Shown here: one piece after another, positions 1-64,000 of the stretch
Numbering within the stretch: the stretch's first letter is position 1
Layout: each line of letters begins with the position of its first letter
Assembly: GCA_028622995.1 (NCBI GenBank)
Contig: JAJQJQ010000043.1
Location: 1,860,001 to 1,924,000 of the forward strand
Source: Panagrolaimus kolymaensis
Lineage: Eukaryota; Nematoda; Chromadorea; Rhabditida; Panagrolaimidae
Direction of reading: 5' to 3'
DNA length: 64,000 nucleotides
Made by a program: the position numbers and the translations under genes
The notes under the pieces: generated by a model
What the model saw: the letters and a program-made list of their open reading frames with translations, nothing else
Told to the model about the DNA's origin: nothing
The model's database searches: none

Positions 1-59
1 TTGATTGAGTTCATTTCATTTGCCATTTTGAAGTCATTTTTTTTCTTTTCTTTTTTTAG

Positions 60-579
60 AAAAAATCAAGAATTTAAAGGCTATGATTGAACTTTCAGAA
101 AAGATTAAAAATGCACCTATTTGGATTCCTCCAAATACCCAACTGCTGTTTTACGATAATATCGTTACACTTTTTTGCTCCTAACCTTTTATTGCTTCCT
201 ATTATTCTAACCATATATTTATTTTCAGCGACTAAACCGACGCCTTCAATCAACTCTAATTTATGATGATTTAACTTCTGTACTCATCTGGACTTCAACT
301 ACTTTTATTCCAAACAACATCTTTTCTAATTTTTTATTATATCTTTGTGTTGTATATACTATGTATTATTTCGATTTGATTAGACTCTTTAACATAAAAA
401 TAATTTTTTTTAAACATAATTGCCTCTTGACTCTTTTAATCTTTTGTGCTTTTTACGGGATTCACCATCATCACAGACTTTTTTTGCTAATGTTTTTTAT
501 GTATTCTCGTCTTCTTTTTTTGTCTTTTGCATTGCAATTTGCAACTTTCTTTTTTTGCCCATTATTTTTCTCGTTCTAA
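60..579 (+). CDS. Possible 3' exons of an unidentified plus-strand gene (partial, left edge)
   Basis: A T-rich tract ending in TAG at 57-59 could be a 3' splice site. It is followed by an open stretch (60-163) whose translation includes AMIELSEKIKNAPIWIPPN. A GTTACA at 164 could be a weak donor and TTTTCAG at 222-228 an acceptor. The frame from 229 stays open to a stop at 577-579, but after about 330 its translation becomes hydrophobic and low in complexity, as A/T-rich non-coding DNA would give. I do not recognise the protein. The first exon looks more protein-like than the second. The gene would begin left of the window. The alternative is chance open frames in A/T-rich DNA. Confidence 0.25.
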
Positions 580-599
580 AGTTTGATAAATGATTGATT

Positions 600-1420
600 T
601 GAGTTTGGAATAAAGTTTGTTAAGCTTAATCATGACACAAGATTGTTTTTTGTTACACATTCCACGGGAATTACGTTCGAAGAGAAAGAAAAAAGTATGT
701 TGTAAAGGAATGAAAAGGCATTTTACAAACATTATTAGGCTTGCAAGAATGTTAACTAATTCAAGCTTTCATACCTCGAAATTGGATATTCCATCAACCA
801 AGTAAAACGATTTCATCAACAACAAAAAACGCTTACCAAAAAACCATAACAATAGAAGCATAATAGCAATCGTTGATTAAAGATTCGGTTACCACTAAAG
901 ATTATCCAAGTGGTTATAGTATTACAAATTTACAAGAATGAAAGCATCAAGCTTCATAAGTTTTGCAAATTAAGCTGGCATAACCAAAAAGCTTACAGTA
1001 GTATTCTAATGGCAAAGTTAAACTCTTCTGAGATCAAAAAGCTTGAGCTTATAACTAGTCGAGCAGCTCCTAAACTCCAACTTCAAAACAATGGAAGCAA
1101 AACACAAATTTGTTTTAAAAAAAGGTTTATTAGTAATAATAAATTTTAACATAACATAAACAGGAAAAGCATACACAACAATAAAAATAAACAGAACAGA
1201 AAGTGAAAAGTGAGAAATTTGTAAAAGAACGATGATATAATCAAATAATGAAAAGATATTTGCAATCAAAACAAGAGATCATCGAACAAAAATCCATAGA
1301 AGACAACGATATGAAGCAAGAAACCAGATGACCAAGAAAGATGATGAAAGCTTGATTGACCTGAAAAAAAGTGGTTAAATTAGTGGTATGTTAACAAATA
1401 AAAGAAAACCAAAACTTACT
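600..1420. other. Stretch without a supported gene (mitoguardin 3' flank)
   Basis: Small open frames on both strands here have biased, low-complexity translations and no plausible splice sites in register. The 1250-1420 part is probably the 3' untranslated region or 3' flank of the minus-strand mitoguardin gene. No AAACTG array was seen here, unlike the rest of the window. Confidence 0.4.
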
Positions 1421-1422
1421 AA

Positions 1423-2813
1423 GTTCCAAGAAAAGGATGTTTGACATAACACGAACATTGCATATGAATACACTTGATATAACCATGTCTATCAGCAAAA
1501 TCTTCGATTTTTGCATTCATTCTTTTCATTTCATCAGGATCAGCATTATGAATAATTGACTGATAACATTCATAATAAGATTATTGAGAGTTGATTCTTT
1601 CAAAGAACGGCTGAAGAATGGATTTTTAAATAATGCGATGATTGCAGTTGGTGGCTTCTTGAGATCATCAAACGAATCGAGTAAAATGAAATCCAATAAG
1701 ACATCCCAAATATTGACAGCTTCAACTTTGTGTAGTTCTAATTCTTTTTGAGTTCTTTCAGAATTATTGGAATCGCTTAAATAATCCATAAATTTGTCAT
1801 AAGCAACTAGAAATTCATCAGGATTTTTTCCATCTTGAAGCATGAGATCAGATAAAACATTTCTTCCTTGTTGAATGAACCAATGTCGATTTATTTCATT
1901 CAAGAAAATTTGATCAAATGCTTTTCGCAAGCAATAAACTTTAGCAAGAAAATCATCATCTGAATCACATCCACAAAATTCGGTTCGAAATTTTCGTACT
2001 TGAACTTTCTTTTCCACAACTTGTTTTACGCCTTCTTTATAGAAATCAGCAAGTTCGTCAAAATCAAGATTTAATGAATTGGAGTCAACAAAATCATCAG
2101 CCATTCTTCCAGTATCCTAAAATTTTAATACATAGATAAAAATATGAAACAAAATTAAAAAATAATTTACAAAATCATCAACAGCCGAAGCAAAGCTATC
2201 ATCACTGAGAACAGAAAGTGTACTAGCTCGAGGTGTTCGTTGTTCATTGTACCATAACGACCTTGCTAAAAATGTAAATACATAAAAAGTAATTATAAAG
2301 GAGTAAAAAACCAACCAATTTCTTCAGTCGTAGTATTATTCTGCTTTATTACTTCAAAGTCATTCTTTCGAAATTTATCAAAATCATTTTTAGCATCTTT
2401 CAATCCAATTAAAATGGAAAGAATTAATTCATATCGATTTCTTTGAAGTTCAGATGAATATTTGACTTTTTCTAATTCTTCAAGTAATTTTTCCAAATAT
2501 AAAATGGTTGTTTCAAGAGAATTGAATGCTAAAAAATATTATAAAGCTACGTTAAAAAATAAAAGGAAAAATAAAAGATGCCTCCAACCAACCTTCTAAC
2601 TCATCAGGTAATTTGGAGATTCCTCGAGATGTTGTTGAAAACCACCATCTAAAATTAATTCCATCAATATTTTGTAAAAAATAAATAATAATCTTACCGT
2701 CGAAATAATTCAACAGCAGCAATTCCTCCAGCAATTCCAGCAGTTGCTAATATGACTTTTCTCGATGATGGCCGCCATGAAGGTATACTGCTAATAAGCT
2801 TAAACATCATCAT
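1423..2813 (-). CDS. miga-1: Mitoguardin (MIGA/FAM73 family) gene, five exons, apparent 3' frameshift
   Basis: Mitoguardins are outer mitochondrial membrane proteins that promote mitochondrial fusion and organelle contact. Exons read about 2698-2813, 2593-2648, 2316-2528, 2171-2265 and about 1423-2116, with introns of 45-65 bases and phases that join. Exon 1 starts at the first of three consecutive ATGs (2813) and encodes a short hydrophobic anchor (VILATAGIAGGIAAVELF). Exon 4 has the family's serine-rich motif (STLSVLSDDSFASAVDDF). Exon 5 has the conserved core: a YKEGVKQV helix, CGCDSDDDFLAKVYCLRKAF, and WDVLLDFILLDSFDDLKKPP, the family hallmark. Near 1575-1580 the frame breaks. The original frame stops at 1526, while another frame continues plausibly (YECYQSIIHNADPDEMKRM) to a TAG near 1424. 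This could be a one-base deletion or an assembly error. Family assignment is firm; the C-terminus is not. Confidence 0.85.
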
Positions 2814-4853
2814 CAAACATGGATTGGTTGAGAAAACATAAAAAATATAAAAAATCAAAGTTAAACAAATGTATGTATGTACAGTAAAAAAAAACATCAC
2901 GGATAAAAGAAGCTAACGAGCGAGTTTCTTCTTTAGCGTAAAAAAATGAAATCAAAAAGCCACGAATAAAAAAAAAATATGGAAATCACAAAAAAAATTC
3001 ATCACGAATAAAAGAAAAGCAAAAAGAAAATGAAAAGCATCAACAACAAAGGCGCATTGCTTCGATGACGATGAAATTTGTGAATGAAAATGTGAAAAAC
3101 ACAAAAAATGCGAAAGTAAAGAATTTAAAAAAAAGGTAGGTTTCAAAGAGATAATGGAAAAAAGTATGGTAATTTTTTTTTTCGTAGCAAAAGTAACTAA
3201 CTTTTTTAATGTGAAAAAAAAACTGACTTTTTTTGGTTATCAAAGAAAATGGTTTTTTGTTGAATAAATATTTTTTACATCAATTTTTGGAATGAATAAA
3301 AAATTGTTTTGATAATCATTTACATATATAAAAAAGGCATTATTTTTTTAGACAGCACTCATCATCGAGTAAATAAATAATTTCTGTATTTTTAAAAAAA
3401 AACTGTGGCCTTCTTTTGTTTTTTGAAGAGCAAAGTTTTGTTAAAACTTTTGATACTTTTTGATTCTCCATTTTTTTAAACATCTTTAAAGTTTTCAAAT
3501 GATTATTTTATTACTTTTCTTTTTTTTCGGATGAAAACAATGATATTCAAGAAAATTTATTTATTTATGTATTTATGTATGAACACTTCAGCAGAACTAT
3601 TTACTATGAAAAAATAAAGTTTGTCCGCCAAAAATTTTGAGAATTAACTGATTCCAAAGAAGATATTGCATTCATTGTTCCCGTAATAACAAAAATGGCC
3701 GAAGTCAAGGGCCACAAATGAAAAGACACAAAATTCTCAAAATTAAAACTGTCAATATGTTTATTCGTTTTTTTATAAAATTTTTTTCCTTTATTTTTAA
3801 ACTGCAGGAAAAAGTATTTGTTTGACTCTTTTATTAAAGTTTCACCAAAAAAAATTTTTTCTTCCTTATTTAAGCCTAAAGCATTCTTTAATTTTTTTAA
3901 TAGATAAAACTGCCATATTGTGTGTAATGAGGAAACTATGAAATTCACTAACTTATTTATTTATTAATTTACTAATTTATTACTAACACCTGCGTTTATC
4001 CGTGAAAGGGTCGATCTTGAGCTTCTCAAACTTAAAAATTCTCTGAACATGATGGACGAATAAAATTCTAAAAACTCAAAGGCAAAAAAATAGAGCAGAA
4101 GAATCAGAAAAGCAGTTTCCAGATGTCAAGCCGAAGAAAAAAAAATAGACATAAACTGTTTGATGAGTTGAAATTTTGTATATTAAAATTTCCATAAACT
4201 GGTTGGATATGATTAAATTCGATAAATTCAACCATTAGCTTGACAGCTCTTCCATAAACTGAGTAATTAATTAAATTTTATTTTTTAATCATTATTGTTG
4301 TTAGAAAAAACTGTACTTGCATGTAACTCCGAGAGAATGAATTATTTTTTAATAACTGAATTGAAAAATATCGACGCTTTTTATTTATAACGTATTTTAA
4401 TAAACTGTAGACAACTTTTGCGGGACGATAATGAATGTTGTTGAAGCGGCATTATTTTTAAACAGAATTTCACTGTCTGAATTGGTTTTTTATTATTTTA
4501 AATTTTTAAGGAATTTTTTAAACTGAGTATTTGGTAAGTACCATTTTACTTCACCAACAATTAACAAAAAATAAAAAGCAATGTCATAAAACTGAGTAAC
4601 AAAAATTTAATATTTATCATTAAAAAACTGTTCAACGAATGTCGGTAATTACAAAAAAAATGTATATTGAAAATGCAGTGCTAAAAAACTGCAATTGGGA
4701 TTTCATCAATAATAATTTTGTAATTTTTAAACTGTTTTATATTTTATATCTTTATTTAACTGACAAATTGCTAACAAAGACAAACAATAATTAATATATG
4801 TAAATTAAACCTAACATAAAAAATATTTAAATATAATCTTTTTTATTTTTGTT
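2814..4853. other. Intergenic region between the mitoguardin 5' end and the rol-3 3' end
   Basis: Very A/T-rich with no supported gene. A minus-strand open frame at 3604-3948 has biased composition and no recognisable domain. The AAACTG array begins near 3.4 kb and runs into rol-3. A block at about 4551-4660 closely matches 28036-28145 in the same orientation. Confidence 0.5.
4551..4660 (+). repeat. Direct repeat, copy 1 (partner 28036-28145)
   Basis: About 110 bases downstream of the rol-3 stop share a clear mosaic of identical runs with 28036-28145, including AATGTCATAAAACTGAG and AAAAAACTGTTCAAC, separated by diverged stretches. A related inverted segment lies around 31,690-31,755. The pair brackets the rol-3 transcription unit. 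Alignment was by eye. Confidence 0.65.
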
Positions 4854-5413
4854 TTATACCCGACTAACTTTAGCTGCGTTGCGTTTGGAATTTTTTGGAC
4901 TTTCGTCATTATAAATATTTTGTAAATTATTTCCTGAATTTGAATTCACAGAAATTATGGATGAAAGATTGTTGGTTGATGATTGAGTATTTCGAGGGAT
5001 TTCATAATCATCTCCTCCACCTTCAAGATCTTCGCCACAAATCGTTGTGGTCTCTGTCTGGGCCGAAATGGAACTTTCGGGTCGATCAAATGAAAACATC
5101 GAAGTTGATGGAGCTCGTTGACGAAGATGGGAAGGCAAACCAGTTGAATGGTTTTTAACATTATCTAAAATTTAAATAAACTGTGAAGTATTTAATGGTT
5201 GAAAATTTGTGGGATACCTGATTTATCAAATCTTCCAGAATTATTATTTCCAATTAATTCCGAACTTTGATGCCTTCGATCTTGATGGTGACTATTTTGT
5301 TGTTGACGGGGATAATGTTGTTGATTATGTGGATTGCTAATATTTGAATCTTGTGAAGCATCAAATCCATTATTTATATATCCACTTTGAATTGAAGGAA
5401 ATGGGGAATTGCT
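4854..5413 (-). CDS. rol-3: rol-3 C-terminal tail exons
   Basis: Exons 5218-5413 and 4854-5164 encode a Gln/Asn/Ser-rich tail ending at a TAA at 4854-4856. It contains YEIPRN, a possible phosphotyrosine docking motif, plus SIQSGY and SFDRPES. The exons join in frame: SDNVKNHSTG crosses the junction. No domain is recognised. Being C-terminal to the kinase, the tail probably recruits adaptors. That role is inferred. Confidence 0.8.
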
Positions 5414-8400
5414 CTGAAATTTTTTTTATCGACTTTAAAACTGGAAAGAAAGGAAATAGAAGTGTTTAGACTTTTGAATCTTCTCTTTTTTGTGTAAATA
5501 TACGGGTCTAATTTTAGAGGTTTATTAATTTTAAAAAACTATATGTTTTTAAAACAGAATTTTATCTTTTATAATAGTTATTTTCATTAAACTGTTAATT
5601 TCTAGTCCATCAAATTACTGAAAATCTGTAAACTGTAGCAATAAGTGTCTTTTGATCGCCGTCAATTAACACAAAAATTGTTACCAAACATCAAAAGTTC
5701 AAAAAATTTTTTAAAGGAAAATAACTGTCCAATAAAAAGATAAATTTGGCATATTTTCAAAAGCATTTTAATATAAAAAATACGATTAATTAAAAACTGT
5801 ATACAGCTTATTCATTAGTTTAATTTTTAAATATTTATTTTATTAAGGAATCTCTCTATCGCTTCGTAAAACTGAATTTCATTTTGGTAAGATTTAGAAA
5901 ATTATGATAATTTAAAAACTGTATTACTTACTCTCATATCTGGATGATTGTGTAATCCTTCAACCAATCCTAAAAGTTCGGCAAACGATGGACGATTTTG
6001 GGGGTTTTCTTCCCAACAACTTGAAACTATTTCAAATCTAAAAAATAAAAAAACTGTCAACCTCAAACATAGGGTTTGAAATAAATCTTACAATTCATCG
6101 GGGCAATCAATAGGTTTTTCAAGCCTTTTTCCAGATCGTAAACATGGCAAAACTTCGCTATTTAATTTATCTTTGTATGGTGTTTCGCCCAATGTTAAAG
6201 TTTCCCAACATAAAATTCCATAAGCCCAAACATCACTAAAATTATTTATTTAATATTAAAACTGCAACGGGAACTTTAAAAGCTGGAATATGTTGAAAAA
6301 GCTCACGATTTATTAGTAAATATTCCATCCAACGCCGACTCGACAGCCAACCATCGAAGAGGTAAAAAATCTTCTCCTTTAACTCGATAATATTCATTTA
6401 TATACATTTGTCGAGCTAAACCAAAATCAGCTATTTTTGTAACTCTCATTGATGAACCTCGAGAAGTTATGAGGCAATTTCGAGCAGCTGAAGAAAAAAA
6501 AAACTGTTGAATTGCATGAGAGTTGTTTTAATTATTTTGTAAACTGTATCTTTTTTATATTTTATTAATAAAACTGATATGATTGGAATTAGGGTTGGAT
6601 AATTAGCACGCTAATTATGCCTTTGCTAATTATAAACTGCCAACCCTAATTGGAATTCGAATTTAATTTTAGTATTTTTAATTAAATTGCAAATTTCGGA
6701 AAGTATGTTTTTTAATATCCGAAAAAACTACAATCAGCTATTTCAAGAAAAATAAAACTGATAACAACAAAAAATTTCTTTAACAAAACTGGAACAATAT
6801 TTACATTTAGGTTTATCAAAAATGGATCGAAAAGTTTTTGTATAAAAATTTCATCGAAATTGCAAATTAAAAAAACTGGTGTTACTTCCGAAAATAAGAA
6901 AAAAGGAGGCATTTTTACTAAAAAAAATAAAAAATGATCTGATAATAAATTAAATATAATTAAAAGTGAAAATTCTAATCTATGAGATGAAACTGATTTG
7001 GAAAATAATTTTTTCTTTTGTTCTTCTAAACTGTTTAAAAAGTAAACCACTTTGCTTATTTTTATAAAACTGGTTTCTTCGAATTCAAATTCGCTCCATA
7101 AAATTAAAAACTGTGCGATAAAAAAACAAAAAAAGCTTACCCAAATCTCGATGAACATGTTTATTCATTTCTAAATAAGCGCATCCTCGACCAACATCAA
7201 TAATAATAGAAAATATTTCATTCAGCGATAATTGGGATGGAGCAGGACCGGAAGGTCGACAAGCTCGAAGAAAAGTAAGCAAATCTCCGCCTTCCATTAA
7301 TTCCATTAATAAACATTGGGGTTCTGAATCGAAACAAACTCCAAGCAATTTTACTATGTTTGGATGATCAAAATTACTGCAAAAAAATATAAAATTATGT
7401 TTTTTAACTGTCGCTTTCAAAATAAGTGTTTACTTCATTAAAATAGCTTCTTTAACAAATTTAATTCGATCCTCCGCGGAATGACCAATTTTCAAGGTTT
7501 TTATTGCGACTGGCACTCTCTTGGTTCCAACGGTAGGTAAATTCCATGCATTTCCTCGATGGACGTCCCCGAAAGAACCTTGCCCAATTTTTTCCATTGA
7601 AGTTATATTATCTCCAGAAACTTCGGGAAGGTCTGAAAAAAATCTTATAAAAACTGAATTACCTTGAAACAAGTGTGAAAATTTTATTCTTTGATAATAA
7701 ACTGAATTTTTAAAATAACAAATTGGAAGTTTATAAAAATTAGAATTTTCCTTTGCGAATATAAAACTGTTATTTAATGACTAAGTTTTTTAAAATAAAT
7801 AATATAAACTGAGACTGCGATATTAACATTCTTAAAGGAACATAGCTATTTGATGCCTTTTTCAAAATTTCGTTTTACGGGAGCTGAATTCATACTTCGC
7901 CAACCGGCAATTTGAAGCTACGTGCAACTACAGTAAATGACACGTTAAATTCAAACACGCGCTTGGCATTCGCAAAGTTCAGCTCCCGTAAACGAAATTT
8001 CAAAAAGGCTGCAAATAGCTATGGCCCTTTAAATCTTTATTTATTTAAAATTCGAAATTTATTATGGAAAATACTGGTGTATGAAAAATTTTGTTTATTT
8101 ATCTCTATGATAATTTTTTCAAAGATATTTTAAAACTGGCATTCCGTTTTACTTCAATATAGATTAGCAAAAAACCTATAAAAAACTGCATAAAAATATA
8201 TGTTAAAACATAATTAAAACTGAAGGCCGGTAAATTACAATAATGTAAACTTGGAAAAATTAAAAATGAAGTTTTGTTAAATTTTTAATCTCTACCATTT
8301 TTTTTTTAAAAATGTGTGAATTTAGCAAAAAACGGTACAATTATATTTTTGTTTTTTAAAATACTCTCATTTTTATTAAACTGGGAGCTTCTTCATTATT

Positions 8401-11400
8401 AGCTTTTGCCGCCTAAATTCAGCGTTAAAAAATTATTTTTTTTAAATAAAACTGAAAATGTAAATATGGGAGGAATATTAATGTTAAGAAAAATAACTGC
8501 AATTTTGATTTCTCTTGCAAAAATATACCAAGAATTTTTTGAAATATATTTTTTCGTTCTTATTTTTAAACTGCGTTGGTTTTTATTGATATTTTTAAAA
8601 AATAACTTACTTCGAAGTTCATTTTGGAAAGGTTTAGTTAATTCAGAGAAATTACCGCTATTTTCAAAATTTAAATCCTCCAATCGAATTTCTTTAGTCA
8701 TTTTATAATTTCTCTTTTTTTCTTTATTCTTATTTTTTCGAACTAAAATTTATATTATTATTTTTTAAACTGTGTTCGAGATCAAACGAAGGCTCACTCA
8801 AAAATAACCCAGCGATGCATAAAGTTAAAAGGGTTAAAACAAAAATGATTGAAATCCATAAAATAAAATAATACGCAGTGGAAGAAGTTTCTTTTTCGAT
8901 TTCAATTTCTTGGGTTAATCCATATGGACCAAAACCCTCTGAATTTGCTGCTCTCACACGGAATTGGGATTGAGGAGAATACGCGGAAGGTTTATCTATT
9001 CTCCACCAAAGTCGATCGGAAGATAATCCTCGTTCAGCTATTTCCCATTCCGCTGTTTTATTTGGTCTAAAACTGATTTGTAAATTTTGGTGTTACAACG
9101 AAAAGTATTTACCGATATTCAACGGCATAAGAAACAATTGGAGCTCCTCCATCATTTTCTGGCTCTTGCCATTTTAAAATCCAAAATGCTCTTTCTTTTG
9201 TTATTTCAACTGAAATTGGTGAGGATGGAGTTCCAGCTAAAAAAATATTTATAATTTTTACTTTAAAATGAGAATTAATAAAATTGCAGGTACCTTTGGT
9301 TCGACCTTGTTGAATGGGTTGAAAAAATTGTTCGGTGAAACTTTTCTCACTATCATTGTAAGAATATTTGCCCGAATATGTGGCAACAAATCGATAATCA
9401 TAAGCTGTGGAAGAACGAAGGGATGGAATGGTTATATTTAGGGATGACTCTATTTTAGGGTCAAAAGTGACATTGGGTGAACTCGTCCAGGTTGCATCTG
9501 TTCCACTCTAAAAAAATTTTATAATTAAGATATTTTAAAACTGTGAGGATTTCCTTGATGGTGTTTAAAAAAATAATAAACCAAAAAAAATTATGAATTA
9601 TATTAAATAAATTTTTGGGAACTTTATAAATAAATATAAAACTGTAATTAGAACCATCTTTTTTTGTATTTTATGTAAAATGGATTTAACTCAAAATTTT
9701 TAAAATTAAACTGCATTTTACATTAAACGATGAAGTTTAAAAACTGGAATTTTGGGAAATTTTATGGTTAAAAATTCTTAATAAACTGAATGCTTTTTTG
9801 ACAGACCTTGATATTTAACTGAACAAGGAGATATTTTTTCGATATTTAAACTAAATTTAAAATGCTCGTGAAACAAGCTAATAACACTATTTTTATATAA
9901 ATTTTACGAAAAAAATAACTGTGAACTACTGAGCTTAGTCATGACAAATAGTGAATTTTTTTTCTTATAAACTGTATTAAATCTCCAAATAACGGATTTA
10001 AAATATCACAAAAATTATATTTTAATATTTTTTCAATAACCAAAAAAATAGTGAAGGTTTTTTCCGGCGCGGTCCTTAATGCTTTTATATTATAATTAAT
10101 TGCTTTCTTTATAGAAAAAACTGTACATGGGAATTTTATTTGGTTTTATTAAATTTTTTATTAAAGTATTGCAGTAACGCATTTTCATAATTTTCTAAAG
10201 TAAAAACTGATGAGGGTTCATAATTTAGAAAAATTCAAAGCGTTTTATACTTTGTTATTGATTTTTATAATTTTATAAACTGTTGTACTAAATACGCAAA
10301 TATGTTTTATATAGTCATAAAAATTTTAAATATGACTTTTTTATTATTTCATAAAATATGTGACGATGTCATTCGTTTTAAACTTTATATAATCAAACTG
10401 AGCACTCCGCAATTAAAGATAAAACTTCGAATAATTAAAATATCTTTAACTTATTAATTTTTAATAAACTGTGTTCATATTTTTTTAGCTATAAAAGAAA
10501 CACAAACTTTTTTAACCTTGTCAAATGAATTTAAAGAAATTAAAAAAAACCCAATTTCTTTTTAACAAATCATTTTTTAAATTTTAGAAAAAACTGCAAC
10601 ATCATATGTCTGACGGCAAAAAAAATTAGCTTTGCTTAAATTTTTTTATCTTTATAAACTGTATTTAGGCGAAAATGGATCCTTGAAATAAGCTTTGATT
10701 TAAAACCAAAAAGCAAAAAACTGTGTTCAAAATTAGGTTCTTTTGAAATAAATTAAGTTAAACTGAAAAGTCCGTAGTTTCAGCGGCTTATTAAATTTAA
10801 TGACTCATTTTTCATTTATTTAAATTTATGATTTGTAAAACTGCAATAAATATCTCAAAGGTGTAAAAAATATTTTTTGGTAAATTTTCTAAAAGCCTTT
10901 TTTGTTGAATATTTTAGCTTTTTTATATATATAAAACTGGTCGTCAGTGTGTCCTTTTTTTGTTATTCAAGCTTTTTTTTTTAAGTTTTTAAACTCACCA
11001 ATCGATATTGAACATCCACGGTTTGAGGCAATATTTGTGGCTCCAATGAATTCCATCGAAGCAAAAGCGAATCACTCGTAAAATTATCCAATCTCAAAGT
11101 GCCTGGAATATCCATGGTTCGAGTTACAGCTTCCGCGGAAATTGCATCTTGATCTTCCGAAAAAGTTGCTTGCAACCGAGTAACATGAATGGCGGAAACC
11201 CAAAATTTATAATCCGCTGAAGGACGGAGATTTGCTATTTTCGCTTGGCATGGGTCTTCGATGCATGAAACTATATCGGAAAGGGCAGTGGAAAAGGTTC
11301 CATTTTCAAATTGTTTAGCTCCAATTGAAACCGGAGAAGCTAAGGATGAACTTTGTTGAGTGATTCGATATTTTATTTCATTTCTTGGTGCATTAAGTGA

Positions 11401-14400
11401 TTGAGGCAATTTCCAATAAAGTAAAACTGTGTCTGGGGAAAGAGCAAAGGCAGCTGGATCTCGAGGCGATGTTGGATATCCATAACCTGTTTTAAGGGTT
11501 TTTATTTCAGAGATTTGATCCTTGTATGTGTAATATCGATTGAACCATGAAATATAAACATCGTAACTGAAAATCAATTTTTTTAATTGCATTTTTATTA
11601 AACTGGGTTAATAAAACAGCTACGGATTTTTTAAACTTTTTAAAAGTTGTAATGGTGAGATTGTTGTCGGAAGTCAAAAACGTTTTATTGATAAAAATAT
11701 TTAAAAATGTCATAAAACTTTATTTATTTAAAAATATATTTAATGTATTTTAACTGTCTGGACCCTTACAAACAGAATTACCAAGAAATTTGCTATAAAA
11801 AATCAAAGAAAAGATATATAAAAACTGTCAAAGCACAAGGTTTGATAAAAAGCTTTTAAGAGTTCTCAAAAAAAACTATCTTTAATAAAATTATGATAAA
11901 TTAATTTTAAAACTGAAGAGCTAAAATTCTAAAGGATTGAATAAAATTTTATTTTATTTTTGTTAAACTGTTCATGATGTTTTCTATTTGTTTCATATAA
12001 ACTAATTATGCTAAAAATATTATTAATTTAAAACGAAACTTATGCAAAAATAAATGTGTTGAACACAATATACATTAAATAATTATTTAAAGAGTGTTTT
12101 TAAACTGGTGAGAATGATCATAGCATTTATTTAAAAAACTGGACAAACACCAAAAAAGAGGCGAAAAAATTTAAGAAAAATTAACCGTTTTAAGCCGCCT
12201 TGCGATTGACAAAATTTAATAGAAAACAGTGTTATCAGAAAGTTAAGTTTTTGTGTGTTTCAATCGAAAGGTAAAAAAAATTGATGGGAAAGAAGACACC
12301 TTTAATAAAACTGTTTCCATTTTGTAAGTTTGGTTAAAAAATTTTTTACCAAATAATTAAACTGTTTTGAAGTTTTGGATCATTTTTTTAAACTGTAAAC
12401 CATCAATATAAGGGAAAACTTACTCAGTTTCTTTATCCAATATTCCATTTTCAATGTGAATATTATTTGAAATACTTCGAAAATGTTTAACTTTATCCGT
12501 TTTAGTTCTACGAAAATGAACATCGTATTGAGTTGGTGGAAACGAAATATTTGCGCATGAATTTGAAGTTGGAATGGGTTCTTTTACAATAATAAAAGCT
12601 CCACTTCGGCCTTCGTTGCTTACATTAAATGAAATGGATTCAGGCGGGGGTAATTGAAAGCACGTTCGTTCTGGGTATGGCTCCGATGATTGACTCACAG
12701 CTAAAATGGATTTCAATGGAGTATTTTGAATGGGTAAAATCGATGGAGTTTCCGTGGTTCGATCATAAATAATTAAATTTGTGGCTGTTCCAAAAACAAA
12801 TAATTTATCTGCGATTGAAATAGTTAAAATTGATTTAAGTCCCGTGGTTTCTTCAAATTTATTCCATTGAATTTCAATATCGGAACATTTAAAATTATTT
12901 AAATTAGAAGAATCTATCGCAATTATTCCATTCCATGTGAGCGCATAAATTATGGGTGAAGCCGCTCGATTCCATTTAAAATCAGTCATAATCGAAGTAA
13001 TTGTTTGAGATTTCAAACAATCAAGTGAAAGGGCGAGATTCTGTTCGGTTCCATGAGTTAAATCCAAACGAAATAATGAGCCATTGGTGGTAAGTAAATA
13101 TGCGGAACTAAAAAAAGAATAAGTTGGAAAAAAACTGTCGTTCAAAAGTCTTTTCTAAAAATATGGGAGCTTTAAAGAATACAAAAAACCAAATAATTTG
13201 TCAAAAATAAATTAAAAATTAATTATGTTTTTAATTAACTGGGTAGAATCTTTGATGGTGCTTTATAAAACTGCACACAAGGTATTTTACAGGAAAACTA
13301 CTTTAAGTTGAAAAATAAATGGAAATTAAAAAAAACTGAGCCTCCAATAAATACTTTTTTTTATCAAAAAAAGAAAAAGGTAAAAATATATTTTTATTAA
13401 CTGATAACTATTTCACTAGATGGTTTAAAAAACTGACGAGTGTTTCATTTAGTACACTAAAAAAAACTGCAGAATTCGTCATCGGAGGAAAACAATTATA
13501 TGTATTTTAAATTTAAAAACAAAAAATTATATTTAATTAAAAAAACGAGACTAAATATTCGCAAGGAAATTTTTTTATTAATCGGAAAAAGATTTTTAAT
13601 TTACTGTAAAGTTTTGCTTAAAGGGACATAGCTATTTCATGCCTTTTTTGAAATTTCGTTTGCGGGCACTGCAAGTTACACTTGGTAAGGCGCGTGTTTG
13701 AATTACCGTGTAAGACAGAAGTGACACGGTAATTCAAACACGCGCCGCCCCAACTGTTCCTATCAGCCCCAGTATCGAAATTTTTGAAAAGGCATGAAAT
13801 AGCTATGTCCCTTTAAATGGGCTTTAAAAACTGTATAAAATAATGTCTAAAGGAAAGGATTTCAAATTTATGAACAAAAATAATTTTTTTTGAGGAAATA
13901 TAATACAATGAAATATCAGGGATGAAAATTAAATATTTTATTAATTGAATATAATTTCAGCTCTTTAAAAAGAAATTGTGATTTCTTTTGGTGAAAATTT
14001 TTTTTATTTTAAAATCAATAAATGAAAATATAAAAAAAATTAAAAACTGCTTTTTATTGTTCATCATCGCCTTAAATATATCAAGGTACCATAAAATTGT
14101 TTTAAATTCCAATGAATTAAATAAAAATTAAATTTAAAAAAATCAAAACTGTCGCATAAAATTTCTAATTTTATAAAAACTGCGGAGCCAGAGATTGTGG
14201 CTTTGAATTTGATCTATCAGTAATAATTGTTTAATATTGGAAAACGAAACTAAACTCGCACACGGAATAACTGGAAAGATTGTTTGGAGGTTTTTTAAAT
14301 TTTGGATCGAAAAATAGTTTTTTAAATATAAATATTCCGATAAAATATGAGCAAAGAAAAAATTATATTTTTTTAACTGAATAAGGTTGAAGGCGCTTTC

Positions 14401-17400
14401 AATCAAAAATGGAATAGCGCATTTTTTAATACAAACATTTTTTATCAAAAAATAAAAGAAACTTAAAATATTTTTAAAACTGAACATTCCTGTTAAATTT
14501 CTTAAATAAGTTTAGATAGAATGGTGAAAAACTGGAGAGTGTTATTACAGAAATTTAATTTAACGAAAATCAAAACTGTCCAATCCAATATGTTTTTTGG
14601 GGATTATGCTTTCCATTATTTAAGGAAATAATAAAACTGAAGTTCATAAAATAAGTTGAAAAATGTTAATTTTAAATTTTTCTTTAATAACTGTATTATT
14701 GGAACTTCTTCTAAATTTTAGAATATCCAAATATTTTTAAACTGTACAATCAAAAAATTATTTTTGAGAAGAATAAACTTACTTAGAAAATGGATCAAAA
14801 AGCAATTGTTTTGCCTCTTGAGCACCCGAGGAAAGGGAAAAAACCTTTTGTGGTGTTGCCACTGATAAACTCTAAAAGAAATATTTTTTTTTTATTAAAA
14901 TTAACTGAATACATTTATTTAAATCCGCAAAAACTTACATCAAAAGTATCTAAAACAATTTGATAAATATCATGTCCTGCAACAAAAAGCAAGCGATTTG
15001 CAACCCAATCACTCGTCACAGCATCGATGTGGCTGAATTCGGTGTTGAGTTGGACCTAAAATAAATTATTGAGAAAATTCTTAAAACTGAGAACACGAAT
15101 TTTTAGGGGGAAAATAAAAAAAACTGGATTCTCCTTTTTAAATTTTCCAAAATCTGTGCCGTTCTTCTTTGATTCTCAACTTCAAAAAATAAAAATAAAA
15201 CAAACTTTATGTAAAACATTTTCTACATTATTTATGTCCAATAAAACAGCAAAAGGCTGAACGGAATCTTCTTTGCGAATGGCATACAAATTATTATCCA
15301 CGAAAGCCATTCCTTGATAAATAGGATTATTATTATTGTTTTGGGTTGAACTTTGTTGTCTCTTTACTCTAACTCCATCCCAAATGGTGGACCAATTTGA
15401 AATTGCCACTAAATTGTCCAATGAATCAATAGCGAATAAACGAACCAAAGGGCGGACATCTAAAAGAAATATTTATAATCAACTGTCCATAATAAAAAAA
15501 AAAGTTTGTAAGAATTTTAACATTATATTTTATTTTTGGAATAACTGCTTTCTGGATTTTTTGCGTGTTATTTTTATAAACATAAATTTTTCTTTTGGTA
15601 ATTTCGAAAACTGAACACGATTGCTCATTCATAATTATAAACTGAGGACCTTTATTATTTTGGTAAGATGCACAAATCTCAAAAATATATAGAAAAACTA
15701 TAAAAAAATTTTCAATATTTTTTTTAACTGTATTTGCCGTAGTTGTTTATATACGCTTAAAAACTGACACTCTTTAAAAAATACGGTTAAAGCTTTTTTA
15801 TTATAGCTATAGGATATTTTAAACTGGAGGGAGATGTCCAGCGATTTTGGTTTTAGGGTTTCAGATATTTTTTTTAAAAATTTGCTTCATCCATTTAATA
15901 TTAATTTGAAGACGAAAAAACGTTTAAATTGATTAGGCACGTGATAAAAAAAACTGGATCCTTTGCTGTCTTTTTTTTTATTATCAATTGATGATATTTT
16001 AAAGAAATAATTTATTCATGTTTTCTGATTGATCTAATTTTTGAACTTAAGATTTTTTCATAACTTTTTAAACTGTCGTTTTGATAATATATTTTTATTT
16101 TAGTGTAAAATTGAAATTGCTTTAAAACTCTCTGCAGTATTTTTTGGTTACTATTTTTCAACAAAGAAATGAATAAACTGCGTAAAACAAGATTTTGGAG
16201 AATAACACTTTTAAATTAACTTTTCTATAAACTGTATTCCTTTAGTGTTCTTTATCAAAAAATAAAACTGAATGCAAAAGCATAAATGAAAAAAAAAATT
16301 ATTTTTCTTTTTTACAAAAAATAAATTTTATGCTATAAACTGCGACAGTTAATGTTTTTTGGGTGACGAATATTTAGTTTTTAATATAAATTTTTCTTTA
16401 TCCTTTTCGGTTTTAAAATATGAAAATTGAGATCGAGAGTAACCTTTGAAATTTAAAAAAATTTGTTTTAAAGCAAAGTAATTTTTTGTTTGCCTTAAAA
16501 ATTCTTTTTATATTTCATTCATTTTTTCTATTACAAAATAAAATCAAAATTTGCATATTTTTTTAAAGGATATTAAACTGCACTTTTGAGATAAGATTCA
16601 AACGATTAAAAATAAAACTGAATTTAACTATAAAAACCAAAAAATGTTTCTTATCATAAAACTTTTTGTTTTTTTATGCGCAAAAAAAAAGAAGAAATAA
16701 AACTGAACTTGGATAGTGACTCTCGGCTTATTTAACCGCCTATTTAAATTAATTTTTAATTTAAAAAAAAAACTGTCATGAATTTTAATAGGATTTTAAC
16801 TCACCACTCGAATCAATGGAAACTAAATCAGAATATTTTCCAATTAAATTTTGTTCATTTGAAGCAGCCACGGCGCAACTAACTTTCCCAGATTTTACTG
16901 AGAATGAATAAGTCGCGGATTCTTTCGCGGAAACATTTTGAACGAATATCGTGGATTTAAGATTTCCATCAATAATCGAGCAATTTACAATATATTCCAA
17001 CATTTCTCCATTCCATTCATTTGGAGAATCCCAAAATAAATCTATGATTGCTCGAGCGCCATCGATCGTTTTTTGTTGAGTAACAAATAACTTTAAATTC
17101 TTTGGTGCTGTGGGAGGTTTTGTGGGAGCTATGAGTTCCGTGGAATTTATGGTTACTATATTCCATGGAGTTATAGCATCAATAATAATATCATATTTTT
17201 GTTGGGAGGGCCATTTCTCAAGGATGTATGTTGGAATATTGTAAAAATTATTTAAACTTATATCCACAATTCTTTCTCCTCCAAATCGATCTTTAAATAA
17301 TTGAATTTTATATATTATTTTTTCTTCATTATTGCTGCTGCTACTTTCATTTTCTTCATTGATTTTCCATTCCAATAAATTTGAATTTGTTTTCATTTTA

Positions 17401-20400
17401 TTGTTTGTCTCACCTCGATCATTTTCATTTTCATCAAAAAATAATGAAATTGATTTATTTTCGATTGGAATAAATGGAAGTAAATGTTTAACATTTTTTA
17501 TTCCATAATTAATTTGAATGTTTCCCAAATTAATATCAAATATTCCAAATTCTCCATCCAATGAAGAAGAAATGAAAGCAAATAAATCATTTTCAATATA
17601 AATAATTTGTTTTAATTTTGGAAATTTATTGGTGGAGGAAATTAAAACGGAAACAAAATTATCGATTTGAAATTCAAACAAAGATATATTTCCATTTGGT
17701 GATTGCAATAAATAATATATTTTTGAGTCATTATTCCAAGATGCTGTAACTCCAACTACTTCAGCACAATCTTGTTGTCCGCATTGATATATCCTAAATT
17801 TTAATAAAAAATAAACTTTTACGATTAAAAATTAATGGAAAGAAATGGAATTTAATCTTAAATGGTCTTGTAAATGGAAAAGAAAAAAAGGTGGTTTTGG
17901 AATAAAAAAAGGAAAGAAATAATTTCTTTTAAACATTTCTTTGGAAATAGAAACTTTCATTTTTTGGGCTTTTAGAAATTGTAGTGGAATTAAGATTCCT
18001 TTATTTTTTTTAGATAAAACTGTTGCCATTATTTGACACGGTTAAAGGGAGTGTCCCAGACGATGTTAACTTTTTTACTACGACGGGTGTTCCTAACCCG
18101 AAAGTTTCATTGTCTCAAAAGCTTACAAAGTGCTACAAATTTTTGTAGCTTTTTGTAGAATTTTGAGAAAATTTCGTAAGCTTTTGAAAAAACTTTGTAA
18201 GACTTTGAGACAGTGAAGAAAAACTTTCGGGCTAGGAACACCCGCTGTAAGGGTTTTCACATCGTCTGGGACACTCCCTTTAAATTAAATTTTAAAAAAC
18301 TGTCGAATAATAGGGGGGGGGGGGGAAAGAAGGAAAAATAGCTTTTTCTTTAAACAATAATTATCTTTTTTTATTTTTAAAACTGCTTTGACATAGAGCG
18401 CATGAAATTAATTAATTTTTAAAACTAATGTTCAGCGAGTAAATGATTGATATTGCTTTTGGTGATATTAAAAAGTTTGGTATGGTATTCACTCATTAAC
18501 AAATAAAATTTAATATTTGTTTAAAACTGGCCAATTGTTCTATCAGTGGAAAACAAAAAATGTTAAAATGTAATAAAAACTGATGAAAAAAGGCTTCATT
18601 TTTATATTTCAAACATTAATCGTTTCTTAAAATAAATCAATTTTTTTAAAAACTGTGTTCTTCTAAAATAACCTTATGAAATAGTTGCTTTTGTGCTATC
18701 TAAATGTAAGAAGCTTTTTGAAATTTATAATTATTAAAATTGTAGAAAAAATTGTGGAAATTTTTTAAAATCAAAATAGGTGAAAAATAAACTGTCTAAG
18801 ATTTAGCAAAAATAAAAATAATCATTATCATATAATGCTTTCGTTGTAATTTTATTATGCTTTAAAAACTGGGGAAAGGAGTTCATGCGAAAATATATAT
18901 TTTTTAACTGCGCTTGTGGCGAAAGAGAAGCGATGGAAAAAATTAATTTCTTATTTTGAATTTGTAAAAAATAATTAAAATTTTTTTGAAACTGTGTCAG
19001 GTTGCGTGCGTATTATAAAAGTTAAAACTAATGAGCGAAAAATAAAACTGTTTTTTACGACAATTAGATTTTACAGAAAAAAGCTAACCATTTTTAACCT
19101 TATTAAATGCCGGGGAATATTTTTCGACATAACTCTAATGTTTTAATAAACTGTTTCCATTGACGGAACTATTTTTAGGGAAACAAAAACTGCATCATAA
19201 AAAAAACTGGATTAAAACTTACATTCGATCAAAAGTTCCAGTAAGTCGATATTGAACTATTTGATACGCGGAAGCAAAAATAATTACAGCTTTACTTGGA
19301 ATTATTGATAAATGAGTAATGGTGAGAAAATCAAGGAATCGATATCGAATAGTTTTGGGTGACATTGAACGAAATACAGAAATATCTGAGGCATCCGCAA
19401 AATAAAATGCTTTCGTTGCATTATCAAATGTTATTACATCCATCGGCGGGGATGTTGATGGAATTAAAGGGACTGAAAAAATAAAAAAATCAATTAAAAC
19501 TGTTATTCATCATGCTTATTTGCATAAAACCTTTAAAAAACTGTTCCGACTTTCTGCGTTTTTATTTATTGATTCTTTTTATATTATTTAAAAAAAAGTA
19601 ATTAACTGAGTTGAAATAGGTTGTCTGCCATTTTTAATTAATTATCATTTCGATATAAAAAACTGTTAGTCTATTTTTTTGAACAATGTTTGTGAGTATG
19701 AAAGCTTAGAATTTAAAAAGTTTCATTTTTTTTGCCGTTCAAAGAGATATTAAAAAATGCAAAACTTTTTTAATTTTTTTAAATAATCGGAAATAATAAA
19801 AACTGAAAACAGCAAAGCAGATTGATTTTAAAAAACTGATTTAAAAACAAATTTAATTTCTTTATAAACTGCTGCAATATAGTATTTTATGTATTATGAA
19901 CACAAAATCTTTGTCATAAAAAACTGCCATCAGTTAAACTTCTTTTATTGAAACTTTGTGATTTTTTTTGATTGAAATAATTAATAAAAATTTCAGAAAT
20001 AAATATGAATTTCTTGAATATCTTACGAATTAAAATTTTATAAACTAAAACATCACGTTATTGGGTAACTAAATTATTTTTAATAATAGAAAACTGTATT
20101 TCTTTTTTTATATGCTCAACTTTCAATTTTTTATTTGATGAAAGACGAAATAAAAAAATTCGTTATTTAAAGTTTGGATGGAAAAAAACTGTGCCGACTG
20201 GAAACTTTTGAAAATAAAAAAACTATTTAAAGATTATTTTTATCACAAACAAAAAATATGTAAATTTTGTTCATGGTTTCAAAGATATAAATTATTTTTT
20301 TTAAAAACTGCGCAAAGGCTTTTGAGTATGTGAGCGATCTTCTTTGGAACTTACCAAACTCGAATTACAAAAGTAAACTATCTTTGAGAAAAGGACTTAA

Positions 20401-23400
20401 GGGTTTTTTTTTTACCAAATTAAATCATGGATACTCTAAATTGATAATAAATATTTTTGTGGCTTTATTTTTCTTTTAAAACTGAGTTGGCGTGGTTTGG
20501 TGTTTTTTTTTATTATTATTAAATGTATATGGGTGTGCACCGAGACAAAAATTTTTTTAACTTTTTTAAATAAAGACTTACAGCTTTCTTCGCTATTATT
20601 AAAATCCCTTCCAAGGATATCAATCATTTTTAGTGATTCCGCTTCATTATTTTCTTGAACATAAGCTATTAAACTTGGAAATGTGGGAATCGTGGAAAAT
20701 AAACCCGGTGTCATAAATGACGATGAAATAAATTTCGAGCAATGTGGAATACTGTCTTCATTCAATTTTTTATTGATGCAAACTCTCATAAAAATTGTGT
20801 AATTCGTGGCTTTGGAAATTTTTGAATTTACAAATACAAAAGTTTCTGAAGTTTCTGAATGCTCCAAAATGGAATTTGTGGAAGTTTCAATAAATTTATA
20901 ATCATATTTTAAATTTCTCCATGAAATTCCGGGAGCTAAAAAAAGAATATTTAAACTGAGTATCACGAAGATTGAAAGTAAAAATCTACCTTGAAACGGA
21001 AGTGAAATGGGCGGAATCCAAGTTGCTTTAGCTTCTTTTCCAGAAATTATCAAACTTATTTTTTCTGGTGGCATTAAATAAACTGGAGTCGGAAGGTCTT
21101 CAAGGACAGCCAAATCAATAACAGGTCCGGGATATAAATATCTAAAAAAATTTAACTGTATTGCTTTGTGTTTGTAATTTTTTTTATAAAAAAACTGAGT
21201 TTATTTTGCAAGAAAGGGTATTTAATTAAAAATAAGTAAAACTGAATACGAAGGGAAAATAATATGACGGTATTGATGCCATCAAAATTTTATTTAAAAA
21301 CTGTCGATAAATAAATATGGCTAATATTAAATTTATAAACTGCAATTCATAGCGTCTACGCTGGTTTATAGTTTTCTTTTGATTTGCAAAAAATAATAAA
21401 TGCTTAGTTGTGTGGCTTTTGGGTAATTAGAGTTTTTGAAAAAAATATATAATTAAACTGGATTTTATAGCAACATGAAATTTATATAAATTCTTTAAAT
21501 TACTGTTGATGAAATCGAAATTATCAGACATTTTACATACACCTCATAAAGTTATCATAATATTAAAAAAAACTGAATTTTCTTAATCAGCAAATAAAAA
21601 ACTGTATATTGATTTTAATTTTGAAGAAACTCTTTGACTTTGCTAATAAATTTAATTTTTAGTTTATAAAGAAAAAAATTGCAATTATATTTTATCGATT
21701 TCAAAAAATAAAAAACTGGGTTATATTCCGCTAAAAGGATATTCCAATAATTTTAAAACTGCTTTGTCTTCAATTAGAGGTGATAATAAAAGACATCCGT
21801 AAAAGAATTTACTTAAATTTAAAAAAAAACTATCTCATTTTCCTGCCATTGCAAATTATTTTCAACCTTTTGGCAAGCAAAAAAAAATATTGTATTTTTT
21901 TTCATAAATTTTTACCTATTTAAATGAAATGCTCCATTTCCGGGATCTTTTTCTTCTCCATACAAGCAACTCTTCCATTCATGATCATCGCCGCAAGCGG
22001 AGGAAATCCAAAATAATTTTTTATTAAAATATTTTTGTTTTTTAACTGCCGCATATTTTTCGGATTCACTTAAATTTGGTCGCAAATTTTTTACATTATT
22101 TTGATTAATTAAATTCATTCCAATTAAAGTTCCATTTTTAAAAATTGCTATTAATTTTTGTGATTCTTAATTAATTTCCATGGAATAAATTTGAGGGATT
22201 TGTGCGAGCCTTCTTTGAATATTAAAGGAATAAGTGGAAGGGGATTGCCATGGAAAAAGAGTCGCAATAAAAACATCTCCATTCGAAGTTGAATAATATA
22301 AAAATCCATTCCATGAATCAACTGCAATTCTTTCTATATAGGCTATGGATTTCGTGGTGAGAACTGTGGCGTTTAAACAATTTTCAAATGAACATCGAAT
22401 TAAACCCGATTGATTTCGAACTGCATAAATTCTTTCTTGAATTCCATCAACCACAAGTTGAACAATTTCAACACCATCCGATTCACGAATAAGCGATTGT
22501 TCGGTTTTATATTTATTATTATCACTCGAAATATTTTTTGTTTCATTGGTGGCTGTCATAGTCTCATTCACGGAAGCCATGTCATTCAATAATATATTTT
22601 CTTCATTTTCCATTATAGAATTTTGTGAAGGTAAAATTCGAAGGGAATATATTGAGCCATCACTTAATCCAACAACTAATTCATCGTGGGATAAAGTTGC
22701 AAGTGCTGCAAAAAAAAAAAATGTTTTTAAAAGATTTTAAAAAGCTGTAAAAAAAGTTGTGCATTCTTTAATAATAATATTTTTTATAAAACTGCATTCC
22801 CAAGGTAGCTTTAAGAGATTCAAAATGAATGAAAAGAAAAATATGATGGCAGAAGTGTCATTCAAAGAATTGAAAAAAAAATTTGTTATTCAAAAAAAAA
22901 ACTGTGATTTGATTAATATTAATAAATTTAAATAAAAACTGCATATGATAAATATGTAATAGATTTTTACCTGATATTTGTTGATTTTCATTGAGTAAAA
23001 ATGGAATAACATCCAAATCTTCGATCATTAAAAAATCATTTAAATCAGCCATTTTTAAAATTGCTGTTCCATTTGTAAATACAAAAAAGAAGAAAGATTC
23101 ATTTTCAGATGATTTTTCTATAAAAGTGTATATTATTTATAAATTTAAACTGGATTTCCAATTTTATTTGATTTTTAACTGGATTTAATTGTACCTGGCA
23201 GTTTTACAAGGGTCACATTAACTTCAAGTTTATCTTTTTCTTCAACGATGGTCGTGGTTGTGGCTTCTTTTCCTGCATCGCCTTCTTCTTCATTTTCGTG
23301 TTTTTCCCAAATATTTACTTTGTAATTATTAACTGCAATCTCAGTGTCCCCAATTGGAGTCACATTAAATAAATGACATTGAGAATTAAATACAAATTTT

Positions 23401-26086
23401 TCAATTAAAATGTTTTCTTCATTTTCTGCAACTTTAAATAATTGCACAAAATAATTATTATTTCCATCATTGGCTCCAATTGGAGGATCACTTTGCCAAC
23501 AAATTAAAAATTTATCCTTCGAAATTTGAATATTTGTTAAAAGTTGTGGAACTTTTGATTTTATTGGAATCCCCGAAATTGTATGGAAAAATGTTTGAGA
23601 TACGATGGTTTTATCTCGCCAAATTGCAGCTAATCTCACTTCAATTTCCGGGATATCTTCTAATGGTACAACAACGGAAACATTTGTGGAAGTTTCTTTG
23701 AAGGACTAAAACTGATAATCAATAAAGTGATAGATAAAATTAAAAAAAAATTAATTTGTTTGAATAAAAAAACTGATCAACCTTTACATTTCCTTAATAT
23801 TATCTCAAATGATTTGAAAAAAAATTAGCTCGAAATAAGCATTTTTTATCTTGTTGTAAGAAAACTGGAAACTATATCAGTCGCAGGAAATATCTATCTG
23901 TCATTTTGGCGGATATTTTATAGATTAAAATTGGCGCCCCATTGTTTGCAGGCTTTTTGTAAAAACTTAATCCTTAAATAATTTTGAAAAAATAAAAACT
24001 GGTGTTTAATGTTTTTATTGGAACTTATAAAAGTTAAAATAGTTTATTTATTTGAATATTTACTAAACTGGAGAAGCTTTAAATTTATTCAAATTTTGAA
24101 TTATGAATTTTTATTTCTTTATTTTTTTAATAACTGCGCCCTTGACTTATGGCTTATGAATTAAAATATTTTGAAAAAAAGTAAACTGAATTGAAATTAT
24201 TTTATATGAAACTTTTGTTGAAAGAATTTTTTTTTAATAATAAATAAACTGCACCAACTTTAGTTTTAAGAGAAACCTAACCCGAAATATCAAAGCTTTA
24301 ATTTCTTTTTAAAGATAACTGTCTTGGGTTCTAATTAAAGGTTGATGAATGAGTTGATAATTAACTGTGAAAGATTGACAATAAATTTTTAAATGGATAT
24401 TAAAAAATGGTGAAGAATTTATGGATTTAAAATGAAATTAACTGGCACCAGAAAAAAATTGGTGGAAAATAAAAACTACTTTATTTTTTGTAGTTTTAAT
24501 AATATATGTTAATGTTGTTTAGCAAAAAGTTTTTAGAGCGCTAAAATAAATACGAAAAACTGTTTTCAGCTTTCTATTTGCTGGTGAGTGAATTTTTAAA
24601 GTAAGTTTCAAATATTTTTAACTGGTGCCGCTGCAATCAATGGATTACTTAATAACTAATTAACTGAGTTCAGAAAAATTTGTCAATAAAAATAAAAAAC
24701 TGCATCATTTTTAACATATGTTAACTTACCCCAGGTGGAAATTCAGTCCATTTCCATCCTCCTCCCTCTTTTAGCATATTTTGATGGGAACGAGTTTGGG
24801 CGTGCCATTGAATATTTGCGGCAGAAATTTCTTGAAGTGTTAAACCAAAGGATTCACCAAAATTCCATGAAAGAATTATTCCTCGAAGGGAATCCAATTT
24901 TGCTTCCACCGAAACATGATTTAATAAATCTATAAAACAAAATAAAATAAATAAACTGCATTGATGTTTTTAAAAAGGGAAAAAAATCAAACATTGAATT
25001 TGATGCAAGAAAATATTTGAAACCGCGTAACATCCTTGAAAACATGAATCTATGGCTTTTGTGGATGAGCATCGAGTATCACACGTGGATTCTAATTGCT
25101 CCAAATCTTTACAACCTATTTGACACTAAACAAATATTAATTATTTTTGTATATAAAAACTGTTTTTCAAATAGCCTTACGGAATCAATATGGCATGGAT
25201 AATTACATTCGATTAAAGCTGCTGATCGCCAACGAAGTGAACCACTTGCTAATGGAATGGCCTAAAAATAAATTGAAAGGGATTAAATTGAATTTTTAGT
25301 TTATATATTTGGAAAGAAAAACTGTGGTAAGGTTTTTCAAAGAGATCAACAAAAAAACTTTCTTAAGAATAAACAATTTTTTTAAAACTGTTTTTTTCCA
25401 TTATTATTCTTTTAAATTTTTGTTAAATAAAGTTTACAAAGATTCATGACGCAAATTTGTTTTTACATTTACGGAAAAACAAGAGAATTAATTTTTCAAC
25501 AAACAAATTTTATTTTTTAATTATTAAAAGCAAAAACTTATTTAAAATTTATTTCTAAAAGAACTGCTTTACAGCTTTTAAACTTTTCCATAAAAATAAT
25601 ATGCTTTGCTTTTTTAAATTTTCGTATCAAACAATTAAAAAAACTGTGTAAAGGCGTTAGTTTTAGGGGAAAACAGAAAATCCCAAAATATTCTAGCTTT
25701 TTAGCTTGTAGAAAAAAACTGTTACAATTAAAAATACGGAGCAAAATTTCGAAGACTTTTTTAATTTTTTTAAAATTATTAAGAATCAAACTGTCTTCCT
25801 GTTTAAGCTCCAAATAAAAAAATTAAGATTATCTTTTAAGTGGCTTAAAAATTTATTAAGAGATGAAAAAAATAAAGTTTATAAACTGGTTTCGATATTG
25901 TCTTTAATATAAACTTACAAGATTTCGATCCACGCATTGTTCCAAACATATTTGTAATGAATTTGAAAAAACTGTCGCATCGGAATTAGGAATCAATGAA
26001 ATCAAAATAAATATTAAAAATAAAATAAACTGTGGAGGTCCATTTCTTTTGTAATTACATATTTTAAAATATTCATAAAATTTCAT
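4854..26086 (-). CDS. rol-3: ROS1/Sevenless-type receptor tyrosine kinase (rol-3 family), about 28 exons, with an internal in-frame stop
   Basis: Single-pass cell-surface receptor kinase of the ROS/Sevenless family; in C. elegans ROL-3 acts in the epidermis. Exons 5'->3' (high to low): 25919-26086, 25181-25261, 24993(or 25024)-25125, 24730-24929, 23195-23706, 22971-23117, 21916-22705, 20990-21141, 20582-20935, 19223-19472, 16805-17793, 15206-15459, 14939-15055, 14783-14871, 12424-13107, 10999-11486, 9294-9507, 9113-9236, 8798-9066, 8611-8742, 7434-7632, 7141-7376, 6307-6487, 6092-6235, 5932-6037, 5218-5413, 4854-5164. The predicted product is about 2,500 residues, a normal ROS size. The join between 24730-24929 and 23195-23706 is out of phase as read, so a small exon or other splice site may be missing. 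A TAA at 22167-22169 interrupts one exon, so the gene may be a pseudogene, a null allele or mis-assembled. Kinase motifs are intact. Introns reach 1.5 kb or more and carry the CAGTTT motif. Confidence 0.88.
5932..7632 (-). CDS. rol-3: rol-3 tyrosine kinase domain exons (five)
   Basis: Exon 7434-7632 has the entry DLPEVSGDNI, the glycine loop GQGSFGDV, the VAIKTLK lysine and the KEAILM glutamate. Exon 7141-7376 has NFDHPNIVKLLGVCF, the hinge LLMELMEGGDLLTFLRA and HVHRDL. Exon 6307-6487 completes HRDLAARN across the splice (the split codon gives Ala), then DFGLARQMYINEYYR and RWLAVESALDG. Exon 6092-6235 has SDVWAYGILCWETLTLGETPY. Exon 5932-6037 has CWEENPQNRPSF. The layout and the EYYR activation loop match ROS1 and insulin-receptor relatives. 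One oddity is AVE in place of the usual APE motif. All catalytic residues are present, so this part could encode an active kinase. Confidence 0.93.
6587..6651. repeat. Short inverted repeat in a rol-3 intron
   Basis: AATTAGGGTTGG (6587-6598) and its reverse complement CCAACCCTAATT (6640-6651) flank about 40 bases rich in TAATTA. An AAACTG sits just inside the right arm. It could be a degraded MITE end pair or a small hairpin. No target duplication is evident. Confidence 0.5.
7832..8032. mobile_element. Diverged TTAA-flanked MITE (family of 13618 and 62644)
   Basis: This roughly 200-base element in a rol-3 intron has TTAA at both ends and terminal inverted repeats related to AGGGACATAGCTATTTCATG, here with several mismatches. 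The interior is also inverted: CGTTTTACGGGAGCTGAA on the left mirrors TTCAGCTCCCGTAAACG on the right. It is more diverged than the other two copies, so probably older. It has no coding capacity. TTAA target sites are typical of piggyBac-type elements. Confidence 0.8.
8611..9066 (-). CDS. rol-3: rol-3 transmembrane and juxtamembrane exons
   Basis: Exon 8798-9066 encodes the end of the last FN3 domain (FRVRAANSEGFGPYGL), a short linker, then the membrane segment YYFILWISIIFVLTLLTLCI. The donor is taken as GTGAGC (8792-8797). It joins exon 8611-8742 in frame to give a basic stop-transfer stretch (IRKNKNKEKKRNYK) directly after the membrane helix. Exon 8611-8742 continues through KEIRLEDLNFENSG into the kinase entry. 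The small intron between them contains a CAGTTT motif. Confidence 0.87.
9113..9507 (-). CDS. rol-3: rol-3 membrane-proximal FN3 exons
   Basis: Exons 9294-9507 and 9113-9236 encode fibronectin type III repeats. The second reads TGTPSSPISVEITKE, then FWILKWQEPENDGGAPI with the typical Trp, then YAVEYR. The first has STAYDYRFVATYSG, the usual Tyr-rich F strand. Both have good splice sites. FN3 arrays next to the membrane are characteristic of ROS/Sevenless receptors. Confidence 0.85.
10999..13107 (-). CDS. rol-3: rol-3 ectodomain exons: propeller end and FN3 repeats
   Basis: Exon 12424-13107 starts in a propeller-like region (AYLLTTNGSLFRLDLTHG, IIYALTWNGIIAID) and ends in an FN3-like segment. 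Exon 10999-11486 holds FN3 sequence (TVLLYWKLPQSLNAP, SADYKFWVSAIHVT) and begins the next repeat (LRLDNFTSDSLLLRWNSL). The intron between them (about 0.94 kb) is filled with AAACTG (+ strand) motifs. One AAACTG lies inside exon 10999-11486, a rare exonic case. Confidence 0.82.
13618..13816 (+). mobile_element. TTAA-flanked 199-base MITE, copy B
   Basis: TTAA at 13618-13621 and 13813-13816 bounds terminal inverted repeats starting AGGGACATAGCTATTTCATG. The interior has its own inverted repeat, ACGGTAATTCAAACACGCGCC and mirror, around a short centre. It appears to be the exact reverse complement of 62644-62842, implying recent movement. It has no coding capacity; a transposase would act in trans. 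It sits in a rol-3 intron. Confidence 0.9.
14783..15459 (-). CDS. rol-3: rol-3 beta-propeller exons (three short exons)
   Basis: Exons 15206-15459, 14939-15055 and 14783-14871 encode propeller-like blades: VRLFAIDSLDNLVAISNW, IYQGMAFVDNNLYAIRKED, VTSDWVANRLLFVAGHDIYQ and SGAQEAKQLLFDPFS. The spacing of DxLxxxLYAI/LLFVAG units suits the YWTD-type propellers of ROS ectodomains. A 1.3-kb motif-filled intron separates these exons from the upstream exon. Confidence 0.8.
16805..19472 (-). CDS. rol-3: rol-3 ectodomain exons: propeller, then FN3
   Basis: Exon 19223-19472 (MDVITFDNATKAFYFADAS, then FASAYQIVQYRLTG) is a typical propeller blade. Its near-copy lies inverted at 29926-30159. Exon 16805-17793 is about 1 kb: blades (YYLLQSPNGNISLFEF), a Glu/Asn/Ser-rich loop, KYDIIIDAITPWNIV, then an FN3 domain beginning APTKPPTAPKNLKLFV. 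Several N-glycosylation sequons are present, as expected outside the cell. Confidence 0.83.
18042..18283. mobile_element. Second TTAA-flanked MITE family (242 bases)
   Basis: TTAA at both ends (18042-18045, 18280-18283) bounds inverted repeats AGGGAGTGTCCCAGACGATG / CATCGTCTGGGACACTCCCT. The interior also pairs: GGGTGTTCCTAACCCGAAAG against CTTTCGGGCTAGGAACACCC. Only the TTAA and the AGGGA start are shared with the 199-base family. It is non-coding and lies in a rol-3 intron. Confidence 0.85.
18313..18325 (+). repeat. Poly-G tract (13 G)
   Basis: A run of 13 consecutive G in otherwise A/T-rich intron, close to the 18042-18283 MITE. Length is likely to vary, and it is prone to sequencing error. 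Confidence 0.9.
20582..21141 (-). CDS. rol-3: rol-3 FN3-region exons duplicated at 34305-34870
   Basis: Exon 20990-21141 (YLYPGPVIDLAVLEDLP, then LIISGKEAKATWIPPISLPF) and exon 20582-20935 (APGISWRNLKYDYKFIETST, ATNYTIFMRVCINKKL) encode one FN3-like domain. The short intron between them contains a CAGTTT motif (minus strand). Both exons have close inverted copies on the + strand. Confidence 0.82.
21916..22705 (-). CDS. rol-3: rol-3 propeller exon interrupted by an in-frame TAA
   Basis: An 790-base exon with good splice sites (TTTGCAG acceptor, GTAAAA donor). It encodes DELVVGLSDGSIYSLRILPS, a Thr/Asn-rich loop, IVQLVVDGIQERIYAVRNQS and VDSWNGFLYYSTSNGDVFIA, which are propeller blades. At 22167-22169 the frame meets TAA between MEIN and ESQK, then stays open to the exon end. 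The inverted copy at 32414-33200 has TAT (Tyr) at this codon, so the stop is a one-base change. It could be a null mutation, a sequencing error or readthrough. Confidence 0.85.
22971..23706 (-). CDS. rol-3: rol-3 exons: FN3-like domain and first propeller blade
   Basis: Exon 23195-23706 contains KVPQLLTNIQISKDKFLICW and a long acidic Thr-rich insert (HENEEEGDAGKEATTTT), with an FN3-like start. Exon 22971-23117 (SFFFFVFTNGTAILKMADLN) begins a propeller. Splice sites are AG/GTAC and AG/GTAAAA. The 5' phase of the first exon does not match its upstream neighbour as read. Confidence 0.72.
24730..26086 (-). CDS. rol-3: rol-3 5' exons: signal peptide and Cys-rich N-terminus
   Basis: Exon 25919-26086 starts at ATG 26086 and encodes a basic N-terminus then a hydrophobic signal (FILFLIFILISLIPNSDA). 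It is followed by SLQICLEQCVDRNL, then AALIECNYPCHIDS (25181-25261) and CQIGCKDLEQLESTCDTRC (24993 or 25024-25125). Cys pairs in this pattern occur at the N-terminus of ROS/Sevenless receptors. Exon 24730-24929 begins an FN3-like domain (LRGIILSWNFGESFGL, IQWHAQTRS). The donor of the third exon is uncertain: GTTTGA keeps the frame, GTTTCA does not. Confidence 0.78.
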
Positions 26087-28475
26087 AATTAAAATAATTA
26101 TTTTTCAGCCTTATAGAAGGCATATCCAAAAGTAAAAAAATTGAGTAAATAAAAAAATCACAGGTTTTTTGTTTATTGATTTTTTCTGAAAAAAAAAATA
26201 AATATGAATTACCTATTTTGAAAGTTATGAACATCAAAAAATGACGTCAAAACCGGATCAAATTTGGATAGAAAAAAACTGTGGGATCATATTTTTTCGC
26301 GAGGAAAAATAAAAACATTTGTTTAAAAATGGAGAAAAAAGAATCATGACTAAACATGAAAATAAAAAAAATGTATGGAAATGAGGATTTTAAAATTGCG
26401 TAAATCAAAAACTGACAATAAACAGAAAAAATATATTTCTAACTGAGAAAAAAATCCTTTATCTAAAAAATGGAAGGTAAAACTGTTAATTTTAAATTCA
26501 TTGAAGGTTTCACTATAATTTTACAACGAATAAAAAAAACTTATTTATATAATAAAGTAAACTGAGTGTAATAATGACGGTGTAAAATTTAAAGAAACAA
26601 TTCATGATTTGAAAAAAATTATGCAGTAAAACACACAAATATATTTATATAAAAACTGTAAAAAAATTAATAACATAGTGTGTCTCTTTTTTTTAAATTT
26701 AAAGAATGCCCCATATTTTTGCATATTAACCCTCAAATTTCAAAGGCATTTAATTTGGAAGTCTAACTGCAAACTAGTGAAATAAAAACAAATTTAAAAT
26801 CGAAAAGTTAGAGTGGAAAAATAATGTTTAGAAAATAAACTGTACATGCTTTGATGAGCTCAAAGCAAAATGATAATAATAAAGTTACGAGTATTAATAA
26901 AAACTGCCAACGATTGTTATTGCTTTGAAAAGAATAATAAAAGAAATTTACTCTTGAGATTCATTCATCAAAACAAACATTTACTAAATCAATAATAAAA
27001 AAATAAAAAAGAAAAAATTAATTGGTCGATTAATCAAAACCAAAGAGAAAAAAGGAATTTATGTAGGTTCGTTTCATCTTCGGTGATGAATGATAATAAA
27101 CCCAAATAATTAACTTTTGTTATTATTGAATAAAATGAAAAGAAAAAATTCTTTTAAATTTATGAAAGTAAGAAAAAATAGGCGTAACAAAACTGTATCA
27201 GCGATGTTTCCCTTTTTTGTTAATAAAAAAAAGTTTAAAAAAGACAAACAAAAAAAATTTGGAAAGGTTAAAATGCAGAATTAAGGCAAGAAAGGATTTA
27301 TCAGAATGGAAAAAGAAATATAAAAAAACTGAGATATTGGATTTGATGGGAATCATGAAAGTATGATCATTATTTAAATTAATAAAGTTTTAAGAAAACT
27401 AATTAAAATTAAACTGTATCCTTGACTTATTTTTTGCAATTAAAAAACAAAATAAATAAATTAGCAGATATAAATTTTTCAAATCAATTTTTAAACTGTA
27501 TAAATAAATTAAACAAAGTTAATGGCATCCGAGAAAAATTAAAGGTTGCAAACACACTGAAAAATCCTAATTTAAACTATATTTAAATTTAAATAAAACT
27601 GTGAAAGACAGATGACTTGGTTTATCGGTAATAAATTTAAAAAAAGGATTTATAAAAACTGAAAAACGTGAAAAGACGGGCGAAAATTTAGAAGACAAAG
27701 TAATCCAAATTCATATACTAAAGAATTTTAAAAAACAGTAAGTGATGATCTTAACCGATCGGTAATTAAAATATATTTTTTTATGTGTAAATAAACTGCT
27801 TTAGAACGTTTTTTCTCTTATACATCCCTCAAAGATAATAACCAAGGTTTCTTAACGAAAAAACTTATTTTTTTTTTAAACAAAAGCTTTGCTTCCCAAC
27901 TCAAAGCCAATAAGAAAAGCGATGTAAAAAATTAGATAAATTTGAAGTTAATCTGTTCTCAAAATCATCGAAGTATTTTTCAGAAATTTTTTTTTAGAAA
28001 AATTTCAAGGATAGAACCAAAATAACAAGAACCACTAGTAATTAACAAAAAATTAAAAACAATGTCATAAAACTGAGAAGAAAAATATTTTGATTTTTAT
28101 CATAAAAAACTGTTCAACAAATGAAGGTAATTACAAAAAAAAACTGTTTTTGAAATCTCGGAAGCATTTCAGAATTAAATTGTTTAAATACTTCTTGATT
28201 TATTTATTCAAGTTAACTGACAAAATGAATGCTAGAAGATAAAATAAGAAAACTGTGCTTTACATATTTTCCAAAAAAACTGTAGGTGGAAAATTTACAG
28301 TAAGAAGCGATTCAAAAATTTAAACTCAGTAAAACAATATGGCGAGAAAATTTTTTTTGGGGGTGATATGGCATTGAATTTCTCCAACCTTGATTAAAAT
28401 GAAGAAGAAAAAAATAATGGATCCAAAATAGGCTTGAAAAAACTCGAAGGCGACTGAAAAAAAAACTGAGAAGGA
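26087..28475. other. rol-3 upstream region filled with the AAACTG motif
   Basis: No coding sequence found. The array continues in the same polarity as in rol-3 introns, so this may be a 5' untranslated intron of rol-3 or promoter-proximal DNA. Parts of 27.5-28.5 kb reappear inverted at about 30.9-32.3 kb. Confidence 0.5.
28036..28145 (+). repeat. Direct repeat, copy 2 (partner 4551-4660)
   Basis: This upstream copy of the segment below the rol-3 stop shares AATGTCATAAAACTGAG and AAAAAACTGTTCAAC with it. It is itself within the region that has an inverted copy near 31.7 kb. Confidence 0.65.
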
Positions 28476-28479
28476 ATTA

Positions 28480-29650
28480 TTATTTTCCGTCATTTAGAAA
28501 CACCCAACAATTTCAACAATAAAAAAAATTGATCGTAAACAAAAAAAGAAAGAAAAGAAATTAAAGGGTCAATGAAGAAAGCCACATACATAATAATCTT
28601 TTAATTAATACTTTAAACCTTTCAACAACAAAAAAAAATATCGGAGAAAAAAGGAAGAAGTCGTCGTCGGTCGGTCGTCAAATCGAATCATCTTCAAATT
28701 AACTAAATTTCTCCATGATCGTAGTAAACCATGGGTATTTAAAAAAAAGGGTATCATTCTTTCGACCAAACTTTTCTTTTTCTCGAGAAGAGAAACTTAA
28801 TCGGTAATCAATGAAAAATAAAAATAGAGAGTTGCGTAAAAAAAGTTAGTTTTAAACCAAAAAAAGGAAGAAGGAAAGGTAAGTAAAAGGACGCGAGAAA
28901 AATAAATTTTTTGTAACGAACACGAATAAAAAAAGTTGGTGAGTCAGCGTTAAAATGAATTGAAATGAGAGAGGGGAAATCGGAAGATAGATGATAGATG
29001 CAAAGGAAGGAAGGAATGAAAAAAATGTTCGAATTTCGAAGGTAAGTAACAACTACTACGACAACGACAAAAAAAAAAGTATGAGAAGAGAGAAAGTGAT
29101 GGCGTCGTCGTTCAGTTCAGTTAAGTTGCGCGACACCACAGCCGACGACGATCGAATCGACATGGCTCAATTCAAGGCCATTTACGTTTTAGTCTTTTCT
29201 TTTTTCCTTCGTTCTTCATTCACCTTTTTTCTGTCCTTTTTATTTTTTCCCTTTCTTTCCCGATCAAAATACTGCTCGCTCTTGCGTGCGCGAGAATACC
29301 ATTAAAAACAATAATAACAACAACAAAAAAGGGAGGAGAAAAAGAGCAACCGCCACCCATCATCAAGAAAAAATGCTGACGGCTTTTTTTTCTTTACTTT
29401 TTTCTTATTCTTCCGTTCGAATTCAGTCAGTCAGTCAGTCAGTCAGTCGGGTCGGGTCATCCATTTTCTATTTTCCTTTTTATTAGTTTCAACAACAATA
29501 ACTTTTTTGTAAGACAAAAAGAAAGAAAATTTGAATATTTTTAGGACTTTTTTTTCTTTAAAAGACATTTTTTTAAAATCGCACTTTTAAAAAAATTTGG
29601 TGGTGCATTTGGAAAACTTTTATTTCCTTTTCTCGGCATTGAAAAAAATT
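28480..29650. promoter_or_regulatory. Motif-free, purine-rich island between oppositely polarised arrays; candidate bidirectional promoter
   Basis: Composition changes here. There are GGAAGGAAGG and GAGAAGAGAAA runs, GTCGTCGTCGGTCGGTCG, more CpG, and no AAACTG or CAGTTT array. To the left the array reads on the minus strand, to the right on the plus strand. A strong-looking + strand donor (AAG/GTAAGT) lies at 29041/29042, preceded by a short open frame from ATG 28991. Another GTAAGT lies at 28879. These fit transcription start regions of divergent units, but no core promoter element is identified. Confidence 0.35.
29424..29449 (+). repeat. (CAGT)n microsatellite
   Basis: About six tandem CAGT units followed by CGGGTCGGGTC. 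A simple repeat inside the motif-free island. It is not part of the CAGTTT array, which lacks tandem structure. Confidence 0.9.
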
Positions 29651-29925
29651 ACAAACTCGTAATTTTTGTTTCAGTTTTTTTAAACTTGAATAAAAATAAT
29701 ATATAAATATTAAGGAAACCGCTACAGTTTATTTTTCTTTCTTGATTTTATGAAAAATCATAGGCAATTGCAGTTTTACTTTTAGTTTTTTCTAATTTTC
29801 GGTTGCTTTCGTCATCTACAACTTCTTCCAGTTTAACTATTTATTTTTAAAAAAAATTATATTTAGTTGTTCTACAGTTTAAACAATATTTTTTTCCATA
29901 ATATTTCTCATTTTAATTTTTTTAG

Positions 29926-30159
29926 TTCCATTAATTCCATCAACATCCCCGCCAATGGATGTAATAACATTTGATAATGCAACGAAAGCATTTTATTTTG
30001 CGGATGCCTCTGATATTTCTGTATTTCGTTCCATGTCACCCAAAACCATTCGATATCGATTCCTTGATTTTCTTACCATTACTCATTTATCGATTATTCC
30101 AAATAAAGCTGTAATTATTTTTGCTTCCGCGTATCAAATAGTTCAATATCGTCTTACTG
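29926..30159 (+). pseudogene. Inverted copy of a rol-3 propeller exon (of 19223-19472)
   Basis: Nearly the whole exon is present, with a TTTTTTAG acceptor. The protein differs from the 19223-19472 exon at one residue over about 70 (Ser to Asn in IIPNKAV), while several codons differ silently. A GTAAAA follows directly after CTTACTG, cutting the last five codons. The flanking introns are not similar to those at 19.2 kb. It precedes, on the + strand, copies of more upstream parts of the gene, so order is scrambled. Confidence 0.85.
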
Positions 30160-30439
30160 GTAAAATAAAAAAAGCGGCCTTTTTTTATTTAAATTACAGT
30201 TAATATTTTTGAATAAAAATTTAATATTAAATAAGTCACAAATGTTTTTAACCCTTGCAATAATTGCAGTGGACAGTTTTTTTTTCTAAAGATATTTGAT
30301 ATCAGCGATGTCTATAATGCGTCAGATTATAAAAAATTAAAATTATTTATTAAGACAGTTCTTTAAAACTGCCCTTAAAATGTGAAATTCACTAGAATAG
30401 TTTTTATTATTTCTTTTAAAAATTCTGAATTTTAAAAAA

Positions 30440-30611
30440 TGAACCGAGAAAAAAACACAGTTTTATATTCGCAAAAGAAAATTCTAATTTTTTTAAACTT
30501 CCATTTTGTTATTTTAAAAATTCAGTTTATAATCAAAGAATAAAATTTTCACACTTGTTTTAAGTTAATTCATTTTTTATAAGTATTTTTTCAGACCTTC
30601 CTGACAATATT
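30440..30611 (+). pseudogene. Inverted fragment of the rol-3 kinase-entry intron and first exon bases
   Basis: This segment aligns by eye with the reverse complement of about 7620-7760: shared CAGTTTTATATTCGCAAA, AATTCAGTTTAT and TTTTCACACTTGTTT, ending in a TTTTTTCAG acceptor and ACCTTCC of the kinase exon. The exon copy breaks off at once. One of three motif copies is lost (CAGTTT to CATTTT). Confidence 0.75.
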
Positions 30612-30835
30612 TATCAGTTTATTTCAAAATTCAACCGAAACTCAGTATTTTCAAATCAAAATATTTTTTCGATTTCAAAAAGTTTCACATGAATCAGTTT
30701 TCATCAAAAACAATAAAAAGGTTAAAATAATAAAGCAAAAATAATGTGATTCTTAATTTTTAAACAAAGCGAAAGATATACTAAAGAATTACAGTTTAAA
30801 CATAAAAAACAAACATAATAAAAAAAATTTTTAAC
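30612..30835 (+). repeat. Direct repeat, copy 1 (partner 39228-39450)
   Basis: ATCAGTTTATTTCAAAATTC, CAGTTTTCATCAAAAA and ATAATGTGATTCTTAATTTT are shared in order with 39228-39450. Differences cluster just before the CAGTTT sites. The two copies lie near the two ends of the inverted-polarity block. Confidence 0.75.
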
Positions 30836-30904
30836 AGTTTTTTACTAATTTTTTAAAATATTTATTGTGATCAAACTATATCATTCAGAAATCCAGTTTT
30901 CAAT

Positions 30905-32330
30905 TTTTTTTTATTGTTGAAATTGTTGGATGTAATAAATGGCGAAAAATAATTATTCCTTCTTCAGTTTTTTCAAGCTTTTATTTGGATCAATTTTTTT
31001 CTTCTTCATTTTAATCAAGGTTGAAAAGATCCATTGCCACCCCCAAAAAATATTTTTCCTGGCAAATTCTTTACTCACAAGGGAACCTTTTTGGGTGTGA
31101 GATCGCTGGAGAAAATTCACCTAGCCCATCGTGTAGTACTCATATATTTAAGACGTTTGGGAGAATATGGCTTCCCCCAGAGGGAGAGAAAAAAAGATAT
31201 GTATTTATTAAGGTACGAATTAACTATATTTAACTCAACTTTTCTTTCGTTTGTTTGATATTTTGGCGCTTTGTTCCGCGAAAAATCGAAGGAAAAAGTT
31301 GAGTTAAATATAGTTAATTCGTACCTTAATAAATACATATCTTTTTTTCTCTCCCTCTGGGGGAAGCCATATTCTCCCAAACGTCTTAAATATATGAGTA
31401 CTACACGATGGGCTAGGTGAATTTTCTCCAGCGATCTCACACCCAAAAAGGTTCCCTTGTCAGTTTAAATTTTTGAATCGATTCTTTTAGTAAATTTCCA
31501 CCTGAAAAGCAGTTTTTTTTTGAAAATAATTACGTAATTGACAGTTTTCTTATTTTGTCTGATAGCATTAACATCGTCAGTTAACTTAATTAAATTAATC
31601 AAGAAGTATTTAAACATTTTATTTTTAAAAATGCCTCGCGAATTCAAATACAGTTTTTTTTGTAATTGCTGACATCGATTCAACCGTTTTTTACGATAAA
31701 AACCAATTTTTTTTACTTCTCAGTTTTATGACATTCTTTCTATTTTTTGTTAATTACTAGTGGTTCTTGTTATTTTGGTTCTATCCTTGAAATTTTTCTA
31801 AAAAAAATTTTTCTGAAAAATACTTGGATGATTTCGAAAACAGTTTAACTTCAAATTTATCTAATTTTTTACATCGCTTCTTATTGTATTTGAGTTAGTA
31901 AGCGAAGCTTTTATTTAAAAAAAATAATTTTTTTGCTTTATAAATTTTGATTATTATTTTTGAAGGATGTATGAAAAAGAATAAAAGCGTTATAAAGCAG
32001 TTAATTACATATAAAAAAACTTTTTATTTTAATTATCGATAGGTTAAGATCATCACTTACTGTTTTTTTAAATTCTTTAGTATATGAATTTGGATTACTT
32101 TGTCTTCTAAATTTTCCTACGCCTGGTCGCTGCAACAGTTTTTTCTTCGTATATTTTTTAAATATATTAACGAAAAAAGAAGTCATCTTTTACAGTTTTT
32201 TATTTAAAGAAAATTTAAATTAGGATTTTCAGTTTTATTGCACCCTTTAATTTTTCTCGGATTCCATTAACTATATTTAATTTATATTTCCTACAAATCC
32301 ACAGCGTGCCAGTTTTTTATATATTTTTTA
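30905..32330 (+). repeat. Inverted copy of rol-3 upstream DNA (about 28525 down to 27480), split by a hairpin insertion
   Basis: Colinear inverted matches: about 30,905-31,076 to 28,525-28,345; 31,461-31,500 to just below that; 31,690-31,870 to 28,110-27,940; 32,040-32,115 to 27,770-27,680; 32,150-32,320 to 27,640-27,490. Long identical runs include TTAATTACTAGTGGTTCTTG. The 31077-31460 palindrome is absent from the original. Confidence 0.75.
31077..31460. mobile_element. 384-base foldback element: two ~167-base arms, ~50-base loop
   Basis: The left arm (31077-31243) begins ACAAGGGAACCTTTTTGGG and the right arm (31294-31460) is its nearly perfect reverse complement, ending GGTTCCCTTGT. The loop contains GGCGCTTTGTTCCGCG. 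The matching position in the original copy (near 28,340) lacks it, so it is a discrete insertion. Near-identical arms suggest recent origin or gene conversion. It could be a foldback MITE, and if transcribed would form long double-stranded RNA. No transposase is present. Confidence 0.85.
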
Positions 32331-32413
32331 TTCCATGTTAAAAAAATTATAATTAAAGATGGCAAAACTTTTGGTACAGTTTTTTAAAATTTATTAAATT
32401 TATTTTTTTGTAG

Positions 32414-33200
32414 CTCTTGCAACTTTATCCCACGATGAATTAGTTGTTGGATTAAGTGATGGTTCAATATATTCCCTTCGAATTTTACCTTCACAAAATT
32501 TTATGTTGGAAAATGAAGAAAAATTATTAGACATGGCTTCCGTAAATAATGAGAATATGACAGCCACAAATGAAACAACAAATATTTCGAGTGATAACAA
32601 AAAATATAAAACTGAGCAATCGCTTATTCGAGAACCCGATGGAGTTGAAATTGTTCAATTAGTTGTGGATGGAATCCAAAAACGAATTTATGCATTTCGA
32701 AATCAATCGGGTTTAATTCGATGTTCCTTTGAAAATTGTTTAAATGCCACTGTTCTTACCACGAAATCTATAGCCTATATAGAAAGAATTGCAGTTGATT
32801 CATAGAATGGATTTTTATATTATTCAACTTCGAATGGAGATGTTTTTATTGCGACTCTTTTTCCATGGCAATCCCCTTCCACTTATTCCTTTAATATTCA
32901 AAGAAGGCTGGCACAAATCCCACAAATTTATTCCATGGAAATTAATTATGAATCACAACAATTAATAACAATTTTAAAAAATGGAACTTTAATTGCAATG
33001 AATTTAATTAATCAAAATAATATAAAAAATTTACGACCAAATATGGGAGAATCTGAAAAATACGATGCAGTTAAAAAACAAAAATATTTTAATAAAAAAT
33101 TATTTTGGATTTCCACCAATTGTGGCGATGATCACGAATGGAAGAGTTGCCTTTATGGAGAAGAAAAAGATCCTGAAAGGGGAACGATACATTTAAATAG
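32414..33200 (+). pseudogene. Inverted copy of the rol-3 propeller exon (of 21916-22705) with a Trp-to-stop change
   Basis: Acceptor TTTTTGTAG, donor GTAAAA at 33201. The protein is about 90% identical by eye to the minus-strand exon. At 32803-32805 the Trp codon of VDSWNG is TAG. At the codon where the minus-strand copy has TAA, this copy has TAT. Each copy is thus open where the other is broken. The sequence before 32,400 matches rol-3 upstream DNA, so about 4.7 kb containing the first exons is missing from the copy. Confidence 0.88.
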
Positions 33201-33673
33201 GTAAAATTATTTAACAGTTGTAAAAATTTAAAAATATAAGTATTTTTTTTTTGTTGCAAGGAATTTTAAAAGAAACAACAAATTTTTAGAATAATTCGAT
33301 TAACATATCTCATTAAAAATATTCGGGATATTTTTTGTTAATAAAAAAAATTTCACTATTCAGTTTTAATTTTATTGGAATATCCTCTTTGCGTACTTGA
33401 ACCCAGTTTTATATTTTTTAAACTCGCCAAAATATAATTTGCAATTTATTTTTTGTAAAGTAAATATTAATTTTAATAGCAAACTCAAAAAGTTTCATTA
33501 AAATTTAAATGTATACAGTTTTTGATTTCCTGATAAGAAAAATTCAGTTTTTTAAAATAATATTTTAACTTTTCGAGGTGTATGTAAAATGCGTGATAAT
33601 TTCGGTTTCATCAACAGTAATAACTCAAAGAATTTATATAATTTTCATGTTGCTTTAAAATCCAGTTTAATTA

Positions 33674-34015
33674 AGTCGCGCGGCGCAGCTCCTAGCACAT
33701 TCAAACTTCCCGCTCTCAAACTCTTGCTCGTGCTCTTGCTTCTCCACTCTCAAACAGAATGCTCCACTCAACCAATGAAATGAAGTCAGCCAAACGGCAG
33801 CCTAAATTCACTCTTCGTAGCTTTTGTTTGTTAGCTTTTAGTTAGTTGTGTTGTTATGTTATCATCTGTGCTGGTTGTTGTTTATCCTGAATAAATATGT
33901 TTGTGAATATGTTCTTGTGTTTATTTGGATGATCCCAGCTGCAGAAGATACAACCAACTCCCAAAGAACTCTTCTTCCTAAACCTCGACGAAACCAATAT
34001 CTGTCACCGCGTGAC
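33674..34015. mobile_element. Solo-LTR-like insertion (342 bases) with a 5-base target duplication
   Basis: The surroundings align with the inverted original (about 21,545-21,410): CCAGTTTAATTA continues there directly into TATATTTTTT. In this copy AATTA occurs on both sides (33669-33673 and 34016-34020) of a GC-richer insert starting AGTCGCGCGG and ending CACCGCGTGAC. The ends are imperfectly inverted (GTC-CGCGG). The interior has no open frame of note, a run of (G)CTC-rich sequence and AATAAA near 33,890. A 5-base duplication and this size fit a solo LTR; BEL/Pao is possible given the gag fragment at 36.3 kb. Confidence 0.7.
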
Positions 34016-34304
34016 AATTATATATTTTTTTCAAAAACTCTAATTACCCAAAAGCCACACAACTAAGCATTTATTATTTTTTGCAAATCAAAAGAAAACG
34101 ATAAACCAGCGTAGACGCTATGAATTGCAGTTTATAAATTTAATATTAGTCATATTTATTTATCGACAGTTTTTAAATAAAATTTTCTCTGTTATTAATA
34201 CCGCCATATTATTTTCCCTTCGTATTCAGTTTTATATATTTTTAATTTAAGTTTTTTTACAAAAAAATCCACCAACACAACCCACCACAGTTAATTTTTT
34301 TTAG

Positions 34305-34870
34305 ATATTTGTATCCCGGCCCTGTCATTGATTTGGCTATCCTACAAGATCATCCCGTACCAGTTTATTTAATGCCACCAGAAAAAGTTAGTTTAATTAT
34401 TTCTGGAAAAGAAGCTAAAGCAACTTGGATTCCACCCATTTCACTTCCATTTCAAGGTATAATTTTCCATCCTATTTATAAAATATTGAGCAGTTTAAAT
34501 ATTTTTTTCTTTAGCTCCTGGAATTTCATGGAGAAATTTAAAATATGATTATAAATTTATTGAAACTTCCACAAATTCCATTTTGGAGCATTCAGAAACT
34601 TCAGAAACTTTTGTATTTTTAAATTCAAAAATTTCCAAAGCCACGAATTATTCAATTTTTGTGAGAGTTTGCATCAATAAAAAATTGAATGAAGACAGTT
34701 TTTCTCATTGCTCAAAATTTATTTCATCGTCATTTATGACACCGGGTTTATTTTCCACGATTCCCATATTTCCAAGTGTTATTGCTTATGTTCAAGAAAA
34801 TAATGAAGCCGAATCTCTAAAAATGATTGATATCCTTGGAAGAGATATTAAAGCAACAATCGTCGACTAA
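34305..34870 (+). pseudogene. Inverted copies of two rol-3 FN3-region exons (of 20990-21141 and 20582-20935)
   Basis: 34305-34456 encodes YLYPGPVIDLAILQDHPVPV and more. 34515-34870 encodes APGISWRNLKYDYKFIETST up to IDILGRD, then diverges to a TAA at 34868. Splice sites between them are kept and the intron keeps a CAGTTT. The similarity to rol-3 ends here. Together with 32414-33200 these are in original gene order. Confidence 0.85.
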
Positions 34871-36280
34871 AAAATTTGTTTTGTTTTAAAATAATTTCAA
34901 TTACAGTTTAAAAATAAATATTTTTTCATCGAAACATCCACCTTCAGTTAAAAAAGAAGAGCTCCAGATTAGAGACTTCTTTATTGTTAATCATTAAAAG
35001 CCATAAATTATGTTTTATTTGTTGAAAAAACACATTATTTCAGTAAAAAGTAAAATGACAGTGATCAGTTTTTTTTACATATTATTTATTTTGACTTTGA
35101 AACCTACAAAAGAAAGTTTATTAAAAGCCTAAATATGTATTCCTCCGACAGTTAAATTACAAAATTTTAATAATCTTTAAGATCCAATGTATAAAATAAT
35201 CGATTCAGTTTTTTTAAGTAAATTTAAATTTATTTTATGAATATAAATTGAAAGTTGTTGCTTTTTTTTTGCTAACTATTCTCACTAGTTTTTATTGTAA
35301 TTTAGTAAGATTTTTGCTCAATGCGCAACATGTATACCAGTTAAATTTCTAAAATTCTAAAACCTCAATGAACCATATGTATCAGTTTTTTTTAAATAGA
35401 TTAAATCATTGCATGGAAAAAAATGATTTTTTCTTTTCTATTAATGTTTATTCTTTTCAGTTTTCTCTTAAATTAAAAATAAAAAGTATTAAATATTTGT
35501 GCCAAAAATGATGGCAAAAAAAGAGAAGCCAAAATTTTATCGTTATGCAGTTTAATAAGTAAAAGATTCTTTAATCTTATTCTTAAAAAGTTTAATTTTT
35601 TTTTGTTTTTAATAAACCGTTTCAGTTTTTTTAAATCTATAAAATTTTAAACATTCTAAGGTAGCGAACGCACTTGCAAAAAAAAATATGAGAATAAAAT
35701 ACTCAACGAAATTCACATTTTTTAAAAACTAACTTGAAGATCGAAAAAAGTTAAATGCTTTTATTTTGTCCGCTTTTTTGAGTACACAGTTTTAATCAAT
35801 TTTTTTTTCAACAATGCTTAATTCCTTTTACGCGCCTCCTTGTTTTGGAGCAGTTTTAAAGAAACTTTATTTTTTTGATGTTAATATGGAAATACCCGCT
35901 TTTTAAAATGCAGTTTAAAAAAAATTTAAGTTATGTTATTATAAATTTTATTATTATTTACCGAGAACATTAAGCTCCTCAGTTAATCAAAAAAGTGATA
36001 AAGATTGTAATTAAATATTTACATTTGAAACTTTATCTCTTTAAAAAGTCGATCATCTCAGTTTTAATAATTTCAATTATTACTTCGAATCAAAGAAGTG
36101 GTAAAATAAAAGTTGATTATAAAATAATGAAACTATTTTTTTAGGATTAAAACTACCCCTGAAAATCTTAAATTCCAGTTTTTTATCTTTACCGGTGATT
36201 TTTTTATTTTTACAGTTTTTGTTAAATTAAAAATAACAAAACGCTTTTTATTCCTAAAAATAAAGTTTATAAAAATAATG
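34871..36280. other. Non-coding, motif-filled stretch
   Basis: CAGTTT on the + strand recurs throughout. No exon, RNA gene or similarity to rol-3 exons was recognised. It may be duplicated intron DNA diverged beyond recognition. Confidence 0.5.
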
Positions 36281-36289
36281 TTTTTTTAG

Positions 36290-36530
36290 TTGTTTGACAT
36301 TCATTGTCAATTTTATGAATTAATAAATCCAACTTTCGATTCAGTTTATTCGTTTTTTTTCCATCGCAAAGATCATCAAATACACCCAGTTTTTCAGCTT
36401 CACTTTGGCCGCTGCTGTTACGAACATATTGAAAACGATTCCAAATATACGACCATTTTCCTGGGTTTCCATCATATTTTTCATATTTTAATTTTGGAGT
36501 CAAACCAAATTGAAAACTGACTAGATTTTT
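36290..36530 (-). pseudogene. BEL/Pao-type retrotransposon gag fragment
   Basis: The minus-strand translation contains TPKLKYEKYDGNPGKWSYIW, then FQYVRNSSGQSEAEKLG and LCDGKK. This is the pattern of the conserved gag segment of BEL/Pao elements (Pro-x-Leu, Phe/Tyr-Asp-Gly-Asn, Trp, then Ser-x-x-Glu-Lys-Leu). Only about 80 residues remain, with no protease, reverse transcriptase or integrase nearby. Three AAACTG-type motifs have arisen inside it, two with the polarity of the surrounding block. Confidence 0.6.
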
Positions 36531-36599
36531 ATTAGAAATAATTACGCTTGAGATGTTCATTGTTGTGTTTGAAGATGTATGGTGGGGATGAATTAATTT

Positions 36600-39480
36600 T
36601 TGCTTGAATTAGTCTTTTATTAACCTTCATGTTGGTAAGTGCTGTTGTTGGCCAACAAAATAATATTTTTTACTTTTCGAAGCTGTATTAAAAATAAAAT
36701 TTCGAGAACCCAACCAAAGTTTGAATATTCAAGTTTTCAGTTTTATTAATTTAAATTTTCCTAATACTGATAAATAATAATTGCAGTTTATATTTAAATT
36801 TTCTTGGATATTTATTTAATAGTTTTGTATAATTTTTAAAAACTTAAAAAAGTTTCGTCGAATTATAAATATAAACCGAATAACAACACTCTTGTCAGTT
36901 TTATTATTGAAATGAAATTGATTTTTTGAATGACTTTTTATACTGTTCAAAAGAAAAAATACAGAGGAACATAAAAACATTTAGTTTTTGTTTCCAAGAA
37001 TAATTTTTTCTTATCAGTTTTTTAATTTTGCCTTCTTCATTCCAAAATTAGTTGCCACAGTTAAAAAATTCTGTAATTATTGATTTTAAAAAAGATGGCT
37101 ATCTCGAAAAACCTACAGTTTTATTTTTTTTAACAAAAAAAGCGTCAAATAAAATAGCTTTTTATTTCCCAAGCTAAAAAGGGAGAACAGTTTTTAAAAT
37201 ATTTTTAAATGACTCTATCATAACTGCAGTTTTTTTTTTCTTCGGCTGTTCATAATGCCTTTTGGGATTTCAGTTTATATACAAAAAATTATGTTCTTAA
37301 AATAATCTATAAATTTTCATTTTTTTTTCTGAAACCCTCTATCAATTATTTTGATACGAAAATTTTTTAAATTTGTCTCTCTGCTTTCAGTTAAAAATAA
37401 TAATACAACTTATTTGATTTAAATCGCAGTTTTTTTTTTGAAAAGAATTTTGTAAGAAATAAGTTACAAAGGTTTTACACATGTAACTGCTTTTGCTGTT
37501 ACCAGTTTTTTTAACGATATTTTTTTGTTCATTCCAACTTTGCATACTAAAATGCCATAGTTTACAAAAAATTAAATTATTTTTAAAGATAGTTTTTTAA
37601 AAATTGCCTATTTAGTGGTCCACAGTTTTTATTACTTCCCATTACTTTTAAAAAAATACAAAAAAATCAAAAAGTTTCCCATTTTTTAAATATTTCCTTG
37701 ATTGGGTAAACAAAAAATAAAACGTTTTAATTCTATTCTTTCATGGTCACAAACCAAAATAACACGGATAACAGTTTTGATTGAAATGAAAATTATTAAA
37801 AATGACTCCCTTCATAGCCTCAATCCAGTTAAATAGTTTTTTTTAAATATTTAAAAAAGGAACAATAAATAAAGAAAAAAACCACTCAAGAACAGTTTTT
37901 TTGAAATTTTTATGTGCAAACTCTGCAACAGTTTTATTACTTTTATATTAAATTTCCCTTAACTTCTCCGGAGTCCATTACCCTCAGTTTAAACTTTATT
38001 TTTTCATTCTTCTCAATATGTCATCACATTTCCTCACAGTTTAATTCATACTTTTTTTATTTTAATTCTTCACTCATTATTTCTCATTTTATTATTGTTT
38101 CATTCCTTTCAATTTCATCCACACCAATTCTGAAGGAGAATGCATTAAAAAAAAGGTCAGAAACCGCAATTTTTATGACAGTTATATTTCTTAATTTAAA
38201 TTATTGGTGAAGTCCGACGAAAGAAAAATTGATACAGTTTTTTCTGATAAGCGTAAAATATGTATTTACATCAAAAAGGAGACTTTTGTATTTTATTTTT
38301 ACAGTTTTAAAAAATATCAGGCAACAGCCAAAAAATGAAAGTGTAATTTACAGTTTTTTACCCCGCCACGACCCGATGCAATCGACAGTTTATTTTTAAT
38401 GTAAATATTGTTCATGCGCCTTCATCATGCAACGAAGTGGAAATCAAAATGGGTCTTTTAAAAATTCAGTTTATTAATAACCATTCAAAAAAAAAAGTTT
38501 ATTGAAACACGCGTTCGAAAAAAGGGAAAAAAATATAACTCAGTTTATTATTATTTTTCTAAAATTATATTATTTGAGTCTTCAATCAATAGTTTGGACG
38601 AGATTTGAAACTCAAGCATCAGGCGACAGTTTTTAATATGTATATTTAATTTAATTATATGTTTTCTATAATATCTTTTTTTTCATTAAATCTCCAAATG
38701 TAAAGTAAAATGACAGTTTTAATAATTCTTTTATGAATTTTATTTTCAACACCCATTTATCATCGCAATCAGTTTATTTATTTTTTTCTTGTCTAATAAT
38801 AATTTTGAACAATTCCAACCGAATTCCAGTTAAACTATCCAAAAATTACCGATTTTCAAAATCCAGTTACTTTGAAAAGTTGTTTTTAAACTTTGTACAA
38901 TTAATTTTTTTGATTCAGTAGTCATTTAATTTAAAATAATTAAAAACTTTTCACCAACACAGTTTACAACAAAAATAATGCTTTTTTTATTGATTCAAAA
39001 TTTTTCTATGCCAATTTTAAGATTAATAAATTAAAATTCAGTTTTTTCTTTTTTTAGACATAAAATAAAATATTTATGACTGACTTAATTAACCATCAAT
39101 TCACAGTTTTAAAAGTAAAAATAATAATTGTTTCAATCTTTAAAAATATTACACAGTTTTAAATTATCTTTTTGGCTATATGCCGACTCCTTCATCAATT
39201 TGGAAATCCGACCCTGATTCAATTTATCAGTTTATTTCAAAATTCAACGAAAGAAAAAAATTCAGTGTTTTCAAATCAAAAATGTTTTTTCTAATTCAAA
39301 AACATTGATCAACAGTTTTCATCAAAAAATAATAAAAAGCTTAAAATGAAAAAGCAAAAATAATGTGATTCTTAATTTTTAATCAATGCGAAAGTGATGT
39401 AAGTTTAAAGATTTACAGTTTAAACAAAAAAACAAAAAAACATAATAAAAAACACAAAAAATAAGTATTAAAAATTGTGT
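36600..39480. other. Non-coding, motif-filled stretch before the candidate terminal exon
   Basis: CAGTTT recurs on the + strand at the usual spacing up to about 39.42 kb. No convincing exon found. The end (39228-39450) repeats 30612-30835. Confidence 0.5.
39228..39450 (+). repeat. Direct repeat, copy 2 (partner 30612-30835)
   Basis: Shares ATCAGTTTATTTCAAAATTC and the following order of conserved runs with 30612-30835. It lies immediately before the polarity switch and the candidate + strand terminal exon. Confidence 0.75.
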
Positions 39481-39484
39481 CCAG

Positions 39485-39645
39485 TGGTGCCCTATTACTT
39501 TCCCATTGATGAAATCAAGCACGACACGATTGATGGTGAGTTGCAGCAACAACAACAAGAAAAAAATAAAATTCATTCAATATTGGCCGAAGTCGTCCAT
39601 AAACTTTTCACTCTGTTTTTATTTGGCCAGCCTTATCTCTCTTAG
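39485..39645 (+). CDS. Candidate terminal exon of an unidentified plus-strand gene
   Basis: A TGTCCAG acceptor precedes an open frame with balanced composition: VPYYFPIDEIKHDTIDGELQ, a Gln run, then HSILAEVVHKLFTLFLFGQP and a TAG at 39643-39645. AATAAA lies at 39709-39714, a normal distance for a poly(A) signal. The upstream 10 kb carries the motif in the + orientation, as introns of a + strand gene would. An internal GTGAGT at 39534 could be an alternative donor. No family is recognised and no upstream exon identified. It would end convergently with the bark gene. Confidence 0.4.
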
Positions 39646-39831
39646 CCGAATTGGAATTATTTCAGCAATTTTGCATAATATTAAAAAACTGTGTAAATAT
39701 AATTTAAGAATAAAAAATTTATTAACAAACAATGAAAAATTACAAATTATTTATTTCCTGAGATCAAATACCCATTTAAAAAAAAGCAAAAAACAAAAAA
39801 CTGAATAAATTTAATAAAAATTAATTATTAT

Positions 39832-41449
39832 TTACATGGAAGTTTCAAGGGCCGAAGCTGAATCATAAATTCTTGAATTTTGTAAATCCACAAACGATCG
39901 ATTATGTTCGGGCCTTCTTGGTGGAGGAATTTGTGGTCGACCCGGGGATGAAATTTGAGAAGTTCGATGAGTTGAGGAAGTTGGAGAATGAGAGAATGCA
40001 TGCTTTAATTCTGGATTTGGATTATAAATTGGAATGGAACCCCTTTGAAATGCAGTTTGAGGAAAATCCATTGTTCGAGGAGTACCTTGTCGGGGATTTT
40101 GGTGTTGTTGGTGTTCGGGGTTTGTTGAATGCCATGATTGTTTTCGAGGTCTTAAAACACCCGGTTCTCGATCATATGTTTCAACCATTTGAGTTTCAAA
40201 TGATGGAACTCGAGGCAATGAAACTGGAATGGGCGTGGTTGGAGTTTGATGATACAAGGAAGGATTGGATCGAGATGGAGCTAAAATGGGTCTTCCACTT
40301 CCACGAAAATAATCGGCATATGATCTAAAAAAATCATGAAAATAATTTTATTTTATAAATAGTAATTTACAAACCTTTGAGTTAAATCTGGTCGACTGCT
40401 CGCTCTTAAAGTGGTCATCGAAGATTTCGTTTGGCTTCGATCCATTCCCGTTGAAATCACTTGTCTCCCCAAAAGAGGTCTTTCAGTGATAGTTGTGTCA
40501 CTAATTTGTGACGATCGAGAACTTGAAGAATTATCATAAGATTCTTCGGTGATTGTTGATTCTCGCTCAGTTATGGAATCACTTGGACAATTTGAGCATG
40601 TGCAAGTTTGAAGCGAATATATTCCCGAGCAGGTGGTGCATGAACTCGTTGAAAGATCCGTATCTCTTCGAGGGCCAAGTTTAATATTATTTTTAGATGT
40701 TTGTCGAAAGGTTGAAATTTCTGAATATGGATTTGGCGTGTTTGAAACTGCATTTCGACTAAAAATTTTTTTACGATTAGGTAGAAGCAAACTGAGTGCT
40801 TAAAAAACATTCTTTAAAATTTTGCATTTTAAAAGGAAAAAAATACTAAAAAAAACTGTGACTTATATTTTTCTTAGGTTAAAACTTTTTTTAATTCTGA
40901 ATATAATAAACGTACAGTGGCAATGCTGCCTTTTGAACAGTGTAAGTAGTTTCAGTATAATTATCCGTGCAAAATGAATCGGTTGTGCATGTTCGATTTG
41001 TATCTGTTGTATTTGTTGTTGGGGTTGAATAGGTTTGATCTCCAGTTGTCGAAGACGATGTGGTTTCAGATGATCGACTACCTTTCGCCGTGGCTCCTTT
41101 TTTATTTGAAATAATCATTGGTGAATGAGCTTTGATTGGCTTTAATCTATCATTTTTGTTATTTCCACCGACTCCGCCGCAGCCGCCCATGTGATCACTT
41201 AAAGATAAACTTCCTCCGCCGCCATTCATAGAATTTTGTAAATTTCGAAATGATCGATGATCTTTTTGTCGTCGAATACTTTCTCGAATATAATTCTTTT
41301 TAATTATTACATCTTCTTTACGTTTATTGGATTTTGCGCACCATCCAATAAATAATAAAGCCATAATTAAAAGTAATAAACAAACAAGAATTATTGCAAT
41401 TATTATATCTCGTCGCCAAAGCACTGGTTCTTGGTAAGGCTTTGTTCCT
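39832..41449 (-). CDS. bark: bark transmembrane segment and cytoplasmic tail exons
   Basis: Exon 40917-41449 has the membrane helix IIIAIILVCLLLLIMALLFI, a basic flank (KSNKRKEDVIIKKNY), a Gly-rich run and a Ser/Thr-rich stretch. Exons 40375-40758 and 39832-40324 encode a Cys-containing (CTTCSGIYSLQTCTCSNC) and Pro/Ser-rich tail with PPPRRPEHNRSF, a possible SH3-type ligand, ending SASALETSM. The last residues do not form a classical PDZ motif. Confidence 0.82.
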
Positions 41450-44400
41450 AAAAATATTTTTTTAAAACTGGGATGAAAAAATTTGAAGGAAAATAAATTA
41501 ATTATATTTACCTTTTTCACAAACAAATGGCAATAAATTATTGCAATTTTGTTGTCGAATCGATGATGATCGACTACTCATTGATCCACATTGATTTGAT
41601 GGTAAAGTCACGGATGAAACCCATAAAGGAATATCATAGGAATCCTAGAAATTAAAAATTTTTATTAAAGTAAAACTGCAGCAGTTACAGTGTTTAGATT
41701 TTAATTTTTCAAAAAACTCATTTCTATAAAAAATTCGTTGAAAAAGGATTTTAGACTTCCATTATAATTTTATTTATGGCAAGTTTCTTAAAAATTAAAA
41801 TAACACAAAATACTGGCATCGGAAAAAAAAGTATTTTTATTTAATTCTTCTTTTAATAAAATATTTAACTGTAAACATAGAAGAAAAGAGGATCATTTTA
41901 ATTTTTTAGAAAAATTTTAAAATTAATTTCGTAAAATTTAAAAATTTAATTAGATAAAGCTAAAAAACTGCATTTCTTGTAATTAGAATGGAAAAAAAAT
42001 ATTTCAATATTATTTGAACTGTATTAACACTCTTTAATTTGCTGATAAAATTATATAATAATGCGTTTATTCAGGTTTAAAAACCATACCAAAACTGTGG
42101 AACAACATTTTGTTTTGTTTTTTTAAACTGAGTGATGGAAAACTTTTACTCAAAAAATTCATAACATTATTATTTTTTTATATTAAAAGTGAAAAAAACT
42201 GCAACATGTTTTGCATTAATGCTAAGCTTTGCAAAAATAAAAAGTAATTTTTTGAATTTTTTTAAAACTAAATTCTTTTTTACCAAGCGGACAAAACTGA
42301 CACTTCTTTTGGACAGAGAGTATTGAAAAGTGATAATAATTAATTTTTTTGCAAAACTTAATTATATTAGAGAGAGTAAAATTTTTTGTTTGTACAAACT
42401 GTTTAAAAAAATTAGTCAAGAAACTTTAAGCTTACCCCAAAAGAATTATATCTTTCAACTTCGGTAATATATTTTTGACCGAAGTCATCGATTCTCCTTG
42501 CCAATTCTTTTTGTCTTGGATCGTCATCACGAAATATGGGCATGAAAGCATCAATTTCTTCACAAAAATTTACTGCATTTTCATAAGTCATTGCAGCGCC
42601 AATAAAAAGGAAGCATGATTTAAATTCCTCCACTCCAGCTTGGAACCATCCCGCTGCACAATCGCCTTCAATCAAACTGGTATTGGATTCCAAAACGGGA
42701 GTGTAAAAAACTTTGATAAGAAAAGGAAAATCTTCTTGATCTCTAATTTTTCCTGCTGCAACTCCATGGGTTCCTGGATATCCCCAATAATTATGACTTG
42801 CATTTATTGCATCGGTATCATATTGAGTTTGTAAACTCGTTGTTAATTCATAAGGATTTAGAGGGTCGTTGAAAACATTATGCCAAAATTTTTGATTTGA
42901 ACTTCCCGCAAGTATGGTTGATCGATATCGATCGGTTTCAGCTCCAACATGGGTCCACCAATCAAAGCTTACACCTTTTTGATTTAATACTTGCCTTTTT
43001 TGCCTAACAAAACTATCTTCTTTTTTATGTTGGTTTAAATTAATTTCCTTTTTAACTCTTGGATGTAATTGTGATTCATCCAAAATTACATTAGGTTGAA
43101 ATCCAAATGCTTCAGGATATTGCAATTGATGCCCAAGGGCGAGATTATGTTCAAAATAATTATGTTCAAATACTTGAGTATCTGATGAAACTCGAGAATG
43201 TCCAAATGTATCCACCGTATTGAGGCCCGTGTTATTCGTAATAAGATTTCTCGAGAAATTTGCGGACATGGATTGAATTAAAATTGTATCAAAATAAAGA
43301 GCATAATTAAGGCAGAACATATTGTTGAGAAGCGTGACTCTCTGAAAATAAACGATAATTTATTTAAAAACTAACTTAATACATTAAATTCGATTTTTTG
43401 TAATTTAAACTGAGTAAACTCAAATTGTAACATTAAACATTTTTTTCTTCAACATAGCTAATAAAGTTTTATTTAAAAAATAAAGGGATTAAAACTGTTT
43501 TCAGGATACAGTTTATGAATTTTTTTTATTAAAGATACTTCATTATTATTATTATAAATTGTTTTTAATAAACTGCATTCCACTTTTTCAAATTCTTTAA
43601 AACTGTAACCTTCATCAACAGCAAAAAAATATTTTTAAGCTTACTTTTAAAACTTTTGTTTCAAAAAGTGCGTAGTTAGTTTTAAAATAATTGAGTTATA
43701 AAACTCTTAATTTATTTTTGCTTTTTATTTTTTTAGATATAAAACTGTGCATTTTTTTTTTTTGATTGTTAGTTATTATGGATGTCTTTTACTTTATTTT
43801 CAAGAAAAGAAAAACTATAAGATCTTTTTGATTCTCCGTTTTATTAATTATTTTTAAAACTAATGTAAATGTTTTTCATTACCTTTTTTACAACTACGGC
43901 GAGTTTTAAATTCTTTTGAAAATTTATATTAAAAACTGAGTCATAATGTTAAAAAGATACGATTTTTTGGTTTTTATAATTTTTTCTTCCTCTTTAGATT
44001 ATTAATAAACTGGTGTGAGCAAAAGATATCCCATGCTATATTTAAATGAGTTGACAATTGAAATTTTGACCAACAAAAAAATATATATGGATTTGTTTGA
44101 GAATTTTATAAATGGGAATTAACAAAATTCTTACAAAAAAAGAAGCTCTTATTGCATAAAATTATTTTGAATTTTTAATATTATTAACTGTTAATACCAT
44201 ATAACCCACAAAAAAATCAAATAAAACTGCATTCTTATAATTTCTTCGGAATTTACAATTTTTCCATTTTTAATTTTTTTAAATGTAAAAAAACTAACTT
44301 GATAATTATTTCCAAGGAAAGCCAAAGTCGTGGAATTGGAGTTTAATAAAAATGCATTATTTTTTAATACAGCTTTAAGTTGGGCCACAGCACTCGAGCT

Positions 44401-47400
44401 TTCGGCTGTAACTAATAAGCCTCCTCGATTATGGGTCAGGGAATTCATTCGGAATAACATTAACTGAAAAGAAAAGGGTAGAATTAAAAATTTTGAATTT
44501 TAGGAAAATATTTAAAACTGCCAAGATCAAAATATCCAAAATTTCTCAAGTTTTATGAAGAAGAAAAAAATGGAAAAATCGCAATTTTGATGGATTTTAA
44601 AAAATATTAAAACTGAAATTTGTTAAATTTTCTTTGATGTGCCCTTACCAAAGTATTATGTAAATGCATTTCCACAGCTTGCGAACTCGTTGAAACATTT
44701 CCATACAAAAAATATCCATTTCGATCGATGGAACATTGTTCAATAATAACATTGGGACCCATTTCTCCAGCATTTCGATAATGCAAAGCTCCACGATCAT
44801 TATTAATAAATCTTGAATTTTTAAGAGCCACTTCATCCACCTGCCTCGAATCTGGACTTGTATGAATGGAACTTATTTCAACCACAAAACCAAATTCTTC
44901 ATCCGCGGCTGTGGCGCGTAAATGCAAAGCTATAGTTTGACTTTGAATTGGAACATGATTATTTGATTCAGAATTATATTTATGAATTAAAGAATTTTGA
45001 GAGAAGCTCGAATCCGAATAAACCGATAGTGCATCGGATCTCCCAACTCCATTAAGAATTCCATAGAAATTAGCTTGTAAAAATCGAAAGGATAAATTCT
45101 TGGATGTTTTAGTTGTAAATACTTTTACACAATCCACGGGTTGCGAATCATATTTATAAAATAATATTATTCTATCACGAATTTCAACCATTTTTCCCGC
45201 CGCACACATAGCTAATAACCCAACTGCATCGTATGGAATCATCATGGGTCCATGTGGAATTGGACCATCAATGGGAGAGGATTTTAAATTGGTTGTAAAT
45301 ACTATCACTCCTTGACCCATATTATCCGAAACATTTAATCGAGTTATAATTATAGAATCCCTGGGGCTAATTATTTGTAAACCATGCATGGAAGAATTTG
45401 TGATATTTACATTTTCAAGAATAGGATTTCGACGAATTATTTGAAGCGCTGCAGATTGGAATGAATCATTGTGAACTTGCCCGCCACCCACAATTTCAAC
45501 ATGTCTAAGAATGGATGTTCCTGAAAATAAATGAATCACTTTAATTTTATGATTTTTAATTTTTTTAACTGAATAATTGAAAACTCGGAAGATCAAAATA
45601 AATTATATAAATAAAAAACTGTAGCTTTCTTGGTATAAATTCAAGCTTGTGCAAATTTTTGAATTATAAAACTGGCGAAGAATGGAAGCTTTAACTTGTT
45701 TGATTTTTTGTTTTTAAATAACTGACAATTTAAGCAATCTCTTAAATGTGGTTGAGTTTTTAAATTCAAAAGAAGATTTTTTAACTGAATAGGTGGTGTT
45801 ACTGATGACTTAATCACAGTCGTGATATATGTTTTTAAAAAAAGAAAAAAAAACTGCACAATAAAAAAAGAGCGAAAAATAAATTTAAACTTCAAAAAAT
45901 AATGGTAAAAAAACTGAAACCCTTTGAGGAGGAAGAATTAAAACTATCACTTAAAAAGAAAGTTTTGGAAGAAAATGAATTTAAAAAAAACTGCATAAAT
46001 GTTTTAAGTTTTAAAAAAATAATTATGAAAAAAACTGTTAAGGCTGATTCTTCTTAGATTCAAAGATAAAAAATTTTGAGTTTCAAAACAATTTTGGAAG
46101 GAAAAAACTGCGTCAAAATAACAATTCTGGAGCAAATAAAAATTTTTTTATAAAAAAAGATTTCAGAATTCTCTTTAAACTGAGTTGATTGATGAATAGT
46201 TTTGGAATAAAAGCAAAAACTTCTGCTTCATGAGGAAAATTTAGGATTTTGATGAAAAAGTGGAAAAAAAAACTGTTTTTTTCTTAATTAATGAAAGAAT
46301 TTTTTTTATTAAAAACTGTCAATAATAATTTCAATTTCCAAAAATTTATTTCTTACCTTCCGTATTGCCTTCTTGAACCTCAAGGGAAGAATGACCAAAA
46401 GCAATGCCGCCCCAATTTCCAATATATTCGGTGCTCAAACTACTATTCGAACCGCAGTGGACATAATTAAAATGTTCATTATCCATGCACATCCAAAGTG
46501 AATCATTGCCCGTCATTCTCAAATTACATTTATCCAGCCTCGTTTCAGTTCCAACGCATTCTCTTGGTTCCATATATGTTTTAACTAAATGAATGTGAGG
46601 ATTGTAATCCCATCGAGGAGTTAACCAATGATAAACGTTTTGAGTGTCGAGACCCAATTCGCGGCATATAACTTGAGCGTTTCGACGGGTAAATTGTCGA
46701 TCACATGAAGGCACAACTTCGCCCGTAGTTGCATTATAAAATTGAAGGAATCCAGCTCGTTTGGAAAGGGTGGAATTTTCTGTGAGAGAAACGGTGAAAG
46801 TTTGGAAATAGGGATCATTTCGACGAAGAACTGGGAATTGTCGAAACACGGAATCAGCTCCGGCTCTGAAATTTTTATTATTTTTTTAATTAACTGAAGT
46901 GTTTTATGAAACGATTTAAAATATTAATTATTTAAATAATTTTTAAACTGAGACCTAACAAAATTTTTATTCAAGCTTTGAATAAAATTCGAAGTTCTTT
47001 TAAAATTGACTTTATCAATTGGTTTGGTAATTAAAAACTGTAAATATATTTGGTTTGGTTTTTAAATATTTGCAAATAATAAGGCGAAGAAAAACTGTGA
47101 AGATCTGTTTTACCATAGATGATTAGTTTGAATTTTATGGTAAAAAAACTGATTTTCATTATTTACGTTTTAAGATTTCCCATAAAATAAATTAAGAATT
47201 TTTTTAACTGCATTTCATAAATGAGGTTAGACAATAATTATTTAATCAAGATCTTAATATAAACAAAAATTTATAATTTTTATTTAGATTATTATTTATC
47301 ATTGTATGAATTTAACTGGGTAATGGATTTGCGCTTTTTTTTTAAACTTTTACTAAATCTAACGCTCACAATAAAAATGGAATATTTTTTAAACTAGTTA

Positions 47401-50400
47401 AATTTCTACTGAGAGGCACCAAAACTAGCCATGTTTTTTATTATACGAAATCTTTATTTTTTAACTGGAAAGTCTCAGGTTAAAACCTTTAGGGAATTAT
47501 TTTTAAATAGGGAAGCCTAATTTATGCGGCATATATTTACAAAAACTGCACGAATACCCTTCATCTTTTTCTTTTTTTTGAGATAATAAACTGCCAATTT
47601 TTTCTTGGGAAATTGGTGCCAATTGGATGTCGGAAAAAAAATCCAAAACTTTTTTCGTATTTATTAAGCGTGTTAACTGTCGACAGCACTAAAATGATTT
47701 TATAAACTGCCCCAAATCATAATCGATGGCTCCAAAATTATTCATGCTTTTTATTAAATCTTTTATAAACAGAGAATATTTTTGTAAACTTAAAAATAAA
47801 TTGAAGTAACCGAAAAGCGATAGGAATTTTTATATTTTTTGATAATAAAAAAATTATGTGGTAAAAAGAAAGGTTGTAAATTAAAGGCTTTTAAAATATT
47901 TATTTCTTTAGAGTCTATTTAACTGAGTTTAAAACTGTAAAAGTGGAAAGGCCGTGGAAAAAATGCATTAACATTCGCTTATTTTATCGAATATATTTGT
48001 TTTGTTTTAGCCTTACTTTGCTTTTTAAATTAAAATGCATAATTTTTTTTATTAATTATAGTAACTCTTCGTGGCATATTTTTTAAACCAATATAAAAAA
48101 TTAAGTAAATTTCAAATTGTCTATGTGTTTTTTGCCGGTGGTTAGAATAAACTAAGTTTTTGATTATAAAAAATCTTTTTATATAAACTGGGGATCATTA
48201 AACCGAATGAATTTTTTTGTTTATTTTCTTTTTTTGAATGAGTGTGGAAAACTGTTGCAAAATTTTACATTCTGAAAGCCTTTTTTCAGCATATATTTTT
48301 TCTAATTAAAAATGAGTACAAGTAATTGTGTTCCAACAACAAACATAGAAAAAATCACTTACCTTCGCTTCTTTCGAATATATTCAATATGTTTATAATC
48401 TTCATTTATAATTCTGTGCCTCAGACGTTTTAGGATGCTTCTCTTATATCGAGTTCCAATCTTTCCTTTTTCTTGCAAAACTTCCGTTGCATTTATTGGT
48501 AAAAATCTAATGGGTTGCCATAAAGTTGCATCCGCCACTAAATTCCCCTGAACCAAAATTCGAACATTCGGATAAATATGAACTTCAACATTTTTATCGA
48601 TATAAAGTGTTGCTCCGGGCATAATAGTTAAATCTCGAGTAATTCGATAAGGGCGAAATGGTTTAAAATATCGAGGAAAGCCGGGCCATTTTTCTATTTC
48701 AAGCGTTAAATTTTTTGATTCATACATTCGCCCATGAAGGTCGTGAGCTGGGGGTTCTTGATATGAAACATAATTTAATTGTCCCTAAATTTTTTATTTT
48801 TTAAACTGAGGTCGATATAAAATTGAAAAAGCTTACATATGATTGAGCCCACCAAAAATCATTAAACCTTTCTTTGGAATTAAAATATGGCGAATATTGT
48901 CCAATCGTAAACGAATTCCAATCATCCATATCAAATATTCGTTGAGGAATCATTCCTTCACTATTTCCACCCCACCAATTATGAGTGATGTTCATGAAAT
49001 CAGAACCAGGAATTTGGGGCTAAAAAATATTAGAAATTTAATTTTAACTGTATCCTGGCATGTATTTTTAAAAAATCATATAAGAAAATTTAATTATAAG
49101 AAAAATTTATACTGCAAAAATCTTCTTCAATCGGCTATTTTTTTTTATTAAAAAATAATAATATTAAATTGAACATCCAACCAGAAAATGGTTTAATTAA
49201 AAGAAAAAAATTATTCGAAAAAAAGATTTTGTTTTTAACTGAGTACCACTCATTACCGAAATTAATAACTGTCTTTCATAAATTTGATATTTACAAAACT
49301 GTTTTGAATTGTTTCAGTTCTTTTTCACTTTTGATTTTAAAACTGTCATTTGGAAATTATTGAGCGTAGCAAAAAACAAAGTCAATTTTAAAGATTTTTG
49401 TTTCAACAAAACTGCACCAAAATATTCTCGAGGTTTTTAACTTTTATTATTTAAAAAAAAACTTTCATCAGGGATTTCATTTTTCCAGATTTTTTTGGAA
49501 AACAATTTAAAAAAATTTAAATTTTAAAAATTATGTTTTTTAGGAAATAAAAAAAAATTTATAATAATAAAAACTGTGAAGCTTCTTGCAAGTGTATTTT
49601 AATAGAATTTCAAGATTAATTTACCTTGCATCCAGCGACGACTTCAAAATCCAATAATTTATTATTTAAACGATTAAAATGAATATCAGCTTTTTGAGAA
49701 CCAAATACTCCCACAGCAAAACTTCTAGGCCATGAATCCACATATTCCTCGGGTTTCGACATAAAAACATTTCTCTCAAAATAATTAAATTGAATAAAAG
49801 CCGGAACTTCGATGGAATCAAATTGGACAGTTTGGGAATTAATATCCATTTTAACCATCCAATGACCCCAATTATCGTAAAATCTATTTCTTTCCATAAT
49901 CAATCGCTTTTCCATTCCATTTAAACTAAATATTCCTTTTCGAGGATTCGCAAAATTATCCGTGAAATTATTGGATGAAATATTTGCAAAACAATAAAAT
50001 CCATTTAATTCCACTTCAAAATTTAAATTATTTTGAAACCTATTTTCTGTCATCCAAAATGTGTGTTGCTTTTTCGTTGCAATATTATATGAATCCGGCA
50101 AATGCACGTAAACTCCAGAATTGGAATTATTTGCAAAAGTATTCGACCAAAAATTCCAATGGAAAACATTGGCACTGCTAAATAAATCTCGATGAGTGTC
50201 AATTATGGGGCCATGATTATCATGAATCGAACAATTATCAATGAACCATGAAATCTATAAAAAAAAGGTAAATTTTTAAACTGTTGATGACGATATCACT
50301 AGGCTAATACAAATTTTTTTTTGTAGTATTAAACTTTTCATTATTTAAAAAAAATAATTTATGATTTTTTTGGACGAAGAAAAAACTGGGTTAGTATTTG

Positions 50401-53400
50401 GTAGCAGTGATGTTCCTCGCCCGCCAAACGCCCGCCCGCGAGCCGCCCGCAAGCGCCCGCCCGCGGGCGGCGGGCGGGCGACGGGCGGAGTTTTGGAAAA
50501 TTCGCGGGCGCCGGGCGGGCGGAGGGCGACTTTTTAAAAAAATTCAAATTTTTAACTGAAAAAACACGATTTTTAAAAGAAAAAATCGAAAATTTTGCGG
50601 GCGACGGGCGGGCACGGGCGAGGATTCCAAAGTTGGCGGGCGCAAGGGCGGGCGCGGGCGACTTTTTGGAAATGCCGCGGGCGGCGAGCGAGCAACGGGC
50701 GGGAAAAATGACAAGGAACAACACTGTTTGGTAGCCTAATTATTCACAAAAAGGCTTTTATTTTTTTATTTAAACTGAGGTAATTTGAATTTAGGGGAAA
50801 TTAAAATTTTTATTGCACGAAAAATAATTGTATTTTTTATAGTAAAAAAACTGATTTCTATTTATATTGGCTTTTGGATTATTAAAAAATCAAAGATCTT
50901 TTCTTTGTAATTATTATTTAACCAAATTCTTCAAGCGAAGTAATGGAAATTAATTTAAGAATATGAATCATCTTTACAGATTATTATAAACTGGAGAAGC
51001 AGAGTATCCATGTTAGCAGATAATTTCTTTAGTGATATCAAACTTTTTATTATTATTTTTTTGAAAGAAGAATTTTTCTTTTTTTTGTAGAAAAAACTGT
51101 AGTTTCATTTTTTTATTATTTTTGATTTGATTAAAATAAGTTTAAAATTATTTTCCTTACCTCAGTGATGGGTGTTCCATAAATGACTTCATGTTGAGGG
51201 GAATGGATCCAAATTACAGCATCACTATTGTCAGTGAAATTAACTTTTTGAAACCATAATTTCTCATTTGTATGTCGATTAAGAACCGTTCCATCTTGGA
51301 AAGTCATGTTGCTGTAATGAACGGCGGAAACTCCATATTGATTATGGCGAATCACCGATTCATAAACATGCAAAAAGCGATCGAGATATTCTTGGGCTAA
51401 AAAAAGTTTAAACAGACATCATTAATTTTTGGGTTAAAAACAAACCATCCAAAAATAAAATTAATAAAATTAATTTAGGTTCGCCATGAGACCGAGTATA
51501 TTTCATGGTTAATTTATTTCCAGCCGACACCAAAGGAAAATGCACGGTGTGATCTCGAACGGACCACGATTTGCCCGCTTGTCGATCATAAAATATTGCA
51601 TTTTCATCGCTTTCATTATTAACTCGATTTACTATTTGCACAGCCAATTTTGCTGATAAACCATATTCATGTCCCACCGCAAAAATATCCAATGTGTATG
51701 TGCATGGCTCAAATGGAACTGAAAAAAAAAGAGTATTATATTACTTATTTTTTATTTAAACTGTTCAAACTTATTTAATTCGGGATTTTTAGGGAAAAGA
51801 TATTTAAAAAAAATATACATTGAGTTTAACTGTGGTTCGTTATGATAATATATTTTTCGAAATTTAAACTGCATGCGAAAAGACATCGTTTTTTTACAAT
51901 AAAGCCCTAATTATTGGTCTTTTTTAAATTCAACTGAACCAAATAATATATAAGTATCTTTATAAATTTTCATTTCTCTTTTGTAATTATAACTGTTGAA
52001 GTACCTTTAAACAAATAAAATAAAAACTGAACAAAAAAGGAATTTTGTATTTTTGAAAAAAACTTTCTTATTATTTTTAAATGATAAAATATAAAAAACT
52101 GGAAAGCATTTCGTTTTCTCGAGTGATGTTCGATTAACTGTGTCATTACACTTTTAGGTTATGAAATTAAAATATATCAAAATTATTATAAAACTGTTTT
52201 GAATTTTGTTCGGGTGAAATTTAATTATGATCAAAATAATTTTAAGACAAAAAATAATTAATTTTTATATTAAAACTGAGGTTGATTAAGTTTCAGTGGA
52301 TGAAGAGAGAGGATAAAAAAATTATAAATTTTTGGGTGTAAAACTGTAATGATTTTTTTTCTTTCATATTTTGTGCTTTCATTTGAAATAATAATATTTT
52401 TTTTTTAAATTTAACTGACTCCTTTCATCTTTTCATTTTTTATTTTTTTAAACTGTTTTTCGACTTTTAAAGTAGCTTACCTCTCTGACAATCTTGAGTG
52501 GACTTAGCGACCAAAAATTTTCTTTGATTTAATTGACTTTCATAAACTTCAATTTTGTCAATGGAATTATTTGGAAAAATCAAAACATTATTTGCTTCAA
52601 GATCAGGTTGTTCTCGTCGATCCAACCAAGAAACTATGTCGCGTTGTTGGGCTTCGCTGATTCTAGGATTAAATCGAACCCCAGCATTTAAATTATTTTC
52701 AATCAAAACATTTTCCACGGTTATTCCAACTGATCGAAGTTTGAGCCCGTTTCTTCGATTTTCGGTGACATAAATATTTCGAAGTGCTGGCTTTTTTGTG
52801 AGATCATTATAAATAATATCGATTCCATCATAATAATTATTTCGAACTGTTATATTTGTAAATGAATGATAATTCCAATCAATCTATAAATAAAAAAATT
52901 AATAAAAATTATTTAACTGTTAGCTTCATTAAATGAAGGAAAATAAAAAAATTTTAATTTTATATTAAAAAAAACTGTCTTCAACTGATTTGTTAGGTTC
53001 ATATTTTTTGGTTATTTAGCACCATTAAAATTTGTTAAATTAATTTATAACGAGTTTGGGTGTTTTAACTGTGAGCAACCCTAGTTCACGGTTATAATTA
53101 AAAAAAGCTAAAAACTGTATTTATTTAATTCCAGATTTATTTTTTTACTCTCTACTTGCTTTTGGAGAAGAAGAAACTGTAGTGTCCGTTTTTTATTGAT
53201 AAAATAAAAAATTCAATTATGCTAATATTCATTTTCAATTTATTTTATGACCTTTAATAATTAAAAAAACTGTTTATGCTCAATTTCTAGGGAAAAAAAT
53301 AACAAAGCGTTTTCTCCCTTTTTTTTTAATTTGGCTAAAAACTGCATTTGACTATGCGGTTCCATAAAAGGATAAAGAATTTATTAATTGAATTTTTTAA

Positions 53401-56400
53401 TAAAACCTATGTTCGCTATTTTTAAAACAAATTTGGAAATTTAACTGTACACAAATAAAAAAAAGGCGACGAAAAAATTATAAAATATCGCTAATAAATT
53501 GATATTATTAAAAAATAAACATTTTTTGGAGAGAAAAAAAAAACAGCATATTATTTTATATATTTTTAAAGTAAAAAACTGTATCATATGGAGTTCGAAA
53601 AAAAAATTTTGCCATAAATTTAAATTTAATCTTTTTTTTTAATAAATTTTTTTTTAAAGATTCTCACTTAAATTTTAATATTAAGCAGAAACTATCAAGA
53701 ATTTGTAAGTAAAATTGCGTTAAACTGGAGAAAAAAAAAAGACGGGATTGTGAGCTTTCGTAATGGGGATTAAAAAACTGTCTTGACAACTTATAATTGG
53801 CTATCATCAAATAAGTAAAAAAAAGGAATGTCATTTATTGCCAGGGATTTAAAAAAATTAAAATTAAAAACTGGCATCTGATTGGATATCATTCAACATC
53901 ATTAACTTAAAAATTAAGCTAATAACTAATTAAGTATGGAAAATTAAAACAGTTTTTGATGACGCTTCTATTCGAATATGATCATAGAAAAAAAGAGAAG
54001 AATTATAAATAAAAAATAAAAATGTCGCCATTTATCTTTAAAGATAAAATTAAATTTTACTTTTTTAAATATTTAAAAAACTGTTTATATTTGTAATTAT
54101 TTTCTTACAATTTATAAAGAAAAATAAATATAAAAAACTGAGTGGTGGTTATATTATCTTAGAGAAAAATTTATAAAAGTTAAAAACTGTCATCCTTGTC
54201 GATTTTTAATTAAAAAAAATATTTTCCAACAATTTTATAAATTTCAAAACTGTATTGAAAATAAAATACCTGTAAGGCGGGTGAAAAGGTGCTGGTCCTG
54301 AAATCATATAATCCAGCTTTTTCAATCAACCAATTATGCATGGTTGTTTGCCCGGTAACCATGGGAGGATTGGCTAATAGGGAATATCGAACTCCAGCCC
54401 AATATGGTTTAGCACATCTCAATCCCACTACTTCTGTATCTCTGCAACCTGCTCCTACATTATGAAATAAACCATCATGTCGACACATGGTTATATCGAA
54501 TTCATTTTCTTCACATCTTATATTATCCATAATCATTGGAAGTTCACCTTTGTCAACAAAAATCCTCCAATTTTCAAAATATTGTGGATCCATAGTTAAA
54601 CCCAATTGATTGCATGCAAGATGAGCGAGTTCAGCGGTCCATGATCGATTACAAATGGTTCCCCAATTTCCTTCCACTAAAACTTCCAATCGACCTTCAG
54701 TGATTTCTTCATTTCCATCTTCGTCCACTAAACGAATATTTTCGAGGCTTGGAAGTTTGGAAGTTGTGGAAGTAAATACAACGGGAAGTTCAGATTCTTG
54801 AAAATCTGTTCGTAGTAATTCGCCTTGAACAAGCATTCCAATTCCATCCATAAATTCCAATCTAGCTCCAGGGGCAATGGTTAATTTAGCTCCTGGAGCC
54901 ACGTGTAAATCATCCACAACAGTATATCTTCCAGGTGTGAGGTCCTGATTTTCAAAAATAGTTCCTCCAATTTCAAATGGCTTTGATTCACTTTGGAATT
55001 TTCGATATGATTGAAGGGTCAAAGCCATTTTTGGAGTTCGTTGATTGCAAATTGCTGCATATGGATTTATATTTATCGAAGCAAGGGAATATCGATTAAA
55101 CTGAAATAAGAAATTAAAATTTAGAAAAATAAATAAAACTGAGCATTTTTTTGCTTTTTTTTGATTATAATTAATTTTAACTTTTAAAAAATTTAATAAA
55201 TAGTTTAAAAACTGGTGGCTTTCATTAATTAAAAAACTTTAATTCGAACCAAATTTTTTTTAAATGAAAACTGAAAATTTTTAGACATGACAGAATTATT
55301 TTATACGGTTTTTCCAAATTTTAAATAAATGAAACGGAACGTCTTTTTTTGGTAAATAAAAATTTGAAAATAAACCGTCTTTATTTTTTTATAAAATCCA
55401 TCTATTTGGAATTAATATTCTCGAATAATTACTATTTTATTTGAAAAAAATACTAAACAAAATTCAATTTAAAAAAAACTGTGTATCCATCCACCCACCT
55501 ATTAAATTTCCAATAAATTCAGAAGAATCTTCAATGAAATTCTACATAAATTAAAAATTTAAACTGCGACTGCGTTCGCTTTTGAAACAAAAAAACATGG
55601 AGAAAATTTTCTTAAATCTCATTAATTCAAAAAGCATTTAAAGCTTATTTTTTTTAATTCTAAAACTGAACCATTTAAGCGAATTAGAAAAACTTCTTCC
55701 TTTAGTATAATAAAAAGAAAATAACTGTCAATTAGTAAATAAAAGTGATCAAGATTCAAATTTTTTTAAACTGTTTTGCAATTTATTTCATGATTTAAAG
55801 AATAAACTGCTTTTTAGGAAAAGTAATTTGGAAAAATATAGAGACGATTTTTTAAACTGCAGAACTTTTTGAATGAAGGAATTTTAAAATTATTATCAAA
55901 CTGTGTCCGGGTTTTTTTCCAGGATTAACTGTTATTTGATTCTGCATAATATTTTGTGATTTTAGCAATATTTTTTCTTTGATATCAAAAAAAAATAAAC
56001 TATCAAAGATTAAAGAAAATGACAATCGCTCAAGTTATTTATACAGACAAAAATAGTTATAATATTTTTAAACTGAATATGTTTTTTGGGGGTTACGAAT
56101 AATAATAATTTTTATTAAAAAATTTAACTGTCAGAATCAAATAAAAAGAATTAAAAGTGACATTTTTTTAACCGAAAAACTGTTTTTTTTTTAAAGAAGA
56201 AGAAAAAACTGATTTGAGAAGTATACAGGAATGCAAAAAAATTAGAAAATTATTACTATTTTTTAGATCGTAAACTGACGTTGTTTTTATTTTTTTAGAG
56301 TTGGAGGAAAAACTGTTTTTTATCAAACAAAAAACCGAAGAAAAAAAAATAGAGGAAACTTTAACTGTTATGTTTTTTTAAATAATAAAAAAAGAGATTT

Positions 56401-59400
56401 AAAACTAAACCATCCTGTGGATAAGGAAATTTATTTAGATTTATAACTGAACAGGAAAATAAAATATGAATGTCATTAAAGTCTTTTTTAATAAAAACTG
56501 AAACTTTATCTATTCTAGAATTAAAGAATTTGTTGATTCTAAATTCCTTTAAAGTATAAAAACAAAAAAAACTGTAATCGTCAATATTTTTAGGTTCTTA
56601 TGCGAAAGGTTAATAGCCTTTGCTTTTTATTAAAGTATAATATTATTTTTTTAAAACTGTATCTGTTTTATACAACGGAAAAACTATTATTTGAAATTTA
56701 ACTGTCATCATTTAAAAAGAAAGGCTTACCTGATCAAAAATGCGATCTTTAAAATTATCATAATGTTCATGACCCCAATTATTTTCTCTTGCATCAATAA
56801 TTTTAGCATGTTCCATTAATTCGGTGGCTATTTCATAATCCGCGTGAGGATTATTGAAACAATTTCTTCGAATCACCACATTGCTGCTTGAAACCACCAT
56901 CGCCGCATATGGAGTACTTCGAGGTTTTAAAAATGGAAAAGGATTAAACACTTTATTTCCGCGTAATTCATTTTGTTGATTAAAAACCATTTTTTGATTT
57001 GGTGCATCTTCGTTTAATCCAATATTCACAATCCATGGACCAGAATTAAATTTAAAAATATTTTTAGCGATTGTTATATCAGATTTTAAATTCCTGAGAT
57101 GAGGTTGATTGGAATTTTTAATTAACAAGCAAGAATAATTATTATTTAGGAATTGATTACTATTTATTACACCAATAACATTGACCGCGGGTTGCATGCG
57201 AATTGTGACTTCTGAATTCGATTCAAATACATTTCCAGTTATATCCAAAGTTAATGGAGCAGGTTGGGGATCTCGACACGAAAATACATCAATTGCAGGG
57301 TGGTTATGATTTTGAATAAATTGCACCCAATTTATAAGGACTTTAGGTTCATAAAAATGCAATTGTTGATGATCATAAATTTCGGGAATACAATAATTTC
57401 CAATAACTAATCCGCCCCAAATATTTCCTTTAAAAATTGTTGGAGGATAAAAAATATTATTCACTGGTCTTCCCTTGATTATAATTTCTTGCCTCAATGG
57501 AAGGAAAGGAATGGACATATTTTGATGGAATGCAAAACCCCGCCATCGATTTTCAATAAATTTAGTTCCATTTATATTTATCGAACCTCCAGCATATGAA
57601 ACATTCATGCCATCAACCCAATTATAACTCAACGAAGTATCATTAACCCAAATATCCGCGGCTCCATCTTTCACATAAAATCCGATTCCTTCATTGGATT
57701 CCACTGTGACATTCCAAAGTGCTGTTCGATCTCGAATCATTTGAGCTTCGATTCCATTTCCAGTATTATTAATTACCACGGAATGAGTAACATTTAAACC
57801 ATAAAAAGCTTGATGAGTTGCGGATGCATGAATTTTAAAATCCAATTCTATATCACCCAAAACTCTCCCCGTGGAATATGGACCAAGTTCATGATCGAGG
57901 GCAATGTAAATTGGATTTCCTGAAGATCTCAATGAAACCGATTGAGGAAATTTTCCATCATATATTGGAATTTTATATCGACGATCCACGCAATCATTCA
58001 CGTTTGTAATATTTCCATCACAAATAAGTAAATGTGTTTTGGAACCCAATCTTGGAGGATTGTGATTCGTGACAGTGAGAAATTGAAGCGTATAATCATA
58101 TGGTAATCGACGGGGCAGGCTTACTATCTGAAAAAATTATGTAAATTCTATTTAATTGATTATTTTAAAAAACTGGATCATAGCGTGTTGGTTTTTAATA
58201 AAAATTAATATTAAGAAAACTGGGTCGCTTTCTGCCTCATCAAAAACAAAAAAAAAGTTTGTACACATTTATAACTGAAATAATTTTTTTTAGTATTGGC
58301 TGGTGAAAGTTTTATAAAAGATTGCCAAAATTTAAACTGTACAATTCGAATTAAATACGTAATTTAACCTTCAAGCCAAAAATTTATTTAATTTAATTTT
58401 GGATCATATTAATTTCGAAAAAAAACGAACTACCATTTTTAGATAGTGTTTAATTATAAAAAAAACTGTGTTCTGGCAATTTAAGATCGTATTAATCAAA
58501 AGAAAAATTTAATTTTAATTCTTTGGTCGAAAATTATTTTTAGATTTTAAACTGTGAGTGTACCCTCCTTGTTTCTTTTTTGATTTTTTGTATAAAGTTA
58601 AAACTGTCTGGATGCACACTTTCTTGCTTTATATTTCTTATTATTCAAAATTGTTGCCTTTCTAAGCGAGAGCATAAATTTTTTTTTATTTTTAACTGCA
58701 TACGAAGTTTATTGAATGTGAACGAATTTAAATAAAACTTAGAGAGCTTTGTTCAGCTTTATAATTTGAGAAATTAATTAAAAAATCTGCCATTTGGGTG
58801 GCGCGGTTAAAAAAAGTTTTCTTATCTCTTTTTTTATTTTTTTATAAATAACTGGATAAAAAGTTTATAACTTATTTTAGCATTTTTCATATTTAAAAAT
58901 TCTTAATACAGTTAAAGAAAAGCTTTTTTTTGGAATAATTTTAACTGTGACTTCTGTCATTTGCAGGCTGATAAATGTTTAAAGCCAACAAAAAAATATA
59001 TTTGATAATAAAATCTTTAATTTAATAAGTAAAAACTGTTCATAGTGCTTTTAGATTGGAAATTTTATTTACAAAAAATAAATTTCCGTGTCAGTTAACA
59101 CAAAAGAAAAATCTTTTTAAACTGTAAATCAGTTTCTTTTATTTTTGGTAGTATTTATAAAACTGGATGAGCAGCTACCATTCTGAATTAAAAACAAACA
59201 TTAATTTAACTTTTTTTTAAATCAAAACTGTCATCCTGTGTGTTTGGTGGAGTTTGTTGATTTTATTTTTTTTTAATTAAAAAAATTAAAACTGCCGCGA
59301 GCTAATATTTAACGCTATGGAGCGCTATATATATTTTTTATAATAAGAAACAAAAAAAACTGTCACAATTAATATGAGCAAGGTTTTTTTTTAAATATTT

Positions 59401-62400
59401 GATTAAAACTGAGGTAAACAAGGAAAAATTTAAATCAAAGAAAAATATAGTTTTTTGTTTCTTATTTTAATTTTCACTTTAATTTAATGGAAAAATTAGA
59501 ATTAAAACTGTGTTTACGTGTTACAATGTCAAGCATTAAAACAAAAATTTTTTGATTTTAACTGTTGTTGATAATTAACAGGTTCTTTGGAAAAAAACTG
59601 TATTTTAATAAAATATTTGTCTAAATTTAGTAAATAAAAACTGTGTCCGTTTGAATTTTGTAAAAACTTAAATACTCATTTTTTATTTTAAACGATCAAA
59701 TTTTTTTTAAACTGGGAAAAGTATTCTCATTGGATTTTAAAAAATCTTATAATAAGCAACTTACCATCCAACAAATGGGAGGCATGAGGGAATCTATCAC
59801 GGTGCCACTTTTTAAAACCAATTTAATTAAATGTGGAAAAAATAAATTTCTTGGAAGTTCATGATCGTGGCACATATCTATTCGAGGCTTCTCTTCTTCA
59901 TAATAACTACTTTGCCTTTTATTTCTCAAATTTCCAAGGGATTTAACTAAATTTATTCCAGCTTGGCGTTGTTTATACCAAATTCCATCCCCATAATTTC
60001 CTTGAATTACAGTCATATTAATAAATACTCGGCCATCGGTGGTATTATCCACAGCAATTCCATGTCCACGATTGAATGAAACAGTGGAATTTGCAATTAA
60101 TATAGGACCGTCGGGTTGATAAAAATATATTCCATCTCGAGCACTTCGATGTATTTTTAATCCATTCATTATTGGTGGCACCCCTTCCACATATAAAGCA
60201 GGGGTAACATTTCGAGTTTGACTAAAAAATAAATAATAATATAAAAATAAGTAAACTGAGTAAGGATTTGATTAGAAAACAGCGATAAATTTAAGAGGAA
60301 ATTAAAATTTAAAAAACTGTACAGAATTCGAATTTTGTAATCTTAAAAATTCTAATGGAAAAATGGAAAATTAACTGAGTCGTAGAAGTCTTCTTTTTTT
60401 TTGTTGCCAAATGACTTGATTAAACAATATTAAAAAGAAAGATTTAAACTGTGTAAGTTTTTTCTTAGTATAATGCCAATGAATAACAAAAGTGTAAAAA
60501 ACTGAAGACCACGCTCATCTAGATTTTTTAAAAGATTATTTTACTTCAATGTTTAAATATAACTGTTCAACTGGATGTAAAAGGGAGAGAATTTCTTTTT
60601 AAGTAAAAATAAATAAATATTGTTATTATAAAAAACTGCAAATTGAGATAAGCGTCTTCTAATTATACGTTATGTTTTCTTTAACTGAAATCTTCTATTG
60701 AATGCATTTTTTTAGCAAATAAAAAATTGCCAAGGACAATGTTTATGAGATAATTTATTTCTAGGTGTTTAATCAAAAAATATCAATCAACAGAAAAAAA
60801 TTGCTTCAAATTTGAGGCAAAAAAATAAAAAATATTAATTTAATAAAACTGTTTCTTTGAAAAATTTCGGGGATATTTAACTGCGTTTATTTTAAACTTG
60901 ACTTTAGAGTTTACTATTTTGATAAGAAAAAAACTAAACTGCAAAAAAATTTGACATTTTTCTGATGTTGAATTTCACAACGAAATAAAAAAGCTTTTTA
61001 AATAAAAGAAAATTTTTTAAAACTGAGTGGATTTCAGTTAATTTAGAAACATTTTGGTCTATTTAAAAAATAAAACTGCGGTTGATTTTTCAATGGTTTA
61101 TAAAAATAAAATTTAATTTAATTTTAATTTTACTTTTATACTTACCCATCATAACCAGCAAACATAATATCAATAAATTCAAGCCTGCTACTACTTTCCC
61201 TCATCACTGACACTCCGTCAGGATCTTGATAAACAAAATGATAAGGGGAATTATAAATTTGGAGGCCTTTCCAATGTTTCGCCCATCCTTGGAAAGTTGG
61301 TTGACCCCAGCAATATAACCCAAGATCATCTTCGCCTTGGCAGAGATTTTCACTCAATGGAATATTTTCGGGTTTTGCAAAACCTTTACATTCCCATAAA
61401 TTTTTTGCTGATGGAATGCAACCTGGAATAGGCATAACAAAAGGATAGGTGTCATTATTTCGACGGAACCAAGTATAAAATGCTCCATCGTTGTAACCCA
61501 TGGATTTGCAAGCCGTCGAAGTATCTACAGCTGTCCAACTAAATTTTTTTTAATTTATTTTAATAATTTGCATAAAACTGAAATGTAAGATGGGCATTGG
61601 CATACTTGGTTAATGCAGAGCAAACCCCTCTCCAACGATCTCGGAATCGGACTTGTAATCTTCCTTGTCGAACAGTTGGCCCATCAATAAGTTTAAAATC
61701 TGGGAAAGATTCATCGTAATTTGTTTGCTGTTGAAAAGGCAACATTTGAATATGGGCAAATTCATTTCCCTATAAAAATAAAAATGGAAAATAATTAAAA
61801 ATTAAAAACTGGGGCCGGTGGAATATTTTTGGAGAGTTGAAAAAGAAGTTATAAAAAAACTGTGATTTTGTGTTTCATTTTTTTTAATATACCTTCGATG
61901 AGGAAAATTCGAAATGAGAAAATATATTTTTAATATTATTTTATAAAAAACTGCAGTTCTCTTTATTTTGCTTTAAAAAACTGGCAATTCATATTTTATT
62001 GCTTTGTTTAAATTTAAATTACTTTTTTCATGATCATAAGAAAATTTTCAAAAAATAATGTAAAAACTGAAGAACATAACGTGCATTTTATCTTTTAAAG
62101 AAAAGAGATATTCTTGAGAAGCATAAAATGATAAAAAAAAAATTAAAAACTGCCTTCTTTGCTTCTTCCAAAGGAAAGATTTAATTGAAAACGTCAAAAA
62201 TAATTTTAAAAGGTGAAACACTTGATTTAAAACTGTTTGAAAACGGCAAAGTAAAAAAATCATTACACTAGTTAAAGAAAAAACACAAGAAATAATATTA
62301 TGAGAAAAAAATTTTAAAGGCTCTTATTCCTTTTAAAATTAAAACTGCATTTAAATGATTTCTTGAAGAAAGCAAGCAGATCACGTACATTTCAAAACTT

Positions 62401-63554
62401 AGAAATTTATTCTTTAAGTTTAGTTTTTTAAATTTACAATAATTAAAAAAAAAAGATTTTAAAAAATTTTAAAAAACTGAGGACCATCCGCTATGAATAT
62501 ATTTTAAATCAAAGAAACTAACAGCATTTTCAAGAAATAAATGGGGAGAAAAAAACTGATAGGAGAAGTTTTTTATGAGGATTTTTAATTAAAGGAAAAA
62601 CTGTTTTTTAAATTAAGTATGGAAGAAAAAATGAAATGTAGGTTTAAAGGGACATAGCTATTTCATGCCTTTTCAAAAATTTCGATACTGGGGCTGATAG
62701 GAACAGTTGGGGCGGCGCGTGTTTGAATTACCGTGTCACTTCTGTCTTACACGGTAATTCAAACACGCGCCTTACCAAGTGTAACTTGCAGTGCCCGCAA
62801 ACGAAATTTCAAAAAAGGCATGAAATAGCTATGTCCCTTTAATATTAAAAAAAAGTGGAAAAAAATTCGATGGTTCATAAATTTTCACGAAAATAAACTG
62901 TTTGCAATTTCCATGTTGGATGACATAAGAAAAAAAGAAGAGTTAATTACAAAAAAGCAAATGGAAAAAAACTGGAGATGATTGCAAAAATAAGTAAATG
63001 TATTTCTTTTTCCTATAGGGTATTCTTTGAATTAAAATAAACTGTTAAAACAATGAGAATTATGGTTTTTATTTCTAAGATGCAAAATGTTTTTTTATTT
63101 TATTTTATAAGTAAATTTTAACTGGATTTACACTCGCATTTTTTGATATCAATTTTGAAGTGTAAATAAATAAATAAATTTTAAAACTTACAATAGCTCG
63201 AATAGTTCCCCAAACTTTGAGTCCAACACCAGTATCAAAATAAAGTTGAACGCCGGTTTCGATGGTTAAAGTGGCGCCAGCTTCCACAATCAAATCCGAA
63301 ACCACTCGATAAGGACTGTTTCGAAAAAATAGAGTTACATTCTCTGAATATACTCCACCCAAACTGCTTTTAATTCGTTGATGAGGAATTTCCAGCCCTG
63401 GAGGAAGAGGCATTTGCCCTGGATTTCTTACGGGAACCATGGGTTCCACCATTTGTGAAAAGCATGGTCGATAAAAAGCCAAAGCTAAAAAGCTAATTTC
63501 CACTGAAACTATCAACCAAAAACGCAAATTTGTAATAAATATCGAATGCTGCAT
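39832..63554 (-). CDS. bark: Bark beetle/Anakonda-type giant transmembrane protein, about 20 exons
   Basis: The Drosophila relative organises tricellular septate junctions. Approximate exons 5'->3' (high to low): 63192-63554, 61608-61769, 61147-61538, 59763-60222, 56730-58127, 54270-55100, 52484-52882, 51446-51719, 51162-51397, 49625-50254, 48837-49020, 48362-48785, 46358-46864, 44650-45521, 44300-44464, 42436-43342, 41513-41645, 40917-41449, 40375-40758, 39832-40324. The product is about 3,200 residues, close to fly Bark. Order: signal peptide, beta-helix start, three SRCR domains spread among parallel beta-helix segments and CUB-like pieces, a C-type lectin domain, one membrane helix, and a Ser/Thr/Pro-rich tail ending at TAA 39832-39834. 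No internal stop was noticed in the exons read. Symbol follows the fly gene. Confidence 0.88.
41513..43342 (-). CDS. bark: bark exons: beta-helix end and C-type lectin domain
   Basis: Exon 42436-43342 ends a beta-helix (NMFCLNYALYFDTILIQSMS), has a dibasic site (FVRQKRQVLNQ) and the beta-helix hallmark ASHNYWGYPGTHGVAAG. It then starts a C-type lectin fold with GDCAAGWFQAG, SCFLFIGAAMTYENAVNFCE and a truncated-looking loop. Exon 41513-41645 completes it with CGSMSSRSSSIRQQNCNNLL and PFVCEK, supplying the conserved Cys. The 1-kb intron between is motif-filled. Confidence 0.83.
44300..45521 (-). CDS. bark: bark beta-helix/CUB-like exons
   Basis: 44650-45521 holds beta-helix rungs (ALQIIRRNPILENVNITNSS, MHGLQIISPRDSIIIT), a CUB-like insert (VDCVKVFTTKTSKNLSFRFL, then LSVYSDSS) and further rungs with RGALHYRNAGEMGPNVIIEQ. 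44300-44464 continues (NSLTHNRGGLLVTAESSSA). Alternating Asn and small hydrophobic residues are typical of parallel beta-helices. Confidence 0.8.
46358..46864 (-). CDS. bark: bark third SRCR domain exon
   Basis: SRCR pattern: GFLQFYNATTGEVVPSCD, then FTRRNAQVICRELGL, a Cys at CVGTETRLDKC and C-terminal FNYVHCGSNSS. It ends WGGIAFGHSSLEVQEGNTEG, the stretch that leads back into the beta-helix in this family. Confidence 0.82.
46870..48355. other. Large bark intron (about 1.5 kb)
   Basis: Filled with AAACTG motifs at usual spacing. No exon or element recognised. Confidence 0.6.
48362..52882 (-). CDS. bark: bark central beta-helix exons (six)
   Basis: 52484-52882 (FTNITVRNNYYDGIDIIYND, ENVLIENNLNAGVRFNP), 51446-51719 (CUB-like: CTYTLDIFAVGHEYGLSAKL), 51162-51397 (HVYESVIRHNQYGVSAVHY), 49625-50254 (IDNCSIHDNHGPIIDTHRDL, NSGVYVHLPDSYNIATKKQH), 48837-49020 (MNITHNWWGGNSEGMIPQRI), and 48362-48785 (YRITRDLTIMPGATLYIDKN, the start of a new beta-helix). 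48362-48785 also has TRYKRSILKRLRHR and ends IRKKRR, which are basic, protease-like sites. Confidence 0.82.
50398..50735. mobile_element. GC-rich hAT-like non-autonomous element with 8-base target duplication
   Basis: The element proper is 50406-50726. Its ends are inverted: CAGTGATGTTCC on the left and GGAACAACACTG on the right. The host octamer TTTGGTAG occurs immediately outside both ends (50398-50405, 50727-50734). CAGTG termini and an 8-base duplication are hAT hallmarks. The interior is dense in CGGGCG/CCCGCC repeats, in sharp contrast with its surroundings, and has no credible protein. One AAACTG-like site (TTTTTAACTGAAAA) lies inside. It is in a bark intron. Confidence 0.85.
54270..55100 (-). 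CDS. bark: bark second SRCR domain exon
   Basis: Starts with SLASININPYAAICNQRTPK, then a beta-helix entry (YTVVDDLHVAPGAKLTIAPG, ARLEFMDGIGMLVQGEL). A textbook SRCR follows: GRLEVLVEGNWGTICNRSW, HLACNQLGL, DNIRCEENEFDITMCRHDG and GCRDTEVVGLRC. It ends with AKPYWAGVRYSLLANPPM, re-entering the helix. Confidence 0.87.
55101..56729. other. Large bark intron (about 1.6 kb)
   Basis: AAACTG array throughout; no exon or mobile element recognised. Confidence 0.6.
56730..60222 (-). CDS. bark: bark N-terminal beta-helix exons
   Basis: 59763-60222 has VEGVPPIMNGLKIHRSARDG, NSTVSFNRGHGIAVDNTTDG and a dibasic NLRNKRQSSYY. 56730-58127 (1.4 kb) has a CUB-like start (YDYTLQFLTVTNHNPPRLGS) and many rungs (VVINNTGNGIEAQMIRDRTA, WVDGMNVSYAGGSININGTK, VFESNSEVTIRMQPAVNVIG). 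It ends DARENNWGHEHYDNFKDRIF, the NNWG type of helix end. Many NxS/T sequons. Confidence 0.85.
61147..61769 (-). CDS. bark: bark first SRCR domain (two exons)
   Basis: 61608-61769: DGPTVRQGRLQVRFRDRWRG and VCSALT. 61147-61538: WTAVDTSTACKSMGYNDGAF, IPGCIPSAKNLWECKGF and EDDLGLYCWGQPTFQGWAKH. The GRLQVR...W.GVC, AC..MGY and C-terminal LYC pattern is SRCR. The junction is in phase (ALTNWTAVD) using a GTATGC donor. Confidence 0.82.
61770..63191. other. First bark intron
   Basis: About 1.4 kb with AAACTG motifs and the TTAA MITE copy C (62644-62842). No other feature recognised. Confidence 0.6.
62644..62842 (-). mobile_element. TTAA-flanked 199-base MITE, copy C
   Basis: Same length as copy B and, by eye, its exact reverse complement, including the central ACGGTAATTCAAACACGCGCC arm. 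TTAA at 62644-62647 and 62839-62842. It lies in a bark intron 49 kb from copy B. Confidence 0.9.
63192..63554 (-). CDS. bark: bark first coding exon: signal peptide
   Basis: ATG at 63554; the hydrophobic signal (FWLIVSVEISFLALAFY) is followed by a Pro/Met-rich linker and LGGVYSENVTLFFRNSPYRV. Then comes VEAGATLTIETGVQLYFDTG, the first beta-helix rung typical of Bark. Donor GTAAGT at 63186-63191. Confidence 0.85.
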
Positions 63555-64000
63555 TATTATTGTTTAAATAAATAAATAAATAAATATTGAAAATAAAATA
63601 AATTAATGTTTAGTGGCGCGCAGCAAAATCATTTGAAATATTCTGAAAAACTGGAAATGAAAAAGTTGATGATTTTTTATGCGCCAATAAATCCACGATA
63701 ATATTAGAAATAAAAAATATTGCAAAAATCGTAGAAATGTTTCATTTTAAAACTGTAGCAAAATAATTAAGATAAGATAAAGATAAATAATAAACTGAAG
63801 AGAATAAACTTTTGCAGATGATAATTTCTTTCATGCAAAAAAAGGAACTGGTAAGGATATGAATAAATTCTAAAAGACAAACATAAACTCAATAATAATA
63901 ATTTTACAAAACTTAATAATAATTATAATTAAGGAAAAAACTGTATTATCACTTTTTGATTTGTGTAAATATAAAATAAATTAAATTTAATTAAAAGAAA
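63555..64000. other. bark 5' flank
   Basis: A/T-rich with AAATAAATAAATA just before the ATG and several AAACTG motifs in the same polarity as in the gene. Promoter or 5' untranslated intron is possible; no specific element identified. Confidence 0.4.

Follow-up and report, generated by a model that had tools for sequence, protein, structure and literature searches.

The window, by which we mean the whole 64-kb stretch of DNA that was analysed, carries a mitoguardin exon, a rol-3-like gene and an SRCR/right-handed beta-helix gene, together with an inverted partial copy of the rol-3-like sequence (Table 1). Around and within the two large genes lie short units marked by the hexamer AAACTG. Across the whole window the plus strand carries 327 copies of AAACTG, against 29.4 +/- 5.2 (maximum 41) in 200 dinucleotide-preserving shuffles, and the minus strand carries 91, against 19.3 +/- 4.7 (maximum 39). 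The original prediction, that strand-polarised AAACTG/CAGTTT cassettes abound here beyond what a shuffled, dinucleotide-preserving control would give, is thus borne out; the array is larger than first stated and is laid out in long single-strand runs. An earlier hand count of 19 sites to none in positions 9,481-10,980 was right in its one-strandedness, although the exact count for AAACTG proper is 17 to none, and the recurrence put at about 75-80 bases compares with a median spacing of 73 bp, TAACTG included. As had also been claimed, units lie chiefly in introns and flanks and exons nearly lack them: 25 long ORF stretches taken as exons (16.3 kb in total, some extending into introns) contain only 22 of the 327 plus-strand and 5 of the 91 minus-strand motifs, and the mitoguardin exon is free of the motif, with no AAACTG before base 3,220. 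Rfam 15 gave no match at gathering score in the window.

Nearly all units in the window are antisense to the gene that they overlie, AAACTG being antisense to the rol-3-like gene and the SRCR/beta-helix gene, and the same holds for a DM-domain exon. These cases suggested that the host gene dictates unit strand, an idea that we dropped on the evidence of two further loci: at L065 AAACTG is sense to an MFS transporter gene (60:0), and at L066 3 of 21 same-strand units are antisense within the span of ECH ORFs. Unit strand is independent of host-gene direction.

Table 1. Genes, unit runs and example units in the window (example units comprise AAACTG and the 20-nt spacer; C3, C18 and C81 are the homoeologues compared)
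Feature	Positions	Strand	Details
Mitoguardin exon	1526..2116	-	PF10265, E 2.7e-56; no motif
Rol-3-like gene, span of long ORFs	8730..23705	-	Rol-3 propeller and fibronectin III matches in two ORFs
Inverted partial copy of rol-3-like sequence	31462..34851	+	Inverted duplication; first paralogue comparison
SRCR/right-handed beta-helix gene, span of long ORFs	39832..63563	-	SRCR match in one ORF, sub-cutoff beta-helix match in another
Plus-strand unit run	3220..28463	+	182 AAACTG vs 3 CAGTTT; non-coding DNA over and around the rol-3-like gene (reads on -)
Minus-strand unit run (CAGTTT as read on +)	29672..39416	-	83 CAGTTT vs 3 AAACTG; covers the segment with the inverted partial rol-3-like copy
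Plus-strand unit run	39686..63938	+	142 vs 5; mainly introns of the SRCR/beta-helix gene (reads on -)
Example unit	4402..4427	+	Both C3 and C18 differ at 9/20 spacer positions; right flank almost unchanged
Example unit	26027..26052	+	11/20 spacer differences vs C3; right flank identical across the 24 letters shown
Example unit	26901..26926	+	Spacer differences of 20: C3 11, C18 11, C81 7; motif kept, right flank nearly so

Anatomy and distribution of the units

Units are marked by [A/T]AACTG. Counted over 114.9 kb oriented by the motif, with homoeologous stretches among them, the motif strand and the other strand give 825:15 for AAACTG and 157:11 for TAACTG; the other single-base variants have little strand bias, the remaining 17 ranging from 0.44-fold to 3.5-fold with the top two based on counts of 14:4 and 2:0. 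The layout described earlier, an A/T-rich tract, the motif, about 20 nt of higher complexity and a second A/T-rich tract, is the one that we find. Over 1,149 units (homoeologues included) a block of distinct composition runs from +6 to +26, with GG at +24/25, and is followed by A-rich sequence; AGGA at +23 is seen 32 times where 3.4 are expected, and upstream, at -14 to -2, A+T is 0.80-0.91 against a background of about 0.76. Units seldom crowd one another, since only 9 of 488 gaps fall below 30 bp, followed by 26 at 30-35 bp. The pattern AAACTG-N15-A7 is rarer genome-wide than in the reversed control (409+418 vs 706+739), a deficit to be read in the light of the fact that this pattern puts the A-run inside the block.

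Among the 70 strongest position-specific words of the 1,149 units no promoter motif stands out at -40, the upstream words being only T-runs and a few 6-mers (counts of 5-9), and the Ruby motif (GTTTC core) is absent from the same 70 words; its core AAACAG is unenriched on the motif strand in the 114.9 kb (37:84). Nor did any pair of columns stand out as the mark of an RNA hairpin inside the block, the highest z over all tested pairs in 516 units being 3.04.

Dense arrays are confined to Mb-scale domains that are present in homoeologous copies, and are not genome-wide. Motif triples number 4,011 in the genome against 320 in a reversed control, and clusters of the strict pattern number 70 against 0, all 70 of them on 11 contigs. 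On contig C3, 80 of 100 bipartite units among the matches listed lie beyond 6.75 Mb, and strand blocks along the contig form 17 runs where 39 +/- 4.2 are expected. The strand asymmetry anticipated genome-wide therefore holds locally, in these blocks, but not overall, the triples being balanced between strands (1,997 vs 2,014). Ten Argonaute loci outside the domains have motifs at 5:5 in 37.8 kb. The genome has 143 Piwi-domain exon matches; ten were fetched and three compared, and all three fit AGO better than PIWI. By inference the assembly fits Panagrolaimus kolymaensis, of clade IV, a group reported to have lost piRNAs; Meloidogyne was set aside as the source in view of COX1, and reports on Meloidogyne are drawn on here for clade IV only.

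Divergence of motif and spacer

Between homoeologues the motif is retained in 150 of 196 cases; for 12 control hexamers the figure is 241 of 516. Thirteen hexamers besides AAACTG were followed, of which TAACTG is a motif variant with the same divergence bump and the other 12 are the controls; AAACTT, AAACTA and AAACAG differ from the motif by a single step, and their retention may be lower for that reason. In the homoeologue alignments, from which those below 74% identity or 300 bp were excluded ahead of counting, the 20-nt spacers diverge at 692/2703 positions (25.6%) and the flanks at 1979/13782 (14.4%), a ratio of 1.78 with a site-bootstrap 95% interval of 1.53-2.09 over 85 unique sites, the 150 kept-motif pairs deriving from these 85 window sites. 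Fourfold sites diverge at 76/528 (14.4%) and noncoding DNA away from motifs at 2739/23932 (11.4%); pooled spacer divergence exceeds that of fourfold sites. Two of the 12 control hexamers show local highs at +26 to +29 (TTTGTC 0.375, n=8; GAAAAC 0.205, n=20). The hypervariable block stops on its right at about +25, and the 64 ungapped pairs with a right-hand anchor put the limit there too (of 205 pairs, 64 are of equal length, 50 are without an anchor and 91 have shifted length). Anchored only at the right, these ungapped pairs diverge more on the left side (0.302) than in the block (0.259), and it is therefore the gapped alignments that carry the contrast with the left flank.

The same pattern appears in other comparisons. 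The paralogous rol-3-like copy keeps 20 motifs and does not keep 14, and around the 20 kept motifs the mismatch is 0.8% in the motif, 27-31% at +6 to +29, 12-16% in the upstream flank and 14-22% in the downstream flank. The minus-strand run keeps 22 of 29 motifs relative to its homoeologue, with 120/413 spacer positions divergent (29%). Domain-wide, nine anchored units gave 27/180 differences in spacers against 6/168; this replication drew on 13 pairs from the 70 strict-cluster places, with identical-partner places omitted, so that its rates are not genome averages, and 9 of its 21 units have an equal-length right anchor, the other 12 having raw spacer differences of 0-15 of 20. In a second domain (B) the effect is weaker, at 92/561 (16.4%) in spacers against 297/2658 (11.2%), with most of the excess in +6 to +15 (19.6%) and 13.2% at +16 to +25.

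Transitions and transversions number 143:188 in spacers, a spectrum similar to the flank's 52:87, and the comparison lends no support to a special mutagenic polymerase. The changes are unclustered point substitutions (98 adjacent pairs vs 90.9 +/- 6.0 by permutation), on which ground replacement of the block as a whole was rejected. Cassette swapping between units was likewise rejected: in an all-against-all comparison of 1,149 units, at least 16 of 20 positions agree in 18 non-homologous pairs, a control offset gives 52 such pairs, and the four pairs that agree at 18 or more positions appear homologous by eye.

Possible origins of the array

We consider it about an even call that the array, Mb-scale and made of thousands of units of roughly 30 bp, is one in which each unit is the predicted locus of a single 21-22-nt guide RNA, in the manner of a nematode piRNA (21U) cluster but without PIWI. 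The original prediction had left a small-RNA array, a splicing or elongation signal and a chromatin code side by side; the small-RNA array fits best, because of the fixed motif, the rarity of gaps below 30 bp, the hypervariable 20-nt block and the Mb-scale clustering, whereas a splicing or elongation signal is disfavoured and a chromatin code alone fails to predict a one-sided hypervariable block. RNA polymerase II would start at AAACTG in the germ line and would pause where the GC-richer block, with its GG at +24/25, yields to the A/T-rich tract, a step modelled on reports for piRNA precursors of C. elegans and Pristionchus. The product would have its 5' end at the T of AAACTG and hence a fixed 5' U, giving UG+N20, 22 nt that end where hypervariability ends, and might be carried by a non-PIWI Argonaute. 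Fast spacer evolution could reflect diversifying selection on the guides, or mutation tied to a short transcription bubble. We favour a mutational share, since unit-by-unit selection of thousands would be demanding, the more so in a host that is probably an asexual triploid.

Against the guide-RNA reading stands the smaller excess in domain B, lying mostly at +6 to +15. So do the lack of a prominent promoter motif at -40, the deeper hybrid-energy trough on the CAGTTT strand, the spacer substitution spectrum and the locally uniform strand, which is unlike the state in P. pacificus. The 21U model has no room for the GG signature. A target search with 24 joined spacers returned no match, but as it did not return even the window it carries no information. 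The accessible portion of one survey reports no 5'-U-biased small RNAs outside clade V, clade IV included (PMC4323106), and that of a study of M. incognita juveniles reports no piRNA-type small RNAs (PMC4524723).

It is also possible, though rather unlikely in our view, that small RNAs come from the other (CAGTTT) strand, either as short N20-CAG transcripts stopping in the following U-tract or as RdRP-started 22G-type RNAs opposite the C of CAGUUU. PIWI-less plant-parasitic relatives in clade IV are described, in an excerpt of the relevant report, as rich in WAGO/CSR-1 Argonautes and RdRPs (PMC5934874). After the block, the CAGTTT strand has a deeper trough in RNA:DNA hybrid energy than the AAACTG strand has, and by this criterion the RNA could come from the former; no other feature of the profile is as deep as the trough directly after CAG. 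Moreover G+21 (+5 to +26) would equal the length of a 22G RNA. Such RNAs, however, are copied from transcripts, yet unit strand ignores the host gene (sense in the MFS gene, antisense in others), and over 1,149 units the block shows no fixed 5' base at its far end, although one might be blurred if blocks vary in length.

A process at the level of DNA, in which a protein recognising AACTG nicks or opens the duplex and a one-sided patch of about 20 nt is resynthesised with errors, would need no RNA product and would suit the short exact recognition sequence, the constant distance from motif to the end of the hypervariable block and the pooled substitution above the fourfold rate. We think it unlikely, given that spacers and flank have similar transition:transversion counts, that the changes are unclustered, and that strand runs, domain confinement and motif retention are left unexplained. 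The units could also be binding sites for a protein, arrayed so as to mark a chromosome domain for meiotic pairing, dosage compensation, germline chromatin or the like. This is to our minds equally unlikely: such an array predicts neither 20 nt on one side only that change faster than fourfold sites nor GG at +24/25, even if the exact motif, the scarcity of close neighbours and the confinement to domains in homoeologous copies all agree with it. Most units lie outside long ORFs and those in the window are nearly all antisense to the gene overlain, as might be expected of a signal for splicing or elongation carried in the introns of the host transcript; such a signal is nevertheless highly improbable, because strand relative to the host is not fixed at L065 and L066 and most of the genome is without dense arrays. 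We give least credence of all to the idea that the units are relics of a mobile element or satellite with nothing but a hexamer in common between copies, which would account for the many same-orientation copies per locus but not for the lack of excess similarity among non-homologous spacers, the little held in common beyond the hexamer and weak GG, or the keeping of the motif while the block changes.

The guide-RNA reading has a bolder form, which we regard as doubtful but conceivable. The array may be a self-diversifying guide library in a PIWI-less nematode, with tens of thousands of units of about 30 bp in which a promoter-like AACTG is frozen and the guide outpaces synonymous sites in mutation, its stretch being rendered mutable by the transcription of the 22-nt unit; if so, the animal would have a continuing supply of fresh guides to set against genome parasites, with or without sex. 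Transposon control after PIWI loss in nematodes outside clade V is an open question. If the units make guide RNAs, then clade IV would have guide clusters of its own that are defined by a motif, in a host that is probably a free-living parthenogen, and related genomes could be searched by the motif without RNA data. A fixed motif beside a 20-nt block that changes faster than fourfold sites also lends itself to the question of whether selection or local mutation generates the diversity of guides. Judged on titles and abstract openings, the open-licence literature yielded no prior description of an AACTG array.

Comparison with known systems

The periodic An/Tn clusters of C. elegans have a periodicity of about 10 bp and no known hexamer; the units described here share with them A/T tracts in introns and differ in having a hexamer. 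To our knowledge, C. elegans 22G RNAs are antisense to transcripts and require no DNA motif. The units resemble them in that the last base of the motif, read on the AAACTG strand, is G and +5 to +26 makes 22 nt, and are unlike them in that unit strand is independent of the gene.

The Ruby motif lies about 40 nt upstream of the C. elegans 21U RNA, whereas the motif here adjoins the variable block and AAACAG shows no motif-strand excess. In the sections available, C. elegans type I 21U loci are described as short units that number in the thousands and fall into two clusters of Mb scale, for the most part in introns and intergenic DNA (PMC6436959, PMC9203780), with a fixed motif, a free guide sequence and a high-then-low melting signature (PMC6436959). 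The array is similar in its thousands of units, in its fixed motif with free sequence, in its Mb-scale clustering in introns and intergenic DNA and in its high-then-low melting signature. A pausing signature of piRNA precursors is reported for both C. elegans and Pristionchus; excerpts of the same paper give Pristionchus piRNAs a strong downstream low-melting tract and describe the intronic piRNAs of P. pacificus as scattered widely, with sense and antisense about equally common (PMC6436959). Our loci are likewise in introns, but are confined to domains with one strand per block, unlike the widespread, mixed-strand loci of P. pacificus.

The nearest known system is, on our best reading of the sequence, the 21-22U clusters of Strongyloides ratti, a member of clade IV, in which PIWI is reported lost in the portions available of three papers (PMC5934874, PMC6436959, PMC4323106). 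As far as the available text of the report goes, S. ratti 21-22U RNAs carry a 5' U monophosphate, are 21-22 nt long, have AT-rich upstream sequence and no known motif, and target transposable elements; their loci form two X-linked clusters, of 1 and 2.7 Mb, on the same strand locally and on both strands overall, and 88.78% overlap another locus (PMC9203780). In contrast to S. ratti, where the RNAs have been sequenced and no motif is found, the units here have a strict motif and their RNAs are predicted, and close overlap is rare rather than the rule, with 9 of 488 gaps below 30 bp. The predicted guide length of 21-22 nt, the Mb-scale domains, the local same-strand runs and the AT-rich upstream sequence are what the array would share with the S. 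ratti clusters.

Strand-polarised units in the window

The plus strand of the window carries 327 AAACTG sites, against 29.4 ± 5.2 expected from 200 dinucleotide shuffles, and CAGTTT occurs 91 times, against 19.3 ± 4.7 in the same shuffles. These sites form three strand runs (see table), inside which 11 opposite-strand sites are found in total. The original prediction gave a hand count, in 9,481-10,980, of 19 sites on one strand and none on the other; the one-strandedness stands, but the figure for the exact hexamer is 17:0. That exons nearly lack the motif is borne out, with 22 of the 327 plus-strand AAACTG sites inside long ORFs (25 long ORF stretches taken as exons), as is its reported absence from the mitoguardin exon (a PF10265 match), there being no AAACTG or CAGTTT site before the first at 3,220.

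Features of the window (window coordinates)
Feature	Position	Strand	Basis or remark
Unit run	3,220-28,463	+	strand count of AAACTG/CAGTTT
Unit run	29,672-39,416	-	strand count of AAACTG/CAGTTT
Unit run (third)	to 63,938	+	strand count of AAACTG/CAGTTT
Inverted partial duplication of rol-3-like gene	20599-28326 vs 31462-34851		82-88% identity to the window's own gene
200-bp element, two inverted copies	13618-13817 and 62643-62842		100% identity
Relative of 200-bp element	7832-8032		72-73%
GC-rich repeat, GCGGGCG-type	50359-50739		rest of window 27% G+C

Motif-oriented sequence totalling 114.9 kb shows a strand distribution of 825:15 for AAACTG and 157:11 for TAACTG, whereas the remaining 17 single-base variants have ratios from 0.44 to 3.5, mostly near 1, the two highest resting on counts of 14:4 and 2:0. 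The motif is therefore exactly [A/T]AACTG. Adjacent sites have a median gap of 73 bp, with 9 of 488 gaps below 30 bp and 26 of 488 at 30-35. Across 1,149 units (homoeologues included), positions +6 to +26 are higher in G+C and are followed by A-rich DNA; GG recurs at +24/25, and AGGA at +23 was observed 32 times versus 3.4 expected. Among the 70 strongest position-specific words, those that fall upstream are limited to T-runs and a handful of 6-mers seen 5-9 times each. Covariation within units gives no outstanding sign of a hairpin, and an Rfam search returned no match. AACTG may match the core sequence recognised by Myb proteins; Myb repeats are present in SNPC-4.

We note that each copy of the 200-bp element is itself an imperfect palindrome (78%), and that it looks like a recent MITE-like element.

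A fast-changing block beside a retained motif

The block was first revealed by the inverted rol-3-like copy, in which, over 20 kept motifs, mismatch is 0.8% in the motif, 12-16% in the upstream flank, 14-22% in the downstream flank and 27-31% at +6 to +29. At three homoeologous loci the motif is retained in 150 of 196 cases, versus 241 of 516 for 12 control hexamers (Fisher p 4e-13). The 20 nt 3' of kept motifs differ at 692 of 2,703 positions (25.6%) and the flanks at 1,979 of 13,782 (14.4%), a ratio of 1.78 (site bootstrap 1.53-2.09, 85 sites); fourfold sites differ at 76 of 528 (14.4%) and noncoding DNA away from motifs at 11.4%. The block ends near +25 in ungapped pairs anchored on the right and is bounded on the left by the motif itself, its contrast with the left flank depending on gapped alignments. 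Elsewhere in the genome, nine anchored units give 27/180 in the block versus 6/168. The excess is weaker in a second domain (92/561 versus 297/2658 in flanks), mainly in the first ten bases (55/280, versus 37/281 in the second ten).

We found no likeness among non-homologous spacers and no clustering of mismatches within a spacer, and the numbers of transitions and transversions in spacers resemble those in the flank; single bases therefore change faster in the block, and the spacer comparisons gave no sign of sequence being swapped in.

Genomic distribution and orientation

The assembly comprises 807 contigs and 265.8 Mb; across it, sets of three motifs spaced at intervals of 30-60 bp occur 4,011 times versus 320 in a reversed control. 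A stricter triple pattern occurs 70 times versus 0, on 11 contigs only, which, judged from matching sequences, probably form two homoeologous sets (C3/C18/C40/C42/C81/C507 and C5/C20/C23/C104/C275). The bipartite AAACTG-N17-AGGAA occurs 597 times versus 264 in its control, and among the first 100 of the 597 listed, 80 lie in C3 at 6.75-10.04 Mb, a segment close to where that contig ends; 13 fall in C1, C2 and other parts of C3, C4 has 2, and the beginning of C5 has 5. The C3 domain has 17 strand runs versus 39 ± 4.2 expected. All copies together may hold some 36,000 units, a rough guide only (873 motifs per 90 triples; the fetched stretches are non-random).

Units with identical listed letters reappear about 15.1 kb apart at C3 7151654-7167095, suggesting that a tandem duplication took place here recently; its flanks offer a yardstick for dating its spacers. 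The COX1 gene on contig C807 shows 92% identity with a Litoditis sequence, 90% with Rhabditophanes and 89% with Bursaphelenchus. P. kolymaensis is described as triploid (PMC10374039). Further COX1-like matches on C328 and C13 are perhaps nuclear or rearranged mitochondrial copies.

Unit strand is independent of gene direction. Relative to the window's rol-3-like and SRCR/beta-helix genes, AAACTG lies on the antisense strand, and so it does relative to a DM-domain exon, identified by eye, at C3 6.79 Mb (252:3 in the surrounding 27.6 kb). In one stretch elsewhere in the genome, an MFS gene and all 60 sites lie on the minus strand, so that AAACTG is sense to the gene; in another, all 21 sites are on the minus strand, three within the span of plus-strand enoyl-CoA hydratase ORFs and 13 of the 21 in the gap that separates those ORFs from the following recognised one. 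The inverted rol-3-like copy keeps 22 of 29 motifs at 29% spacer divergence, and units therefore survive inversion. One part of this duplication matches the C3 homoeologue at 89.4% identity versus 88.4% within the window, values so close that identity does not fix its source.

A predicted guide-RNA library

The array is real and constrained, and is undescribed in the literature we searched. Its best-supported reading, which we hold to be about evenly poised between right and wrong, is a library of predicted guide RNAs, in which each unit would yield UG+N20, a 22-nt product running from the T of AACTG to where hypervariability ends. Against this, hybrid energies favour the other strand, GG at +24/25 is not accounted for, and an earlier survey reported that 5'-U small RNAs were not found beyond clade V (PMC4323106). 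Piwi-domain exon matches number 143, a count inflated by homoeologous copies and split exons, and the Argonaute set looks large; three Argonaute exons (of 10 fetched from these matches), compared with solved structures, are all closer to AGO than to PIWI.

Clade V nematode piRNAs are described as products of short Pol II units, which number in the thousands and in C. elegans lie in Mb-scale clusters, with pausing where melting temperature steps from high to low (PMC6436959), and clade IV is reported to be without PIWI (PMC6436959; PMC4323106). In the clade IV species S. ratti, same-strand clusters, 1 and 2.7 Mb in size, are described as the source of 21-22-nt 5'-U RNAs; the DNA upstream is AT-rich and no motif is known (PMC9203780). 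The clade V units, the S. ratti RNAs and the fit of a 22-nt UG+N20 product together lead us to predict guide RNAs of the S. ratti type.
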